Below are positions 1 to 64,000 of a stretch of 64,000 nucleotides of DNA, in pieces. The stretch covers positions 3,136,057 to 3,200,056 of the forward strand of contig NZ_LT732529.1 of the NCBI RefSeq assembly GCF_900156865.1, given 5' to 3'. Every line of letters begins with the position of its first letter. Within the stretch, counting starts at the first letter, position 1. The stretch comes from Litchfieldia sinesaloumensis (lineage in GTDB: Bacteria > Bacillota > Bacilli > Bacillales > Bacillaceae_L). The translations under genes were made by a program, and so were the position numbers. The notes beneath the pieces are model-generated. The model had not been told where the DNA came from and did not search any database. It saw only the letters and a program-made list of their open reading frames with translations.

Positions 1-750
1 ATCAAGTAAATATTCTAGTGCGTTTGCAATCCCTTGTGTCCCTGCATAACCCACCAAGAATTTACCTTCATTTTTTAGTTTTGTAATTAATTCAATATGC
101 TCTTTCGGAATTTCCTCATTTGCATTTTCCCAATCCTCAGTTACTATACCATTCGGTAAAAATTGAAACTTTGCGGGGTCCATTCCATGACTAATCATAT
201 GTTCTTTTGCTTTTGGTAATAAAGATACTACCATATCCGCTTTTTTATATGCATCATTTTCACCTTTTTGCATGGTCATAATAAAAGGGTGAAACTTAGA
301 CATATTTCCTAATTCCATTGGTGTCAAAGGCCATAAATCATGAACCTCAAATATGAGTTTCGCTCTTGCCATTTTGGCAATTTTTGATGCAGGATAGATA
401 TCTAACGGATAAGTAGAAGACGCAATCACTATATCGGGTGAAATTTCTTTAACAATTTTACTTGCGTTCATATATAAATCTTTAACAAAAGAAAATATAT
501 TTAAAACTCTTTTAGCCCCATTTCCATCATACAGGGGGGTTTCTACCCAAATATAGTCAATCCCGTCAATTGTTTCATTTGTCCACTTTTCTGTGATTTC
601 AGGTTGTTTAGTGCGGACATGCGAATACGAACTGGCTATAATAGTCACTTTATGACCCATTTTCACCCATTCTCTACTAAGATAGTATGGTCTATACTCC
701 ATCCCATGCTTATTTGATCCCGCGTAATGATTAACTAGCAATATATTCAT
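1..750 (-). CDS. Glycosyltransferase family 4, WbuB-like (3' part missing)
   Basis: The frame is open from an ATG at 750 to the window edge, giving about 250 residues of what is usually a protein of about 400. The N-terminus (MNILLVNHYAGS) and the block FEVHDLWPLTP near residue 120 are typical of the acceptor domain of GT4 enzymes of the WbuB type, which add sugars such as N-acetylfucosamine to lipid-linked polysaccharide intermediates at the cytoplasmic face. The C-terminal nucleotide-sugar domain lies outside the window, so donor and acceptor cannot be inferred. It is co-directional with the acyltransferase and nucleotide-sugar dehydratase upstream, and 19 bases separate it from the acyltransferase stop. 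Its family is clear; its exact sugar is not. Confidence 0.85.
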   Translation of the reverse strand, partial: MNILLVNHYAGSNKHGMEYRPYYLSREWVKMGHKVTIIASSYSHVRTKQPEITEKWTNETIDGIDYIWVETPLYDGNGAKRVLNIFSFVKDLYMNASKIVKEISPDIVIASSTYPLDIYPASKIAKMARAKLIFEVHDLWPLTPMELGNMSKFHPFIMTMQKGENDAYKKADMVVSLLPKAKEHMISHGMDPAKFQFLPNGIVTEDWENANEEIPKEHIELITKLKNEGKFLVGYAGTQGIANALEYLLD

Positions 751-769
751 AAAGAAACGACTCCATTAT

Positions 770-1474
770 TTACTGATTTTTTAATAATTGGTCATCAGAT
801 ACTTCTTTTAACTTTCTGGCCGGAACTCCTGCCACTATGTCTCCAGTATCCACATCTTTTGTTACAACAGAACCAGCAGCTACTGCACCATCTTCGTTGA
901 TGACCTTTCCAGGAAGGATTGTGGCATTTGCACCAATTCTTCCACCAGTTTTAATTGTAATCCCTTTGAAGTGTTTATATCGTTCCTTAGATCTAGCCAT
1001 ATAATTATCATTTGTCGTAATAACGCCCGGAGCAACAAAAACATAATCCCCTAAGTTAGAATAAGCTGTGATATAAGAATTTGTTTCAAGTTTGCAAAAA
1101 GCTCCTATATTACAGTCATTTTCAACTGCAACACCACGTCCAACGATTGTTTTGTCACCTATTGTAACTCGTTCTCTAACAGTAGCCAAATCCGCAATAA
1201 ACACATCATCTGAAATATCTGCATTTGCGTAAATAATAGCAGAAGTTCCAACCGTTACTCCATTACCAATCTTAGTCGGAGGTAACGTTGTAACTTCAGG
1301 CAGGATTGAATTTTTAGCTCGAGTTGGTTGTTTTCCAATCACTGCATTGTCTTGAATTATACAATAGCTACCTATTTCAACACCATCATAAATAACTACA
1401 TTGTGTCCAATTGTTACATTTTCGCCAAACTTTACATTTTTCCCAACAACTACATTATTACCCTTCGTAATCAT
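770..1474 (-). CDS. Hexapeptide-repeat (left-handed beta helix) acyltransferase
   Basis: The 234 residues consist almost entirely of hexapeptide repeats of the form [LIV]-G-x4 (for example VVVGKNVKFGENVTIGHNVV), followed by the short tail GVPARKL seen in WbbJ/WecD-like O- and N-acetyltransferases. Such proteins are cytoplasmic trimers that move an acetyl group from acetyl-CoA onto a nucleotide sugar. Translation starts at an ATG preceded by GAGGAAATGTA. Placed between a membrane 4,6-dehydratase and a GT4 glycosyltransferase, it probably acetylates a (deoxy)amino sugar of a surface polysaccharide. That substrate is inferred from context only. Confidence 0.88.
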   Translation of the reverse strand: MITKGNNVVVGKNVKFGENVTIGHNVVIYDGVEIGSYCIIQDNAVIGKQPTRAKNSILPEVTTLPPTKIGNGVTVGTSAIIYANADISDDVFIADLATVRERVTIGDKTIVGRGVAVENDCNIGAFCKLETNSYITAYSNLGDYVFVAPGVITTNDNYMARSKERYKHFKGITIKTGGRIGANATILPGKVINEDGAVAAGSVVTKDVDTGDIVAGVPARKLKEVSDDQLLKNQ

Positions 1475-1572
1475 TACATTTCCTCAACTTTCTCAAAATA
1501 GTTGTAATCAAGATAATCTAAAAGGTAGTGTTTGATTTCCTAATCGTCTAACCTGAAAAGACGAAATGAGTC

Positions 1573-3447
1573 TTAAACAGTAACCATTTCGTCTAAATCT
1601 TTACCTTGTTGTTGCTCTTTTTTTTTACTACTATTGTCTAACTTCTTGTTAGTAAGTTTAAGCAAAGTCTCACGCAACTTTTCTTTGTCGTGGATTACAC
1701 TTTCAACCTGTTGAACCAGTTCATTAGCATCTTCTTCAGTTGCTTTTCCAATGTATATTTTAGGAAACACTTGGACAGGATGAATTTCATCCTTATTCAA
1801 AATTTCCTCGTACATCTTTTCACCTGGACGTAGACCAGTGAATTCAATTTTTATTTCATCTTCTGAGAACCCTGATAATTTAATAAGGTTTTTAGCCAAA
1901 TCAACAATTTTAACTGGCTCTCCCATATCCAAAACAAAAATTTCTCCACCTCGCGCTAATGCCCCCGCTTGTATAACAAGTCTTGCTGCTTCAGGTATTG
2001 TCATGAAATATCTAGTCATATCAGGGTGAGTAATAGTTAAAGGTCCACCTTTTTCAATTTGCTGCTTAAATAATGGAACAACACTTCCCCTACTTCCTAA
2101 TACATTTCCAAATCTAACCGCCACAAAACGTGTATCGCTTGTTCGATCTAAATTTTGAATAGTAAGCTCGGCTAGACGTTTCGTAGCACCCATTACACTT
2201 GTAGGATTAACAGCTTTGTCTGTTGAAACTAGCACAAATGTATCGACACCCGCAATTGATGCTGCTTCTGCGACATTTCGAGTACCATATATATTATTTT
2301 TAACAGCCTCTTCTGGGTTTCTTTCCATTAAAGGTACATGTTTATGTGCAGCAGCATGAAAGACAAACTTTGGTTTATGATTAACCATTACATCAATCAT
2401 TTTTCGCGCATCTTGTATTTCTGCTATTTCCGTTTTAAATTCGATTTGACCTTTATATTGACTCAACAACTCCATTTCAATAGTATAAATACTATTTTCA
2501 CCATGACCTAATAGAACCAACTTAGCAGGGTGAAACAAACAGAGCTGTCTACATAACTCAGAGCCAATTGACCCACCTGCACCAGTAATTAAAACAGTTT
2601 GATTTCGAATCTTTTCAGCAATTGATTCAGTATCTAGTTCAACCGGGTCCCTACCAAGTAAATCTTCAATGGAAATATCCCTGATTTGGTTGACGGAAAC
2701 TTTACCAACAGCTAAATCACCAATCATCGGTAAAATCTGTACATTTTCTACGAGTTTTTTTGCTTTTGAAACAATTTCATTCAAGCGTGTTTTTGGTAAT
2801 GAAGGGATTGCAATTACAACATGTTCGATACGATACTTCCCAATCACCTTTATAATATCATCAACCTTACCAGCAACAGGAATTCCAGCAATATTGAAAT
2901 TCTGTAATGATGAATCATCATCTAGAAAAGCAATTGGTTTTAATCCTGTTCCAGGATGTTCTTTAATCTGACGAACGAGCATTCTTCCTGTAGAGCCTGC
3001 CCCTAATATTAAAGTGCGTTTATGTTTAATTGACCGAATTTCCTTGGTCTTGATAGCAAAAAGTACAGTTGATGTAAATCTCCACCAAAAACGAATCCCA
3101 CCTAATAAGAATAGATGGAGAAGGAATGTAAGAACTAGACTCCTCGTATATATGTTATCAAACATAACCTTCTGGGATATTGCTGTTAGTACAATTGAGG
3201 AAGTAACAACTAATACTAGACCAACTAACTCTTCCGCACTTGCATACCTCCACACTTTTCGATAAAGTCCAAACACATATGAGAATACATGATGGCTAAC
3301 AAGTAATATAACGGAACTTATCAATACCCGATTATCTTCATAATAAGCTGCAAACGGGTTCAAGAAAAAATGTGACATATATATTGAAACAAGAACAATT
3401 ATTGAGTCAATAATTATCAAATTCAATATCCTAGTTCGATATGACAT
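1573..3447 (-). CDS. Membrane nucleotide-sugar 4,6-dehydratase, PglF/CapD family
   Basis: The start is set at the ATG giving MSYRTRI because GGGAGG lies seven bases upstream; an upstream ATG adds seven residues without such a site. The N-terminal 130 residues carry about four membrane helices. A first Rossmann-like domain begins at LILGAGSTGRM (near 145), and a second, catalytic SDR domain at LITGAGGSIGSEL (near 285). The catalytic segment reads NPTSVMGATKR, where Met replaces the usual SDR Tyr, a known feature of the long membrane-anchored PglF/WbpM type. These enzymes convert UDP-GlcNAc to its 4-keto-6-deoxy derivative at the membrane. It is the first gene of a polysaccharide set running leftward. 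Family certain; product sugar not proven. Confidence 0.93.
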   Translation of the reverse strand: MSYRTRILNLIIIDSIIVLVSIYMSHFFLNPFAAYYEDNRVLISSVILLVSHHVFSYVFGLYRKVWRYASAEELVGLVLVVTSSIVLTAISQKVMFDNIYTRSLVLTFLLHLFLLGGIRFWWRFTSTVLFAIKTKEIRSIKHKRTLILGAGSTGRMLVRQIKEHPGTGLKPIAFLDDDSSLQNFNIAGIPVAGKVDDIIKVIGKYRIEHVVIAIPSLPKTRLNEIVSKAKKLVENVQILPMIGDLAVGKVSVNQIRDISIEDLLGRDPVELDTESIAEKIRNQTVLITGAGGSIGSELCRQLCLFHPAKLVLLGHGENSIYTIEMELLSQYKGQIEFKTEIAEIQDARKMIDVMVNHKPKFVFHAAAHKHVPLMERNPEEAVKNNIYGTRNVAEAASIAGVDTFVLVSTDKAVNPTSVMGATKRLAELTIQNLDRTSDTRFVAVRFGNVLGSRGSVVPLFKQQIEKGGPLTITHPDMTRYFMTIPEAARLVIQAGALARGGEIFVLDMGEPVKIVDLAKNLIKLSGFSEDEIKIEFTGLRPGEKMYEEILNKDEIHPVQVFPKIYIGKATEEDANELVQQVESVIHDKEKLRETLLKLTNKKLDNSSKKKEQQQGKDLDEMVTV

Positions 3448-3532
3448 GAAAAGACCCTCCCAATTCATTTTTTATTTTTACTGTCATCATGGAGGCCACT
3501 ATATATTTATTAGTGTTTGAAATTCGACACTA

Positions 3533-3541
3533 ATTATAACA
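3533..3541 (-). promoter_or_regulatory. Putative extended -10 promoter of the dehydratase gene
   Basis: On the minus strand the sequence reads TGTTATAAT, an extended -10 element about 85 bases before the start. No good -35 hexamer is seen 17 bases upstream, so the call rests on the -10 alone. The rest of the gap between 3448 and 3781 is AT-rich with no gene. Confidence 0.4.
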
Positions 3542-3686
3542 CAAAATTATTGGGCATCACTATAAATATTAATTGACAAACAAAAGGTTAATCATATGGT
3601 AACAATTGAAACTATTACCCACAATTAATTAGTCTGTTTTATGAGAGGTTTTGTTACAATTAATAGCAATTATATTTTTTAGTAAA

Positions 3687-3720
3687 AAAAAAGGAAAGAT
3701 TCCAGAATGGATTCTTCTCC
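3687..3720 (-). terminator. Rho-independent terminator after the BsuPI gene
   Basis: On the minus strand an imperfect hairpin (GGAGAAGAATCC, short loop, GGAATCTTTCC) is followed by a run of nine T. It ends the 3782-4327 gene. Confidence 0.7.
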
Positions 3721-3781
3721 CCTACTTTACCACTATAATTTATTAGCTTGTTGATATAAAAAAGCTCAATTTTGTAAAACA

Positions 3782-4327
3782 TCACTCTTTAACACTAAAC
3801 GATATGCTCTTTAGTGTAGAAATCCCGTCAACTGCGGTTATCCACATTGAAAATACATAATCGCCATATTCGAGCTGACTAAATTTCACCTGATATGATA
3901 AGGTTTGATTTGGTGAAAGCTCGATTGTTTTCCTGCCTTCCCGAAAGGTTTCCTCTTCAGAATATCTTATTCTCTCCCCTGTGCTTTTGTTGTGCAATTC
4001 ATATTCGTATGTTTGATCAGAAGTGAAATCCAACCTTATCGAATTGCCTCCAATATTGCCCACCTCATATTCGAAAGTGATATCCTGATTTGATTTTGAT
4101 TTGATTATCAATGAGGACTTCAAGAGAGTGTTCTCCGTATAGTTGTTTTCACCAAGTATGTGATGCATTGCTCTATTGTTCACTTGTATGTCATTATCTA
4201 TTTTTTCCTCAATCAACGCATTATCTTCTTGTTTCATTGTACCCAGATCACCATTTGCAAGCTGAATACTATAAATGATTCCTACTAACAAGAATACTGA
4301 TATACAAGAAACAACAAACTTTTCCAT
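3782..4327 (-). CDS. Exported or membrane-anchored BsuPI-domain protein
   Basis: A hydrophobic N-terminus (FVVSCISVFLLVGIIYSI) acts as signal or anchor. Residues 70-181 match the BsuPI fold, a beta-sandwich first seen in the B. subtilis intracellular proteinase inhibitor: a strand ending in FEYEVGN, then YEYELHNKSTGERI, then ELSPNQTLSYQVKF. The domain is common in secreted Bacillus proteins, where it may not inhibit proteases at all. The gene stands alone, with terminators on both sides. Domain assignment is good; function is open. Confidence 0.8.
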   Translation of the reverse strand: MEKFVVSCISVFLLVGIIYSIQLANGDLGTMKQEDNALIEEKIDNDIQVNNRAMHHILGENNYTENTLLKSSLIIKSKSNQDITFEYEVGNIGGNSIRLDFTSDQTYEYELHNKSTGERIRYSEEETFREGRKTIELSPNQTLSYQVKFSQLEYGDYVFSMWITAVDGISTLKSISFSVKE

Positions 4328-4386
4328 TCACAACACACCACCTTACTTAAATTTCTCTGTCTTACTAAAGTTCTAAATAAATACTA

Positions 4387-4413
4387 AAATCCCTGTATCT
4401 CAGGGATTTTTTT
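4387..4413. terminator. Hairpin terminator-like element
   Basis: AAATCCCTG, a five-base loop and CAGGGATTT, followed by T on the plus strand and A-flanked on the other side, so it could act in either direction. It lies between the BsuPI gene and the oxidoreductase terminator; no plus-strand gene ends here. Confidence 0.5.
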
Positions 4414-4523
4414 ACCTAAATATATTAAGACAACTTCTGACAAAATCTTTATTTATATCATCGCCAACATTAAAATAATCTATTCAATTTAACAGTATGT
4501 CTTATAGCTTCTGTAATATGTTT

Positions 4524-4562
4524 ATAAAAAAAGTGAAGAGATTATATAATCTCTTCACTTGC
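4524..4562 (-). terminator. Terminator after the Gfo/Idh/MocA gene
   Basis: A perfect palindrome (AAGTGAAGAGATTAT and its complement, 4531-4560) is followed on the minus strand by a T run. It sits 14 bases after the stop at 4576. Confidence 0.85.
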
Positions 4563-4575
4563 CCAACTTCAAACA

Positions 4576-5661
4576 TTATTTATTATTAAACCTACCCTCA
4601 AAATCAAGAGTACTACACTTCTCTAACGGTAACGTTACTCCCTTATTTTCAGCAGCTGATTTGTAGATTGCAAGCACTAATTCTAGAGCATCTCTTCCAT
4701 CTTTTGCTGTAACATAAGGATCTCGGTCATTTACAATGGAGTCAATTACGTCAGCGTAAAGTGGATTATGCCCAAATCCATATACGCTCGGTGGGTTCTC
4801 CTGATATTTTGCTTTAACTTCTTCTGGATCGTCATTATTATCAGCGAAATGCCATTCTTCTATGATATTTACAGACTTTCCGCCAGCTTTAACTGTTCCT
4901 TTGTCACCAAATATGTAGAGTGTTTCTTCGAGATTCGTTGGAAAAATATTCGTTGTACCTTCAATTATTCCGTAGCTTCCATTTGAGAACTTGATTAGAG
5001 CCATACCAAGATCCTCGGCTTCTATAAAACCATGTTTTAAATTATCAGTCATCCCAACTACTTCGTCAATCTCTCCACCCATCATCCATCGTAAAAGATC
5101 AATATTGTGGATACATTGATTCATTAATGCACCACCATCTTGTTCCCAGGTTCCTCGCCATGGAGCCTGTGTATAATAGTCCTCTCCTCTATTCCAGCGA
5201 ATGTGAGCTGTACCGTGTAAAAGGCGGCCAAAGCGTTCTTCCTCAACTGCTTCACGGATTTTTTGTATAGATTTATTAAATCTATTTTGATGACAAGCAC
5301 TTACTTTCACATTTTTTTCTTTTGATTTTTCAATTATTTTATCTGCATCTTCAAGTGATAGTGCTATTGGCTTTTCAATAATAAGGTTAACTCCTGCTTC
5401 AATACAATCTAACGCTATAGTAGCATGCTTACCACTCTCTGTACAAATCGCTACTAATTCTGGTTTTTCATTTTGTAACATTTCTTTATAATCGGTGTAT
5501 AGTGCTGTGGATTTAGGAAGATTAAATTTCTCTAGCTTGTCCTCCATATTTTCAGGTAGTACATCACATAAAGCAACGATTTCGAGATTATTTTCTTGTG
5601 CAGCTGCGATATGGTTCGGTGAGATACGCCCGCAACCAATAAGTGCATATTTTAAAGTCAT
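4576..5661 (-). CDS. Gfo/Idh/MocA oxidoreductase, probable nucleotide-sugar dehydrogenase (WlbA-like)
   Basis: The 361-residue protein begins with the dinucleotide-binding motif ALIGCGRISPNH and has the family's EKP signature (LIIEKPIALS, near 93). The C-terminal half is the usual mixed alpha/beta substrate domain. The GCGRISPNH start is typical of WlbA/WbpB-type UDP-N-acetyl-glucuronate 3-dehydrogenases, though related sugar dehydrogenases share it. It would act in the cytoplasm on NAD(P) and a sugar derivative, possibly for the nearby polysaccharide set, although it has its own terminator and is separated from that set by the BsuPI gene. The substrate is inferred. Confidence 0.8.
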   Translation of the reverse strand: MTLKYALIGCGRISPNHIAAAQENNLEIVALCDVLPENMEDKLEKFNLPKSTALYTDYKEMLQNEKPELVAICTESGKHATIALDCIEAGVNLIIEKPIALSLEDADKIIEKSKEKNVKVSACHQNRFNKSIQKIREAVEEERFGRLLHGTAHIRWNRGEDYYTQAPWRGTWEQDGGALMNQCIHNIDLLRWMMGGEIDEVVGMTDNLKHGFIEAEDLGMALIKFSNGSYGIIEGTTNIFPTNLEETLYIFGDKGTVKAGGKSVNIIEEWHFADNNDDPEEVKAKYQENPPSVYGFGHNPLYADVIDSIVNDRDPYVTAKDGRDALELVLAIYKSAAENKGVTLPLEKCSTLDFEGRFNNK

Positions 5662-5804
5662 GTTGCTCCTCCTTATTTATAAAAAAAGAACTGAAATTTT
5701 GGAACTCGATTGAAACGCATCAATCAAATCCCTACTTCATTTTATTACAAAAAGCCTTTACTGCCAAATCCAATTAATACTCGGTATTATACAGATTCTT
5801 AAGG

Positions 5805-6614
5805 TTAATTTTCACCAACCATATCAATAAAATACTCTGACAAATAATCCGCCCAAAGTTTTTGGCCTTGTTCATTAGGCGTACCATCATCCAAATAGCC
5901 ATTAATTTCTTCCGATTGATAATCTGGCCAAGCTTCCCAGTGGTTGAGGTAAATAATTTCGTTCCTCTCTGCGTATTCTTTTAAAGCATTGACTTCTTTT
6001 GGATAATGAACTGCTTTGAATAACGGATTGGCAGGTTGTAATAACACAACAGTTTCTGGAAGTTCCTTTTTAATTGCTTCAATTATAGTAGAGAGATTAA
6101 CAAGCCTATCGTCAATTGTAACTTTACCGTTATCTTCCAAAATGAAAGGTTCTAATAGTAATACATCCGGAGATAGACTTATAATTTCCTTGTATAGTCC
6201 TTCTTGTATCACCTGAGTTGATAATTTATCAGCAATTTCCTTTATTTCAATATTTATCACCGATTCTCCATATGTATCATGAAGTTGCCCCTTCAAGAGA
6301 GTTGGCCATCCACCTGGCTCTTCTGGTGTTGCACTTGATCCAGCAATTACTAGATTCACAGACTTGCCGCCTTGTATTGCTGACATAAGTTTAGCTTGAA
6401 TCTCTTCGGGCAAGTTTTTTGAATATGCTTCCACCTCTATTTTCTTATTTTCTAGGTTTTCTTCAGCGGTCGTTTTCACCTTATCATTATTATACGGCTT
6501 CTCGACCTGAGCTGTCTTAGCTGTTGCTTGTATTTTATTATTCCAATGCATTTTTCCGGTCACAACAATCGCAACTGATAGAAGTATGACAATTACAACA
6601 AGTATCTTTTTCAT
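5805..6614 (-). CDS. Secreted SGNH/GDSL-type hydrolase
   Basis: The start is placed at MKKILVVIV because GGGGGA lies six bases before that ATG. A signal peptide or anchor covers residues 1-25. Block I reads VIAGSSATPEEPGGW, giving a plausible nucleophile Ser, and a later block reads VLLLEPFILEDNG. Where SGNH enzymes normally have the Asp-x-x-His pair near the end, this one reads DDGTPNEQG, so the usual His is not seen. Such enzymes remove acyl groups from sugars or lipids outside the cell. It may be active with a displaced His or inactive; the substrate is unknown. Confidence 0.75.
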   Translation of the reverse strand: MKKILVVIVILLSVAIVVTGKMHWNNKIQATAKTAQVEKPYNNDKVKTTAEENLENKKIEVEAYSKNLPEEIQAKLMSAIQGGKSVNLVIAGSSATPEEPGGWPTLLKGQLHDTYGESVINIEIKEIADKLSTQVIQEGLYKEIISLSPDVLLLEPFILEDNGKVTIDDRLVNLSTIIEAIKKELPETVVLLQPANPLFKAVHYPKEVNALKEYAERNEIIYLNHWEAWPDYQSEEINGYLDDGTPNEQGQKLWADYLSEYFIDMVGEN

Positions 6615-6731
6615 ATAAAATCCCCCAAACAGAACAATACAGATTGAATACATTATACAACAAAATATGATCTTTTTTAGCTATTTGGGAGAAATTGTGT
6701 AATATTTCCTCGGAAATTGCAACAGAAATAG

Positions 6732-6761
6732 AAAAGGCTGACTAAACATGTCAGCTTTTTG
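6732..6761. terminator. Bidirectional terminator
   Basis: AAAAGGCTGAC, an eight-base spacer and GTCAGCTTTT form a strong stem with T on both strands, six bases after the PBP gene stop. Confidence 0.85.
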
Positions 6762-6766
6762 TAGTA

Positions 6767-8779
6767 TTACTTTAGAGTCGTTTCAAGGATTGCTTTCACT
6801 TTAACTGTTACATCATGACTACCATTTTTCACATTTTCAATTAGCATCGCTACTAATAAACGTGGATTCTCTGTATTAAAAGCAACAAACAAACCATTCT
6901 CAATTCCTTCTTCATCCTTGCTTTTTTTCAACTCAGCTGTTCCTGTCTTTCCAGCTATTCTAATCCCATCTATTTTTGCTTCACGTGCCGTGCCTTCTGG
7001 ACTCTCTACGACTTGAATCAGATCGTCTACTAGTAATTGGGCATTTTCTGGAGAAATGACATTTTCTTTCCACACTTCAGTCTCTGTTTCATCTAAGATT
7101 AATTGTGGCTTTATTAGGTTCCCTGAATTCAATAACGGTGTATAGGAAATAGCCAGATGAACAGGACTCATTTCAAGCTGTCCTTGCCCATAGCCTGTAT
7201 CTGCAACTAAAACATCTGAGTTCAGGCCCTCATTCGATATCTTTGAATCATATAAAGGATATTCTAATGGAAAGGACTCTCCAAATCCATATTTCGTTAA
7301 TTCCGACTCAAATCGTTCTCCGCCAATTCCAAGTGCTGCCTGTGCAAAATATATATTATCCGAGTACACTAACGCATCTCTTAAATTGACTGGTTTTCCG
7401 GGATCAGTTACCCTTGTTATCGAATAGCCGCCCCAAGAGCTGTCTTTTTTCCACTGTTTCCCTGTAATATTAATTGTCGTGTCAGGTGTTATCACTTCAT
7501 TTTCTAGTGCAATACCAGCAGTAATTGGTTTAAAGGTAGAACCAGGTGCATAGGATGAGCCAAAACGGTTTAATAATGGCTTTTGTGGGTCTTCATTTAA
7601 TTGATTCCATTCTTCAGTTGAAATTCCTAGAACCAACTCATTTGGATCGAAAGATGGACTACTCACTAGCGCAAGTGTTTCTCCTGTTAACGGATGTATT
7701 GCAGCAGCTGCCCCTGCATTACCTTGGAGCTGGTCATAGCTTGTTAGTTGTACATCAATGTCGATTGCTAATGTTACCGCGTCTCCGTCCTTCACACTCT
7801 TTTCTGCAAGAGAGACCTCTGAACCATCCGTCTTTTTGATAAAAACTTTAACACCTCTCTCTCCTCTTAAGCGATCTTCAAGAACCATTTCTAAACCTTT
7901 TTTACCTACAACGTCATTTGCTTTATAACCCTTATCTTTAAGTTTTTCTAAATCTTCAGCTGTAACAGTTCCTATGTAACCAATTAGATGGGCTGTAGCT
8001 TCTTTGAAAGGATATACCCTTGATTCTACCTTTTTCGAAAGAACTCCATTTAATTGGGTTACTTCTGTAGCCAATTCTTGATCTTGTAATGAGAGCCTTT
8101 TAATGGGAACAAAATAGTCAGGTTGGACCCATGAAGCATTTAATTTCGTTTCAATGGACTCAACCGTGAGATTTAACTTTTCGGCAACCGTAGCAATGGT
8201 TTTTTCTTTATTATCTGCAATATCTTTAGGAACTAAGCCTATTTCGTATACAAGACCGTTTTCTGCTAAAGCTACTCCGTTTCTATCTAGAATTTCTCCA
8301 CGGGTAGGTGATGAAAAAGATAACCCAATTTCGTCCCCTTCTTCCATATCAGGAAAAAACATAGAAGGCTGCCATCTGACAGTCCATTTTTTTTCATCAT
8401 CCTTTTCTTCTAAAACAAGTGTCGCTTCCTCTGTAAATTCAAAAGGACCCGCAATCGTTTCCATTGAAAGGGTGTATGGAAATACAACTTCTCCCTTTTC
8501 GTTAGGTTCAACTTCCTCTTCAGGAGCTTTAAAACTTACTTTCAAATCGTTTACAGCAATATCTTGATAAATTTTCTTGAATCGGTCTTCGAACTCGTTT
8601 TGAGGATGCTTTTCTTTAACATCAGTTGAAAAGTGCTCGTATACTTTTTCGAAATTATGTTTCTCCCAATCTTTAATAAATGATTTAAACCGTTCTTCTG
8701 GTAGAGGATCTTTGTTACACCCCGCTAACAAAATTACACTCAACGTTATTACGGATAGTAACCATATGTACCTTCTCAA
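6767..8779 (-). CDS. pbpC: Penicillin-binding protein transpeptidase, PBP3/PBP2a-like lipoprotein
   Basis: The likely start is a TTG at 8779, five bases after GGAGTGG; the upstream ATG at 8803 has no such site. The N-terminus is a lipoprotein signal with lipobox LAGC. Domains in order are an NTF2-like MecA-N domain (about 25-135), a PBP dimerisation domain (about 150-320) and a transpeptidase domain (about 340-665). Active-site motifs are STFK, SDN and KTGT. The architecture and roughly 670-residue length fit B. subtilis PBP3 (PbpC), a class B enzyme that cross-links peptidoglycan and has low beta-lactam affinity. It is a single gene, divergent from the LCP gene. Confidence 0.9.
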   Translation of the reverse strand: MRRYIWLLSVITLSVILLAGCNKDPLPEERFKSFIKDWEKHNFEKVYEHFSTDVKEKHPQNEFEDRFKKIYQDIAVNDLKVSFKAPEEEVEPNEKGEVVFPYTLSMETIAGPFEFTEEATLVLEEKDDEKKWTVRWQPSMFFPDMEEGDEIGLSFSSPTRGEILDRNGVALAENGLVYEIGLVPKDIADNKEKTIATVAEKLNLTVESIETKLNASWVQPDYFVPIKRLSLQDQELATEVTQLNGVLSKKVESRVYPFKEATAHLIGYIGTVTAEDLEKLKDKGYKANDVVGKKGLEMVLEDRLRGERGVKVFIKKTDGSEVSLAEKSVKDGDAVTLAIDIDVQLTSYDQLQGNAGAAAAIHPLTGETLALVSSPSFDPNELVLGISTEEWNQLNEDPQKPLLNRFGSSYAPGSTFKPITAGIALENEVITPDTTINITGKQWKKDSSWGGYSITRVTDPGKPVNLRDALVYSDNIYFAQAALGIGGERFESELTKYGFGESFPLEYPLYDSKISNEGLNSDVLVADTGYGQGQLEMSPVHLAISYTPLLNSGNLIKPQLILDETETEVWKENVISPENAQLLVDDLIQVVESPEGTAREAKIDGIRIAGKTGTAELKKSKDEEGIENGLFVAFNTENPRLLVAMLIENVKNGSHDVTVKVKAILETTLK

Positions 8780-8865
8780 TTTAACCACTCCTTCTATTTC
8801 CAAATTTATCTATTATCCCTATAATATACATATTATAGTATATTTAGAGACATTTCGATTTTTTA

Positions 8866-8894
8866 TTGTCTATTTTTACAAATAGGACTATAAT
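8866..8894 (+). promoter_or_regulatory. Sigma-A-type promoter of the LCP gene
   Basis: TTGTCT at 8866-8871 and a perfect TATAAT at 8889-8894 are separated by 17 bases, about 40 bases before the LCP start. Confidence 0.75.
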
Positions 8895-8933
8895 CTTAAA
8901 GTATTTACAGTTTCATACAAAAGGGAGATAAGT

Positions 8934-9890
8934 ATGACAAAAAATATCAAGAAAAAAATGAGTAAAACAAAAAAATGGCTTGTAAGTTTATTAAGTATTG
9001 TTGGTATTTTTATCCTAGGGATAGGAGGATATGCCTTTTATCTATATAATTCTGTCGAAAATGCTGTTACTTCAATGCACAAACCAATTGATAGACCCAA
9101 ATCAGAAAAACGAGCTGAGGATGTTGTATTTAAAGAGCAGGATCCCATTTCTATTTTATTAATGGGTGTTGACCAACGAAATGGTGACCGTGGCCGCTCA
9201 GATTCTTTAATTGTTCTAACTGTAAACCCAAATGAGAAGTCAACACAAATGGTAAGTATCCCCCGCGACACGAGAACAGAGATTATCGGAAGAGGCTTTG
9301 ATGATAAAATCAACCATGCATATGCATTCGGCGGACCCGAAATGACGATTAATACTGTTGAAAACTTTCTGGATATCCCGATTGACTACTATGTACAAGT
9401 AAACATGGAAAGCTTTAAGGATATTGTAGATACTGTCGGCGGTGTGAACGTCAGTAATTCATTTAACTTTACCTATGGTGGACATACTTTTAAGGAAGGT
9501 AGCATTTCATTAAATGGTGAACAAGCTTTAGCCTTTTCACGTATGAGATATGAAGACCCTCGTGGGGACTTTGGACGTCAGGAGCGTCAACGACAAATCA
9601 TTCAAGCAGTAATTCAAAAAGGAGCTTCACTATCGTCTATACCAAAAGCAGGAGATATTTTAGATATATTTGGAGAGAACATCCAAACAAACCTAACATT
9701 CGATGAAATGCTAGATATCCAGAAAAACTATAAAGCAGCAACAACTAAACTAGAGCAGAGCCAAATCTCCGGAAGTGGTACTAGAATTGATGGAATCTAC
9801 TATTTTATTGTCCCAGAAGAAGAGCGGATTGCGCTGTCTAACAAACTCAAACAGCACCTTCAAACTACCGAAAGCATTACAAAGAAGTAA
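8934..9890 (+). CDS. LytR-CpsA-Psr (LCP) family phosphotransferase
   Basis: A short cytoplasmic Lys-rich tail is followed by one membrane helix (about residues 14-34) and an extracellular LCP domain. Diagnostic segments are MGVDQRNGDRGRSDSL, SIPRDTRTEI and RMRYEDPRGDFGRQERQRQ, which hold the Arg and Asp residues that bind polyprenyl pyrophosphate. LCP enzymes transfer teichoic acids or capsular polymers from undecaprenyl phosphate to peptidoglycan. The ATG follows AAGGGAGAT at good spacing. A strong promoter upstream and a terminator downstream make it monocistronic. Which polymer it attaches is not shown. Confidence 0.93.
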   Translation: MTKNIKKKMSKTKKWLVSLLSIVGIFILGIGGYAFYLYNSVENAVTSMHKPIDRPKSEKRAEDVVFKEQDPISILLMGVDQRNGDRGRSDSLIVLTVNPNEKSTQMVSIPRDTRTEIIGRGFDDKINHAYAFGGPEMTINTVENFLDIPIDYYVQVNMESFKDIVDTVGGVNVSNSFNFTYGGHTFKEGSISLNGEQALAFSRMRYEDPRGDFGRQERQRQIIQAVIQKGASLSSIPKAGDILDIFGENIQTNLTFDEMLDIQKNYKAATTKLEQSQISGSGTRIDGIYYFIVPEEERIALSNKLKQHLQTTESITKK

Positions 9891-9925
9891 GAGGGTGGTC
9901 ACACCTTTGTTACCCCACCTATTTG

Positions 9926-9956
9926 AAAACCAATAAGCAATGCTTATTGGTTTTTT
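9926..9956 (+). terminator. Terminator after the LCP gene
   Basis: ACCAATAAGCA and TGCTTATTGGT form a perfect 11-bp stem closed by a single A and followed by six T. Confidence 0.92.
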
Positions 9957-10059
9957 ACACATGTAATCAAACTACAAATTAACAATAAACGGTAATTTTA
10001 TAGGCTTATTTACCTATTAACTTTCAAACTAGTTCAGACGATAATAGTAATGTTGTGCT

Positions 10060-10158
10060 ATTTTCGTTCGATAATAGCAATTTCACTGAAAAGTGGAGTG
10101 CGCAAAACTAAAGGGGCTAACGTCCTATTGACCATGCCAGCCAGTTACCGAATACGAG
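10060..10158 (+). promoter_or_regulatory. c-di-GMP-I (GEMM) riboswitch
   Basis: The stretch holds the recognisable parts of a GEMM-I aptamer in order: ATAGCAA, a short stem CAC-tGAAAa-GTG capped by a GAAA tetraloop (10084-10096), the core GTGCGCAAAACT (10098-10109), GGGGCTAA starting the second stem (10113-10120), then CATGCCAGCC (10133-10142) and the closing TTACCGAA (10145-10152). The tetraloop and the CTAA/ATG receptor are arranged as known for this class. It ends about 15 bases before the ribosome binding site of the 43-residue gene, so translational control is plausible. The call is from memory of the consensus, not a covariance search. Confidence 0.85.
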
Positions 10159-10172
10159 GGGGAAAAAGATTA

Positions 10173-10304
10173 ATGAGTACATGGGTTACACCAGAAGAGA
10201 TGGAAAGAAAAAGAAAGAGAAACAAAATCATCTTATATGTTTCATTTCCAATTCTCGCAATCTTAATTAGTGCATTATTTACATTACTAGCAAATAGCAT
10301 ATAA
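10173..10304 (+). CDS. 43-residue single-helix membrane protein under the riboswitch
   Basis: The ATG at 10173 is preceded by GAGGGGG at 12 bases. The product has a charged head (TPEEMERKRKRNK) and one membrane helix (IILYVSFPILAILISALF), ending NSI. A longer in-frame reading from 10050 would run through the riboswitch and is not credible. A terminator follows directly, so this is the only gene of the transcript. By position it answers to cyclic di-GMP, the second messenger for motility and biofilm choices. The family and function are unknown to me. Confidence 0.75.
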   Translation: MSTWVTPEEMERKRKRNKIILYVSFPILAILISALFTLLANSI

Positions 10305-10310
10305 TAGTAG

Positions 10311-10347
10311 AAAGGATCCATTGAGAGATTGTCTTAATGGATCCTTT
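10311..10347 (+). terminator. Terminator after the 43-residue gene
   Basis: AAAGGATCCATT and AATGGATCCTTTT form a 12-bp stem around a 13-base loop. Confidence 0.9.
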
Positions 10348-10532
10348 TCGGTCTGAGGTAGATTCCACTTCCTTTTCTTAAATTACAGATGTAAGAAACC
10401 CTTTTCCTAAATCTCCTAAATGAATCCCAAAAGAAACTCACCAACCGACAAATTTCGCGCAACTCCTTCGTATATATTTATAATAGGTATAATACTACCC
10501 TTTTCACTTCAAAAAAATTTGGAGGTTTAATA

Positions 10533-13184
10533 ATGACATCCGATCATGAACTACTAACTAAAACATATTATCAAACGTTTATTTCTGAAAATGACAAGCG
10601 ACATCCGGTTGAGATTCTTGGTGAAGCGTACATGGTTGAGCAGGAGAAAGAAATATATGACCTTTCTTATATTCGCTTTGCACAAGGTGAACTTTACTTT
10701 CATTATAAGGATTATGAGGCCGCAATCTATAAATGGGAAAGCATTAACAACGAACTTGAGCCGTGGGCGAAGAAGAATATTGCTGATGCCTACCACGAAC
10801 TTGGATTACTCTCTAATGCAGAGGATGTGTATGGATCGATCATTTCGAAAAATACAATCCTAACGAGTGAGGTTTCGTTGAGTCTTTTCTCCCTGTACCT
10901 TGAGGACAACAAGCTTGATGCAGCATATCGGGTATTGCAGGAAGCAATTGAAACAAATCCCGATTATCCTGAGTTAACTATGATTGCAAAACGTTTTTAC
11001 GAGGAGCAGCAAGATTGGAAAAATGCTATGGAGCTCGCAATCAATGAAGCTACGAGAACCGAGGATTTAGTCTGGTTTGATGCCTTAATTGATTATTGTG
11101 GAGCTGGCCATAGTGGGTCATTTACACCTGAAACATTCGTTTCTCTTCTACGTAAGCTCTATGAACTTGATGAGCCTAGATTTAAACAGCTGTTAATGGC
11201 CATTTGGAATAGCTACCAGAATACAGATCAGTATTTAAGTTGGTTGGATTCAGTCATTCAAACCATGAAAGGGTTAGAAATTAACCCGTATGAATCTTGG
11301 TATAAGATTTCTGAGTTATTTGAGGAAGCGTATCTTGAATTAACGACGGGAGATTATTTACTTCGAGATATTGGCCAATTGATGCCAAAACTTCTCATTA
11401 ATTGGTTGAACACAACAACTGCAACAAACGGATTGGCTGCAGCTGCTGCTATTATTGCGTGGGATGATATTTTTCCTTCAGCCATAAAAACAGTGATTGT
11501 CAAAGAGGCCGAAATTGTCTTAGAAAATGCTCATCGTAGGGACTTATCCTTGGATGAATGCTACCACTTTATGAAAACAATCATTGACTGGGCACGAAAG
11601 AATAATATTGAAACGAGCAACCGATTAGTTTGGGGCTTTGATCAGCTTTTTGATAGAGAGACCACAAACTTACTCGTCCTTGGAAAAGGCAAAGAATCTT
11701 TCATAAATTCAATTGTAGAAGAAGACGTTCTATCTCCATCCCTATTTCATTTTGCAAGTATTCAATACGGAGCTAAGAAAGAACTGACCGAGGTATCTGA
11801 TACTGGGGACCGTCCTATTGCTTCAATTAAGGACAGCTCTGACCCAGATTCCATCATCGAAGTGTCACTACCTTCTTTACGTTTACAAACATTTCGACTA
11901 AGATTCAACACGACTGGACTGAATGAGTATTTTATGGAAAAGCGAAAAACGTTTGGCTTTTTGCCAGTGGTTGACGGGGTTTTGTTTGTGAGTGAGGCCG
12001 AAAAACTATCGGAGCTGGATTTTGATTATCTTGCACAAATCAAGCAGAGCGCAAAGGATACGCCGGTCCACTTTGTCCTACGGAATTCATTTGATTCTGA
12101 ACAAGTGAAGGAATACTTCCCAGACGCGGTTATCCATTCTAGTACTAACGTCAATGTCTTAAGAGATATTAAAGTAAGCTTTAGTACAAACAATCGTGTC
12201 GGCAAAATTCTGTTCTTATTAAGAAAGGTGATCTCTAGCCTGTTGAAGAAGAGAGCAGATGCAGAAAGTAAACTGATTGAATTGATTGAGCATAATGAGG
12301 AGTACAATACAAGGTTAGCTGGATTTTTAAATAGCCTTCATGATAAAGAAACAGACAAGAGCAAGGAGATTATTACTTCATTTTCAAATGTAATCGATGG
12401 GGTTAAACGTGACCTATCTGAGAGGATTCCGAAAATCCTCGCAAGTTGCTCGAAGTATGTCAAGGATGATAGCAATCTAAACCAGCTTCATATCGAATTG
12501 AATGAAAAAATGAACGAAGAGCTTCGTGAATTATTTGAGGTAGAGATTGTGCCGGATCTCTCCACTAAATTACAGGAGTGGATTGAGGATTCAAACTCAA
12601 CATTAACCGCCACACAAGACTATTTAGATGATATGACGCAGTCATTGACGGAGGTATACTCTGAAAAGGAACTCAAGTTACACTGTGATTTCAAGGTAGT
12701 TGAGGACTGGCGTCGTGATATTAGTCGGATGACCTATCAGCTCCAAATCGAGAAAGAAAACATTATGCTTCGCCACAACCCAGCACAAGTGTTATTGAAG
12801 GGCGCAGGCAAAGTATTGGGCTTACTTCCGCAAAAGCAGCAAACAATCATGCTAAATCAGTATAAAAGATATGTGGAAAATACGAACTATACGGATGTGG
12901 TTGACTCGATTCAACAGAAATTCTGGCAGCAATTCGACTTCTTCAAGAGATCACTGCCACAGGATGTCGGTTTATTCTACAAAGACCCATTAGTAGAACT
13001 TGCACGAGCCATTGACGAAACAAACAATGACGTAGAACAAGACAAAGAAACATTGGCAAAAATGAAATCAAACCCAGAAGTGTATTACGATCCATTGAAG
13101 CTTTTTGAAACAAGGCTTGTACAATACGAACAAATAATGGGACGTAACAAATCACGGAAAGATTCAACCATGCCAGTTCAATAA
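10533..13184 (+). CDS. TPR protein with a degenerate dynamin-like GTPase domain
   Basis: The 883-residue cytoplasmic protein starts after GGAGGTTTAATA. Residues 1-190 look like tetratricopeptide helices (SYIRFAQGELYFHYKDYEAA, LGLLSNAEDVY). A helical stretch follows to about 380. Residues 380-560 resemble a dynamin-family G domain in which every signature is worn: LVLGKGKESFINSI where a P-loop should be, FNTTGLN in place of D-T-P-G, and LRNSFD for N-K-x-D. The last 320 residues are helical like a dynamin stalk and include FWQQFDFFKRSLPQDVG. It is single, with its own terminator. A scaffold role at membranes is inference; GTPase activity is unlikely. Confidence 0.7.
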   Translation: MTSDHELLTKTYYQTFISENDKRHPVEILGEAYMVEQEKEIYDLSYIRFAQGELYFHYKDYEAAIYKWESINNELEPWAKKNIADAYHELGLLSNAEDVYGSIISKNTILTSEVSLSLFSLYLEDNKLDAAYRVLQEAIETNPDYPELTMIAKRFYEEQQDWKNAMELAINEATRTEDLVWFDALIDYCGAGHSGSFTPETFVSLLRKLYELDEPRFKQLLMAIWNSYQNTDQYLSWLDSVIQTMKGLEINPYESWYKISELFEEAYLELTTGDYLLRDIGQLMPKLLINWLNTTTATNGLAAAAAIIAWDDIFPSAIKTVIVKEAEIVLENAHRRDLSLDECYHFMKTIIDWARKNNIETSNRLVWGFDQLFDRETTNLLVLGKGKESFINSIVEEDVLSPSLFHFASIQYGAKKELTEVSDTGDRPIASIKDSSDPDSIIEVSLPSLRLQTFRLRFNTTGLNEYFMEKRKTFGFLPVVDGVLFVSEAEKLSELDFDYLAQIKQSAKDTPVHFVLRNSFDSEQVKEYFPDAVIHSSTNVNVLRDIKVSFSTNNRVGKILFLLRKVISSLLKKRADAESKLIELIEHNEEYNTRLAGFLNSLHDKETDKSKEIITSFSNVIDGVKRDLSERIPKILASCSKYVKDDSNLNQLHIELNEKMNEELRELFEVEIVPDLSTKLQEWIEDSNSTLTATQDYLDDMTQSLTEVYSEKELKLHCDFKVVEDWRRDISRMTYQLQIEKENIMLRHNPAQVLLKGAGKVLGLLPQKQQTIMLNQYKRYVENTNYTDVVDSIQQKFWQQFDFFKRSLPQDVGLFYKDPLVELARAIDETNNDVEQDKETLAKMKSNPEVYYDPLKLFETRLVQYEQIMGRNKSRKDSTMPVQ

Positions 13185-13193
13185 ACAAATTTT

Positions 13194-13233
13194 GCCCAAC
13201 GAGGGATTCCGCCTTCGTTGGGCCTTTGTTTTC
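13194..13233 (+). terminator. Terminator after the TPR/pseudo-dynamin gene
   Basis: GCCCAACGA and TCGTTGGGC form a 9-bp stem with a 12-base loop, followed by CTTTGTTTT. Confidence 0.88.
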
Positions 13234-13269
13234 TTAATACCATTTAAACCTTTCAGATATTCATGTCCT

Positions 13270-13413
13270 TTACTCAAGTAATTTCCAGAATACACCTGAA
13301 CCCAAGTCATATGGGAAAATAAACGACCCGATTACATACGCAATCATAAACCCAATAACTGCTGCAATTAGATTATTTCCAATTCTTTCCACATGTTTCT
13401 TTTTCATTGCCAT
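13270..13413 (-). CDS. 47-residue hydrophobic membrane protein
   Basis: An ATG at 13413 is preceded by GGAGGT with six bases between, an excellent site. The product begins MAMKKKHVERIGNN, continues with one long helix (LIAAVIGFMIAYVIGSFIF) and ends in a short aromatic tail. Positive residues before the helix suggest an inside N-terminus. It converges on the TPR gene and is downstream of no operon. Similar tiny proteins are common in Bacillaceae but I cannot name a family. Confidence 0.65.
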   Translation of the reverse strand: MAMKKKHVERIGNNLIAAVIGFMIAYVIGSFIFPYDLGSGVFWKLLE

Positions 13414-13490
13414 TACCTACCTCCATTGATTAATGAGGTTACCTCTAGTTAGATTGGAACGATGTTTCTAAATTTATTCCGTATGAAGGC

Positions 13491-13518
13491 AAAAAAAGAG
13501 AGAAGCCGTAGCCTCCCC
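13491..13518 (-). terminator. Terminator after the VWA lipoprotein gene
   Basis: On the minus strand GAGGC, a TACG tetraloop and GCTTC are followed by TCTC and seven T, about 50 bases past the stop. Confidence 0.7.
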
Positions 13519-13569
13519 ACCTTTCCAAATGCTGGTACTACATAACCACTATGCAGTTCACAACACTCC

Positions 13570-14961
13570 TTAATTCCCATTCTTCTTATCAATCGTTTCC
13601 CTTATCTTCTTGTTTCCTTCGTCAATATACTCGCGTCGTTCACGGTTACCATTGTCAATGGCTTCTCGTCGCAATTGGTTTCCTATATCAATGGCATAGC
13701 GTCTCTTCGCATTTCCATAATCGATAATTTCAGAAGAAAGCTTTCTCACAGGATGGTCGTAGTCATCAAAGCGTTCCTTTAGATAGGCCTGCGCAGCTTT
13801 CATACGTTCCTTTTCACGGAAGCTTTTTTCTTTCATGCTTTCTTTTGTTTCAAAGGCAATTTTCTTTTTCTCTTCCTTTATTTCAAAAGCTTGATTTTTC
13901 CCTGCCTCTTTCCACTCAAACCACTTCTTTTGAAGTTCTTGATATTGTGCTCTCATGTACTTCTTCAGGTCTTGTTCAGAGTTAACGTATGTGAATTCAC
14001 CATTACCAGCACTCGCTACTTCTTTCAGCAACTTTTGACCCTCATTGTCCACATCAAAACCAATGATATTGACAACTGTTTGGATATCCGATGTCACGAG
14101 ATTTTTCGCTTCTTTAACTGGGTCACCATCACATGTTTCAATTCCGTCACTGACAACATACACAACTACATCATCTGTTCCTTCAGGAATATCTCCCTGT
14201 ACCATTTGTAAAGCAAGCGCGATTGGCGTCCATCCAACCGGCTTCACCTGTGATAAAGCACTTTCGAACCCACTGGCTTCAAAGCTGTTATTGTATAAAA
14301 CCTCCGTACTTTCACATGACAAGCCTTTATCCGAGTTGCTATTCGACCCCTTATGTCCATACACGCGCAATGAAATCGTTGCATTCTCTGGGACTTGTTC
14401 CGCGAATTCTAACACGGCTTCTTTCGCAGCTTCCATCCTTGTTTTTCCACCGACCTTAGCCGCCATACTCCCGCTAGCGTCGACTAAAATCGCATAATGA
14501 GCAGTCTTTAACGTTGGAGCATTTACCGTTTCATCTGGACGATCAATATCCACTTCAATCGTGGAATCAAAAGTAAGAAACGTCTCTAATTCCTCGTGAT
14601 AGTCCTCAGTTAATAAATACTTCACTTCTTCCATGTACTGCTCCTGGGTTAGGTCACCCGGCAATTGATCGAGTGCTTCCTGAACCTTTGCTTCATCATA
14701 GTTATCACCACTAAAAATTCCAGGATGACGTAGCATCTCTTGTTCAAGCTCAGTTAACTCAAAGTCCACTCCATCAAGTTCATAATAGGACACTTCTCTA
14801 GGAGTATAGGATTCCTTTGTCTCTTCATTCTGAGTCTCTTCCTGCTTTGTCTCCTCGGACTTTGGTTCCTCCGGTTCAGCTTGTGCAGGCTTACTATCAT
14901 CATTTGAACATGCCGTTAATAGCAAAGTTAACAAACCAACGCTTATTAAAAACTTCTTCAA
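13570..14961 (-). CDS. VWA-domain lipoprotein with C-terminal 11-residue repeats
   Basis: The likely start is a TTG at 14961 (LKKFLISV) preceded by GGGGAG; an ATG 27 bases upstream is less well placed. The signal peptide ends in lipobox LTAC. After an acidic Glu-rich linker comes a von Willebrand A domain (about 155-345) with an intact metal site: DASGS, a Thr in VGWTPIA and SDGIETC. Then two sets of 11-residue repeats follow: AFEIKEEKKKI-type units and four to five IDxGNxxRRE-type units ending at the C-terminus. B. subtilis YwmC/YwmD share the VWA part but are about half this length. It is probably a cell-surface metal-dependent adhesion or assembly protein; partners are unknown. Confidence 0.82.
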   Translation of the reverse strand: MKKFLISVGLLTLLLTACSNDDSKPAQAEPEEPKSEETKQEETQNEETKESYTPREVSYYELDGVDFELTELEQEMLRHPGIFSGDNYDEAKVQEALDQLPGDLTQEQYMEEVKYLLTEDYHEELETFLTFDSTIEVDIDRPDETVNAPTLKTAHYAILVDASGSMAAKVGGKTRMEAAKEAVLEFAEQVPENATISLRVYGHKGSNSNSDKGLSCESTEVLYNNSFEASGFESALSQVKPVGWTPIALALQMVQGDIPEGTDDVVVYVVSDGIETCDGDPVKEAKNLVTSDIQTVVNIIGFDVDNEGQKLLKEVASAGNGEFTYVNSEQDLKKYMRAQYQELQKKWFEWKEAGKNQAFEIKEEKKKIAFETKESMKEKSFREKERMKAAQAYLKERFDDYDHPVRKLSSEIIDYGNAKRRYAIDIGNQLRREAIDNGNRERREYIDEGNKKIRETIDKKNGN

Positions 14962-15224
14962 GGTATTTCTCCCCTCCACCTCATTCAAAAGTCACACCAT
15001 ATACATCTTACTTTATCTCAATACAAATTTTTCCTATTTTATAAAAAATAAGAAAATAGTTCTGTGAATAAATAACCACTAAGGAAGAAATATATAGTTC
15101 TTTTGTTTTAGGTAGAGGGGATTAAATAAATTCAAAAAAGGCTAGCCCTACTAAAAAAGGAACGAAATTTGATGCCCCTTTTTCCCAACAACCTTCTATA
15201 ACACAAGTAAAAGGGGGTTCAGTT

Positions 15225-15599
15225 ATGTTACGGATAACGATAGATACATCATCCAATATTCAGGGATATTCGCAGTTTTACGATTTTGAGGAGTTTAGGC
15301 TCAATATAGAGGTTTGGTTCATCGATCATCAAAAGGAGTTTACTCAGGGAGAACTATACGGTTTGAATCAATTAATTCAATTGTCTTCAGATATCCCTGG
15401 GATTTGTCACGTAGCCATAAAATCTGTTGTCTGTTGTCAAGACGAGGGCTTAAGTGAACATATCATATCCCGCTCCACATTTAAAAGGATGATCTGGAAG
15501 TGTATTGAGATTGGAATGCTTAGAGTCTATGAAACTGTAAATAAACAAGGTGCACAGTGTGGCAACCTCTACGTTTTTAACCGGTATCCTGATTTCTAG
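15225..15599 (+). CDS. Conserved Bacillus protein with a winged-helix-like C-terminus
   Basis: The 124-residue protein starts after AAGGGGG. Its C-terminal half (ISRSTFKRMIWKCIEIGML followed by VYETVNKQGAQCGNLYVFNRYP) has the form of a winged-helix recognition helix and wing, as in a family of small Bacillus proteins often found as several copies near mobile or phage-derived DNA. The N-terminal part (LRITIDTSSNIQGY) is the family signature I remember. It lies about 100 bases before a lysin gene on the same strand, so a prophage remnant is possible. A role in DNA binding is inferred. Confidence 0.6.
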   Translation: MLRITIDTSSNIQGYSQFYDFEEFRLNIEVWFIDHQKEFTQGELYGLNQLIQLSSDIPGICHVAIKSVVCCQDEGLSEHIISRSTFKRMIWKCIEIGMLRVYETVNKQGAQCGNLYVFNRYPDF

Positions 15600-15697
15600 T
15601 ATGTCGGTGGGAAAGTAGACAAGGTACCTCTTTCCACAGCAGTAAAAACGGTATGCAACTAGCGCACATCTATTAAGAGAAAAAGGAGTGGTAATTT

Positions 15698-16564
15698 ATG
15701 AGTTGGATTCAAGATGCAGGGCATGGTGGGAGTGATCCGGGTGCTGTAGCGGAGGGTAATATTGAAAAGGTCTATACGTTAGAGGCTGCGCTCTATGTTG
15801 ATAAACGCTTGTCTGAACTTGGGATTGATAGTGTGTTAACACGGACAAGTGATGCTACATTGAATCCTACCCAAAGGACCTCAAAGGTGAAGGGATATAG
15901 AAAATGTATCTCACATCATTTTAATGCTGGTGGAGGAAGTGGAGTTGAAGCAATTCATTCTATCTATTCTGACGGCTCGTTTGAAAAGCTGCTTATTGAA
16001 GAGTTTCAGAAAGCAGGATATCCAGTTCGACCTCGCCCAGTATATACCCGTAAGAATTCAGCTGGTAAGGATTATTACTATATGCATAGACTAACAGGAA
16101 ATTGCCGTACAACTATAATTGAATATGAATTCGTGGACGGCCCACAGTTTGAAAAAATTAAAGATAAATCATATCGAGACGGAATGTACGAATGTGTAGT
16201 GCGAGCTATATGTTGTGAAGAAGGAATGAGTTATAAAGCGCCTAATTCTGAGCAAAAGCAAGCAACAAAAAGTACTATCCCACCAAAAGAAAACCTTGTA
16301 ATTGACGGCTTTCTCGGTTCGAAAACAATCAGCGCTCTACAGAGATACTTCGGTACACCTGTAGATGGCGCAATTAGTAAACCATCGCTAGTCATAATAG
16401 CCTTACAAAAGTGGCTGGGAGTTACACAAGATGGGTTCTTGGGTCCAATCACAATTACTGCTTTGCAAAAAAGACTAGGTACACCTGTTGATGGGTATAT
16501 TAGCAAACCATCGCTACTTATAAAAGAACTACAAAAAAGACTGAATAGAGGGGATTTAGGATAA
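15698..16564 (+). CDS. N-acetylmuramoyl-L-alanine amidase (Amidase_3) with two C-terminal binding repeats
   Basis: The catalytic domain starts at once (DAGHGGSDPGAV), with no signal peptide, and includes the zinc ligands His (GHGG), a Glu at about 25, His (SHHFNAGG) and the catalytic Glu (TTIIEYEFVD). The domain ends near residue 175. Two peptidoglycan-binding-like repeats then follow, each starting DGFLG and ending in TPVDG-x-ISKPSL. The lack of a signal peptide fits a mother-cell lysin of the CwlC kind or a phage endolysin released through a holin. No holin gene is seen beside it. It cleaves the bond between muramic acid and the stem peptide. Confidence 0.9.
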   Translation: MSWIQDAGHGGSDPGAVAEGNIEKVYTLEAALYVDKRLSELGIDSVLTRTSDATLNPTQRTSKVKGYRKCISHHFNAGGGSGVEAIHSIYSDGSFEKLLIEEFQKAGYPVRPRPVYTRKNSAGKDYYYMHRLTGNCRTTIIEYEFVDGPQFEKIKDKSYRDGMYECVVRAICCEEGMSYKAPNSEQKQATKSTIPPKENLVIDGFLGSKTISALQRYFGTPVDGAISKPSLVIIALQKWLGVTQDGFLGPITITALQKRLGTPVDGYISKPSLLIKELQKRLNRGDLG

Positions 16565-16621
16565 AAGATTAGTTTACACATCCCATTAGCATATTTTCTA
16601 TTCTAATATACTAAAATACCA

Positions 16622-16776
16622 CTATAACAGCTTGACCTTTCAGTCCACTTTCTTTACCTATTATAATTCAAACAAACGATTGATTAAATTATCATTTCAT
16701 CTACATGACCGATCTAGTCCATTAAACAAACGATTGATTGAAACTAAGGAATTCACAATTCGAGCGATCAGTACAG
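16622..16776. repeat. Dual-palindrome intergenic repeat, copy A
   Basis: First of three copies of a roughly 155-bp element: the mark CTATAACAG at 16622, box 1 (AAACAAACGATTGATT) at 16670, box 2 (AAACAAACGATTGATTGAAA) at 16724 and a GTACAG mark at 16771. Offsets of 54 and 47 bases are identical in the other copies (27355 and 44632). The boxes approach the palindrome TTCAAACAAACG/CGTTTGTTTGAA. Nothing else is recognised between 16565 and 16941. Confidence 0.8.
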
Positions 16777-16941
16777 ATTTCATGAAATCAAATTTTTGGT
16801 ATTCTACTAAAATATACTACTATTCTTTTATTACCTTAATTTAATAGCTTTGTCACACTACTTAATTGTCCTGTAATAGCAGGATAATATTAAACCATTA
16901 TGATTAAAGATATAAATTAATCATCTTAGGAGTTAAACACC

Positions 16942-17037
16942 ATGAAAAAACTAAAATCGATTATTTGTTTATTTCGTAGGTACCATAAATTCGATTATTA
17001 CAGTGGGACATGTATTAATTGTGGTAAGAAAAGATAA
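16942..17037 (+). CDS. 31-residue protein with a Cys-x2-Cys knuckle
   Basis: An ATG at 16942 follows AGGAG with ten bases between. The product is Lys/Arg-rich (MKKLKSIICLFRRYHK) and ends YSGTCINCGKKR, a single zinc-knuckle-like half site. A stem of seven base pairs follows 11 bases after the stop. It lies about 200 bases downstream of repeat copy A. It could be a real microprotein or chance; the ribosome site and terminator favour a gene. Confidence 0.45.
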   Translation: MKKLKSIICLFRRYHKFDYYSGTCINCGKKR

Positions 17038-17048
17038 CGTTCGTGTTT

Positions 17049-17080
17049 AGGTGGGAATGGTTGTTATTACATCCCCACCT
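17049..17080 (+). terminator. Hairpin after the 31-residue gene
   Basis: AGGTGGG at 17049 pairs with CCCACCT ending at 17080, followed by ATCTTT. It overlaps the stop codon of the opposite VOC gene, so it may serve both strands. Confidence 0.5.
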
Positions 17081-17465
17081 ATCTTTCATATATCTCCAAC
17101 GGCAAATCATCCGGATCTTTTAAAAAGGTGAACTTCTTCCCCGTTACCTCATCTACACGTATATCTTCTAACTCTATACCCTTCTCTGTTAGCTCACTCA
17201 CTGCTTCTTTTATATCATCTACCTCAAAGGCTAAATGTCGAAGCCCTGTTGCCTCAGGATAACTTAGTCTTTTCGGTGACTCTGGAAATGAGAACAACTC
17301 AATCTGATAGGTATCCCCAACGGCTAAGTCGAGTTTGTACGAATTGCGGTCTGCACGAAACGTCTCATTGACTATTGTAAACCCCAGCTTATTCACATAA
17401 AAATCTTTAGATCTCTGATAGTCACTACAAATAATAGCAACATGATGGATACGATTAATCTTCAT
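17079..17465 (-). CDS. gloA2: VOC-family metalloprotein, YaeR/GloA2-like
   Basis: The 128-residue protein has the two beta-alpha-beta-beta-beta modules of the glyoxalase I/bleomycin-resistance fold. Visible metal-ligand positions are His in IHHVAII, Glu in QIELFSFPE, His in GLRHLAFEVDD and Glu in LPLEIYE. The combination SFPESPKRLSYPEATGLRHLAF matches the YaeR/SMU1112c subgroup, whose substrate is not settled. The start follows GGAGGT at a good distance. It is a single gene facing the microprotein. Fold confident; reaction not known. Confidence 0.85.
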   Translation of the reverse strand: MKINRIHHVAIICSDYQRSKDFYVNKLGFTIVNETFRADRNSYKLDLAVGDTYQIELFSFPESPKRLSYPEATGLRHLAFEVDDIKEAVSELTEKGIELEDIRVDEVTGKKFTFLKDPDDLPLEIYER

Positions 17466-17504
17466 TGCGACCTCCTACATCAACAGTTTTCTAAGAATGA
17501 CAAA

Positions 17505-17530
17505 ATGACTGGTAGCTTAGTACCAGTCAT
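17505..17530 (-). terminator. Hairpin downstream of the permease gene
   Basis: ATGACTGGTA and TACCAGTCAT form a perfect 10-bp stem with a six-base loop. On the minus strand it is followed by TTTTG, so it probably ends the ABC transporter transcript after the REP palindrome at 17641. Confidence 0.65.
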
Positions 17531-17640
17531 CGAACAACCCTTACTATATTATACATTATATACCTGCTGACAAAACCAAACGCTTCTCCGCTTCCTCAAC
17601 CAGATAGACTGGAACATACTTATCCAATTTCCTTTAATTA

Positions 17641-17675
17641 GGGAAACAGAAGAACCGTCCCCCTGTTTCTGTCCC
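17641..17675 (+). repeat. REP-like palindrome (GAACCGTCCC family)
   Basis: GGGAAACAG and CTGTTTCTGTCCC flank the core AAGAACCGTCCCC, giving a hairpin. It lies two bases after the permease stop. Relatives are at 26036, 27290, 37044 and 41384. Confidence 0.75.
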
Positions 17676-17677
17676 AC

Positions 17678-18841
17678 TTATTTCCCAGCCCTATTCTTAT
17701 TATAAATATCAAACCCTACTGCAAGCAGGAGCACAAGTCCTTTAATCGCTTGTTGCCAGTCGATTCCTACACCGATTAGGGACATCCCGTTGTTCATGAT
17801 TCCCATTACGAGTCCACCGACGATTGCCCCTATGACTGTACCAACTCCTCCAGCCATAGATGCACCTCCGATAAATACAGATGCGATGGCATCAAGTTCT
17901 AGCATGTTACCGGCTGCAGGTGTTGCAGAATTCAAACGCGAAGCAAACATTAATCCAGCTAATGCCGCGAGCACTCCATTGTTCACGAATACCCAGAACA
18001 CCACTCGCTTTGTTTTAATTCCCGATAGATCCGCCGCCTTCTGGTTTCCTCCAGTTGCGTAAATATGGCGACCCATCACTGTGTTTTTCATAACAAAGGT
18101 GTAAATCACAATTAGAATTAAGACGATAATTAACACCATTGGAATTCCTTTATTTAATGCCAATTGGTAGGCAAACCAGTTAATAACTACTAGTAGTAAA
18201 GCAAGCTTCGTAACAGAAAGCCATAACGGACTAACCTCAACGCTATAGGTAAGCTGCTTTTTCCGGTTTCTGAATTCCATGTATACTAAAACTAGGGATA
18301 GAATCACAGATAAAATCATTGTTAGAATATGAAAGTCTCCTGATCCAATTGCCGGCAAGAAACCTCCACTTAGCATGCCAAATGACTCTGGAAATGGTGC
18401 AAGTGATTTTCCATCTAAAAGATATAGTGTTAACCCTCTGAAAATTAACATACTTGCTAACGTAACAATAAAGGAAGGGATTCCTACATATGCTACCCAA
18501 AAGCCTTGCCAAATTCCGATTAACGCACCAACTATAAGTGATAGAATAATAGCTAACCATACTGGCATCCCATGATTAATCATCAGTACTCCGGCAATGG
18601 CTCCGACGATTGCCACAACGGAACCAACGGATAAATCAATATTACCGGTGATAATGACTAAAACCATTCCAATCGCCAAGACCAATATAAAACCATTCTG
18701 TAAAATTAAGTTCGTCAGGTTTAGCGAACTAAATGAGATTCCGTCCGTGAGGATCCAAAACAATCCAGCAATGAACACTAGTGCGATGATCATCCCATAT
18801 TCACGGACATTATTACGAAATAAATTAATTACTGTTTCCAT
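17678..18841 (-). CDS. mmsB: Monosaccharide ABC transporter, permease subunit
   Basis: The 387-residue protein has about ten membrane helices of the BPD_transp_2 family, with the loop [22 protein letters not shown] that is typical of ribose, xylose and multiple-sugar permeases. Its start overlaps the end of the ATP-binding gene by 13 bases, so the two are translationally coupled. It belongs to the MmsB/GguB/XylH group that moves pentoses and hexoses. The transporter would need two copies of this subunit. Substrate specificity cannot be read from the sequence. Confidence 0.92.
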
Positions 18842-20376
18842 GGTTTATCCCCTCCTGTTCCCGTCATATAACGCATCACACTCTCTTGATTCGCCATATC
18901 ACGCTCTAGCTCGCCTGTTATTCGTCCCTCATTCATCACATAAATACGGTCTGATAGCCCCAGTACTTCTGGTAGCTCAGATGAGATGACGAGTACTCCC
19001 ATTCCTTCAGCCGCTAATTCATGAATAAGTGTATAAATCTCATATTTCGCTCCTACGTCAATTCCACGTGTAGGTTCATCTAAAATCAAGATGTCCGGCT
19101 CTGTAAAAATCCACTTACTAAGCACAATTTTTTGTTGATTCCCCCCACTTAAGTTCCCAGCAAGCTGGGCGAGTGTTGGTGTTTTGATATTTAATCGTTC
19201 CCGTAAATGCTGTGCTTCCTGGTGCTCTTTGTTCTCATCAATAACCGCGCTCGTGGAAATTCGCTTAAGGTTTGCAAGGGTGATATTCCGTTTGATATCG
19301 TCGATTAGATTTAATCCATATGTTTTCCGGTCCTCTGATACATAAGCAATTCCATGCGCAATCGCCTCACTCACGGTATTAACTTGGATTTCCTCGCCAT
19401 CCTTATAAAGCAATCCGGTAATCTTTTTGCCGTAGGTTTTACCAAAAATACTCATCGCAAGCTCGGTTCGGCCTGCTCCCATTAAGCCTGCTAGCCCAAC
19501 TATTTCCCCACGACAAATATGAAGATTCACATTATCAATGACTTTTCGGTCGCGCTGCAGTGGATGATAGACATTCCAGTTCTCCACTTCAAAAATCGTC
19601 TCCCCAATATTCGGCACACGCTCTGGAAAACGACTTGTCAACTCACGTCCAACCATCCCTTTAATAATCCGATCCTCGGACGCTTTTTCATCCTTCACTT
19701 TGAACGTTTCGATGGTTTGCCCATCTCGTAAAATCGTAATATTATCAGAAATTCTCGTAACTTCATTGAGCTTATGAGAAATAAGAATGGAGGTAATTCC
19801 TTGCTCTTTTAAATCAAGGAGGAGTTTCAATAGGTTCTCACTATCTTTTTCATTCAGCGCTGCTGTTGGTTCATCAAGAATTAGTAGCTTTACATTTTTA
19901 GAAAGTGCTTTTGCAATTTCAACGAGCTGCTGTTTACCCACGCCAATATTCATAACAGCCGTGTTGGGTGACTCTTGTAAACCGACTTGTCCTAAAAGCT
20001 TTTTCGCTTCCAAAAACGTATCCTGCCACTTAATAATTTGATTCGATTGCCGTTCATTTCCTAAAAAGATATTCTCCGCAATCGACAAAAACGGGCTTAA
20101 CGCTAATTCCTGATGAATAATAACGATACCTAGTTGCTCACTTTGTTTAATGTCTTTAAAATCACATTCTGCTCCATCAAAATAAATACTGCCCTCATAG
20201 GTTCCACTCGGATAAACACCACTTAATACCTTCATTAAAGTTGATTTACCAGCACCATTTTCACCAACGAGTGCGTGAATTTCTCCCTTTTCAACCTGCA
20301 GATTAACGTTGTCTAGTGCTTTTACACCAGGGAATGTCTTTGTGATATTTCTCATTTCTAAAATATAGTCTGGCAT
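18829..20376 (-). CDS. mmsA: Monosaccharide ABC transporter, fused ATP-binding subunit
   Basis: Two ABC cassettes are fused in 515 residues. The first has Walker [10 protein letters not shown] and Walker [12 protein letters not shown]; the second has the usual degenerate Walker A ([10 protein letters not shown]), signature LSGGNQQK and Walker [12 protein letters not shown]. This is the standard arrangement of the RbsA/XylG/MmsA family, in which the first site does most of the hydrolysis. The gene stands between the binding-protein and permease genes. A 13-bp stem lies in the gap before it. Confidence 0.94.
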
Positions 20377-20401
20377 ACCCTCACCACCTCGTTATCATAA
20401 C

Positions 20402-20435
20402 GATTTAGTGGTGACTTATTGATCACCACTAAATC
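20402..20435 (-). promoter_or_regulatory. Intergenic hairpin between binding-protein and ATPase genes
   Basis: GATTTAGTGGTGA and TCACCACTAAATC form a perfect 13-bp stem with an eight-base loop and no T run. Such stems after a binding-protein gene usually stabilise its message and lower expression of the downstream genes; that role is inferred here. Confidence 0.65.
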
Positions 20436-20443
20436 AAGAATGC

Positions 20444-21529
20444 TTATTTTATATCGTCTTCTGTGTAGTACCCGCTATCAATCAACAATTCTTTATAATT
20501 ATCAATATCAACTGAAACTGGCTCAACTAAGTATGAAGGAACAACCTTTTGACCATTGTCATATGTTTCAGTATCATTCACTTCTGCTTCTTCACCAGAT
20601 TCAATCGCTTTAATCATCTTAACAACTACAGCTGCAAGATCACGTGTATCTTTGAATACCGTTTGCGTTTGTTCGCCAGCAATGATTGATTTAATTGAAG
20701 CTGACTCTGCATCCTGACCAGTCACAACTGGAAGTGGTAGATTACTAGAACCGTAGCCAACGCCTTTTAACGCTTGAATAACTCCACGGCTGATTCCGTC
20801 ATAAGGAGATAGGACTGCATCTACCTTTTCACCACTTGAATATGCCTTACTTAAAATGTTTTCCATTCTTGATTTTGCCGTATTTCCATCCCAACGCATC
20901 GTAGCTCCTTGTTCAAATTTTGTTTGACCACTTTGAACAACTAGCTTTCCACTATCGATATGTGGTTGAAGAACTGACATCGCGCCATCCCAGAAGAAAT
21001 AGGCATTATTGTCATCTGGTGAACCACCAAATAATTCGATATTAAACGGTCCAGCCTCTTCCTTCAGGTTTAGTGCCTCTTCAATATAAGACGCCTGCAA
21101 GACACCTACTTGGAAGTTATCGAAAGTCGCATAATAACTCACATTTGGTGTTTCCATAATCAAGCGGTCATATGCGATAACCTCAATATCTTGCTCAGCA
21201 GCTTTTGCTAGTACATTTGTTAATGCCGTACCATCAATCGATGCCACAACAAGGATTTCTGCACCTTTTACAATCATATTTTCAATCTGTTCGATTTGCT
21301 TATCCACATCATCTTCGGCATACTGCAAGTCCGTTTTGTAGCCTAGTTCCTCTAATTGCTTCACAATATTATTACCGTCATCAACCCAACGCTGTGAAGA
21401 CTTCGTAGGCATTGCAATCCCAATTAATGCATCCTCCGAACCTGACCCTGATGATTTGTCATTGCCACTACAAGCGACCAATGCAAAAAATAAACCAATA
21501 ACCACTACCAACAAACCTAACTTCTTCAT
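20444..21529 (-). CDS. chvE: Multiple-monosaccharide-binding lipoprotein (ChvE-like)
   Basis: The start is placed at MKKLGLLVV because GGGG lies eight bases upstream; an ATG 18 bases earlier is poorly placed. The signal ends in lipobox LVAC. The body is a Peripla_BP_4 fold with [17 protein letters not shown] and [19 protein letters not shown], motifs typical of ChvE/GguE. It captures sugars outside the membrane and delivers them to the MmsA/MmsB complex encoded just downstream. It is likely controlled by the AraC-type regulator encoded upstream across a repeat region. Confidence 0.92.
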
Positions 21530-21644
21530 AATTGTAACCCCTTTCATTTCTTTATTATCTGGCTGTATTTAAAGTATCATCTTCCCTATTAAGAAAGCTT
21601 TACAGAAATTTAAACGAATTTTATAAAAATTTAACATAAATAAG

Positions 21645-21830
21645 AAAAGCGCAAGGCGCCCGCTAATACGGAACATCCTCGAAAATGCTTAGCATTATCT
21701 TCGTACGATGATGATGCTGTCGAAGCGTTCCTTGTCCTGTGCAAGTCAAGCTTAAGACGACCCCAACCTTCCGAAGCGTTTGGCTAGACCAGAGAGCCGA
21801 TGGCGCCTGGAGCTAGATATCGAAAAATAC
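21645..21830. repeat. Bacillaceae intergenic repeat with GGCGCC ends
   Basis: The stretch starts GCGCAAGGCGCC and ends GGCGCCTGGAGCTAGAT, two marks known to me from dispersed non-coding repeats of Bacillaceae genomes. It is richer in GC than its surroundings, has no credible gene, and lies between the response-regulator terminator and the chvE promoter region. It is a single copy in this window. Confidence 0.55.
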
Positions 21831-21859
21831 GTGAAGAAGCTTATACTTTCTTACCCATT

Positions 21860-21890
21860 AAAAAAGCACCTTCGCAATGAAAGTGCTTGG
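21860..21890 (-). terminator. Terminator after the response-regulator gene
   Basis: On the minus strand AAGCACTTTC and GAAGGTGCTT form a stem with a short loop, followed by TTTTT. Confidence 0.85.
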
Positions 21891-23087
21891 TTAATGCTTA
21901 TATTGCATCGGCGAAACACCGACTACTTTTTTAAAGGTTGTACTAAAATAATGCTGTGTCTCAAACCCGACCTCTTCGGCAATTTCACGAATCGATAAGT
22001 GCGTGGTCTTCAATAGCTCAACCGCTTTATTAATTCGCATTTGAGTTAATAGACTCACATAAGAAATACCCAACTCTTGTTTGATCATTCTGCTTAAATA
22101 GACACTCGTAATATGTAATTCTTCCGCCACCCGCTCTAGCGAAAGAGATGAGTCCTGATAATGCTGTTCCATATAATCCAGTGCCTGCTTCACGATTGGA
22201 GACATCCGAATTTGCTTATCGATTTCCCGTTTGCATCGTTCATACACCTTATATAAGTTCACAAAATCCTCATCATGGACATCTTCAACATGACAGTAGA
22301 TTTTCAGATGATAGAATTGTAGAACCGTCTCTTCTATTTCCTTGAGTTGATTCGCTTCTACTCTCTTCCATAAGCAAACATTGAGTAGCATCGATCGGTC
22401 CCAAAAGAGTGCAGCATCATCTGCCCCAATGATTTCTTTAACGAGATGCTCAATTGCAAATAAATAAAAGTCGCGATCGCTTTCTTTTTTGAACGTTTGA
22501 TTGTGATGATAGTCTGGCCATTTAATGACCAGATGCTGCATTGGAGTTGTTTCTGGCAAGTGTAAAAAATGCAATTGTTCTTCTATTTCTTCATTCGATA
22601 ACTGACCTTCAACCCAATCCTGAAAAAAGCGTTCCTTGAGTTGGGCATGGTTTTTAGTTAGTTGGTCGGTCGCTTGTTTTAAGTATTCTTTTTGATAGAT
22701 TTCTAGTTCTAGCTTTCGTTTCAAGTCGACGATGATTTCCTCAAGCTTAGTAGGATTCACAGGCTTTAACAAATAATCTTCTACTCTTAATCGAAGAGCT
22801 TCTTGAGCATAACGGAAATCATCATACCCCGATATTACGACCATTTTACAATGAGGCAATCGCTCCTTAATTTGTTTCATGGCCTCAATGCCATTCAAGA
22901 TCGGCATATTTAGATCGACTAGTAAAATATCAATCTGATGTTCGAGAGCCATTTCTACCGCTTCCTCACCATCCTCGGCTTCACCAATCACTTCCATATT
23001 AAAATTCTCCCATTCAATCGAAGAATGAATGCCATCACGAATAATGAACTCATCATCTGCAATTAATACCTTCCACTTACGCTTCAT
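21891..23087 (-). CDS. AraC-type response regulator, YesN-like
   Basis: The start at MKRKWKVLIADDE is supported by GAGGAG seven bases upstream; the longer reading is not. A receiver domain covers residues 1-120 (acidic pair ADDE, phosphoacceptor Asp in LLVDLNMP, Thr/Ser position in VVISGYDD, Lys in YLLKPV). A variable middle follows, and two AraC helix-turn-helix motifs lie in the last 100 residues (ELHITSVYLSRMIKQELG, EVGFETQHYFSTTFKK). The gene starts inside the end of the kinase gene. It should bind ahead of chvE and activate the transporter in response to extracellular sugar. Confidence 0.92.
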   Translation of the reverse strand: MKRKWKVLIADDEFIIRDGIHSSIEWENFNMEVIGEAEDGEEAVEMALEHQIDILLVDLNMPILNGIEAMKQIKERLPHCKMVVISGYDDFRYAQEALRLRVEDYLLKPVNPTKLEEIIVDLKRKLELEIYQKEYLKQATDQLTKNHAQLKERFFQDWVEGQLSNEEIEEQLHFLHLPETTPMQHLVIKWPDYHHNQTFKKESDRDFYLFAIEHLVKEIIGADDAALFWDRSMLLNVCLWKRVEANQLKEIEETVLQFYHLKIYCHVEDVHDEDFVNLYKVYERCKREIDKQIRMSPIVKQALDYMEQHYQDSSLSLERVAEELHITSVYLSRMIKQELGISYVSLLTQMRINKAVELLKTTHLSIREIAEEVGFETQHYFSTTFKKVVGVSPMQYKH

Positions 23088-24906
23088 GCTTCCACTCCTC
23101 TTCCCACTCATTGTCCTCGTCTAGAATAGGTAACAGCATTTCAATTCTCGTACCCACCTTTTCTTCACTTTCGATTGTAATCCCATATTCTTCTCCAAAT
23201 GCGAGTAAAATACGAGCCTGTACATTCAAGAGTCCGTAACCTTTTTTATGCTTCGTTTCACCTTGATTTTCCGTTCTTCGCACCGCATCCTTGAGAGCTA
23301 AGCGAATCTCTTGAAGCTGTAATTCTGACATTCCAGCTCCGTCATCTTGGATCACAAGTAATAACTTCTCGTCCTTTTGTTGTGCATTTACTTTAATTTG
23401 GCCGGGTCCCCGACGTTCTTTTATTCCGTGGTAAATCGCATTTTCAACAATCGGTTGTAAAATAAACTTTAAAACGTATAACGAGCGGACATGATCAACG
23501 ACATGAATCTGGTATTGTAGTTTCTCTCTGTACCTCGTTTTTTGGATGAGTAGATAACTTTCGATATGCTCAATTTCCTTATCGAGTGTGATCATATCTC
23601 TCCCTTTACTTAAGCCAATCCTGAACAATTTTGCGAGCGACTCGACTACCTCTGCCACATCATTTGCCTTTTGTTTTCGTGCCATCCACTGAATCGTATC
23701 AAGTGTATTATAGAGAAAATGCGGATTGATATTCGCTTGTAGACTTCTAAATTCTGCTTCCCGCTTCTGTCTTTCATGGCGCTCTGTTAAGCGCAGTAAC
23801 TCATTGATTTGCTTGAGCATTTTATTAAAGCTTCGTCCTAGCATCCCAATTTCATCGTCTCGTTTTTCAATATATCTAACTCCCAATTCTCCCCTTTCGG
23901 CTTTTCGCATGAATTTCATTAGCTGCCCAATCGGTTTGGAAATCGAATTGGATAACACATACGAAACTGGAAAACCAAATAAGAGAATGATAAACACAAA
24001 GACGACTAAATAAAACTGAATTTCTTTTATCTCAAGAATGGTTTCCTCTGTTGGAAAGACACCAATGATTGTCCACTCTGAATAGGGCGACCGTTGATAG
24101 ATGAATTGCAGTTTCTGTGAATCGACTTCTTTTGAAAAAGTACCCGACCTTTTATCCTTCAACCATTCGATTGGGATGTTCTCAATTAAAGGATCGTCGG
24201 GTTGATAGATAGACCGGTTTTGATCATCAATAACAGTCAAATACCCCGTTTTCCCTAGTCGAACATCTACCAACGTTTCAGCAATCGTCCTTACTTTCAA
24301 ATCAATCAGAATGACTCCGACTACCTCTTGTGTAATCGGATCAATGACAGCTCGAACAACTGACACAACTTCATCGTTTTTATAATTCACTAATGAGGAG
24401 AGACTACGGCCCTTTGGCTGGCCGATTATCTTAAAAATCCCCTTGTTTTCCACGGCTTCTTTATACCAGGACTCTTCGGTTAGATTGCTAGAAGTCGGAG
24501 CATAAAGCTCATTACTCACATATTCACCTGCCGTATTAACGACTACAATACCCGCTACTTCTGGTAATAGTGTTGTAAAATGACGAAGATAACGCTGGAT
24601 TTCATATTCATCCTGGCTCGGTGCTGAATGGTCTGTATCAAGAAAATCCTGAATTCTGTCATTATACGAAATAAAGTAGGTGATGCGTTGCATGTTTGTT
24701 ATGTAATGTTCAAGCGTTTCATTGACTTTACTAATGAGCTGTAACGTATTCTTATTCACATGCTCTTCCACAACTCGTCCAACGGTCCAATTGATTAACA
24801 TCCCAAGGCAAATAATAGGGATGATACTGATAATTAAAAAATGAGAAATAAGTTTATATCGAATTGGTAAATTATTAATTTGAATGAGATTTTTCATAGG
24901 AACCAA
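23077..24906 (-). CDS. Sensor histidine kinase, YesM/LytS type
   Basis: Two membrane helices (about 18-38 and 295-318) enclose an extracellular Cache-like domain. HAMP (about 320-375) is followed by a His_kinase domain whose phosphoacceptor lies in ANINPHFLYNTLDTIQW, and a HATPase domain with QPIVENAIYHG and DDGAGM. This is the 5-family kinase that pairs with AraC-type regulators for sugar uptake. It lies between a membrane-tethered sugar-binding protein gene and the regulator gene, which suggests a three-part sensor. The ribosome site at the annotated start is weak, and the ATG at 24897 is an alternative. Confidence 0.9.
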   Translation of the reverse strand: MVPMKNLIQINNLPIRYKLISHFLIISIIPIICLGMLINWTVGRVVEEHVNKNTLQLISKVNETLEHYITNMQRITYFISYNDRIQDFLDTDHSAPSQDEYEIQRYLRHFTTLLPEVAGIVVVNTAGEYVSNELYAPTSSNLTEESWYKEAVENKGIFKIIGQPKGRSLSSLVNYKNDEVVSVVRAVIDPITQEVVGVILIDLKVRTIAETLVDVRLGKTGYLTVIDDQNRSIYQPDDPLIENIPIEWLKDKRSGTFSKEVDSQKLQFIYQRSPYSEWTIIGVFPTEETILEIKEIQFYLVVFVFIILLFGFPVSYVLSNSISKPIGQLMKFMRKAERGELGVRYIEKRDDEIGMLGRSFNKMLKQINELLRLTERHERQKREAEFRSLQANINPHFLYNTLDTIQWMARKQKANDVAEVVESLAKLFRIGLSKGRDMITLDKEIEHIESYLLIQKTRYREKLQYQIHVVDHVRSLYVLKFILQPIVENAIYHGIKERRGPGQIKVNAQQKDEKLLLVIQDDGAGMSELQLQEIRLALKDAVRRTENQGETKHKKGYGLLNVQARILLAFGEEYGITIESEEKVGTRIEMLLPILDEDNEWEEEWKHEA

Positions 24907-24921
24907 TCCAATCTACGAAGT

Positions 24922-25914
24922 TTATTGCGGATAATAGGATTGAACATTTTCTTGGGTCACAATCGTTACCCCCGTATCGACATACCGTGGTAATGGTGCA
25001 TGTGTATGTTCTTGTTCATAAATACCATGTTGCAAATGGAACAGAAATTGTAGAGACCAATACCCCATCTCCCACGTACCCTGAGCGATTGATGCCGATA
25101 TAACACCGTTTTTGATCATATCGAGAGTCCCTCGATCTGTATCAAAGCTGATTATTTTAAAGTCTTTTAGGTTTTTTTTGAGAATGGTTTGTCCAACACC
25201 CACTCCCCCATTCGCTTCCGTCACAAAAATTCCAGCCAAATCAGGACTTTCCTCAAACATCTCTTCAGCCATCTGTTTGGATAGTACTTGGTCGCCTCTT
25301 CCATCCTTAACCGAAACAACCTCCATATCAGGGTACTCCTTAAAAATCGTATCTTGAAAACCTTGTGTTCTCTCCTGGTGGTTTAATTGGTTTGGAAGTG
25401 TAATCACGCCAACCTTCCCTTTTTTATTCAATAACTCTGCCATCTTATGGGCAGCCTCTGCACCGGCTTTGTAATTATCCGTACCTAGAAAGGAATAGGC
25501 CTTGCTTTCTGGTGCATCCGCATCAAACATCACCACCGGAATCCCCGCTTCTACTGCTTTATCAATAGCAGGATTTAAAGCTTCTGGATCCATTGTCGAA
25601 ATCGCAATTCCAGCAGGATTCTTAGCAATTACCTGTTCTAGTACCGTGATCTCCTCGTAAACATCATATTGAGTCGCACCCCGGAACTCAACGGATACAT
25701 TCAAAGTTTCCGCCGCATCCTCAAATCCCTTCAACGCTCGCTTCCAGTAATCTATTCCCGACAAAAAAGTGACCATCACATACGTTTCATCCATCGACCC
25801 GGTAAGCTTACTTTCCGTCCAGGCCTGATTACTAGTAGTCTCTGTTTGATAGTTATATATATAAAGCACAAACAAACCGATCAACAACAAATACACGGCC
25901 AGTAGCTTCTTCAC
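24922..25914 (-). CDS. Membrane-tethered sugar-binding protein of the sensing module
   Basis: The probable start is a GTG at 25914, seven bases after AAGGGG; the ATG at 25941 has no site. One N-terminal helix (LLAVYLLLIGLFVLYIY) without a lipobox Cys tethers a Peripla_BP_4 domain outside the cell (ISTMDPEALNPAIDKAVEAG, FDADAPES). It precedes the kinase gene by 15 bases. In known systems such as XylFII-LytS a tethered binding protein presents ligand to the kinase; the same role is inferred here. It differs from the ChvE lipoprotein, which feeds the transporter. Confidence 0.85.
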   Translation of the reverse strand: MKKLLAVYLLLIGLFVLYIYNYQTETTSNQAWTESKLTGSMDETYVMVTFLSGIDYWKRALKGFEDAAETLNVSVEFRGATQYDVYEEITVLEQVIAKNPAGIAISTMDPEALNPAIDKAVEAGIPVVMFDADAPESKAYSFLGTDNYKAGAEAAHKMAELLNKKGKVGVITLPNQLNHQERTQGFQDTIFKEYPDMEVVSVKDGRGDQVLSKQMAEEMFEESPDLAGIFVTEANGGVGVGQTILKKNLKDFKIISFDTDRGTLDMIKNGVISASIAQGTWEMGYWSLQFLFHLQHGIYEQEHTHAPLPRYVDTGVTIVTQENVQSYYPQ

Positions 25915-26035
25915 TTTGAAACCCCTTTCAATAATGAGCATTTTAAAGAATCAATACAAGTATATGCCCATTATAGCGTAACTCTTCCAAAAATTCTCAT
26001 ATATTTGTGAAGGAGGGGGAACGTCGGGGTACGTC

Positions 26036-26056
26036 GGGACGGTTCTTCTGTTCTCC
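26036..26056 (-). repeat. REP-like inverted end, left of the REP transposase
   Basis: GGGACGGTTCTTCTGTTCTCC is the reverse complement, with one mismatch, of the sequence at 27290-27310. It lacks the outer hairpin arm seen in the free copies at 17641, 37044 and 41384. Confidence 0.75.
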
Positions 26057-26137
26057 TAATATTTGGGAGAATCGAAGGGTAGTCCTTGTTCAAAGCTGTT
26101 AACCCTCGCGAACCATGGAACCGTACGCTTTTTTCCT

Positions 26138-26914
26138 TCAAGCCTTAAATACAAGATTCAAAGATATTCCCATGATTCTCGCTAGTTGGCGCATTGATAT
26201 ACCTTTAATTGTTTTTAGCTCCCGTAGTATCTCTTTTCTTTTCTCTCTTGGTAAACTCTTTACGTGCGGTATCTCCATTGTACCTAGTGATTCCTTTATT
26301 TTTTGTCTTGCCTCTTCATCAGTTAATCTTGGAGCATTAACGATTAATTCCAAACACTGATCTTCATTGTTCATTTCATTGAATGCTTTAAACAGTTCTT
26401 GAGCAACTTTCGAATTGGGAGAAAACAACTTTAATAGAAAAGAACTATCCAGTAATCCTTGAGGATAATATGCAAGGCCATAGTAACCAAGACAACTGCT
26501 CCACTTCCAATCATCTGGCTGCATAACTACCCCTGCCTTTACAGGATTCTGATGAATATATCTAACAACCGTACGAAAATAGGCTTGATCTTCGACACAT
26601 TCACTCCTGAACCGATCTTGAAATAAATGGCCTGTCGTTCTGTATTTCCAATTATAATACCCTGCGTAACTCACTCCAATCCGCTTCATTGTAATAGAAA
26701 TACTTTCATCCCCTTCCTTCATTAATAAATGGACATGATTATTCATTAAGCACCATGCATAAATTGTTAATGTGAGTTTCAACTTATACTTTTTTAGAAT
26801 TTCTAAAAACATTCTCCAGTCCTCTTCATCATGGAAGATTTCCTGACGGTTCGCTCCTCTCAACATCAAATGATAGACACCTGTTTTACTTTTTATTCTA
26901 GCTGCACGAGGCAT
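26138..26914 (-). CDS. REP-associated tyrosine transposase (Y1_Tnp, HUH family)
   Basis: The start is placed at MPRAARIK (26914). The HUH motif is HVH in MNNHVHLLM (near 60) and the catalytic Tyr lies in SYAGYYN (near 88), followed by the family's GHLFQDRFRSE and RYIHQNPVKAG. The C-terminal 60 residues add a helix-turn-helix (MRQLARIMGIS), longer than the minimal TnpA_REP. These enzymes nick and rejoin single-stranded DNA at palindromes, usually as domesticated single copies. All catalytic residues are present, so it may be active. A second, broken relative is at 43959. Confidence 0.92.
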   Translation of the reverse strand: MPRAARIKSKTGVYHLMLRGANRQEIFHDEEDWRMFLEILKKYKLKLTLTIYAWCLMNNHVHLLMKEGDESISITMKRIGVSYAGYYNWKYRTTGHLFQDRFRSECVEDQAYFRTVVRYIHQNPVKAGVVMQPDDWKWSSCLGYYGLAYYPQGLLDSSFLLKLFSPNSKVAQELFKAFNEMNNEDQCLELIVNAPRLTDEEARQKIKESLGTMEIPHVKSLPREKRKEILRELKTIKGISMRQLARIMGISLNLVFKA

Positions 26915-27289
26915 TTCACCACCGCCATTCATATAGTTTTTGTTTCTTTTTTACTTGTGCTTTCAGGATTTAGTTCCTGTCTTAACGTAATTTCAAAGGT
27001 TGCTTGTCCTGCTCATGTCCTTATCAAGAGAATCTATATCGAGAGGGAGGAATAGTGAAATTTAGGGAATTAGGAGTGTTGGAAAGAACAGTATTATAAA
27101 CTGAGAGGCTGATTAAAAAGAAGGAAAAAGGCGGATTTGATATTAGTGAAGTTAGTAGCTCTGTATTCATATTCAATTCATACCACAAGATTCCTTCTAT
27201 GACTTTATTAATTTGTTTTAACATTGTATTCAAGAGGATAAAGGTGAAATTAGAGAGGTGAAACTTTTTTATTCTTTTGGCAAAAAATA

Positions 27290-27310
27290 GGAAAACAGAA
27301 GAACCGTCCC
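27290..27310 (+). repeat. REP-like inverted end, right of the REP transposase
   Basis: GGAAAACAGAAGAACCGTCCC, inverted relative to 26036-26056. The outer arm of the hairpin is missing and is replaced by an AT-rich run. Confidence 0.75.
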
Positions 27311-27354
27311 TGATTTTTTATTTTTATTTACCTATACTAGAATACAGAATTAGC

Positions 27355-27509
27355 ACTATAACAGTACTACTCCTAAACTATATTTCCTACCGCAACTAAT
27401 TCAAACAAACGATTGATTGAATCATAGATTCAGCCTCATTATTGTACTTAAGGACTAAACAAGCGTTTGTTTGAAAATGTCGTTTTTAAATTTATGATAA
27501 TTAGTACAG
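27355..27509. repeat. Dual-palindrome intergenic repeat, copy B
   Basis: CTATAACAG at the left, box 1 (AAACAAACGATTGATTGAA) at 27403, box 2 (AAACAAGCGTTTGTTTGAAA) at 27457 and GTACAG at 27504. Box offsets of 54 and 47 bases match copies A and C while the spacers differ. Confidence 0.8.
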
Positions 27510-27742
27510 ATTACCGAACTATTCGTACATTCTATTTTACGATAAATACGAATTCCACTTTTCTTTGGTTAATTACATGTTCATTTAACCGGTAAAAACT
27601 GGACAGCTCCATTGTTTTTTATATCTAAATTGTGAACTTTTTGTCGAATACCAACTGTCAGTTGACAACAGCAATTAAATACCAACTATAGTCTGTTTAC
27701 GATTTTGATCTTTTAGGTTTTACTATGCCTAGAGGTGATTTT

Positions 27743-28096
27743 ATGCGCGAAATTGTTGGACTTAGGATACGGAAGTTACGTAAGAAAAGGAAATGGAGTC
27801 AGAAGGAACTTGCTGAAAGGGTTACGATTTCTAAAACTTACATGGGGATGATTGAACGAGCGGAAGCTGGCAATATTTCATACGATATCCTTACCAAGAT
27901 AGCAACTGCACTAGATGTCACCATAGAAGAATTTGGAAGAAATACCGACCTCATCGAAGAGAATAATGCACATAGATTACTACTCGCAGAATATATGGAC
28001 ATGCTTCAGCAGCTAGATCCTGTCCTTCTTAAGGAACTTATCAAAGTTACACCACATTTATTAGAATCATTTAAATATATTCGGTCAATGAAATAA
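27743..28096 (+). CDS. Xre-family transcriptional regulator
   Basis: The start is placed at MREIVGLRIRK (ATG at 27743) after AGAGGTG; an upstream ATG lacks a site. Residues 5-65 are a Cro/C1 helix-turn-helix (LRKKRKWSQKELAERVTISKT YMGMIERAEAGNIS read in two parts), like SinR/Rok-type small repressors. The C-terminal 50 residues are helical and may dimerise. It is 117 residues, exactly the length of the second Xre gene at 41535, and the two share nearly the same upstream 45 bases. Target genes are unknown. No partner gene is adjacent in the same direction. Confidence 0.85.
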   Translation: MREIVGLRIRKLRKKRKWSQKELAERVTISKTYMGMIERAEAGNISYDILTKIATALDVTIEEFGRNTDLIEENNAHRLLLAEYMDMLQQLDPVLLKELIKVTPHLLESFKYIRSMK

Positions 28097-28257
28097 TAAG
28101 AAGTTAAAAGTTCCAACAACACCATTTCATTGACCTTGCATCACTTGATTATTACATAATCCCACGCTACACCACTACATTCTCAAAGGTACAAACAATG
28201 AGATATAGCTAACAGCCCACTCCACTGTTTAATCCAAGGACTTATAGTAATCTATCC

Positions 28258-29526
28258 TCAATTTTGTAAACCTTGACCTCTGTCCCAACCTGGAATCTGA
28301 ATCGTAATCTCGGTACCAATACCCTCTTCACTAGTCACCTTTATTTTCCCATTGAGTGAATGGATAATCTGCATGCTAACCATCATACCGAGTCCTGTTC
28401 CTTTTTCTTTTAAGGAGTAGTAAGGTGATCCGAGTCGCTTAAGTTGTTTTGGTGTCATGCCTATCCCTTCGTCTTTTATCGTGACTTCGATAAAGCCATC
28501 CTCACTCTGGAAACATGTAATCCAAACTGAACCGCCATTTGGCATGGATTCAACTGCGTTTTTCAAGATGTTAATAAGGGATTGATTTAGTTTTTGTGGA
28601 TTTGCATGAATCCAACAGTTTTCCTGTACATCTAGTTTGATATCAACATTTTGATTAAGCGTGTACCCTTTAATGATGTTAGCGACACGCTGTAGTTGAT
28701 ACCCTACATCAACTTTTTCAATATTTGTAGAAGGGCTACCAAATGATAAAAAGTCATAGATGATTTGATTGGCACGATCCAATTCATCGATTGAAATTTG
28801 GATGTACTGCTTCTTACTCTTAGGCAAATCAGGTTCGTCGAGAAGTTGTAAAAAACCACGGGTAACCTGCATCGGATTTCTAATTTCATGGGCAAACACG
28901 GTTGAAAGCTGGCTAATCAGTCGTAAGCGCTCTGTATCTTGCATCTCTGAACGCAGTCGATGAATATCTCTGATCGTTTCATATAACGTAACGAGGAAAA
29001 AAGTAACCAACGCTACAAACAGTAGGTGAGTCAGTTGTACGCTAAACGTGTCTAGGTCAAATCCACGTAATACAATCGAAAACGTTATTCCAATCGCGCA
29101 ATAGATAACGGAAAGTACCACTGCGATTGCAATTCTTTTCTCTTTCTTTGAAATAACAAATGATCTTTGTATGAACAAGAGAACCGGAAGGAATACAATT
29201 AAAACAAGAACAGTATTATAAAGTCCCACATTCGTGCCTAAATACAAACGGAAAAGCAATATCACAGATGTCAAAATAATCGTTGGTAATATCCCCCCAT
29301 AAAGACTACCAAGGAGTAAAGGTATAATTCGCAAATCCAATTGAACGGCTTTGCCAATATCCACAGGGAAGAGCATACATAGCAGGACAGAAAGTCCCCA
29401 TAGGATGCACATAACTACATTTCGATTTTTCTCGCTTTTGACCTTCTCCGTTATAAACGTAAAGTAAACAAATATAGGGATGACCAAGAGCGTCACCTGT
29501 AATAAAAAGTCTTTTACTATATTCAT
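28258..29526 (-). CDS. Sensor histidine kinase, KinB-like, with 5TM sensor domain
   Basis: The first 190 residues hold about six membrane helices with the LytS-type 5TM signature (DLRIIPLLLGSLYGGILPT). A HisKA domain follows with the phosphoacceptor in FAHEIRNPMQV, then a HATPase domain with NILKNAVESMP, DEGIGM and GTGLGMMVS. Size and layout match KinB of B. subtilis (about 428 residues), which feeds the sporulation phosphorelay. No response regulator gene is adjacent, as is usual for orphan phosphorelay kinases. The input signal cannot be told; assignment to sporulation is by family. Confidence 0.85.
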   Translation of the reverse strand: MNIVKDFLLQVTLLVIPIFVYFTFITEKVKSEKNRNVVMCILWGLSVLLCMLFPVDIGKAVQLDLRIIPLLLGSLYGGILPTIILTSVILLFRLYLGTNVGLYNTVLVLIVFLPVLLFIQRSFVISKKEKRIAIAVVLSVIYCAIGITFSIVLRGFDLDTFSVQLTHLLFVALVTFFLVTLYETIRDIHRLRSEMQDTERLRLISQLSTVFAHEIRNPMQVTRGFLQLLDEPDLPKSKKQYIQISIDELDRANQIIYDFLSFGSPSTNIEKVDVGYQLQRVANIIKGYTLNQNVDIKLDVQENCWIHANPQKLNQSLINILKNAVESMPNGGSVWITCFQSEDGFIEVTIKDEGIGMTPKQLKRLGSPYYSLKEKGTGLGMMVSMQIIHSLNGKIKVTSEEGIGTEITIQIPGWDRGQGLQN

Positions 29527-29698
29527 CCTAGATACCCTTCCGCTTTCTTATAGACTTTTTGTAATACGAAATCATATATCCTTTTAGATTATACTTTATC
29601 TTCCAACAGTAATAATAGTTCCTCACTGTAAAAATTCTATAAAATTAGAGAATTTATCTAAGCGTAACCACTATTTTCTATTACGACTTAGAAAGTTG

Positions 29699-29716
29699 GA
29701 CAAGGGAACTGTCCCA
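29699..29716 (+). repeat. Short REP-like palindrome (GGGACA family)
   Basis: GGACAAGGGAACTGTCCC, related to the longer palindromes at 31234 and 56541, lies in the gap between the kinase and DUF2062 genes. Confidence 0.5.
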
Positions 29717-29802
29717 ATAGATTCAACCTATGATAAACTAGAACCACTAAAACCTTAGCGATATAGAGTGTTTTGTACGTAGCAATCGGAGGCATAGCAC
29801 AT

Positions 29803-30285
29803 ATGAAGATGAGTCGAAAATTTAAATATAATCTTATGCGATTACTCAGAGTGAAGGATAGCCCACATCAAGTGGCATTAGGTTTCACATTAGGATTTAT
29901 ACCAAATTGGTATCCGACGTTTGGACTTGGTGTGATTCTCTCGGTCGGTCTAGCGAAGATTGTTAGAGTAAATCCAGTGGCAGCCTTTTTAGGTGGTGTT
30001 ATTGGGTCACCCTTGTGGCCTGCATTATTCTTCTTAAATTATAAAGTCGGAGGCCTGCTTCTAGATAGGAGAACGAGAGTCGATGAAATAGAGGATGTTG
30101 ACTATGTAGAAGCTCTCGAACAAACGATAGATGGGGTAAACAGCTTCTTTTCTAAAAGCTATACATTTCTAGCAGGCGCCTTGGTAAATACATTGCTTTT
30201 CTCAATCTTCATGTACATTATCGTTTATTTCCTGTTCAAAGCGTATCGGACGGGTTTATTACGTAGGTTGAGAGGGAAGTTGTAG
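29803..30285 (+). CDS. DUF2062 membrane protein
   Basis: Start at MKMSRKFKYNLMRLL (29803) after GGAGG. The signature is SPHQVALGFTLGFIPNWYPTFGLGVILSVG, written here in overlapping parts: SPHQVALGFTLGFIP, then a helix, then NPVAAFLGGVIGSPLWPALF. Two or three membrane helices are followed by an amphipathic stretch and a final helix (ALVNTLLFSIFMYIIVYFLF). DUF2062 proteins are integral membrane proteins with no settled role, sometimes beside lipid or cell-wall genes; here a carboxypeptidase gene follows about 70 bases downstream on the same strand, so the two may share a transcript. Confidence 0.85.
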   Translation: MKMSRKFKYNLMRLLRVKDSPHQVALGFTLGFIPNWYPTFGLGVILSVGLAKIVRVNPVAAFLGGVIGSPLWPALFFLNYKVGGLLLDRRTRVDEIEDVDYVEALEQTIDGVNSFFSKSYTFLAGALVNTLLFSIFMYIIVYFLFKAYRTGLLRRLRGKL

Positions 30286-30353
30286 ATTTTTCTCTTTAAC
30301 ACTATAAATAACAGATGCCTAACCAAAGAACAAGGAGGCGAATATTTGCAGCG

Positions 30354-31232
30354 ATGAAAAAATGGTTATTTCTAGCAATATTAAGTCTGAGTATTGGTGT
30401 TGTGTTCATATACTCTACCCCTCTACTACATAAAAATCGAGGAACACAGTCTGAAACAAAAGTTGTTTCAAATATGATTCTAAGAGAGCCTCCAGTAAAG
30501 AAAATACAAACCATTGATATAAATGAGGATCAGATTTACCTAGGAGACTTGCTGTTAGTTAACAATACCTTCCCCATAAAACACGGTAGCATTAAAGAAG
30601 ATATCGTCCCATTATCTTCTATCGAAGGATTGGAGAAACAGTTCGGGACAAGCATTCATTCTATTTCTCTATCAAACGAGGCAGGACTCGAGTTCTTAAA
30701 AATGATGGAGGCAGCGAAAATGGATGGCCTGCTTCACTTCTCTGTAAATAGTGGATTTCGTGGTTTTGAAGAACAAGCAAATCTCTATAAAGAAATGGGA
30801 GCTGCTTACGCCCTACCACCAGGATATAGTGAACATAATCAAGGGTTAGCCATCGATGTCGGTTCAACCTTGATGAAAATGGAACATGCACCTGAAGGGA
30901 AATGGATGGCAGAACATGCGTGGGACTACGGATTTATTCTGCGGTATCCAAAAGGCAAATCGGATATTACGGGAATTGAATATGAACCTTGGCACTTCCG
31001 CTATGTCGGTCTACCCCATAGTGTGATTATGAAGGAAAATAACTTCGTCTTAGAGGAGTACATACAATACCTGAAAGACCATAAGACCGTCTCGACAACC
31101 GTTGACGGTACTGAATACTTCGTCACTTACCACCCTGTCACAGAAAAACTGGAACTGGTAGAGCCTATCTTATCTCAGTATGAGATTTCTGGGAATAATG
31201 TAGATGGGGTTATTGTGACGAGATTTAAATAA
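30354..31232 (+). CDS. D-alanyl-D-alanine carboxypeptidase, VanY/M15B type
   Basis: The start is taken at MKKWLFLAILSLS (30354), which begins a clean signal anchor; AGGAGG lies 15 bases upstream, further than usual, and an ATG 39 bases earlier is an alternative. The M15 domain covers about residues 110-250. Zinc ligands are seen in GYSEHNQGLAIDVG (His and Asp) and EPWHFRYVG (His), with a Glu in YEPWH. The 65 residues after the domain (TVDGTEYFVTYHPV) are beyond the minimal VanY fold. The enzyme trims the terminal D-Ala from peptidoglycan stems outside the cell. No vancomycin-resistance genes are nearby, so ordinary wall maturation is the simplest reading. Confidence 0.88.
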   Translation: MKKWLFLAILSLSIGVVFIYSTPLLHKNRGTQSETKVVSNMILREPPVKKIQTIDINEDQIYLGDLLLVNNTFPIKHGSIKEDIVPLSSIEGLEKQFGTSIHSISLSNEAGLEFLKMMEAAKMDGLLHFSVNSGFRGFEEQANLYKEMGAAYALPPGYSEHNQGLAIDVGSTLMKMEHAPEGKWMAEHAWDYGFILRYPKGKSDITGIEYEPWHFRYVGLPHSVIMKENNFVLEEYIQYLKDHKTVSTTVDGTEYFVTYHPVTEKLELVEPILSQYEISGNNVDGVIVTRFK

Positions 31233-31233
31233 T

Positions 31234-31260
31234 GGGACAGAGGGACAGGTCCCTTGTCCC
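31234..31260 (+). repeat. REP-like palindrome (GGGACA family)
   Basis: GGGACAGAGGGAC, AGGTCC and CTTGTCCC form nested arms of a hairpin just after the carboxypeptidase stop. A related palindrome lies in the same position after the broken DJ-1 copy at 56541. Confidence 0.65.
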
Positions 31261-31276
31261 ACCGTGGCTCGTCCCA

Positions 31277-31801
31277 CTATTTTTGTTCCAACACATTAAT
31301 AAATTCCCTCATATAATCTGGTAGGTCTGGTGGACGGCGGCTTGAAACTAGGTGGCCGTCGGTCACAACAGGTTCGTCATACCAAATTGCACCTGCATTT
31401 TCCATGTCATCCTTTATTCCCGGAGTACTTGTCACTTTTTTCCCTTCCAGTATCTTTGCTGAGATCAATACCCAACCTGCATGACAGATTTGTCCGATTG
31501 GCTTTTTTGCATCGTCCATTTCTTGAAGCATCGATAATACTTCCGGAAACCTACGAATTTTATCTGGCGCCCATCCTCCTGGCACTAAAATGGCATCATA
31601 ATCTTCTGCTTTTATATCACCATACGCATATTCAGATGTGGCAGGTACCCCGTATTTCCCAATATACTTCTGATTCGCTTCTTCACCAACAAAATCAACA
31701 ACTGCCCCTTCTTCTCTAAGCCTCAAAACGGGGTACCATAATTCTAAATCTTCAAAGTCATGATGAATAAGACTGATAATCTTTTTTCCCTTTAATCGCA
31801 T
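31277..31801 (-). CDS. DJ-1/PfpI-family protein, YfkM/YraA-like
   Basis: The 174-residue protein has the family's nucleophile elbow with Cys in GQICHAGWVLISA and the supporting Glu at the end of strand 1. Segments LVPGGWAPDKIRRFPEV and SSRRPPDLPDYMREFI mark the PfpI subgroup known in Bacillus as general stress proteins (YfkM/YraA), sometimes credited with protease or deglycase activity. It is a single gene facing the carboxypeptidase. A decayed paralogue without the active-site Cys lies at 56568-56824. Confidence 0.9.
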   Translation of the reverse strand: MRLKGKKIISLIHHDFEDLELWYPVLRLREEGAVVDFVGEEANQKYIGKYGVPATSEYAYGDIKAEDYDAILVPGGWAPDKIRRFPEVLSMLQEMDDAKKPIGQICHAGWVLISAKILEGKKVTSTPGIKDDMENAGAIWYDEPVVTDGHLVSSRRPPDLPDYMREFINVLEQK

Positions 31802-32005
31802 TACAAAACCATCCTTTCTATTATCGTTTCATTAATACTAACATTTCCTAGCGCGTTCTCAAACAGCTGACTATTTGAATGCACATTCATGGCTCTTTTG
31901 TAGAATTTTTGAGGCATTGGACCCATTCATCTATTTTCAACTCACCTAGTACCGAAGTATTACATAACCCTCATTCTGCATATGGTGTAGTAAGGGGGCG
32001 AGTGC

Positions 32006-33718
32006 GTGAAAAAGTTTACAGGGGTACTACTTCTATTTATGTGTTTTTTTATCGGAGCTTCTGTTACGGAGGGAGAGTCCAACCAGTTAATTATCATTAA
32101 CAAACGGACGAATCAGCTTGCTTTCTTTGAGAATGGACAGCTGGTGAGGACGTTTAAGGTGGCCACGGGTAAATATGATAGCCAAACACCTGTGGGTACC
32201 TTTCCGATTGTGAATAAAATCAAGAATCGTCCCTATTATACGGCTAATATCCCTGGGGGCGACCCACGAAATCCGTTAGGTGATCGTTGGCTAGGCCTTG
32301 ACGCGAGAGGGACTTATGGAACCACTTATGCCATTCATGGAAACAATAATCCAGCTTCAATCGGCACCTATGCAAGCAAAGGCTGTGTACGGATGTATGA
32401 TGAGGAAATCCACTGGTTATTTGATCGCATCCAGCTTTATACAAACGTCGTGATTACGAACTCATCTAGCTCATTTGAAGAAATTGCTGCCTCACATGGC
32501 TACAGCCCATACAGCAAACTTCAGTCAGTCAATGTCAGCCATTCTAGTCCACAACCGGAAGACACCGCAGTAACCGTTACGGCTAAAACACCTTCCAACA
32601 TCCCCTCCTCCTATCGGTTTGAGGTCTTTGATGGAGAGAAATGGGCCACTGTACAGGATTATTCTAAATCTAACAAGTTAGTATGGAAACCAAAGACTGC
32701 TGGCACCTATAACATAAGAGTCAGGGTAAAAAGTGATAAATCAGATAAGGCCTTTGATGATGAAAAAATAATTCCTTATACTATATATAAGCCGGCAAAG
32801 CTAGAAACAGTTAATGTTGAAAAAGAAAGCCCGCAACCCGTTCACACTTCAATTAACTTCAAAGCAACAACAAACATTCCAAATGACAATCTTGTAAAAT
32901 TCTTAGTCCAAACTGGAGACATATGGGAAACAATTCAAGACTATTCGGAGTCATCTGAGCTTTCATGGAAGCCGACTAATCCAGGTACCTATAATATAAA
33001 GTTCCAAACAAAACACAAACTCTCGAACAACGAGTATGACGATGAATCAGAACTGAACTATGTCATCTTTCAACCAGCTACTATTTCTTCCCTTACAACC
33101 GATAAAAATGAACCTCAACCCATTCATACGCCAATCACAATAAATGCCACAACTAATAATGACTCATCTAACCTAGTAAAATTTAGCGTTTTTGATGGTG
33201 AAAGCTGGAGCACACTTCAAGACTTTTCACCTACGAAAACAGCAGTCTGGAATCCTACCGATTCAGGGGTCTATAAAATTAAGGTACAAGTAAAGCACGA
33301 GCTCTCACGTGAAGTATTTGATTCAGAAAAGGAGCTTACCTATACTGTATTTAAACCCGCTTCGATTGAAAGTATTATCTCATACGGAAGCAACCTTCTA
33401 TCCGTGGACAATAAAATAGAAATAACAGCTGCAGTAAATGACCCAGAAGATCTAGAATATCAGTTTTTCATATACAAAGGAACACAACTTATCGAAAGCA
33501 AGGGCTACTCACCTGTAAACAATCTATCCTGGACTCCAACCAAACCCGGTTCATACAAAATAAGGGTAGAAAGCAAACACAAGCTCTCAAACAATGCGTA
33601 CGATGATTCACAAGAAATCCCATTTTTCGTATTCCGGTCAGTCCCGCTTGATGCTGTGGTACCATCAGAAACTAAGGTGAAAGGAGATCGAACTATCTTG
33701 CTAAAGAAAAGGCTTTAG
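32006..33718 (+). CDS. L,D-transpeptidase (YkuD) with four C-terminal repeats
   Basis: The GTG start follows AAGGGGGCGAG. A signal peptide (residues 1-24) precedes a YkuD domain (about 25-155) whose catalytic segment is HGNNNPASIGTYASKGCVRM, with the nucleophile Cys and its His. Four units of about 90 residues follow (about 170-265, 266-358, 359-450, 451-545), each with the pattern F-x-V-x-[DT]G-x-x-W and LSWKPTNPGTY-like turns, as in triple-Tyr (Y_Y_Y) beta-sandwich domains. The enzyme forms 3-3 cross-links or attaches proteins to the wall; the repeats may bind wall polymer. A fragment of its 5' end recurs at 43846. Confidence 0.92.
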   Translation: MKKFTGVLLLFMCFFIGASVTEGESNQLIIINKRTNQLAFFENGQLVRTFKVATGKYDSQTPVGTFPIVNKIKNRPYYTANIPGGDPRNPLGDRWLGLDARGTYGTTYAIHGNNNPASIGTYASKGCVRMYDEEIHWLFDRIQLYTNVVITNSSSSFEEIAASHGYSPYSKLQSVNVSHSSPQPEDTAVTVTAKTPSNIPSSYRFEVFDGEKWATVQDYSKSNKLVWKPKTAGTYNIRVRVKSDKSDKAFDDEKIIPYTIYKPAKLETVNVEKESPQPVHTSINFKATTNIPNDNLVKFLVQTGDIWETIQDYSESSELSWKPTNPGTYNIKFQTKHKLSNNEYDDESELNYVIFQPATISSLTTDKNEPQPIHTPITINATTNNDSSNLVKFSVFDGESWSTLQDFSPTKTAVWNPTDSGVYKIKVQVKHELSREVFDSEKELTYTVFKPASIESIISYGSNLLSVDNKIEITAAVNDPEDLEYQFFIYKGTQLIESKGYSPVNNLSWTPTKPGSYKIRVESKHKLSNNAYDDSQEIPFFVFRSVPLDAVVPSETKVKGDRTILLKKRL

Positions 33719-33741
33719 AATCAGCATCTGTTCTATTAAAA

Positions 33742-33782
33742 AAAGTGGGTCATTAAGCATATCCTTATGACCCACCTTTTTA
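33742..33782 (+). terminator. Terminator after the L,D-transpeptidase gene
   Basis: AAAGTGGGTCAT and ATGACCCAC form a stem around a 13-base loop and end in CTTTTT. Confidence 0.9.
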
Positions 33783-34001
33783 GGAATATACCAAGGTCTA
33801 CATTAAATATGTTATGATGTTACAAAAAGAAAACTGATAAGAATAAAAGTCTCACAAGCTATTCTATCTACTAGAAGATGAAAAAAGTGCATTTTGAATA
33901 AAAACTAAACTAGCAATTTAATCGGTAATGTTTTACCAAAACAACTCGCAAATATTAAGTCTAGTTACATATGATAAAGCTGAAAAAACAGGGAGAAAAT
34001 C

Positions 34002-34829
34002 ATGCTATTATTCTTAAATTTTTTAAAGAAAAAAAAGAATGAGGAAAAAGCTAAAGAGGCTGATGCGACCACGATAGAATCCAAAAGAGATAATAAACAG
34101 GTTGCCACTAGAAAAGGTGAAATAGGAGAATACAAAATTGATATTCAACTTGATCAACTACCGAAGGATTATCGGTATTTAAGTGATCTCCTCGTAAAGA
34201 ACCCGAAAGCCAAGTCAGGCTATTCACAAATCGACCATGTGGTATTAACTCCATACGGCATTTTTGTCATTGAAACTAAAAATTACCAAGGAACCATCTA
34301 CGGCGGGAACGATCAAAAAACATGGTTAGTTAATGGGAAGTTTAAAATGATGAACCCTTTTGTGCAAAACTACGGACATATTAAAGCATTAACAGCATTA
34401 CTTGATAAAAAGTACCATGACTTATTTATCTCAATGGTATCTTTTACAAAACGCTGCACATTCAAAGTAGATTTGGATTACCGTAAAATAGCATCCAATG
34501 AAATTATAGTATATGATATCGAGTTGTCAGAGTTTATCTTTCGGAAGGTCTCGGTATTGAGGATTCAACACAAAGAACCTCTCCTAACTAATGTTGATAT
34601 CACAACTATTTACAATTCTTTTTCAAACGCAAATATTACAGATTCATCAGTGAGAGAGTATCATAGACGTGCATTAAACACGAATTCATCAAAAGAAAAC
34701 GCTAATCTCAGCTCAATATGTTCAATTTGCAATAAACCTGTTTCAGATAAAGTTAAGGCGTATTGTTTAACCAATAAGAAATTCAAAGGAAAAATCTATT
34801 GTTATGATCATCAAAATATTAAGAGATAA
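34002..34829 (+). CDS. NERD-domain protein with C-terminal zinc ribbon
   Basis: The ATG follows AGGGAGAAAATC. After a short hydrophobic start and a Lys-rich linker, the NERD domain (about 45-160) shows GEIGEYKIDIQL, SQIDHVVLTPYGIFVIETKN and the later NPFVQNYGH, which contain the Asp, Glu and Lys residues of a nuclease-like active site. The last 45 residues carry CSICNKPVSDKVKAYC and CYDHQ, a zinc ribbon. Family members are thought to act on DNA, often as accessory nucleases; the substrate is unknown. It has no same-strand partner. Confidence 0.88.
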   Translation: MLLFLNFLKKKKNEEKAKEADATTIESKRDNKQVATRKGEIGEYKIDIQLDQLPKDYRYLSDLLVKNPKAKSGYSQIDHVVLTPYGIFVIETKNYQGTIYGGNDQKTWLVNGKFKMMNPFVQNYGHIKALTALLDKKYHDLFISMVSFTKRCTFKVDLDYRKIASNEIIVYDIELSEFIFRKVSVLRIQHKEPLLTNVDITTIYNSFSNANITDSSVREYHRRALNTNSSKENANLSSICSICNKPVSDKVKAYCLTNKKFKGKIYCYDHQNIKR

Positions 34830-35283
34830 TATTGAAAGAAGTAGATAGAACATGTCATTTTGCAAAACGGATGTCACGTCTATTTGATGCAAATTTGATT
34901 TTTTCCATGTTCCAAATATCTAATTGTGAAGGAGTACTCGTAATAATAGAAAGGTAACCATTTCCGTTTTATTAAAATACCTTCTTTGCATAAAGTCTAA
35001 TCGATGAATCCTTGTAATCTTGAATTTAGACAAGTGCGGATCTTCACGTTACGAAATGGAAAGTTCCATACTTATATTTACATGTATATTTATATCTCAG
35101 TGACGTTACCAGTTATAAATTTCAAGGTCAAAGTAATAGATGTTGTAGTACAGTTACTTTGGAATAATTGTATGCTCCCAGATGACAATATATAGGCGAA
35201 ATGCATGGATATAATGCGAGTGTCTCTAAATTTATAGAAAAGGTATAAAATCGCGTTCCGAATTTATACCTTCCCCAAACATA
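34830..35283. other. Gene-free gap
   Basis: About 450 AT-rich bases between the NERD gene and the opposite sugar-binding lipoprotein gene. Apart from a terminator at 35236-35271 I see nothing that can be named. Confidence 0.6.
35236..35271 (-). terminator. Terminator after the sugar-binding lipoprotein gene
   Basis: On the minus strand GGTATAAATTCG and CGATTTTATACC form an imperfect stem followed by TTTTC. Confidence 0.75.
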
Positions 35284-36579
35284 TTATCTGTCTCTTCCGA
35301 GTGCCTCGTTAGCTTGTTGTCTAAATTTCTTTGCACCTTCTTCTGGTGTTATTGCTTTAAATAAGATTTCTTCTGAAATACTTTTTAATGCCTTTATTAC
35401 CTCTGCAGAACCAGCAGGTTTTGGTGGTTCTGACGGCCCCGCAAATCCCTTCGCTTTTTCGACAAAATCAAACACTCTACGTTCAGTTTCTGATAGAACA
35501 TCTTTCATACCTTCTACTACTTCAGAAGATAAAGGAACCCCTCGTTCACCTTTAATGATCTTATTTGCCTCTTTATTGTTTGTATAAAAATCAATGAACT
35601 TAGCTGCTAGTTCTTTATGTTCTGAGTTTTTACTTATTGACCAAAATGCACCCGTATTTAAGAAAATGGATTCAGAACCATGAGGGGGGAGGTTAAGTGA
35701 TAATGGATTCTCTGTTAGTTGTGAGAAACCGATATACTGGTTAGACCAGTTCCATGTTACGGATGCATCACCTTTAACAATAAATTCATCTTCCATTCCC
35801 TTTAGTTGACTTTGAACATCAGGAGTAGGAAATGCTCCAGCTTCAACTAATCGTAATTGCATGCTAAAGTAATCTACAAAAAGTTGATCATCTTCATACC
35901 CTAGAGCTTTCCCATCCTCCCTATAAAAAAGTTCACCTTTAGTTCGTAAATAGTATGGAAAAAATACGTCTGGTGGGTACATTCCATTCGTTGCGTATTT
36001 ACCAGTCTTTTCATGAACTTGTATAGCAAATTCTTCAAAGTCATCCCATGTCCAGTTAACATCATCAATTTTAACCCCAGCCTCATCTATCAGATTATCA
36101 TTAGAAACTACAGACATTACTGTAGCCCCAAATGAAAAGCCATAGAGTTTATCATCAATTTTGCCACTCACTAGGAAATCCTTATTAATAGAGCTTGTAT
36201 CGATTGTTCCATCATCTATAAACGGGGTTAGGTCAGCTAGTTGACCATTTTCTCCATATTGAGAAATATATGCACCATCCATTTGAATGATATCTGGCAA
36301 GGAATTACCAGCTGCCATAGGGGCTAGTTTTTTCCAGTAATCATCCCAACTAGCATATTCAGGTTCTATTTTCACACCGGGATTTTCCTTTTCAAACATC
36401 TTAATCAGTTCCAGGGTATAATCATGGCGCGGTTGTCCTCCCCACCAGGTCATTCTGAGAGTGATTTCCTCAGTGTCATCTTTCCCTGTTTTGGAAGACT
36501 CTTCCACAGTTCCGCTACTACATGCAGCCATTGAAATAAATACTAATAATGAGACAATTGCTAACAGCCATTTCTTCAA
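35284..36579 (-). CDS. Extracellular solute-binding lipoprotein, family 1 (sugar ABC)
   Basis: The start is a TTG at 36579 preceded by AGGAGGGG at eight bases. Signal peptide and lipobox AACSS are followed by a family-1 binding fold (MTWWGGQPRHDYTLELIKMF, YASWDDYWKKLAPMAAGNSL). Such proteins bind oligosaccharides for CUT1 transporters, as YesO does in B. subtilis rhamnogalacturonan uptake. No permease or ATPase gene lies near it, so it must use partners elsewhere. It is divergent from, and may serve with, the PL11 lyase at 37466. Substrate inferred from that neighbour only. Confidence 0.85.
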   Translation of the reverse strand: MKKWLLAIVSLLVFISMAACSSGTVEESSKTGKDDTEEITLRMTWWGGQPRHDYTLELIKMFEKENPGVKIEPEYASWDDYWKKLAPMAAGNSLPDIIQMDGAYISQYGENGQLADLTPFIDDGTIDTSSINKDFLVSGKIDDKLYGFSFGATVMSVVSNDNLIDEAGVKIDDVNWTWDDFEEFAIQVHEKTGKYATNGMYPPDVFFPYYLRTKGELFYREDGKALGYEDDQLFVDYFSMQLRLVEAGAFPTPDVQSQLKGMEDEFIVKGDASVTWNWSNQYIGFSQLTENPLSLNLPPHGSESIFLNTGAFWSISKNSEHKELAAKFIDFYTNNKEANKIIKGERGVPLSSEVVEGMKDVLSETERRVFDFVEKAKGFAGPSEPPKPAGSAEVIKALKSISEEILFKAITPEEGAKKFRQQANEALGRDR

Positions 36580-37465
36580 AAGTATCCCCTCCTAAAGGTA
36601 TTTCGTTATATTTACACTCCTATTCTATTCTTCAGTTTTCTGATAACCGTTCAAATATTCAGACAAATATGTTTAAATTTCAGTGTAAAAATTATCTAGA
36701 ATCACAACGATACTGCCCTTGTTCTTGCAAACCTTTGATTGTCTTTCCTCAAAAATCCTTCCCCATTTTTTCTAGCAAACATAGTCTTAACAAACCGAAG
36801 AGATGCTTGTAAATTACAAACATCTCCAGAACCAGCCTACTCTATATCTCCGTAGCATCATACATACCCATACTATTCTTTAACTCTTCCTAAAAGCAGT
36901 ATGTTAAATTATAGAATGTCAGTCTCATAATATAGGAGTAGAGACCTATATATCCCCACATTTCATTGGTGTTCTAATACATTGAACAAAAGAGGATTCA
37001 CTATAATACCCAGTGGTCCTATCAACTCGTCTGGAATATACTAGGAAAACACACGAACCGTCCCCAAGTTTTCCCTCGCTTTCCCAAATTTGTCTAATCC
37101 ACGCAAGGAAGTGGAAAATATTTTATAGTTCCGACTTTCGAACTAGGCTATAGGATAAAAAAACTGGTTCAAAAAAGTGCAATAGACATGCTATTCTTGC
37201 TGATGCTAGTCTAACAATAGAATAGTTGATTTCCTTAACTTTCCGGAAATGAAAACTATCAGAAATCACTACGTCTTAAATGGAGGTGAAATTACAATAG
37301 CAAGGGTTTGTTTGCACTTGGCCATTCAGTATTTTGTTAGCGCATACATTTTAGACTATCAGGCTAAGATTATCAGACTTAGGAAAAGTTATAGCTTTTT
37401 CCAGGGAGATCTTCAGCATGTTATACATCATTCCTTGGCATAAAAAAAAGGAGTGAACATGAAAA
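36580..37465. other. Gene-free gap before the lyase gene
   Basis: About 885 bases hold one REP-like palindrome (37044) and presumably the promoters of the divergent sugar-binding and lyase genes. A possible frame at 37249-37443 has no family trace and an odd composition; I do not accept it. Confidence 0.55.
37044..37074 (+). repeat. REP-like palindrome (GAACCGTCCC family)
   Basis: GGAAAACACACGAACCGTCC and the arm AGTTTTCC form a hairpin of the same family as 17641 and 41384. Confidence 0.7.
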
Positions 37466-40400
37466 GTGAGAAGAAGTAAAAAAACTAGGAAAACTCTTTC
37501 GGTATTTTTCGTATTAATTCTTTTATTATCAACGGTAACACCTGCATTTGGAGAAGAAGTAGATGGCTTTGAAAGGATTCATTACAGCGATTTTAACGAC
37601 CTGTGGGGCTTCACTACATTTGCTGCTACCCTTTCGACTAATACAGATGATATTGGAGGGAACACAACTCCAAAGTTACAATTTGGAATCGTTGACCAAA
37701 GTGGTGGACGTGTAGCAACAAAGGAATTTAATTCTCCTGTAAAGGGTTCCCACGCTCTTTTTGAATTTGACTGGTACCCAGGAAAGGTAAATGATAAAGG
37801 CGCTCACATTAATGAAAACGGTGGCGAAATAAGATTCGAAGATAATACAGGAAATACAGTCTTTACATTGAATAATACGAACAATGCTGCACTAACTTAT
37901 TTTGCAGGTAAACAAGCTCCTGCTAACACAGATATTACTGTTCCGGAAGCATGGTATCATGTAAAGGTTAACTTTAATCTTCTTAACAACGTAGTAGAGT
38001 TAAGTCTTGAAAGCCAAGATGGTAAGACTGAAGAATATACCTCTAGTTTAGAAGGTGTAGATTTTGATGGTTCGATTAAAGCAGTTAAATTAGCCGGTGT
38101 TCGAACAGCAGGTAATAACCTCACCTGGACAACCTATCTTGATAATTTCGAAGTCTATCATGTACCTGTTTCAGACAATACACTGATTCGAGTGGATAAA
38201 CTCCCTTATCATCGTGTATACGTGGGTGAAACAACTGAAGAAATCGAATCAATTGGTTTGCCTAAAGAAGTGACAGTAACCCTTGCTGATAACAGCAAAA
38301 TAGATATGCCTGTAAGAAAGTGGGAGACTGTAGGACAAGACTGGAATTCTAACGAGCCTGGTGTATATGAGTTTAAGGGGATTTTAGCTGAGAATGAGAA
38401 AGTCAATAATTCATTTAACAGAGAAGTTACGCAATATGTCTATAATCGTCTTAAGCCTGTTGATCGCCCACAGCAAGTGGAATGGCTTGATCGAGGAGTA
38501 ATTGCTCTTCAATCAGAGGACGGCATATTTATCAGCTGGCGTTTACTTGCAGATGAATATGATAAAGATGTGACATTCAATGTATACCGTAATGGTGAAA
38601 AACTAAATACTAAACCATTATTTGTTACGAACTTTGTTGATTCACAAGGTACTCCTGAAGACAACTATACGGTAGAAACGCTTGTGAATGGTAAGTCCAT
38701 TGAAACAAACGATAAAAGTGTAGCTGAAAAAGAGTATCTCTCGATTCCGTTGCAAAAGCCTGCTGATGGTACAACTGCGACCGGAGACTACACCTACTCT
38801 GCTAATGATGCAAGCGTAGGAGATTTAGACGGTGATGGTGAATATGAAATAATAATCCTATGGCAGCCTTCTAACTCTATGTTTGCCTTAGAAGATGTTA
38901 TCACAGGCCCAACGATTTTTGATGCATACAAATTAGATGGAACGCTCTTATGGCGAATGGATATGGGTCCTAACCTAACATCTGGTCCTCAATATCACCA
39001 ATTTGTTGTTGGGGATATGGATGGGAATGGAAAATCGGAGTTTCTGATTAAAACAGCCGATGGAACAACTGTTTATGGTGCAACAAATGGGGTTTACGAT
39101 CCTAATAAAGTCATTAGCTTAATTGGTGACCCTGAAGCTGATTGGGTAAATGATGGTGGTCACGTTATAGGAGGACCTGAATTAATATCTGTATTCAATG
39201 GTGAAACAGGAGAAGTGATTGATACGATTGATTTTGCATTCCCTGTGGAAAAAGTACCTGGTGACGGAGGGGTATCATGGGGCGATGATTTCTATAACCG
39301 TTCGGACCGTTTCCTTTCTGGATTAGCATATATAAACGGAATTACTCCAAGTGCGATCTATGGTAGAGGTTACTATGAAAGAACAGGCTTTGCTGCTTAT
39401 AGTTTAGTAGATGGTAAGCTTATTGAAGAATGGACGTTTGATTCAGATGAGGCAGGCAGAGGTGCTTCATTAGGTAACCATAACCTTGCAACTGGTGATT
39501 TGGATAACGATGGCTTCGATGAAATCGTAGCTGGTTCCTTGACTCTTGATCATGATGGTACAATTCTTTATGCCATGGATGGAGAAATGGGACGTGTTCA
39601 AGGGTCTCACGGTGATGCCTTACATGTCGGAGCATTTGACCCTGATCGTGAAGGTTTACATGTCTTTGGTGTACATGAAGATTCAGATGTTGCTTCACTA
39701 GAGTATCATGATGGAGCAACCGGAGAAACACTTCAAGCATTTTATGCCTATAAGGATGCAGGACGTGGGGTAGCTGCGAACATCACATCAAAACCAGGTT
39801 ATGAATTCTGGGGAACTGGTGGAGGAACTGTCGAAACAGGTGGCGGTGTCTATAATGTACAAGGGCATGTTGAAGCAAATAGCTTTAGAGATATTGGATT
39901 GCCAGTTAATTTCGTAACGTACTGGGATGGAGATTTATTACATGAATTACTAGATGGTACAACAATCACTAAATATGATGAAACAACTGGTACAGCAAAT
40001 GTGATTAAGGCATTTGAAGGCGTTGTAAGTAATAATGGAACAAAAGCGAACCCGACCTTACAAGCAGATATTCTAGGTGATTGGCGTGAAGAAATCATTT
40101 ACCGAACACCTGACAGCTCAGAGTTACGAATTTTTAGCACAACAATTCCAACTGATTATAGACTATATACATTAATGCATGATTCAGTGTATAGAATGGC
40201 GATTGCATGGCAAAACACAACCTACAATCAGCCTCCACATATTGGCTTCTATCTTGGCGAGGATATTAGGGAAACTGTTCTTGCTGGGGAGCTAGATGGT
40301 GATAAAGTTCAATACCCAACACTGAATGTGGAATTTATGAGAGATACTGTAAACAATGAAATAAGTGGTTCACTAAAAGCAGTATTATCAAATAAATTAA

Positions 40401-40582
40401 AGCAGGCTCAGAAGCATTTAGACAAAGGAAAAGTTAAACAAGCAACCAAGCAAATGGAAGACTTTATCGACCATTTGAATAAAAAGCAATCTCAAACGCA
40501 GGTTGATTTGAAGTTAAAAACGAAGCTGAATTCTTATGCACATAAATTAATTGAGCAATGGAATGAAAGTGCGTCAAATTAG
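37466..40582 (+). CDS. Secreted rhamnogalacturonan lyase, PL11 family, with C-terminal helical domain
   Basis: The GTG start follows AGGAG at 12 bases, further than ideal. Signal peptide: residues 1-29 (ending PAFGEE). Residues 40-235 form a beta-sandwich carbohydrate-binding-like domain, and the PL11 propeller spans about 290-960, with calcium loops GDLDGDGEYE, GDMDGNGKSE and GDLDNDGFDE and the family motif YHQFVVGDMDGNG. The last 65 residues are a Lys-rich helical hairpin (FIMAH-like) that may hold the enzyme at the wall. It cuts the rhamnogalacturonan I backbone of pectin by beta-elimination. The 1,038 residues are about 1.6 times B. subtilis YesW. The sugar-binding lipoprotein is divergent from it. 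Confidence 0.9.
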   Translation: MRRSKKTRKTLSVFFVLILLLSTVTPAFGEEVDGFERIHYSDFNDLWGFTTFAATLSTNTDDIGGNTTPKLQFGIVDQSGGRVATKEFNSPVKGSHALFEFDWYPGKVNDKGAHINENGGEIRFEDNTGNTVFTLNNTNNAALTYFAGKQAPANTDITVPEAWYHVKVNFNLLNNVVELSLESQDGKTEEYTSSLEGVDFDGSIKAVKLAGVRTAGNNLTWTTYLDNFEVYHVPVSDNTLIRVDKLPYHRVYVGETTEEIESIGLPKEVTVTLADNSKIDMPVRKWETVGQDWNSNEPGVYEFKGILAENEKVNNSFNREVTQYVYNRLKPVDRPQQVEWLDRGVIALQSEDGIFISWRLLADEYDKDVTFNVYRNGEKLNTKPLFVTNFVDSQGTPEDNYTVETLVNGKSIETNDKSVAEKEYLSIPLQKPADGTTATGDYTYSANDASVGDLDGDGEYEIIILWQPSNSMFALEDVITGPTIFDAYKLDGTLLWRMDMGPNLTSGPQYHQFVVGDMDGNGKSEFLIKTADGTTVYGATNGVYDPNKVISLIGDPEADWVNDGGHVIGGPELISVFNGETGEVIDTIDFAFPVEKVPGDGGVSWGDDFYNRSDRFLSGLAYINGITPSAIYGRGYYERTGFAAYSLVDGKLIEEWTFDSDEAGRGASLGNHNLATGDLDNDGFDEIVAGSLTLDHDGTILYAMDGEMGRVQGSHGDALHVGAFDPDREGLHVFGVHEDSDVASLEYHDGATGETLQAFYAYKDAGRGVAANITSKPGYEFWGTGGGTVETGGGVYNVQGHVEANSFRDIGLPVNFVTYWDGDLLHELLDGTTITKYDETTGTANVIKAFEGVVSNNGTKANPTLQADILGDWREEIIYRTPDSSELRIFSTTIPTDYRLYTLMHDSVYRMAIAWQNTTYNQPPHIGFYLGEDIRETVLAGELDGDKVQYPTLNVEFMRDTVNNEISGSLKAVLSNKLKQAQKHLDKGKVKQATKQMEDFIDHLNKKQSQTQVDLKLKTKLNSYAHKLIEQWNESASN

Positions 40583-40609
40583 GTAAAGATTTCTAACTGA
40601 AATACTGGA

Positions 40610-40638
40610 GAAAAGGCTGACCTTATGTCAGTCTTTTC
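40610..40638 (+). terminator. Terminator after the lyase gene
   Basis: GAAAAGGCTGAC and GTCAGTCTTTTC form a 12-bp stem with a five-base loop. Confidence 0.9.
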
Positions 40639-40735
40639 TTATTATAGATATCTCAAATATCCCAACTTGATTACTACGTCTAACCTAAGTAAGGAAAGCA
40701 ATAATTATCGAAAGACAAACGCCTCTAAAACCAGC

Positions 40736-41302
40736 CTACTCTACATCATCTGTTTCATCAAATATCTCAATCTTTATCTGAAAACCTTCATACGACATAA
40801 GCATCTTGCCAAGTTGGTCCCACGTGAATGGCTTCCCGTCAATAATAACAAGCGGAATCCTATCAGAAGCTTTATCACATTCTAAAAGCCCTATAATTTG
40901 ATTAGTAGCAAGTGTATTGTACCTCTGGCCACTAGGGAAAACTCCTTCTTTCACGTATTGTTTTCTCGTGCCCCTACGAGCCTTTGCGATCAATTTGTTA
41001 AGTAGTTCTTGCTGGTCGCAATTTAACTCACCATGGACAGCAAATCTATAACCATACTCTTTGTTTTCATTCGCTTCTAAAAAGATTCCCATTGGGCCTA
41101 ACCGCTTCTCCACATAAAAAGTACGGCTAGTTCCCTCATAATCTTTCAAAGAAAAACTATCAATCATCAGCTCTACATCTACACCTAACTCCTGTGCCAT
41201 GAGTTCATTATAACAATCAGAACACAAGTGCAAACTATTGTCTTTAGAAATGCTTAGCACATGCCTCGTTTTATTAGACTCACAATGCTCACACCTACTC
41301 AT
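40736..41302 (-). CDS. Conserved protein with N-terminal zinc ribbon
   Basis: The start is set at MSRCEHCESN (41302) after GGGTGAT; the longer reading adds 12 residues without a site. Two Cys pairs (CEHC near 4 and CSDC near 26) form a zinc ribbon. The remaining 160 residues include FYVEKRLGPMGIFLEANE and a Gln/Arg-rich helix, with a final acidic tail (IFDETDDVE). I recall related Bacillus proteins of unknown function but no verified name. It is upstream of and divergent from the Xre-comK cluster. Confidence 0.6.
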   Translation of the reverse strand: MSRCEHCESNKTRHVLSISKDNSLHLCSDCYNELMAQELGVDVELMIDSFSLKDYEGTSRTFYVEKRLGPMGIFLEANENKEYGYRFAVHGELNCDQQELLNKLIAKARRGTRKQYVKEGVFPSGQRYNTLATNQIIGLLECDKASDRIPLVIIDGKPFTWDQLGKMLMSYEGFQIKIEIFDETDDVE

Positions 41303-41383
41303 ACAATCACCCACATCATTTTTCTTCAATTCTATCATAAATGGTTAATACATAAGGACGGATTTCATGTTCTACTAAAAAGG

Positions 41384-41414
41384 AGGAGAACAGCGGAACC
41401 GTCCCCCTGTTTTC
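41384..41414 (+). repeat. REP-like palindrome (GAACCGTCCC family)
   Basis: GGAGAACAG and CTGTTTTCC flank the core CGGAACCGTCCCC. It lies in the gap between the zinc-ribbon gene and the Xre gene. Confidence 0.75.
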
Positions 41415-41534
41415 CCCTGTTTCAAAATTATTTTCCAGAATTCAAACTATCAGTTTGAATTACAAAAGACTCAAACAACCAGCGTGTTTCAATATTATTA
41501 TTTCTAGGATTTACTAATTCTAGAGGTGATTTTT

Positions 41535-41888
41535 ATGATAGATAACTCGGTTGTTGGTCAATACATTCGAAGGTTTCGTAAAAGGAAAGGGCTCAGTCAA
41601 GTAGAGCTAGCAAAATCACTAGACATAACCTCAAAATATTTAAGCGAAATTGAGCGAGGCATAAAACAACCTTCACTACGTCTGTTGGAGAGAATTTCGG
41701 TGGAACTTAACTTAAATCCTGGAGAACTCTATGGGGATTATCAGAAAATTAGCTTATTCAAACAACCTGATTTAATGATTAAGCTTGATGAAATCTATCA
41801 AGACGTCCCAAAGGAATTCCATGAAGACATTTTAATCATGAATAGAAAAATGGTAAAACTTATTAATTCCGAATCCAAAAAGAATTAA
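41535..41888 (+). CDS. Xre-family transcriptional regulator next to comK
   Basis: Start at MIDNSVVGQYIRRFRKRKG (ATG at 41535) after AGAGGTG; a GTG nine bases earlier overlaps that site and is not used. A Cro/C1 helix-turn-helix spans about residues 8-65 (SQVELAKSLDITSKYLSEIE). The C-terminal 45 residues are helical. It is 117 residues, like the Xre gene at 27743, with a near-identical leader. It is followed 115 bases later by comK on the same strand, which makes control of competence an obvious but unproven idea. Confidence 0.85.
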   Translation: MIDNSVVGQYIRRFRKRKGLSQVELAKSLDITSKYLSEIERGIKQPSLRLLERISVELNLNPGELYGDYQKISLFKQPDLMIKLDEIYQDVPKEFHEDILIMNRKMVKLINSESKKN

Positions 41889-42003
41889 TATATACAACTT
41901 CTATCAGGTCTTCCTCCATTATTGATTCACTTCTAAACTAACCAATTGTTTATCGATTGATGAAAATCCCCGCATTACCACCACATAAAAAGGAGCGAAC
42001 CAC

Positions 42004-42498
42004 ATGAAAGACATTCATCTTATCTATGAAGTAAACCCCAGAACCCAAGCCATTCTCGCCACAAGGGAAATTGAGTATTCTTCGATTGTCATCGAGGAGC
42101 ATCGAACTCTTTACGTCAGGCAAACACCACTCCAAATTATAAAAGCTGCCTGTCTCGTAGGCGGGGCTACCTATGATGGCAGACGCAAGGCCGTCACCCA
42201 TTTAACTGGTGCAATCCAAAAGGTACCTATCCCTATTAACCCTCGGAGACATATCTTCGCATTTCCCACTCATTCACCAACTGCGTTTGAGTGCAACTGG
42301 ATATTCTACCACCATATCAAAACTATCATACCTTCCCAACAAAGAAACCATACAACCAAATCCATTATTACATTCAAAAATAACCTAGAACTACCCATGA
42401 ACGAATCTCATTATCTGTTAGAAAAACAATATACGCGCACCACTATGTGCATCTTACAATATGCACAACAAGAAAACTGCAAGCGCATACACTACTAG
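42004..42498 (+). CDS. comK: Competence transcription factor ComK homologue, short form
   Basis: The ATG follows AAGGAGCG. YEVNPRTQAI, IIEEHRTLYV-like VIEEHRTLYVRQTPLQIIK, GGATYDGRRKAV and FAFPTHSP match ComK, the master activator of DNA uptake genes that binds AT-rich K-boxes in pairs. At 164 residues it is about 28 shorter than B. subtilis ComK (192), and it ends soon after EKQYTRTTMCILQY. The FMLYPK region that MecA uses to send ComK to ClpCP is absent. So this may be a proteolysis-resistant or second-type ComK. It lies between an Xre regulator and a DnaD-like protein gene. Confidence 0.88.
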   Translation: MKDIHLIYEVNPRTQAILATREIEYSSIVIEEHRTLYVRQTPLQIIKAACLVGGATYDGRRKAVTHLTGAIQKVPIPINPRRHIFAFPTHSPTAFECNWIFYHHIKTIIPSQQRNHTTKSIITFKNNLELPMNESHYLLEKQYTRTTMCILQYAQQENCKRIHY

Positions 42499-42574
42499 GA
42501 ATGTAAATACAGTGGGACGTTGATCTCCCTCCTTCCCAATCCCCACAAATTAAATTAAAAAGGATGAAGACATA

Positions 42575-43654
42575 ATGAATGCAAATATTCTACTGAATGA
42601 TAGGCCGTTACTTATTCCCCCTACTCTTGCCGTTTTGCTTGGTACAAATGAAAGTATTATCCTTCAACAAATCCACTATTGGCTCAAACGCAGCAAACAA
42701 TTCAAACTTGGTCGAAAATGGGTATATCTCACCTATGATCAGTTGGCGGAACAAATCCCGTTCATCTCAAAAAGCACAATTCGAAGAACCATTTTAAAAC
42801 TAGAAAAACAAGGCTACCTATTACCACAAAACTTCAACAAACTGAAAATAGACAAAACGAAGTGGTATTCCATTCATTATGAAAATCTAGAAGAACTAAT
42901 AAAAGAGCGAATTGATGAAAATCAAACAATTGGTACGAAAGACCTTTTCCCGTCTGATATAGTTGAAGAAATGGTGTGCTCAGAACAGGCAGACGATATA
43001 GCCAATGTGGACAGTCCAGCTGTTCAAATTGAACAGTCGAGCGATTCAACTTGGCATGTGGAGGAACTCAATTTGAACACACCAATACCAGAGACTACTA
43101 CAGAGATTACTCCAAAGACTACATCAGAGACTTCTTCTTCAAAAGAAACTAGAAAGGACGAAGTAAAAGAAGACCCATTTCGTTTCTTCGAGCAAAATGG
43201 CTTTGGCACAATCGGTAGCTTTCTAGAAGATAAAATTAAGACGTGGTGCAATGATGTATCAGACGAACTCGTCATCGAGGCTATGAAACTAGCTGTAGAA
43301 AACTCGTCAAAACGCTGGAATTACGTAGAAGCAGTCCTACGTGATTGGGTGGATAAAGGGTATCAAACTTCGGATGAAGTATATACTGCACGCCTTGCAT
43401 ATAAGCAAAAAGCGAACCACCATCCAAGAAAAAAGCCAATCCGACAGGAACTCCTACCTGACTGGATTTACACACAAGACAAAGACGATGAGCCTAATCA
43501 AACTCCTAGCTCAAAGGAGAAAAAACGGTTAATTGATGAGAGATTGAAAAAGTACAGGGAAGGAAGCTCCACCGAGGTAGAACCCGTACACAATTTTAGT
43601 TTTGAAGAGAAAAAACGACTCTTTGAGGAGCGGTTGAAGAAAAGTAAGGTATAA
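42575..43654 (+). CDS. DnaD-domain replication-type protein
   Basis: Residues 15-100 are a winged helix (YDQLAEQIPFISKSTIRRTI) and residues 205-290 a DnaD/DnaB_2 domain (FFEQNGFGTIGSFLEDKIK to YVEAVLRDWVDKG), joined by a Thr/Ser-rich linker. This is the layout of DnaD-like helicase loaders of phages and integrating elements. The C-terminus has a duplicated short helix (EKKRLIDERLKK, EKKRLFEERLKK). It starts after AAGGATGAAG. Together with comK and the Xre gene it suggests a gained segment; no integrase is present. Confidence 0.82.
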   Translation: MNANILLNDRPLLIPPTLAVLLGTNESIILQQIHYWLKRSKQFKLGRKWVYLTYDQLAEQIPFISKSTIRRTILKLEKQGYLLPQNFNKLKIDKTKWYSIHYENLEELIKERIDENQTIGTKDLFPSDIVEEMVCSEQADDIANVDSPAVQIEQSSDSTWHVEELNLNTPIPETTTEITPKTTSETSSSKETRKDEVKEDPFRFFEQNGFGTIGSFLEDKIKTWCNDVSDELVIEAMKLAVENSSKRWNYVEAVLRDWVDKGYQTSDEVYTARLAYKQKANHHPRKKPIRQELLPDWIYTQDKDDEPNQTPSSKEKKRLIDERLKKYREGSSTEVEPVHNFSFEEKKRLFEERLKKSKV

Positions 43655-43845
43655 AGTTAATAAACAAAATTGGAGATCTACCTTTAATTGTAAAACTTTA
43701 TCATAGAGGGGACAGGCCAACAAGAAGTATTACCTAAAATAAAATTTTAGAGTCTCCCCCCTCACTCCTTATTTCCACTGTTCAATTAGGTTGTTTTCTA
43801 TGGAATCGACATGAGGACATTGCTAACTAAATGAATCTTAGTAAG

Positions 43846-43900
43846 GGGGCTAGGGTGTGAGAAAGCTCACAGGGGCATAGTTTGTGTGTTCCACCCAGAA
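43846..43900 (+). pseudogene. Remnant of an L,D-transpeptidase 5' end
   Basis: GTAAGGGGGCTAGGGTGTGA and the following 30 bases match the ribosome site and first codons of the gene at 32006 (GTAAGGGGGCGAGTGCGTGA, then AAGTTTACAGGGG against AAGCTCACAGGGG). The similarity ends after about 55 bases. It is a short duplicated scrap with no reading frame. Confidence 0.45.
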
Positions 43901-43958
43901 GTCAGCTCAATACGATTACCGCTCCTTAACTCCTCGTTTTCTCCATTCAACACGGTTA

Positions 43959-44532
43959 TTATCGTGAGAGCGACTCAGAGACATGGCTTCTCATACAGCT
44001 TCTTGAGATAGGTCGGCTTCTCCCCTTAAGTGCTGGGAGTGGTTCTTGAAAATAGGAAAGAGTTTTCTGTGGAGATACATGATGATTTTCAACTAGATTA
44101 AGATAGGCTGGGTAACTACTCCATTCATAAGACGATAGATTTTTCACCATCTTCGCCTCGAGGGGATTACGATGTATGTACCGACCTACTTCAAGAAAGT
44201 ACTGATCTGTCTCGTTTAACTTAGCTCCATAACGACCTTGGAAAACATGACCATCATAATGATATTTTTTATTAAAATAAATCGCATACCTAAAGTGCAT
44301 TTCTTTCACAATTAAATGAATATGAATTCGTCGTTTGTACTTGAAGATGAACATGCTTAGTCATTAAGCAGTAGGAATGAAGTGTAAAAGGATACATGGA
44401 GCGCAAAAACTCGAGGATTTCTAGATAAGTAAGATAATCATCACGTTGATTAAAAAGTGAAGACCTTCGGTTTCCCCTTGCAGTGATATGATACATAGCA
44501 ACTGGAAACCAAATTCTGTGCTTTCGTTTCAT
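43959..44532 (-). pseudogene. Frameshifted REP-associated tyrosine transposase
   Basis: The N-terminal part runs in one frame from an ATG after AGGAGGAATTG (44532) through the HUH motif (LMTKHVHLQ). The C-terminal part continues in another frame from about 44335 with YFNKKYHYDGHVFQGRYG and RYIHRNPLEAK. Both pieces belong to one Y1 transposase, so one frameshift lies near 44335. It is related to, but not a recent copy of, the intact gene at 26138. Repeat copy C lies about 100 bases upstream of its start. Confidence 0.85.
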
Positions 44533-44631
44533 TCAATTCCTCCTATGTATCTATTTCCGACTTCAGTTTCTTGAATAGTAGGAAAATGTCAATTAACATC
44601 CAAAATTGTCGGAATTATGATTTAATAGATA

Positions 44632-44785
44632 GTATAACAGTTTGACCTATAACCCCTTTTACTAAACAATACAAATCCAAACAAACGATTGATTGAATCG
44701 CTAGTCCCATGATGCCATTAGGCTAGAATACTAAACAAACATTTGTTTGAAATCGATATTTTCACAAGACACCCGACTAATACAG
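44632..44785. repeat. Dual-palindrome intergenic repeat, copy C
   Basis: GTATAACAG at the left, box 1 (AAACAAACGATTGATTGAA) at 44679, box 2 (AAACAAACATTTGTTTGAAA) at 44733 and ATACAG at 44780. The 54- and 47-base offsets equal those of copies A and B. Confidence 0.8.
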
Positions 44786-44906
44786 TTTGTTATATTCCGA
44801 TTGATTCCAGCAACTAAATCCGACACGCCACAGTACTATACTTTAACTAAAAATTTAAGAACTAGTATACAGCCCTAGCACTTTAGTACGATAAAACTTG
44901 GATCAC

Positions 44907-44929
44907 AACGGGGGTCAGGCCCCCCCGTT
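44907..44929. repeat. GC-rich palindrome
   Basis: AACGGGGG, TCAGG and CCCCCCGTT make a hairpin of a REP-like kind, distinct in sequence from the GAACCGTCCC family. Confidence 0.55.
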
Positions 44930-45169
44930 CAGGATTAATAGTAACATTGACTATAGTTCTCAAACAGCTTTTCAGGGTAACCACACCAGCTATAATAGAT
45001 AAGTTTGGCTAAAACAAAGAAAAACGGGGAAGCAAAGTGCATTCCTTCTGAGATTATTCGCCGCTTTGATATTACAAGTCTGTCTGTTTAGATAAAATAA
45101 TCATTCTTAGAGGAATTTTACTAATGTCATAGAAACCTTACTATAAATAAACTATTTGGAGGTATTTGT

Positions 45170-45700
45170 ATGAAAAAAACAATAATAGTTCTCTCAATGC
45201 TAGTGCTTGTTATTGGATTTTCCTTGTTAAATTCCAATGTATTTGCTGACAGTAAAAAAGGATTATCTCATCTTGTCATGGAGCATGAATCAAAAATTAA
45301 TCTTTTGGAGGAGATTATAAAAAATATTGATTTAGATTCTGATGTCCAAGAAGTACTAACTCCTGAATTAAAACAATCTTTAATTAAAGAGGTTGAGAAT
45401 TTGTTGCCTGACCATAGAAATTTTTTCAACCTTGAAACTAATGAAAATCAGCATATTAATATAACCGGCTATGAACTTCAAGAAAATAAAGGTAAAATAA
45501 TACTGAAAATATATACAGAAGGTGAGTATAATTGGACAGAGTTAGATGACAATTCAACTTGGGAGATGGGTCCCGGGAGAAAACTTGCTAGCGGCATTGT
45601 TAGTAGATTTAATACGATTTCAAAGATGTATGGAGTAGAAATGGGTTTTGAATTTTACCAGAATGGAGAAAGAATAACAAACTTTGTAAATTTAGATTAA
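45170..45700 (+). CDS. Secreted protein of unknown function
   Basis: The ATG follows GGAGGT. A signal peptide (MKKTIIVLSMLVLVIGFSLL, cleaved near VFADS) precedes a 150-residue mature domain with a helical first third (ESKINLLEEIIKNIDL) and a beta-rich end (KIILKIYTEGEYNWTELDD, VEMGFEFYQNGERIT). No Cys pairs or enzyme motifs are seen. I do not recognise the family. It has its own terminator and no operon partner. Confidence 0.7.
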   Translation: MKKTIIVLSMLVLVIGFSLLNSNVFADSKKGLSHLVMEHESKINLLEEIIKNIDLDSDVQEVLTPELKQSLIKEVENLLPDHRNFFNLETNENQHINITGYELQENKGKIILKIYTEGEYNWTELDDNSTWEMGPGRKLASGIVSRFNTISKMYGVEMGFEFYQNGERITNFVNLD

Positions 45701-45707
45701 AAAATTC

Positions 45708-45746
45708 AAGGCCCTATATCTATTACTTGGATAAAGGGCCTTTTTC
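45708..45746 (+). terminator. Terminator after the secreted-protein gene
   Basis: AAGGCCCT and AGGGCCTT flank a long loop and end in TTTTT. Confidence 0.85.
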
Positions 45747-45829
45747 GTCTATATTTTGAAAATGGAATGAGTGTTCGAAGTAACTATTTTTCTATGCGAA
45801 TAAATATGACTGCACCACCTAATTGAGTT

Positions 45830-46153
45830 TCACCGGTAAGATTCTCTTTCTTTATATAATCGATACGTATAAAATTTATAAACGAATGTATATAGTGACA
45901 GAACGCTGATAAGATAATACAAGAGCGTAGATGTCCTATTATTAGAGTCTAAATAACCTCTCATATATAATCCATCTAATAAAATCAAACAAATAAATGG
46001 AACATACAACATCGAAACTAAAAGTAGTACCCCTATCAACAGATAAATACTTAGAGGGGCTTTATCTCCCAAACGTGTGTATTCAACTTCTTTTATAGGT
46101 ACGTAGTACATTCCACTAACCATTATTACAAAGCCCACAAATAGCAATATCAT
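45830..46153 (-). CDS. Small integral membrane protein
   Basis: The start is set at MILLFVGFVIMV (46153), with AGGAGGGG about ten bases upstream; an ATG 30 bases earlier precedes the site. Three hydrophobic segments are visible (ILLFVGFVIMVSGMYYV, IYLLIGVLLLVSMLYVPFI, TLLYYLISVLSLYTFVY). The family is not recognised. Confidence 0.6.
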   Translation of the reverse strand: MILLFVGFVIMVSGMYYVPIKEVEYTRLGDKAPLSIYLLIGVLLLVSMLYVPFICLILLDGLYMRGYLDSNNRTSTLLYYLISVLSLYTFVYKFYTYRLYKERESYR

Positions 46154-46271
46154 TTCAATACGCCCCTCCTTTTTGTATTTCAATATTTAAGTAACATTTT
46201 GTTTAAAGAAAATAAACCCTACCTCGGCTGAGACAGGGCTACTGCTAAGGAAACCTTGGTTCGGCGTTACT

Positions 46272-46379
46272 TTATCCATTTAACATAAACTTAATCCAGC
46301 CAAGTAACGATAACCACAATGGAATACTGAGTAATGTTCCCCAGAAAAGGCCCCTAGGAAAATTATCTTCCTGTTGCAT
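46272..46379 (-). CDS. 35-residue hydrophobic protein
   Basis: An ATG at 46379 follows GGAAGTGATG. The product starts MQQEDNFPRG and continues as one Trp/Leu-rich helix (LFWGTLLSIPLWLSLLGWIK) before a short tail. It resembles other tiny membrane proteins of spore formers in size and composition, but I cannot name it. It lies in the gap between the small membrane protein gene and the amidase gene on the same strand, so all three may be cotranscribed. Confidence 0.55.
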   Translation of the reverse strand: MQQEDNFPRGLFWGTLLSIPLWLSLLGWIKFMLNG

Positions 46380-46441
46380 TTCATCACTTCCTCAGTACTT
46401 ATATACCCAAAAACTTTGCAAATTATTACTTATTTGTTTGA

Positions 46442-47245
46442 TTAGAGTCTATCTTTATAATACACATGTAGCACTTTGGCAAATGCACTAAATGTTTCAA
46501 AATCAACTACACCCGGAGTAGGCTTTCGAAGTTTTTGGTCTTCTTGAAACCTTCTTACAGCATCAACAGTAAAGTCTTGATACTCATCAATCTCGACATG
46601 CTTTGTTTGAGTATATCCTAATGAAGCTAAGAAAAAATGTATTAACTTCACCATTTCTCCTTTATCACCTTTTTGAATTCGCACAGTCAAGTCTCCTTTC
46701 GATACACCTAAAACTTTAGGTTTGGACTCCCATTGAAAATGATATACGACATCATTAATGAACTTTTCCCACGTAATTCCATGTCTTTTCAGTGCATTAA
46801 TTGGATCTGACCTACGTTCTGGGTCTAATGTTTGGTGGGCAACAATATGCTTTCTTGGGTCTAAATTAAACGTCTTGCAAAGATATGCGTGGTACCAAAC
46901 ATATCGCTTGTACGCTTCTTGAAAATTAATCTTTCCTCCCCAACAAAGTTCAACACCAATTGCAGCATCATTTGCATCGTCACCGAACATGCGGTTATCA
47001 ATTGGTTTATTATATTGGACATGCCATGCTTTTTCATTTAACGGAATCATCTCTAAGATGTATTTATCATCAATAAAAGTATGGGCTGACGCAGAGGGTT
47101 GATTATTATTGAAGTGTGACCAATTGTTATATGCTGTTGAACCAGGATTACCAGTATCATGAGAGACAATAAAACGTACTCTTTGTATTTTCTGACCACT
47201 GCGAGAATTACCGAGCCTAATGTAATCTCTAGTTATATTGTACAA
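46442..47245 (-). CDS. N-acetylmuramoyl-L-alanine amidase (Amidase_2) with peptidoglycan-binding domain
   Basis: The start is a TTG at 47245 preceded by AAGGAG at nine bases. The Amidase_2 domain covers residues 1-170 with zinc ligands in IVSHDTGN (His), SASAHTFID (His region) and RRSDPIN (Asp), and the catalytic Glu in IGVELCWGG. A PG_binding_1 domain spans about 190-255 (DLTVRIQKGDKGEMVKLIHF). No signal peptide is present, so release by lysis or use inside the mother cell is likely, as in CwlA/XlyA lysins. It cleaves the muramic acid-peptide bond. Confidence 0.88.
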   Translation of the reverse strand: MYNITRDYIRLGNSRSGQKIQRVRFIVSHDTGNPGSTAYNNWSHFNNNQPSASAHTFIDDKYILEMIPLNEKAWHVQYNKPIDNRMFGDDANDAAIGVELCWGGKINFQEAYKRYVWYHAYLCKTFNLDPRKHIVAHQTLDPERRSDPINALKRHGITWEKFINDVVYHFQWESKPKVLGVSKGDLTVRIQKGDKGEMVKLIHFFLASLGYTQTKHVEIDEYQDFTVDAVRRFQEDQKLRKPTPGVVDFETFSAFAKVLHVYYKDRL

Positions 47246-47668
47246 ACTTAAGCACTCCTTTATTTTTATAATATGAACCGATATTCATATTTGTGAACCC
47301 AATGGAATTACCAACGAAGTATCGATTATCCACACTTCACTATATGACAAGCCCTTTTATTAGTGATTTTAGAGAAAAAATTACCTTTTGAATGACTAAT
47401 ACCCGTGCAGAAGTTTATGAGAAGAGAGAAAATCAGAAGATAGAATATTATAGCAAAAGTGTAATCCAAGCATTACCCTAAAGATTTTGGTGTAACAGTT
47501 GTACTTAAACAGCGCGAGTCAGAATCAAGCGGTTACATTAATATTATATTTACATAATTAATACTCGTATGATATAGTCCAATGTATATTTTGAATTTAG
47601 GACTATTTTTGGCTATTAACTATTTGTCTTTTGGAAGGGCTCCCTGCCTATTTGAAAGGAGTTACATA
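47246..47668. other. Gene-free gap
   Basis: About 420 AT-rich bases between the divergent amidase and acyltransferase genes, presumably with their promoters. Nothing else is recognised. Confidence 0.55.
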
Positions 47669-48638
47669 TTGAAAAAGCAAAGAAAGCTTTGGTTGGATAT
47701 AGCCAAAGGAATTGGAATTATCTCAGTAGTGATAGGACATGTGGGTATCGAGTCGATATCTCATTACTTTTATTGGTTTCACATGCCATTATTTTTCTTG
47801 ATCAGTGGGTATTTATATAAAAAAACACCTAATTTCGTTTTTCGAAAAACAAAGTGCTCTCATGATTCCCTATCTGTCATTTTATATTTTTTTAACATTC
47901 TTACAATATCACTCTTTTGGGATTCCAGATTTTAACGTACATATTGAATATTACTTTAAAGGTGGAGAGTATTTGAAGGGCACCTTTGGAGTATTTTGGT
48001 TTGTTACAAGCTTATATGTATTGTCAATCCTCTTTCATATTATATTTTTGTTAAAGAATAATATTGTATTGTTCGCTGTAGCATTAATCTTTTATTTATT
48101 TTCCTATTACGATTCTATTAATTACAATAATATTTTCTTTGTATGGAACATTAACACCGTTTTATTTACTTTTATTTTTTATTATTTAGGCTATCTCTAT
48201 AAAAAACATGAAAATAAAATAAGTCATCTAATCGAAAATGCCATTTTACCTACAGGCATTCTAATTTTAGTATTTATAGTCCTAAATATATACGGTTTAT
48301 TTGACTATAAGCTTGATATCAAATATCAAATCTATAACCATCTATTTATTGATATAGCAATCCCACTCTTATTTATTGTATTTATTTTGGGGATTTCAAG
48401 GAAACTTGAGGACATACTGGTAATTAATAAGACTCTATCAATAATTGGTCAATCTTCATTAACCATTATGTACCTACATATCTTTTTATTATCTATATTT
48501 CAAGAATACACACCATTAGCACTTTGGCAGATCATACTATTTTCGATAGTCTTACCAAGTTTCACACATCAAGTATTCAAGACTACCAGAATTACATCAA
48601 CAATTTTCTTAGGAACTCAGCCTACTCGAAATGAATGA
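47669..48638 (+). pseudogene. Frameshifted acyltransferase-3 membrane protein
   Basis: The TTG start at 47669 follows AAAGGAG with seven bases. The first 50 residues (LWLDIAKGIGIISVVIGH, then WFHMPLFFLISGYLYKK) hold the catalytic His and the second-helix motif of the OafA/fucose 4-O-acetylase family. The frame is then lost at an A7 run (47819-47825) and continues one base shifted as HLISFFEKQSALMIPYLSF to the stop at 48638, with about eight more helices. Removing one A restores a continuous protein of about 320 residues. It could be a true pseudogene, a phase-variable gene or a sequencing slip. Confidence 0.8.
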
Positions 48639-48663
48639 ACACCCAACGAATATTAACTCAAAC

Positions 48664-48726
48664 AAAGCACACCTTCTATAAGATGCACTGACTAATCAGT
48701 TACTTTTAATTATGGGGGTGCTTTTT
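48664..48726 (+). terminator. Weak hairpin after the acyltransferase
   Basis: AAAGCACACC and GGGGTGCTTTTT could pair across a long loop. The distance is unusual, so this is a tentative call. Confidence 0.35.
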
Positions 48727-48896
48727 GATAAAATCAGTCATTAGATATTCCATTACAGAATTTTTTTATAAATTAGTTAACCAATACACAATGTTAACGT
48801 CATATAATTAAAGAGAGATTATTTTGTATTTTGCAAGAAAAAAGTGCATAGTTGCGCAAGAGTTTTTGCAGAGTCTTGCGACCCAATCGTTTCAAC

Positions 48897-49055
48897 TTAT
48901 CTTGCCCCTGATAAAGCGTTCGATAATCTATAACTTCCACCGTTAAATGTTAATACATGGGCATCAATTAAACGATCCACTAATGCAGCTGTTAGTCTAG
49001 AATCAATGGAAATCCTATTCCATTGGCTGAACTCAAGATTAGAAGTGATTATTAG
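48897..49055 (-). pseudogene. istB: istB fragment (C-terminal) of IS-0
   Basis: Encodes the last 50 residues of the ATPase subunit (TSNLEFSQWNRI to ALVDRLI and LTFNGGSY), closely matching the intact istB at 49128. The rest of the gene lies on the far side of IS-1. Confidence 0.85.
49051..49055. repeat. Target duplication of IS-1, left copy
   Basis: ATTAG, repeated at 51415-51419 immediately outside the other end of IS-1. Confidence 0.85.
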
Positions 49056-49127
49056 TGTATTTTGCAAGAAAAAAGTGCATAGTTGCGCAAGAATTTTTGC
49101 AGAGTTTTGCCACCCAATCGTTTCAAC

Positions 49128-49853
49128 TTATTTTGCCCGTGATAAAGCGTTCGTTAATCTATAACTTCCACCGTTAAAGGTTAATACGTAGGCATGATGA
49201 ATTAAACGATCAACCAATGCAGCGGTAAGTCTAGAATCAATAAAAATTCTGTTCCATTGGCTAAATTCAAGGTTAGAAGTGATTATTAGGCTTTTCTGTT
49301 CATACCAGTCAGCGATAAGCTGGAATAGTAGTTCAGAGCCTTCCTTGCTAAAAGGCAGATAACCCATCTCATCAAGAATGATTAATTCTACCTTTTCAAA
49401 TTTCTTTCTAAAGGAAGGCAATTTATCCTGCTTCAGAGCTTGTTCTAATTGCTCAATTAGTGAGGATACACGGTAAAATCTAACCTCATATCCCAATTCA
49501 CATGCTTTTCTTCCTAATCCAGTTGCTAAATGTGACTTTCCAGTCCCAGGAGCGCCAATTAAAACAACGTTTTGTTTCTGCTTAATAAAATCAAGGCTCA
49601 TTAAACTATCTTTATCAATCTGTGTTGGAAATCTAATTCTTTCGGTCCATTCATAGTTACTTAAACTCTTCGAGTCTAAGAATTTAGCACTTTTAATTAA
49701 GCGCTGTACCTTTGCTTTATCACGTAGTTTAAACTCTTCCTTAAATAGTGCCTCTAAAAATTGGGCAGGAGATTCGAAAGGAATCGACTCGTAAATTTCA
49801 GAAACATAAGCGAGTCTTAAAGACTTACACATTGAACGAATCTGCTCACTCAT
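49128..49853 (-). CDS. istB: IS21 transposition helper ATPase IstB (IS-1)
   Basis: The 241-residue AAA+ protein has Walker A GAPGTGKSHLATGLG and Walker B LIILDEMGYLPF, and the sensor segment LIITSNLEFSQW. It helps the IstA transposase choose and capture target DNA. It overlaps the istA stop by four bases (ATGA), the usual coupling. It looks intact, but without functional istA it would need help from elsewhere. Confidence 0.94.
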   Translation of the reverse strand: MSEQIRSMCKSLRLAYVSEIYESIPFESPAQFLEALFKEEFKLRDKAKVQRLIKSAKFLDSKSLSNYEWTERIRFPTQIDKDSLMSLDFIKQKQNVVLIGAPGTGKSHLATGLGRKACELGYEVRFYRVSSLIEQLEQALKQDKLPSFRKKFEKVELIILDEMGYLPFSKEGSELLFQLIADWYEQKSLIITSNLEFSQWNRIFIDSRLTAALVDRLIHHAYVLTFNGGSYRLTNALSRAK

Positions 49854-51254
49854 GGTTGCTCACCCCCAGTGGGTGCTAAAGAGTCATACTCATCCCAATC
49901 TAGCCCGAAGGGATTTTCGTTATTTCCAGAAATTAAATCATAAAATTCCTCGTTAATTCTTTTTATATCATGTGTAACTAATAAGTTTACTATTTCCACT
50001 AATCTTTCTTTCCTAACGACTAAATCTTCAACCATTAAATAGTCATTAATCCGGCCAGGTAAGTATTTTTGGTATCTTGAATAAGGTACTGCTCTGGGTT
50101 TTCGAATCCAATCCTTGAAAATGGATAACCAGGGAATAGCTCTCTTTTTGTTCATATAAGGTCTAAAATCTTCATATAAGATTTCACCGTCAGGTGATAC
50201 TGCTTTATATTTATCCCATGACACTACAAAGTATATAAAAGGGTAATTTGATGCCTTCGGGATATGTATTAATGTGTTATCTAACTTAGCTTCATTATAT
50301 TTATTAACGTTTGCCTCAATCTCTTTAAAGACTGGGTAATCTTCCTCTGGTAACTCAAGCAAATAGTTCTTCTCATCATTCCAAAGATCTTCGATCAAAA
50401 CTTCTTTCTCATAGTGAAGTCTCTGGCGATCCTTTTCCAGTTGAACACGAAGTGTTTCAGTAAAATCCTCGTAACTATTCATAACTGGTGAAGTTGTAAA
50501 GAAGTTGTATCGTATATAACCTACTTTATTTTCAACGCTTCCTTTTTCATTACCTTTACGTGGATTACATACCTGTACTTCAAACCCATAGTGATTTTGA
50601 AATTGTATAAAGGCATCTGTTAGCTGTGCCTCTTCAGTTTTTGATCTCACCTTCTTAACAGCTGGAGTTAAATTATCAATCCGTATTTTTCTCGGAACTC
50701 CTCCACATTGTTTAAATAAAAGCTTCAATCCTTCAAGAAAACATTCCTGATTTTCAGACGGTAATGGTATCGCAAACCCTGCATTACTGTAAGGATACGA
50801 CATTAGTAACGCATGAGTATCAACAAACTCACCATCTTTAACAACTTCCATAACACCAAAGTCTACTTGTGCTTCACTTGGAGGATGTTCTAGCCGTTCA
50901 TGTCCTTTATCGTGCTCCTCATTATGGGCTATTCTCCCAATCTGTTATAAAGTAACATACTGTTCTGTAGGAACCTTCAAATCCAAGGTCCTGAAGATCT
51001 TTATAGATCTGTTTTTTTGTTCTACGTAATTTCCTCTTTAACCTACTATCCTCAAAGAGCCAATCTGAAACTATATCTCCCCATTTTTCAGTATGCATCA
51101 TACCTTTAGACTTTTTAATTTTAGACTTAGGTAATTGATTTTCATCTGCATATTTCTTAGCAGTTCTCCAATTAATCCCTAAAGTTTCCTTAATTTTTGT
51201 TATTGATAATCCTTTTTTGTCTCGTAAGTGTTTGATACAATTAATATCAGACAT
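49850..51254 (-). pseudogene. istA: IS21 transposase istA with a frameshift (IS-1)
   Basis: The N-terminal 110 residues (from 51254; helix-turn-helix LSITKIKETLGINWRTAKKY) end at a stop after DWENSP near 50934. One base further the frame continues as AHNEEHDKGHERLEHPPSEA and on through the DDE core (QVDFGVMEV, RIDNLTPAVKK, GNEKGSVENKVGYI) to 49850. A single-base insertion near 50940 explains the break. Catalytic Asp, Asp and Glu are all visible. A sequencing slip cannot be excluded. Confidence 0.88.
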
Positions 51255-51414
51255 TGCTAGCATCCTTTCTATCTCCACTCAAAAATTGCTCGACACAATT
51301 AATGTAGTGGGACTTGGGGTGACTGGCAAGTCTTTTTTTATGCACTTATAAACTTAGTGCCGGACTCTGCATTTTTTCGTTGCAAAGCTCTGCACTTTTA
51401 TTTTGCAATAAACA

Positions 51415-51983
51415 ATTAGGCTTTTCTGTTCATACCATTCTGCAATAAGCTGAAATAGTAGTTCAGAACCCTCCTTGCTAAAAGGTAGATAACCCATCTC
51501 ATCGAGAATGATTAATTCTACCTTTTCAAACTTCTTTCTAAAGGAAGGTAATTTATCCTGTTGCAGCGCCTGTTCCAACTGCTCGATAAGTGTGGATACA
51601 CGTTAAAATCTAACTTCATAACCCATTTCACATGCTTTTCTTCCAAGTCCGGTTGCCAAATGAGATTTTCCAGTCCCAGGAGCGCCAATCAAAACTACGT
51701 TTTGCTTTTGCTTGATGAAATCTAGGCTCATTAAACCATCTTTATCAATCTGTGTAGGAAATCGAATCCTTTCGGTCCATTCATAGTTACTCAAACTCTT
51801 CGAGTCTAAGAATTTAGCATTTTTAATTAAGTTCTGTACCTTTGCTTGATCACGTAATCGAAACTCTTCCTTAAATAATTCCTCTAAGAACTGGCTCGGA
51901 GATTCAAAGGGAATTGACTCATATATTTCAGAAACATAAGCCAGCCTTAAAGAATTGCACATTGAACGAATTTGCTCGCTCAT
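51415..51983 (-). pseudogene. istB: istB fragment (N-terminal) of IS-0 with a nonsense codon
   Basis: From MSEQIRSMCNSLRLAYVSE (51983) it is nearly identical to the IS-1 copy, but the Tyr codon in RFYRV has become TAA at about 51603. The gene then ends where IS-1 enters, after QKSLI. Its target-site half ATTAG begins at 51415. Confidence 0.88.
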
Positions 51984-52168
51984 TCATTGTCACCTCCTGT
52001 AGGTGCCAATGAATCATACTCTTCCCAATCTAGCCCGAAGGGGTTTTCATTGTTTCCAGATATTAAGTCATAAAATTCCTCATTAATTCTTTTTATATCA
52101 TGTGTAACTAGTAAGCTTACTATTTCTACTAATCTTTCCTTCCTAACAACTAGATCTTCAACCTTCAA
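51980..52168 (-). pseudogene. istA: istA C-terminal remnant of IS-0
   Basis: Sixty residues (KVEDLVVRKERLVEIVSLL to WEEYDSLAPTGG) match the IstA tail of IS-1. The right terminal repeat follows at once, so about 1.2 kb of istA was lost by internal deletion. Confidence 0.85.
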
Positions 52169-52199
52169 GTAGCTCTGCACTTTTATTTTGCAATAAACA

Positions 52200-52639
52200 A
52201 TTATTTAGGGGGGATGGGGTCAGGAAACAGAAATTCTTGAAGATCACTATCTGTCATATCCTCCTTGATTACAGCCAAGAGATTTTACCACCCTTGCCAT
52301 CTTTTTTACCAGTGTTCGCCAAGGAATTTACCAGGCTACGCCAACACATATACCAATGGATAGAAAAGCCCTACAGATTAATCATTTAGGAATCTTGTAG
52401 GGCCTTTATGTTGTTTATTTACTTAGAGTAGTTACTGAAGTAATCAAAGATTATCTTTCTAGATCCTTCATAAATATCTTGATCAGTCCAGTTATAAGGA
52501 AGAGGTTCCTCACCGTATACCTCTAAAAGCTTTTCTTTTAGTTCCTTTGGGAAAGGGACTCAGCTTTTGAAACCCACCCAATAATAGTATTCTTCAACTT
52601 TATGAATCTCTTTTTGTATTCAATGTGGTCATATTATGA
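52200..52639. other. Gap with a truncated reading-frame scrap
   Basis: After the IS-0 target repeat there is no gene except a frame at 52419-52557 on the minus strand. The left terminal repeat expected for IS-2 is not found here. Confidence 0.5.
52419..52557 (-). pseudogene. C-terminal remnant of an unidentified protein
   Basis: The frame reads PFPKELKEKLLEVYGEEPL and NWTDQDIYEGSRKIIFDYF and ends NYSK. It has protein-like composition but is preceded by a stop and has no start, so it is the tail of a gene lost to element insertion. The family is not recognised. Confidence 0.4.
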
Positions 52640-53389
52640 TTACCTACCTAACCCATGACGCTCACACATAGAAACTTCTCCATCTAGTAGAATTTGATAG
52701 GAGTCATGAATAATACGATCTAAAATTGCTTCCGCAATCGTTTCATTTCCTAGCTTTAAATGCCATCCACTAGGGTCAATCTGTGAACAGAATATAGTGG
52801 AACCAACCTTATGACGAGCTTCTGTAATTTCTAAAAGGATAGCTGCTTCATCCGTTGTTAAATCTGTTAAAAGCCATTCATCTAGGATGAGTAGGTCTAC
52901 TTTCGTATATTTTTTTATGGTTTTCCTATAACTTCCGTCTGCTGCTAATTTAGCGAGTGACAGTTCATCTAGTAATTCTGGTAAACGAATGTATTTGACA
53001 TTAAAAAATTGTCGACAAGCAGATACTCCGAAGGCAGTAGCTAAGAATGACTTTCCTGAACCAGTAGGCCCTTTTAATATGATATTGTGACCATCCAGGA
53101 TATAGCTACAACTAGCCAACTTCAAAATCAGGTCTTTATTTAACCTACGATCTTCATGATATTCCAGGTCTTCAATACATGCATTGGAGTTAAGAAAAGA
53201 CGCAGTTTTGATTAACCGTTGAAGTTTATTACTCCTTCGGCGGGCATGTTCTAAATCGACAAGTAAACTAAACCTATCTTCAAAAGTCATTTTTTGAAAT
53301 TCTTTATTCGCTGATTGTTCCTTATAGGCTTCTGCCATCCCACTTAATTTCATCTCGATTAATTTGGTTAAAGTTTGTTCATTCATCAT
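52640..53389 (-). CDS. istB: IS21 helper ATPase IstB (IS-2)
   Basis: The 249-residue protein is of a different IS21 branch from IS-1: GPTGSGKSFLATAFG is Walker A and DLLILDEWLLTDL is Walker B, and it ends MCERHGLGR. It overlaps the istA stop by four bases. All ATPase motifs are present. Confidence 0.93.
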   Translation of the reverse strand: MMNEQTLTKLIEMKLSGMAEAYKEQSANKEFQKMTFEDRFSLLVDLEHARRRSNKLQRLIKTASFLNSNACIEDLEYHEDRRLNKDLILKLASCSYILDGHNIILKGPTGSGKSFLATAFGVSACRQFFNVKYIRLPELLDELSLAKLAADGSYRKTIKKYTKVDLLILDEWLLTDLTTDEAAILLEITEARHKVGSTIFCSQIDPSGWHLKLGNETIAEAILDRIIHDSYQILLDGEVSMCERHGLGR

Positions 53390-54936
53390 TTATCCGTTCC
53401 CCCATAGTAAGAAGCTCCACGTGTAAAGCCGTAATTATTTTTGTTGATATCTGTTTTCCGTTTTAATTCTTGCTCTGCGTCATTCTTTTTGTTAGTCTTC
53501 AGTAGAGTTTGAATACTTTTGACCGTTGGTCTTTTAGTCATTGAGAGCACCATTTTACAAGCACGTTCAATCTCATATTTTGTGTAACGACGCTCAAATT
53601 TTTTTAAAGAAAATATAGATTGTAGGGCTAGCTTCTCTGTTTGTGAAGTATCTAGAAGATATCGAATTACGCTTAATGTTGATTCTCCGATATTTTCTGC
53701 CCATTCAATCGCAACTTCTGGGGTTTGATCAACGAATAACTTGTGATTATCTGGCATATGATCGTGAATGGTGGTCGTCTGTCCAAATTTTCCATATAAT
53801 CGTTTATGAGATGCAATTCTCATATGGTTAAAAAATACTTCTATGAGGTTATCTGTCACTCTCACCTCGACTTCTCGATTGATATATTCGTATGGCACAG
53901 AATAAAACATGCTATCGAAAGAAACGTGATAGTCAGGGGCTACAGTTGTCTTTTTCCATTCAGACATTTTATAAGGTGCTAGTGGAAGGGGAGAAAGCGC
54001 AAATTTCTCCTCTTCTTCAAATGCTGACCAACGAGACCCTTTTTTCCGAGTAAAGGGTCTCTTATTAAATTTATCTAATTTCTTCCGAACCTCTTCGTTC
54101 AATTCATCAATAGTAAAACAATGCGTATTTCTTAATGCTGCAATAATCCAGGTAGAGATAACTCCAACCGAACCTTCTACACTAGCTTTATCTTTCGGTT
54201 TACGCACCCTCGCCGGCATGACGACAGTGTTGTAGTAGTCCGCCATCTCTTTGTAGGCAGGATTTAATATCAATTCACGGGTCGTATGCTTCGTAACGCT
54301 AGTTTTAAGGTTGTCTGGAACTACAATCTGTGTCGTTCCACCAAAATACTTATACGCATTATTGTGAAGTGTAATCCATGAATGCGAATCCATAGATAAG
54401 CTTGCCTCTGCGTATGATAACTGGCTGCACGGCAGTGTCGCAACGAACACATAGGCTTTTACCTTTTCTCCAGTATCTCTATCAATGATGAATGCTGTGG
54501 AACCCGCCCAATCGACTTCGATGATTTCGCCTGGTTTTCTACGAATGCGCAAAGTAGCTTTGTACTTATCTGCATAATTGCTGTAATGACGCAAAAAACT
54601 ACGATAAGAGTATGGAATCTTCTGGCTCGCTCTACATTCAGCTTCATATTCATGGTGGAGAAGTGAAAGTGTGACATTGGGCTTTGCCAACTCTTCATGA
54701 ATATAGTCAAAATTCAAGGGGTGTCGACCTGAAGCCTCCAGTGTCTTCTCAGGAAAAAGGAATTCCTCAATCCACTTATCCGTCATTTCTTCCTCTAACG
54801 GACAGACTAACCCCTTCTTTTCGGCAAGGCCGATGATCTCTGTTACTTTTTGACGAGAATGACCAGTACTTGAAGCAATGCCTCTAAGGCTGATGCCCTC
54901 ATTGTGTAATTCCAAAATCTTTCGATAATGAATCAT
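53386..54936 (-). CDS. istA: IS21 transposase IstA (IS-2)
   Basis: Start at MIHYRKILELHNEG (54936), nine bases after AGGAGG; the longer reading is not supported. An N-terminal helix-turn-helix (LRGIASSTGHSRQKVTEII) is followed by the DDE integrase core: Asp in EVDWAGSTAF, Asp in IVVPDNLKTSV and Glu in PKDKASVEGSVGVIS. The C-terminal part is a beta-barrel domain (YSVPYEYINREVEVRV). It appears complete and could be active with its IstB. Confidence 0.94.
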   Translation of the reverse strand: MIHYRKILELHNEGISLRGIASSTGHSRQKVTEIIGLAEKKGLVCPLEEEMTDKWIEEFLFPEKTLEASGRHPLNFDYIHEELAKPNVTLSLLHHEYEAECRASQKIPYSYRSFLRHYSNYADKYKATLRIRRKPGEIIEVDWAGSTAFIIDRDTGEKVKAYVFVATLPCSQLSYAEASLSMDSHSWITLHNNAYKYFGGTTQIVVPDNLKTSVTKHTTRELILNPAYKEMADYYNTVVMPARVRKPKDKASVEGSVGVISTWIIAALRNTHCFTIDELNEEVRKKLDKFNKRPFTRKKGSRWSAFEEEEKFALSPLPLAPYKMSEWKKTTVAPDYHVSFDSMFYSVPYEYINREVEVRVTDNLIEVFFNHMRIASHKRLYGKFGQTTTIHDHMPDNHKLFVDQTPEVAIEWAENIGESTLSVIRYLLDTSQTEKLALQSIFSLKKFERRYTKYEIERACKMVLSMTKRPTVKSIQTLLKTNKKNDAEQELKRKTDINKNNYGFTRGASYYGGTDK

Positions 54937-55091
54937 ACTAAAATACCTCCTGAATAATAATGGCACACCCGATGGTGTGCTCACTAATTATACAGAAGGC
55001 ATAGTGGTAAATAGCTTGTCATTTACTGGTACATTTCTTGTCACTGGGTGGTAAATAGAATGTCATTGGTGGTACATTTCACTGGCCGTAA

Positions 55092-55249
55092 TCACTCCTC
55101 GAATGGCCAAGAAACATTTAACTTTTGAGCCCTTTTAAATACTTCTCTAATCGTATTTCTCGAGTTGGCACAACTAGAAGCAATCCCCCTTTGACTTACT
55201 CCTTGGGCATGCAGCCTAAGGATTTCTCGGTATTTAACCGCAGAAAAAC
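55092..55249 (-). pseudogene. istA: istA N-terminal remnant of a fourth IS21 element
   Basis: KYREILRLHAQGVSQRGIAS and NSRNTIREVFKRAQKLN are an IstA helix-turn-helix related to IS-2. The frame ends after about 50 residues beside the right end of IS-2. AGGAGG is present upstream but the expected start codon reads GTT. Confidence 0.75.
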
Positions 55250-55628
55250 CTCCTATATAATAGTTGAGCACAGCGTAGTGCAATTCCATTATATAGGAGG
55301 GTGGTTCTCTGCTTGGCAGAAGTGGATCTGATTTTTGTCATCAATGGGATAAAAATATGGCAAAGTTGGATCTATTGGGTGAAAATATTCAACCAAGCTT
55401 AACGGGTCGTGATAAAAATGAAAAAGTGGCCATTCGCAAAAGGCGCCTATGGGCTTGTCAATCTCAATGGTTTTATGGGCAATTATTATTTTTATAGTTG
55501 TAAATATTATTTAACTAACGAAAGTTTTAATTACAGACAGTTCTATAATACCTATACAGAAACAGACGGATAAAAAAGATAAAAACTCCTCTAAATCCAA
55601 GAGGAGTCACAATCCTGCAACCTTTTAA
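55250..55628. other. IS21 end remnants and sugar-kinase terminator
   Basis: The stretch 55310-55480 holds several short near-repeats (AGTGGATC, AAAGTTGGATC, GATAAAAAT) of the kind found at IS21 ends, probably belonging to the decayed fourth element. A terminator for the ROK kinase gene lies at 55580. No gene is seen. Confidence 0.5.
55580..55608 (-). terminator. Terminator after the ROK kinase gene
   Basis: On the minus strand ACTCCTCT and AGAGGAGT form an 8-bp stem, followed by TTTTATC and TTTTTT. Confidence 0.85.
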
Positions 55629-56504
55629 TTAAATCATACCTTCTACCCCAAGAGCAATTGCCCCAGCCAGTCCAGCATTATCGCCAATTTCAGGTAATAC
55701 AATGTAGGTATCGATATTTTCTACCGTTAACTCAGGTATGTCTACGTATCCATTTAACATCTCCAATACTTGTTTGCGAACGAGCGGTAATAAATGTTCT
55801 TGCTTCATTACACCGCCGCCGACTATAACTTTTTTCGGAGATAGAACTAGAATGTAATTCATTAGCCCCTGAGCGAGATAGTAGGCTTCAATCTCCCATA
55901 CTTCAGGATAATTCGTTAACTCTTTCCCTTTTTTATTCCATCTTTTTTCAAGGGATGGACCTGCAGCTAATCCCTCCAGGCAGTCTCCATGATATGGACA
56001 GAATCCTTCAAAAGTATCCCTTGGATGACGTTTCACAATGATGTGGCCCATTTCAGGATGAGTTAGCCCTTGGAATGGCTTACCGTTTATGACAGCGCCG
56101 ACACCAATTCCCGTTCCTACTGTCATATAGATACAACTGTCCAATCCCTTTGCTGCTCCCCATATAGATTCAGCTAGAGCGGCTGCCGTTACATCTGTAT
56201 GAAAGCCCATCGGTACAGAAAAATGTTTTTTTAGTTCTCCAAGCATATCATAATTTTTCCATTTTACCTTTGGTGTTTGCGTGATATAACCGTACGTTTC
56301 ACTTTTTATGTCTACATCGACTGGACCAAATGAACCAACGCCTATAGCCTTGACCTCATATTCATGGAAAAATGAGATTACCTTTGCCATTGTTTCTTCC
56401 GGTGTTGTGGTTGGAAAAGTGACTCTTTCTAAGATCTCTCCATTCTCATTTCCAACTCCGCAAACGAATTTTGTCCCACCTGCTTCAATTCCACCAATCA
56501 GCAT
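55629..56504 (-). CDS. ROK-family fructokinase, GmuE/YdhR-like
   Basis: The 291-residue kinase has the phosphate loop GGIEAGGTKFVCGVG, the sugar site TDVTAAALAE, the ROK zinc motif (HIIVKRHP then CPYHGDCLEG) and the adenosine loop IVGGGVMKQ. The CPYHGDCLEG form is typical of fructokinases such as GmuE. It phosphorylates fructose (or mannose) to the 6-phosphate. Mannose-6-phosphate isomerase is encoded about 0.6 kb upstream in the same direction, so both may supply precursors for GDP-mannose. Confidence 0.88.
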   Translation of the reverse strand: MLIGGIEAGGTKFVCGVGNENGEILERVTFPTTTPEETMAKVISFFHEYEVKAIGVGSFGPVDVDIKSETYGYITQTPKVKWKNYDMLGELKKHFSVPMGFHTDVTAAALAESIWGAAKGLDSCIYMTVGTGIGVGAVINGKPFQGLTHPEMGHIIVKRHPRDTFEGFCPYHGDCLEGLAAGPSLEKRWNKKGKELTNYPEVWEIEAYYLAQGLMNYILVLSPKKVIVGGGVMKQEHLLPLVRKQVLEMLNGYVDIPELTVENIDTYIVLPEIGDNAGLAGAIALGVEGMI

Positions 56505-56540
56505 AGATAATTACCCCTTTAATGTTAGATTAGTATGTAT

Positions 56541-56565
56541 GGGACAAGCTACCTGTCCTCTGTCA
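56541..56565 (+). repeat. REP-like palindrome (GGGACA family)
   Basis: GGGACAAGCTACCTGTCC with a second arm CTGTC lies directly after the broken DJ-1 copy, as its relative at 31234 lies after the intact one. Confidence 0.5.
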
Positions 56566-56567
56566 CA

Positions 56568-56824
56568 TTATTTTAGAACGTTGATGAATTCTCTAATGTA
56601 GTCTGGTAAGTCTGGAGGGAGACGACTTGAGATTAGGTATCCACCGGTTATGACTGGTTCGTCATACCAAATTGCACCTGCATTTTCCATGCCATCCTTA
56701 ATTCCCTGGGTACTCGTCACTTTCTTCCCTTCCAGTATCTACGCTGAAATCAATACCCAACCTCGAGGATAGATAACACTTCAGGGAATCTACAAATTTT
56801 ATCTGGCGCCCAGCCTCCTGTTGC
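56568..56824 (-). pseudogene. Decayed DJ-1/PfpI paralogue
   Basis: About 255 bases match the C-terminal two-thirds of the DJ-1 gene at 31277, including the segments for GAIWYDEPV and the tail FINVLK. A gap of roughly 46 bases after the codons for a Trp-Val-Leu stretch removes the active-site Cys region. The 5' part is missing and the fragment abuts the NeuD-like remnant. It is clearly dead. Confidence 0.85.
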
Positions 56825-57119
56825 CGGAGGCGTAACGTTGCCGTGACTACTGTACTGCTACCTATAGATACATCTCAAGCAATCTGAGCCGAGGGATGGA
56901 TAGCTGTTGTCAGCTAATGCAACACTGCCAACTACATGTTCCTCAATTTCAGATAAGCTATCCTCACCCGTCCAAGATTTCATACCCCATTATTTTTGTT
57001 CAAATCTCTTTAAATGGGTTAATCCATCCAAGAATAGTAAATTCGCCGGCCTTCTCAACAATATCAATCACCACCTTGCTATGGCCTCCAGAACCAAATA
57101 TGATTATATTGTTCAGCAT
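56825..57119 (-). pseudogene. Decayed sugar O-acyltransferase (NeuD/PglD-like)
   Basis: An ATG at 57119 after AAGGAG opens LNNIIIFGSGGHSKVVIDIV and GEFTILGWINPF, the typical N-terminus of NeuD/PglD acyltransferases of polysaccharide loci. The frame is then broken by stops and shifts, with weak traces (SLSEIEEHVVGSVALADNSY, then SSHGNV) until the DJ-1 fragment starts. It is a remnant of a surface-sugar acetylation gene. Confidence 0.75.
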
Positions 57120-57134
57120 ATTCTCCTTACCCAT

Positions 57135-58082
57135 TTATGGATGAGATACGATTAAGTCTAAAGTCCCTTTTAGTTCAAAGTCACCTAACCCAGCAGGTAA
57201 GATAAAATGCATGCCTTTTTCAACAGTGAAGCTTCCTTCGTCTATGAGGATTTCACCTGAACCATTCAAAATACTACAAATTAAAAATGGCTTATCTTGA
57301 TGAAAGTCTGCAGAACCATCAATTTCCCATTTGTATACTGTGAAGTAGTGTTCCTTAACAAAAGTCGTAATCGTAGCTCCTTCAGTCTGCTCAACTACAG
57401 GCTTAACCGTAATGTTTTCGTGTGGAATGGTCGTTACGTCAATTGACTTTTTAATATGTAGTTCACGCTTATCACCATTTTGATCTACTCTGTCGTAGTC
57501 ATACACACGATAAGTTGTGTCAGAACTTTGCTGCGTTTCTAGGATGAGAACACCAGAACATAGAGCGTGAATCGTTCCACTAGGGACATAAAAGAAATCA
57601 CCAGGCTTCACTTTTATGCGGCTTAATAATCCGTCCCAATCGCCACTCTCTATCATCTCAACAAATTGTTCTTTAGTCTTTGCTGTATGGCCAAAGATAA
57701 TCTCTGCTCCATCTTCACAGTCAATTACGTACCAGCATTCTGTTTTACCTAGTTCACCGTTTTCATGTTCATTAGCATATTCATCATTTGGATGAACCTG
57801 AATTGATAAGTCATTATTGGCATCGAGAATTTTTGTGAGAAGCGGAAATACGTCCCCTTCCAAATAACCGAAAAGCTCACGATGCTCTTTCCACAATTCA
57901 CCAAGACTTTTGCCTTCATATGGGCCATTACTTACAATACTTTGTCCTTTTGGATGAGCAGATACAGCCCAGCATTCACCTGTTAAATCAGAATCAATCT
58001 TATAACAAAATTCTGTCCGTAGTTTCGTTCCACCCCAAATACGTTCCTGAAATAGTGGATTTAAAAAAATGGGTTGTTTCAA
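57135..58082 (-). CDS. manA: Mannose-6-phosphate isomerase, class I
   Basis: The 315-residue cupin enzyme starts MKQPIFLNPLFQERIWGG, typical of the Bacillus ManA/GmuF group. Zinc ligands are seen in SIQVHPNDEYA (Gln, His) and GTIHALCSG (His) with the Glu in KTECWYV. It interconverts fructose-6-phosphate and mannose-6-phosphate in the cytoplasm. With manC at the right end it gives the path to GDP-mannose; with the ROK kinase it also links to free sugars. Confidence 0.93.
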   Translation of the reverse strand: MKQPIFLNPLFQERIWGGTKLRTEFCYKIDSDLTGECWAVSAHPKGQSIVSNGPYEGKSLGELWKEHRELFGYLEGDVFPLLTKILDANNDLSIQVHPNDEYANEHENGELGKTECWYVIDCEDGAEIIFGHTAKTKEQFVEMIESGDWDGLLSRIKVKPGDFFYVPSGTIHALCSGVLILETQQSSDTTYRVYDYDRVDQNGDKRELHIKKSIDVTTIPHENITVKPVVEQTEGATITTFVKEHYFTVYKWEIDGSADFHQDKPFLICSILNGSGEILIDEGSFTVEKGMHFILPAGLGDFELKGTLDLIVSHP

Positions 58083-58110
58083 AAATATGCACGTCCTTTA
58101 CTAATTACTT

Positions 58111-58146
58111 ATATAAAAAGATAATAGGAAGCAACTTATGCTTCCC
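58111..58146 (-). terminator. Terminator after rfbB
   Basis: On the minus strand GGAAGCA and TGCTTCC flank a five-base loop and are followed by TATTATCTTTTTA, 27 bases after the rfbB stop. Confidence 0.8.
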
Positions 58147-58172
58147 ATGCGGCATTTGTAATTAAAACAGTG

Positions 58173-59192
58173 TTACAAAGTATATTGTGTTTCAAAATAA
58201 TTCTTGTATTCTCCACTAATAATTTGCTCCCACCATTCTTTATTATCCAGATACCATTGAATAGTTTGTGCAATTCCAGTTTCAAATGTATAAGTTGGTT
58301 TCCAGCCTAATTGTTCCAATTTTGATGGATCAATAGCATATCGTTTATCATGTCCTAAACGGTCGGTTACAAACTCTATTAATTCTTCAGACTTTCCTAA
58401 AGCGCTAATTATTGTTTGAACAACTTCTAAATTAGTACATTCATTGTGTCCGCCTACATTGTATACCTCACCATTTTCACCTTCATGTAAAACCAAATCT
58501 ATTGCTGCACAATGATCTAGTACGTGTAACCAATCACGTATGTTTTTACCATCACCATATACAGGTATCTTTTGGTCTTTTAAAACACGAGAAATAGTTA
58601 AAGGTATTAACTTCTCTGGAAAGTGGAATGGTCCATAGTTGTTTGAGCAACGTGTAATATTTATAGGCAATCCAAATGTTTCATGGTAAGCACGAACTAA
58701 AAGGTCAGATGATGCTTTACTTGCACTATAGGGACTATTAGGTTGTAATGGTGTATCTTCGGTAAAAAACGTATTCGGGTCAAAGTCTAACTCTCCATAT
58801 ACTTCATCCGTGGATACATGCAAAAATTTTGATACTCCAATTTGTTTCGCCGAGTCTAGCAAAACTTGAGTACCAAGTACATTTGTCTTAACGAAGATTT
58901 CCGGATCAGTTATTGAACGATCAACATGACTTTCAGCAGCAAAGTGAACAACACAATCAAATTTTTCATTCTCGAAAAGTGGTATAATCGTTTCCCGATC
59001 AGTTATATCTGCTTTAACAAAATGATAATTTTCTTCACTTTCAATTTCTTTATGTTTCATTAAATCCCCTGCATAAGTTAACAAATCTAGATTATAAATA
59101 TCATATTGAGGATATTTTTTGACCATGTATTGTACAAAGTTACCACCAATGAATCCTGCTCCACCAGTAACAAGTACTTTCTTTTTAGCCAT
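58173..59192 (-). CDS. rfbB: dTDP-glucose 4,6-dehydratase
   Basis: The 339-residue extended SDR has the NAD motif GGAGFIGGNFV, the catalytic Thr in STDEVYG and the YSASK motif, and the substrate segment NNYGPFHFPEKLIPL. It turns dTDP-glucose into dTDP-4-keto-6-deoxyglucose, the second step of dTDP-rhamnose synthesis. It is the last gene of rfbA-C-D-B, two bases after rfbD, followed by a terminator. Confidence 0.97.
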   Translation of the reverse strand: MAKKKVLVTGGAGFIGGNFVQYMVKKYPQYDIYNLDLLTYAGDLMKHKEIESEENYHFVKADITDRETIIPLFENEKFDCVVHFAAESHVDRSITDPEIFVKTNVLGTQVLLDSAKQIGVSKFLHVSTDEVYGELDFDPNTFFTEDTPLQPNSPYSASKASSDLLVRAYHETFGLPINITRCSNNYGPFHFPEKLIPLTISRVLKDQKIPVYGDGKNIRDWLHVLDHCAAIDLVLHEGENGEVYNVGGHNECTNLEVVQTIISALGKSEELIEFVTDRLGHDKRYAIDPSKLEQLGWKPTYTFETGIAQTIQWYLDNKEWWEQIISGEYKNYFETQYTL

Positions 59193-59194
59193 CC

Positions 59195-60049
59195 TTATTC
59201 ACCTCTTGAGTTAATTTCTGTCAAGTATCTTGTAATCGCGTCTTGCCAAGGTGGCAATGTCGTAAATCCATTTTCTACTAGTTTCTGCTTCGACATACGG
59301 GAGTTTTTAGGACGTACAGCACGCGTTGGATATTCTTCAGTTTTAATAGAATTTATCACAACATCCTTATTAGACACTCTGAATATTTCCTTAGCAAATT
59401 CAGCCCAACTACAATATCCCTCATTCGATGCATGATAAATGCCGTACTTGTCAGTTTGTATCATATCAATTAACAGTCTCGCTAAATCATATGTGTATGT
59501 CGGAGAACCGTATTGATCGCCTACTACATTTATTTCATTTCTCGATTCTGCAAGGCGTAGCATAGTTTTTATAAAATTATTGCCATTCATACCAAATACC
59601 CACGATATTCGTACAATGAACCATTTATCCAATAAGCTTTTAACTGATTCTTCACCAGTGTGTTTTGTTAAACCGTAATGTCCAATAGGATCGGCACTAT
59701 CAGTTTCCGTAAATGGCTCTTGACCTTCACCATTAAAAACGTAGTCAGTACTTATATAAAGAAATTTTGCATTAACCATTCTTGCAATAGTAGCTAGGTT
59801 TTTTGTCCCATCAACATTAACCTTCCAACAAGTTTCTTTGTCGTCTTCCGCTTGGTCAACAGCTGTATAGGCTGCACAGTGTACTATTACATCAGGTCTC
59901 AATTCTTCAATATAAGATATAACATTATTTTTATTTGTAATATCTAACTGGCTTGAACCAATACCATACATCTCAAATCCACGTCTTGAGCCCTCTCTTA
60001 CGACATCATAACCTAATTGTCCAGTAGCACCAGTCACTAATATCTTCAT
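59195..60049 (-). CDS. rfbD: dTDP-4-dehydrorhamnose reductase
   Basis: Start at MKILVTGATGQLGYD (60049) after GGAGAAT; the longer reading overlaps rfbC and is not needed. NADPH motif GATGQLG, catalytic YGLTK and the segment STDYVFNGEG are present. It makes dTDP-L-rhamnose from the 4-keto intermediate, the last step of the pathway. It follows rfbC by four bases. Confidence 0.96.
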   Translation of the reverse strand: MKILVTGATGQLGYDVVREGSRRGFEMYGIGSSQLDITNKNNVISYIEELRPDVIVHCAAYTAVDQAEDDKETCWKVNVDGTKNLATIARMVNAKFLYISTDYVFNGEGQEPFTETDSADPIGHYGLTKHTGEESVKSLLDKWFIVRISWVFGMNGNNFIKTMLRLAESRNEINVVGDQYGSPTYTYDLARLLIDMIQTDKYGIYHASNEGYCSWAEFAKEIFRVSNKDVVINSIKTEEYPTRAVRPKNSRMSKQKLVENGFTTLPPWQDAITRYLTEINSRGE

Positions 60050-60053
60050 ATGG

Positions 60054-60614
60054 CTATTCTCCATATTTAAAATTATTATCAGCATCTTTTAGTAATGGTG
60101 CATTCTCATCTTTTGCTGACAAAACAGGTCTTATTTCGAAAGGCCACTGAATTCCGATTGAAGGGTCATTCCATAGAATACCTCGATCACATTCTGGCGC
60201 ATATAGCTCGTCCACCTTATATTGAACCTCAACATCATCAGTAAGTGTCATAAAACCATGCGCAAATCCTTTAGGAATTAACAGTTGCTTTTTATTTTCC
60301 GCACTCAGTTCAATCCCATACCATTTTCCATAAGTTGGACTTCCTTGGCGAATATCAACAGCAACATCAAAAATTGCGCCTTTTGTACAACGAACTAACT
60401 TAGTCTGCGCTTTTGGGTTTAGTTGATAATGCAACCCGCGAAGTGTTCCTTTTGTCGCCGAGAATGATTGGTTATCTTGTACAAAACTTATATCTAATCC
60501 AAATTCTTGGAGGTTACGACAATTGTATGTCTCCATAAACCAACCACGATGGTCTCCAAATACATTAGGTTCTATGATAATAACGTCTTTAAGATATGTT
60601 CTTACAATCTTCAT
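60054..60614 (-). CDS. rfbC: dTDP-4-dehydrorhamnose 3,5-epimerase
   Basis: The 186-residue cupin has RmlC signatures: VFGDHRGWFMETYN, GTLRGLHYQLNP with the catalytic His, and IPKGFAHGFMTL. It epimerises the 4-keto sugar at C3 and C5. Its place between rfbA and rfbD completes the four-gene set. Confidence 0.96.
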   Translation of the reverse strand: MKIVRTYLKDVIIIEPNVFGDHRGWFMETYNCRNLQEFGLDISFVQDNQSFSATKGTLRGLHYQLNPKAQTKLVRCTKGAIFDVAVDIRQGSPTYGKWYGIELSAENKKQLLIPKGFAHGFMTLTDDVEVQYKVDELYAPECDRGILWNDPSIGIQWPFEIRPVLSAKDENAPLLKDADNNFKYGE

Positions 60615-60628
60615 TTATTCTCACCCAC

Positions 60629-61513
60629 TCATTTCGTAACAACATAAACCTGACTTGCAAGTCGTAATAAATATTGACCGTATCCGTTCTTTTTTAACGG
60701 TTCTGCTAGATCTATTAGTTGCTCTCTAGTTATATATCCTTTTCTAAAAGCAATCTCTTCAAGGCAAGCAACCTTTAAGCTTTGACGTTTCTCAATAGTT
60801 TCAATAAATGTTGAAGCCTCTAACAAAGACTCATGTGTTCCAGTATCTAACCATGCAAAACCACGTCCTAGTAGTTCAACATGAAGTTCATTTAATCTTA
60901 GATATTCTTCATTTATAGCGGTTATCTCCAATTCACCACGTTTAGAAGGCTTAATATTTTTCGCAATCTCAACTACACGGTTATCATAAAAATAAAGGCC
61001 AGTAACAGCATAAGTAGATTTCGGAACTTCCGGTTTTTCTTCTATAGAAATAGCTCTACCATCTTGATCAAACTCAACTACACCAAATCTCTCTGGGTCT
61101 TTTACATTGTATCCAAAAACTGTTGCTCCTTTTTCCTTAGAAGCCACTTTCTCCAGTAATCTAGTAAATCCATGACCATAAAAAATATTGTCACCTAAAA
61201 TAAGTGCAACGTTATCATCACCGATGAAGTCTTCCCCAATTATAAATGCTTGTGCTAGCCCATCTGGAGATGGTTGGACTGCATAACTTAATTGAATTCC
61301 TAACTCAGAGCCATCCCCTAGTAACTGTTCAAAGCGTGGAGTATCATCCGGTGTAGATATTATCAAGATATCCCTAATCCCTGCTAGCATTAATATAGAT
61401 AAAGGATAGTAAATCATTGGTTTATCATAGATGGGTAATAATTGTTTGGAAATAGATCTTGTAATGGGATAAAGTCTCGTCCCACTTCCCCCTGCCAATA
61501 TTATGCCTTTCAA
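60629..61513 (-). CDS. rfbA: Glucose-1-phosphate thymidylyltransferase
   Basis: The 294-residue nucleotidyltransferase begins [20 protein letters not shown] with the pyrophosphorylase loop and has [14 protein letters not shown] and [10 protein letters not shown]. It forms dTDP-glucose from dTTP and glucose-1-phosphate, opening the dTDP-rhamnose pathway. It is the first gene of the rfb set and has 14 bases to rfbC. About 60 bases separate it from the acyltransferase upstream, so one longer transcript is possible. Confidence 0.97.
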
Positions 61514-61574
61514 CTCTACACCTCATTATAATTTATTAAAAAGTTATAATTAGTTTGCTATTAATTCTTTCATC

Positions 61575-62645
61575 TTACTTAGAAATTTTTTCTCTTAAAA
61601 AAGGCCCAACCTTTATTGTTACTAATTCACTTGATTTTACTTTTTTAAATTTCAACATAGGATTCTCAATTAAATGCCACGAGCAATAACTCATAACTAA
61701 AACAATAGGAAATGAGATAGCAAAATTTGATAACGGTGAAATCTCTCCGTTAAATAGATAAGTTATTAATTGTTGGATTGGGAAAGCAAAAATATACAAT
61801 CCGTATGAAGCATCTCCAATTTTCGAAAAACTGTGAAACGCAATTCTTGGATGATATGCAATATAGAAAATTAAATAACTACCAAAAAGGGCAAATACAG
61901 TATTAAAGTGTCCATAAACTAAAGACAATACTATAGTTGAAAAAGAAATCATTGCTATTATCCAATTTATTGAAATCCTTTCTCTATATAAATAAAAAAT
62001 GCTTCCAGCGACAAAATATCTAAATAAATCTATATAATCTTCACCAACAGAAAACCCTAAAAATGGGAGAAGTAATGACAAAACAAATATTATTACCATA
62101 AACCTTTTATTTAGTAGGTTTATAATTCCTATAAATAAAATAATAAAATAAAATAAAAATTCAATTGGCAAAGTCCATAGTGAACCATTAATCGCTATTG
62201 GATATGGATTAGTTGTGAATACTCCTGGTATATCGTACTGCATCGTATAAAGTAAAATTGATTTTAAATAGATATATGTTTCACTGTTTGTAAAATATTC
62301 TTTTATCGAGAGAGTTGTTACGAAAGAGCCTAAAACAAAAACACTTAATAAAACTACGACTATTAGTGCAGGAAAAATCCTAAGGATACGTGCTTTAATA
62401 AATAGTGAAACATTTTTATTTCTATCGAAACTCTGAGTAATTAAGAACCCACTAATAACAAAAAAAATCAATACTCCCAAATGACCGAAAGTTGTTTGGT
62501 TTTTACTGAATTCCTTTAAAGGTTCACTTTTGTCAAAGCCAGTCAAGGGAAATGCGTGTGAATAAATTACTAGAGTTGCAGCAAAAAATCTTATTATATC
62601 GAAGTTATTTTTTCTACCTACCATTTGGTCATTAATGCTTATCAA
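61575..62645 (-). CDS. Acyltransferase-3 (OafA-type) membrane O-acyltransferase
   Basis: The 356-residue protein has about ten membrane helices. Near the start, FDIIRFFAATLVIYSHAFPL carries the catalytic His, and GVLIFFVISGFLIT the second-helix motif. Such enzymes move acetyl groups across the membrane onto O-antigen-like or wall polysaccharides. It sits between manC and rfbA on the same strand, so acetylation of the polymer built from rhamnose and mannose is likely. The exact target is not known. Confidence 0.9.
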   Translation of the reverse strand: MISINDQMVGRKNNFDIIRFFAATLVIYSHAFPLTGFDKSEPLKEFSKNQTTFGHLGVLIFFVISGFLITQSFDRNKNVSLFIKARILRIFPALIVVVLLSVFVLGSFVTTLSIKEYFTNSETYIYLKSILLYTMQYDIPGVFTTNPYPIAINGSLWTLPIEFLFYFIILFIGIINLLNKRFMVIIFVLSLLLPFLGFSVGEDYIDLFRYFVAGSIFYLYRERISINWIIAMISFSTIVLSLVYGHFNTVFALFGSYLIFYIAYHPRIAFHSFSKIGDASYGLYIFAFPIQQLITYLFNGEISPLSNFAISFPIVLVMSYCSWHLIENPMLKFKKVKSSELVTIKVGPFLREKISK

Positions 62646-62782
62646 TATATCAACCCACTTTGGTCAGTTTTAACCTAAAAAATATATAAATCATAGTAGT
62701 CTTTCAATTATAATTCTTTATTAAATAGCCAACACAATTACTAATGGACTTTTCACACTCTAGTTAAACTCAATGTATTATT

Positions 62783-64000
62783 TTATTTATTAAATGCGTA
62801 ACAATGTTCCTCTATTTCATCCCAACTCATATAAATACGGACAATGTCCTCTTCAATTAATTGAGACCCTGATTGGACCTCTATTAATTCTAAATCAGTT
62901 ATTGCTTTCAAGGCGTGACTTTCTCCGGTCTTAATTTGTAAGACATCTCCAGGACGAACTACACTTAATTTGTCATTATGAGCAAATACTCCCTCACCTT
63001 TTATTATCGTCCAAGTCTCACTTCTTAAAAAATGGTATTGATAACTTAAATTACTACCTGCATTAACTCCAATTCTTTTGGTTAATACTTCATGACCATC
63101 TTCTACCTTAGTATGGTCTAATACACGATACCAGCCCCATCTACGTTCCTCATACATTGGTCTATTGTTAAATTCACTAACTATTTCTTTAATGAGTGGA
63201 CTTAATTCTTTATCCGCTATTAAAATCCCATCCGGGCTTACAGCAACAATAGCATTGGATATGCCTAAAATAGTAACTGGAATGTCTAATTCATTGATTA
63301 AATGAGTATCAATACTCTCCTTACTAATAACTCCTTTACCTATTTGGTTTGTACTCATCTCATCTGTTAAAGTGTTCCAAGTACCTAGGTCCTTCCAATA
63401 TCCCTCATATGACAATGCCACGATATTTTCTGCTTTTTCCACTACTTCATAGTCAAAACTTATTTTTGGAAGATCTTCATAGCACTTTAATAATTCATCA
63501 TATTGAACGGGCAAACCTTTTTTCTCTAGTATCTCAATTATATAACTTAATTTAAATGCAAATACTCCACAATTCCATAGTCCGCCTTGTTTAATTAATT
63601 CACTTGCTTGAATCTCTGACGGTTTTTCGGTAAATCTATCTACATTAATATATTTTTTGTTATCATCTTTAGGAATTATATAGCCGTACTTTGAAGACGG
63701 ATAGGTTGGCATTACTCCTATTAAAGCTAAATCCGCTTCACGCTGTTCAATCAAACTCTCCAAATCTTTAACTCTTTCAAAAAAGGACTCTTCCACATAG
63801 GGGTCAACAGGAAGCACTCCAATTACTTCACTTAAACTTGCTTCTTTTACTGTATATAAGTATGAAGCTGCAAGTGCGATTGCTGGAAATGTATCACGTC
63901 GGCTAGGTTCGACTATCAAACTGGCCTCATGACTAAGCTGACTTTGTATCATATCAACTTGTGATTTACTAGTAGCAATTACAGTATTTTCTGCAAGACC
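62783..64000 (-). CDS. manC: Mannose-1-phosphate guanylyltransferase (5' part beyond the window)
   Basis: The frame is open to the window edge, leaving about 405 of an expected 450-460 residues. The nucleotidyltransferase part shows VEPSRRDTFPAIALAA and WNCGVFAFKLS, and the C-terminal cupin shows YRVLDHTKVEDGHEVLTKRI, IGVNAGSNLSYQYHF and PGDVLQIKTGESHAL, the type II mannose-phosphate isomerase module. It makes GDP-mannose from GTP and mannose-1-phosphate. Whether its cupin also isomerises mannose-6-phosphate is unclear, since a separate ManA is present. Confidence 0.92.
   Translation of the reverse strand, partial: GLAENTVIATSKSQVDMIQSQLSHEASLIVEPSRRDTFPAIALAASYLYTVKEASLSEVIGVLPVDPYVEESFFERVKDLESLIEQREADLALIGVMPTYPSSKYGYIIPKDDNKKYINVDRFTEKPSEIQASELIKQGGLWNCGVFAFKLSYIIEILEKKGLPVQYDELLKCYEDLPKISFDYEVVEKAENIVALSYEGYWKDLGTWNTLTDEMSTNQIGKGVISKESIDTHLINELDIPVTILGISNAIVAVSPDGILIADKELSPLIKEIVSEFNNRPMYEERRWGWYRVLDHTKVEDGHEVLTKRIGVNAGSNLSYQYHFLRSETWTIIKGEGVFAHNDKLSVVRPGDVLQIKTGESHALKAITDLELIEVQSGSQLIEEDIVRIYMSWDEIEEHCYAFNK

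Follow-up and report, generated by a model that had tools for sequence, protein, structure and literature searches.

The question raised by this locus is what purpose is served by a two-box repeat that occurs three times in the 64,000-nucleotide (nt) stretch of DNA analyzed here (the window). Each copy contains two 22-bp near-palindromes (TTCAAWCAAACGNTTGWTTGAA) that are exactly 54 bp apart, with 18-mer cores starting at positions 16670/16724 (copy 1), 27403/27457 (copy 2), and 44679/44733 (copy 3). Searching the window for the core with ≤3 mismatches gave 6 matches versus 0.17 expected, and none of 100 shuffles reached 6. This search confirmed, in all three copies, the repeat with a 54-bp offset that the preliminary description had reported. 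The GTACAG-like right mark was also where it had been placed, starting 47 bp after the start of the box-2 core in 3 of 3 copies; it resembles TAGTACAG, and its center is 41 bp past box 2. The ACAG-ended left mark is present, but its end is 40, 39, and 39 bp from the box-1 core because copy 1 has one extra base. Three further loci from the genus group have exact TAGTACAG at the left position (−50). Box 2 is not simply the complement of box 1, as had been claimed; position 6 of the box varies between A and T.

Features of the three repeat copies, in window coordinates
Feature	Position	Strand	Placement	Basis
Copy 1 left outer mark TATAACAG (2 mismatches to TAGTACAG)	16623..16630	.	center −51 from box-1 center	sequence
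Copy 1 box 1, candidate RefZ-binding motif	16667..16688	.		
Copy 1 box 2, candidate RefZ-binding motif	16721..16742	.	54 bp from box 1	
Copy 1 right outer mark CAGTACAG	16769..16776	.	+41 from box-2 center	
Copy 2 left outer mark TATAACAG	27357..27364	.	center −50	sequence
Copy 2 box 1, candidate RefZ-binding motif	27400..27421	.		
Copy 2 box 2, candidate RefZ-binding motif	27454..27475	.		
Copy 2 right outer mark TAGTACAG	27502..27509	.	+41	
Copy 3 left outer mark TATAACAG	44633..44640	.	center −50	sequence
Copy 3 box 1, candidate RefZ-binding motif	44676..44697	.		
Copy 3 box 2, candidate RefZ-binding motif	44730..44751	.		
Copy 3 right outer mark TAATACAG	44778..44785	.	+41	

RefZ (YttP) is a TetR-family protein that is produced early in sporulation. 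In Bacillus subtilis its binding motifs (RBMs) delimit the DNA that the forespore captures and adjust the position of the polar FtsZ ring; RefZ binding, chromosome capture, and the effect on FtsZ have all been published for that species. We conclude that the boxes described here are very probably RBMs, arranged as paired modules at fixed spacing and clustered on each of the two chromosome arms that flank oriC.

A genome-wide search for the two-box pattern, as the preliminary description had proposed but with a variable gap, found 10 pair loci in the source genome, and box pairs were present in 36 of 198 related genomes. Six loci from outside Bacillales (L119, L138, L151, L162, L164, and L211), two of which had pairs at the score used, were dropped before the counts of neighbors, composition, pairing, gene gaps, and spacings were made. 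The composition of the box across 127 pairs is that of a 22-bp, nearly palindromic dyad. The spacing of the boxes had been supposed constant; it is nearly fixed within a genus (54 bp in 27 of 28 pairs of the Fredinandcohnia group) but differs among genera, the typical values being 54, 55, 56, 57, and 59 bp. The range of spacings was set in advance by the scan pattern (51 to 61) and the spacing count (50 to 60), and therefore only the peaks within genera, which were assigned from the names of the sequence records for both the spacing and the dyad counts, are counted as evidence. Arrays of six to seven boxes, found in C. depressus, Salinibacillus, and B. massilionigeriensis, also contain steps of 30 to 33 and 66 to 68, and some loci included in the position count below have spacings of 66 to 70.

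Additional letters are conserved in some genera. The midpoint of the spacer is a dyad, about AACCYTTG..CAAGGRTT, that is clear in Rossellomorea (0.467 versus 0.255) and Neobacillus (0.389 versus 0.256), values reached by 0 of 500 shuffles in each case. There was no clear signal in the genus of the window copies (0.271 versus 0.253, 114 of 500 shuffles), and so we do not claim the midpoint dyad for them. In the Fredinandcohnia group TAGTACAG marks lie outside the boxes, at +30 or +41 relative to box 2, positions that differ by about one helical turn.

The location of the pairs on the chromosome decides in favor of the boxes being RBMs, because the pair loci are confined to zones flanking the origin. 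On 12 chromosome-size contigs, all 39 of 39 pair loci lie at 0.11 to 0.39 of the arm length from dnaA, a conserved position relative to oriC on the arms that flank it. When three weak hits that had first been excluded because their second core was poor (G151:940936, G141:1489876, and G201:6296338) were restored, 42 of 42 fell within 0.5 of the arm. Both arms carry pair loci in 6 of the 12 genomes; Neobacillus drentensis, for example, has two, at +622 and −637 kb. The source genome has one cluster of modules per arm, from −530 to −396 kb and from +445 to +724 kb relative to dnaA. Within 390 kb of dnaA in this genome there was no box at ≤3 mismatches, whereas B. subtilis has an RBM near oriC, a detail of layout that does not define the motif. 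Of its matches with three mismatches, 12 of 24 were outside the two zones, versus 5 control matches. The 12-contig count excludes draft genomes, in which most of the sites could not be placed; those that could (in G002, G041, G203, and G206) are between −632 and +369 kb, apart from the weak hits G002:C2:814306 and G203:C2:2036607.

Single boxes outside the source genome mostly lack a position relative to dnaA. Genome G058, whose RefZ is like that of B. subtilis, has four both-strand matches, all single boxes, two per arm (+325, +414, −505, and −456 kb), as in the layout published for B. subtilis. Both in G058 and in G152, genomes whose RefZ resembles structure 6MJ1, dnaA is flanked by single boxes that have a similar core. 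These single boxes are the basis for provisionally equating the present box with the published RBM, the B. subtilis RBMs having been compared by description rather than by letters. G116 has a perfect box at 2.37 Mb; a search of the 400 kb at the ends of its contig did not turn up dnaA, so its boxes are unplaced, and this genome may have a box far from oriC.

One alternative is that the repeat is a small mobile element (MITE or REP type), spreading through intergenic DNA and moved by the Y1 transposases of the window. The layout of about 155 bp, with outer marks, is common to several copies in one genus, some genomes have the arrays of six to seven boxes, and the window has a Y1 transposase gene close by, together with a broken relative. 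However, it is mainly the boxes that are conserved, while the spacers differ and the spacing is fixed; when whole copies were compared to the source genome with BLAST, the remaining matches were mainly box-sized. The distribution is also limited to 11 to 39% of the arm length. The proximity of transposase genes to two copies had been pointed out before, and Y1 genes are indeed near copies 2 and 3, but they look incidental, as a relative occurs in only 3 of the 119 other loci searched. There was no match between phage records and window positions 26900 to 28300. We consider a mobile repeat very unlikely.

A second alternative is that the boxes are operators at which another repressor, of the TetR or LacI type, controls adjacent genes by forming a DNA loop between the boxes. 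Palindromes of 22 bp that have CG at their center and come in pairs about five helical turns apart would suit such a repressor, and one copy in the source genome (L062) is 133 bp before a different TetR-family gene. The gene context argues against it. Only 2 of 107 sites are inside an open reading frame of ≥100 codons, and the sites are thus mostly intergenic, but they are enriched in convergent gaps (31 of 97 versus 40 of 321 in the background) and under-used in divergent gaps (15 of 97 versus 87 of 321). We found no neighboring gene common to the sites and no shared target gene that they precede; the largest family of neighbors touches 9 of 107 sites, mostly in Rossellomorea. The earlier claim that each copy precedes a plus-strand gene is weak because copy 1 sits between converging genes (plus strand, 15698 to 16564; minus strand, 17079 to 17465) with only a 31-codon plus-strand frame between them. 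Given also that the sites are restricted to the origin-flanking zones and that boxes are almost missing from RefZ-negative genomes, there is little to recommend repressor operators. Most likely, the repeat marks chromosome position, and it does not look like an operator of the next gene.

The preliminary description had attributed the repeat to selection either on paired sites for a protein, possibly of the TetR type, or on an RNA or DNA structure. The first part is supported and the second poorly so. In a structured RNA or a DNA cruciform, box 1 would pair with box 2, or each box would fold back on itself, and every box is indeed a palindrome. RNA folding on both strands was inconsistent among the copies (z = 0.59 to −2.48): copy 2 folded somewhat better than shuffles on the plus strand (z = −2.48), but copy 1 equaled them (z = 0.01 and 0.59). 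The proposed covariation test did not support compensatory changes in a stem. Position 6, where A and T vary most freely, had no excess pairing over shuffles in any of four comparisons. Position 3 had an excess in three of the four, within both boxes and between the outer arms (0.688 versus 0.487 shuffled), which differences among lineages can explain. An Rfam scan of the window gave no match at the boxes and only a c-di-GMP-I riboswitch far from them. Of the explanations considered, a nucleic acid structure is the most improbable.

The protein that would read RBMs is encoded in the source genome. Its RefZ scores 265.9 bits against NF037937 (septum_RefZ; cutoff, 180), and its best solved relative is 6mj1_A (YttP/RefZ; E = 6.8e-64), with an identical ISYYF stretch. 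The exact 16-mer box occurs in 126 of 176 RefZ-positive but in only 1 of 22 RefZ-negative relatives, and all 36 pair-bearing genomes have RefZ. Within families f14, f21, and f35, the box is in 0 of 7 RefZ-negative and 9 of 11 RefZ-positive genomes. These tests are not independent, as the genomes share ancestry. The strict 16-mer is absent from 50 of the 176 RefZ-positive genomes, G152 included; f25 has two RefZ-positive genomes with the box in neither, and in f17 only 2 of 5 have it. A TetR gene beside the +445-kb copy was also considered as encoding the box-binding protein, but it is not RefZ (its weak matches are under the cutoff), and it was dropped because a relative adjoins a site in only one other locus.

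Because of the match to RBMs, the encoded RefZ, and the co-occurrence of box and refZ, the system is already known in kind. Hence the repeat is not undescribed in that sense, the box most likely being the RBM. What appears to be new is the arrangement: paired or arrayed RBMs with genus-typical spacing, the midpoint dyad of Rossellomorea and Neobacillus, and the TAGTACAG outer marks in the genus of the window copies. Our literature search on RefZ found no description of a paired, precisely spaced arrangement, and no paper matched the box sequences searched as strings.

Our analysis covers the motif, its pairing, its spacing, its origin-flanking position, the presence of refZ, and the co-occurrence of box and refZ. 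RefZ would be expected to bind these exact candidate boxes. Two RBMs about five helical turns apart could load RefZ dimers side by side, and pairing might then lead to cooperative assembly of RefZ. More tentatively, and short of what we would call probable, the repeat may be the site of a composite boundary complex comprising two RefZ sites at genus-typical spacing, the conserved midpoint dyad, and the TAGTACAG outer marks, with a second DNA-binding protein occupying either the midpoint or the marks. Chromosome capture at the spore septum would then use a multiprotein landmark absent from species with single RBMs, such as B. subtilis.

With RefZ and its sites, it is already known that a cell can place a septum by reading position on its chromosome. 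SlmA and Noc sites, which serve nucleoid occlusion and are spread widely outside the terminus, are similar in that a DNA-binding protein that regulates FtsZ assembly recognizes them as specific sequences on the chromosome; they differ in their proteins and motifs, and the present boxes are confined to two origin-flanking zones. SlmA is also described as a TetR-family protein (PMC6657595). The bcr1 repeat of the B. cereus group (147 or 167 bp; PMC2267715), which has characteristics of a mobile element according to the title of a paper cited there, is likewise about 150 bp long and found in Bacillus. Unlike bcr1, as judged from its description, the present repeat is confined in position and conserved mainly in its boxes.

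The closest comparison is with the B. subtilis RBMs, which Brown et al. (2019, PMC6657595) describe as near-palindromic sites on both arms flanking oriC, five in all, two per arm and one near oriC; how RefZ acts on FtsZ is presented there as unsettled. The present boxes share the near-palindromic motif, loci on both oriC-flanking arms, and a RefZ encoded in the same genome. They differ in several ways: they come in pairs or arrays whose spacing is typical of the genus, there are more of them (10 pair loci), most are intergenic, some genera conserve additional letters between the boxes or outside them, and none was found near oriC in the source genome. The motif would add Fredinandcohnia, Rossellomorea, Neobacillus, Cytobacillus, and others to the bacteria with boundary marks flanking the origin. 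In spore formers that are not open to manipulation, its sequence could serve to predict which region is captured. The naturally doubled and arrayed sites, whose distances are fixed and typical of each genus, lend themselves to tests of RefZ cooperativity and spacing.

Three copies of the repeat had been reported in a preliminary description of the window, and all three were confirmed; the 18-mer core of the box matched six times in the window with ≤3 mismatches, against 0.17 matches expected. Each copy has two 22-bp near-palindromic boxes whose centers are offset by 54 bp in every case, as claimed, and the GTACAG-like right mark starts 47 bp past the start of the box-2 core. The ACAG-ended left mark is also present, at a distance of 39 to 40 bp before the box-1 core. 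The sequence between the boxes has little in common among the three copies.

Whether further copies exist had been left to a genome-wide search, and they do: the paired pattern was found at 10 loci in the Litchfieldia sinesaloumensis genome. When the 18-mer was used, all 21 matches with ≤2 mismatches were located at 3.047 to 3.181 Mb or 4.022 to 4.365 Mb of one 4.55-Mb contig. Another 24 matches had 3 mismatches, 12 of them outside these two zones (the reversed control gave 5). The dnaA gene is at 3.577 Mb, and relative to it the pair loci are at -530, -529, -424, -414, and -396 kb on one side and at +445, +471, +512, +654, and +724 kb on the other.

Chromosomal position is the deciding clue to the identity of the boxes. 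The dnaA gene was located on 12 chromosome-size contigs; with these treated as circles, all 39 pair loci (core offsets of 46 to 70) were at 0.11 to 0.39 of an arm from dnaA, and both arms were occupied in 6 of the 12 genomes. N. drentensis has two pair loci, at +622 and -637 kb, and Rossellomorea sp. AcN35-11 has two, at -409 and +500 kb. Three further matches, in which the second core was poor, are not among the 39; adding them gave 42/42 inside half an arm of dnaA. The reversed pair pattern gave 0 matches in one set of 10 genomes and 6 in another set of 9, so isolated weak pair matches may be due to chance. Because the genomes share kinship and some loci adjoin, no single P value is attached to position.

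Pairs were present in 36 of 198 relatives (core offsets of 40 to 70 bp allowed); the pattern read backwards gave 0. Among the matches listed in a scan of named genomes, the pair-bearing genera were Fredinandcohnia, Rossellomorea, Neobacillus, Cytobacillus, Pseudalkalibacillus, Salinibacillus, and others. Counting only steps of 50 to 60 bp and with genus labels assigned by hand on the basis of record titles, spacing was nearly constant inside each genus: 54 bp in the Fredinandcohnia group, to which the window belongs (27/28), 56 bp in Rossellomorea and kin (18/21) and in Neobacillus (16/19), 59 bp in C. depressus (8/8), and 57 bp in Cytobacillus sp. S13-E01 plus one relative (7/7). Arrays had up to seven boxes, some with 66- to 68-bp steps separating pairs. 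Within each of two sets of orthologous loci from the Fredinandcohnia group, most positions of the boxes were conserved and the spacers varied more.

Only 2 of 107 site loci were within an open reading frame (ORF) of ≥100 codons, although such ORFs make up 81% of these loci. Compared with other gaps of ≥100 bp from the same loci, sites with two flanking genes were enriched in convergent gaps (31/97 versus 40/321; P = 2e-5) and under-used divergent gaps (15/97 versus 87/321; P = 0.02). Neighboring genes formed small groups, lineage specific for the most part. This intergenic, convergent-enriched, and divergent-poor distribution, with mostly lineage-specific neighbors, is a poor match to operators.

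RefZ is a TetR-family protein made early in sporulation; it binds five nearly palindromic RefZ-binding motifs (RBMs), two per arm and one near oriC. The arm RBMs delimit the captured chromosome, and their placement with respect to oriC is conserved in the genus Bacillus (PMC6657595 and PMC11154705). L. sinesaloumensis has its own RefZ, whose best solved relative is 6MJ1; the two share an identical ISYYF stretch, which includes Y43 and Y44, residues described in the literature as part of the recognition helix. Of the 198 relatives, 176 had a RefZ that passed the cut-off, and the strict box, AAWCAAACGTTTGWTT, occurred in 126 of these 176 versus 1 of the 22 other genomes (Fisher P = 8e-10, with the genomes being related); its reversed control occurred in 2/198. 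In one family (f14), boxes were absent from three RefZ-negative members and numbered 2, 4, and 2 in three RefZ-positive members; in each of two others (f21 and f35), boxes were found in 3/4 RefZ-positive and 0/2 RefZ-negative genomes. Families f25 and f17 were less informative (boxes in 0/2 and 2/5 RefZ-positive genomes). Genome G058, with a B. subtilis-like RefZ, had four two-strand matches, two per arm, at +325, +414, -505, and -456 kb (22 one-strand matches were excluded). Genome G152 had five, at +68, +311, +380, -450, and -331 kb; those at +311, +380, and -450 kb contain the CAAACGTTT core or its complement. In these two B. subtilis-like genomes, one and the same coding sequence apparently has a single box at its start (loci L330 and L333), versus the mostly intergenic pairs. 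The complete genome G116 has a perfect palindromic box (L302) at 2.37 Mb; dnaA was not found in the 400 kb searched, and this box could be far from oriC. Given the published RBM traits, the organism's own RefZ, the co-occurrence of box and RefZ, and the G058 and G152 layouts, we classified the boxes, with reservation, as probable RBMs.

Relatives of the Y1 transposases in the window were found at 3 of 119 other loci. The transposon genes at 49128 to 54984 share a zone with the candidate RBM pairs. About 380 bp downstream of the c-di-GMP-I riboswitch is an 883-amino-acid (aa) ORF (10533 to 13184), which had no Pfam match at 1e-5.

Coordinates of features in the window, the genome, and relatives
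Feature	Location	Detail
Copy 1, box centers	window 16677.5/16731.5	
Copy 2, box centers	window 27410.5/27464.5	
Copy 3, box centers	window 44686.5/44740.5	
c-di-GMP-I riboswitch	window 10066-10152	58.9 bits, cut-off 35
Y1 (IS200-like) transposase gene	window 26138-26932	within about 0.5 kb of a candidate RBM pair
Rhamnogalacturonan lyase (family 11)	window 37466-40582	1038 aa, C-terminal FIMAH domain
200-aa protein	window 40736-41338	three domains of unknown function (DUF7685, DUF7686, DUF7713)
Split Y1 transposase relative	window 44091-44532	two pieces; within about 0.5 kb of a candidate RBM pair
IstB-type ATPase gene	window 49128-49853	
Gene with integrase-core and Mu-transposase C-terminal matches	window 53386-54984	
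refZ of L. sinesaloumensis	G000:C3:2380281-2380862	265.9 bits, cut-off 180
Palindromic box (L302)	G116:C1:2365723	
Array of 6-7 boxes, C. depressus	L129 3725-4103	steps alternate 59/67 bp
Array of 6-7 boxes, Salinibacillus	L134 5495-5847	steps 54-68 bp
Array of 6-7 boxes, B. massilionigeriensis	L199 6387-6649	steps 52-54 bp

RefZ dimers would most likely load side by side on both boxes of a pair. Paired loading would give a stronger local landmark, which would tie the polar Z ring to one defined place on the chromosome during sporulation; for B. subtilis, the steps that lead from RefZ to FtsZ have been published. Because the spacing is fixed, we infer that loading is cooperative. From genus to genus, the spacing shifts by as much as about half a helical turn, which speaks against a single phase common to all and in favor of complexes tuned to each lineage.

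No account of paired RBMs was found in the literature searched, and Miller 2016, the key paper, may contain one. Compared with the B. subtilis RBMs, each locus here is a pair or an array with genus-typical spacing. A further difference is added information at the spacer midpoint: 5.10 bits over 26 columns when anchored there, 3.38 when anchored at the box edge, and 0.54 when shuffled. The midpoint has the dyad form AACCYTTG..CAAGGRTT, a consensus pooled over both strands and so symmetrical by construction; unpooled, the dyad score was 0.330 versus 0.254 in shuffles (SD, 0.0125). By genus, a strong dyad was seen in Rossellomorea and Neobacillus; in the Fredinandcohnia group, it did not reach significance. 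That group differs further in having an outer mark, TAGTACAG. Of its 31 sites with 54-bp spacing, 10 have this mark (≤1 mismatch) at +41 from box 2 and 5 have it at +30; 3 have it exactly at -50 from box 1 (chance level, about 0.13 matches per locus anywhere in the flanks). The +41 and +30 positions are about one helical turn apart.
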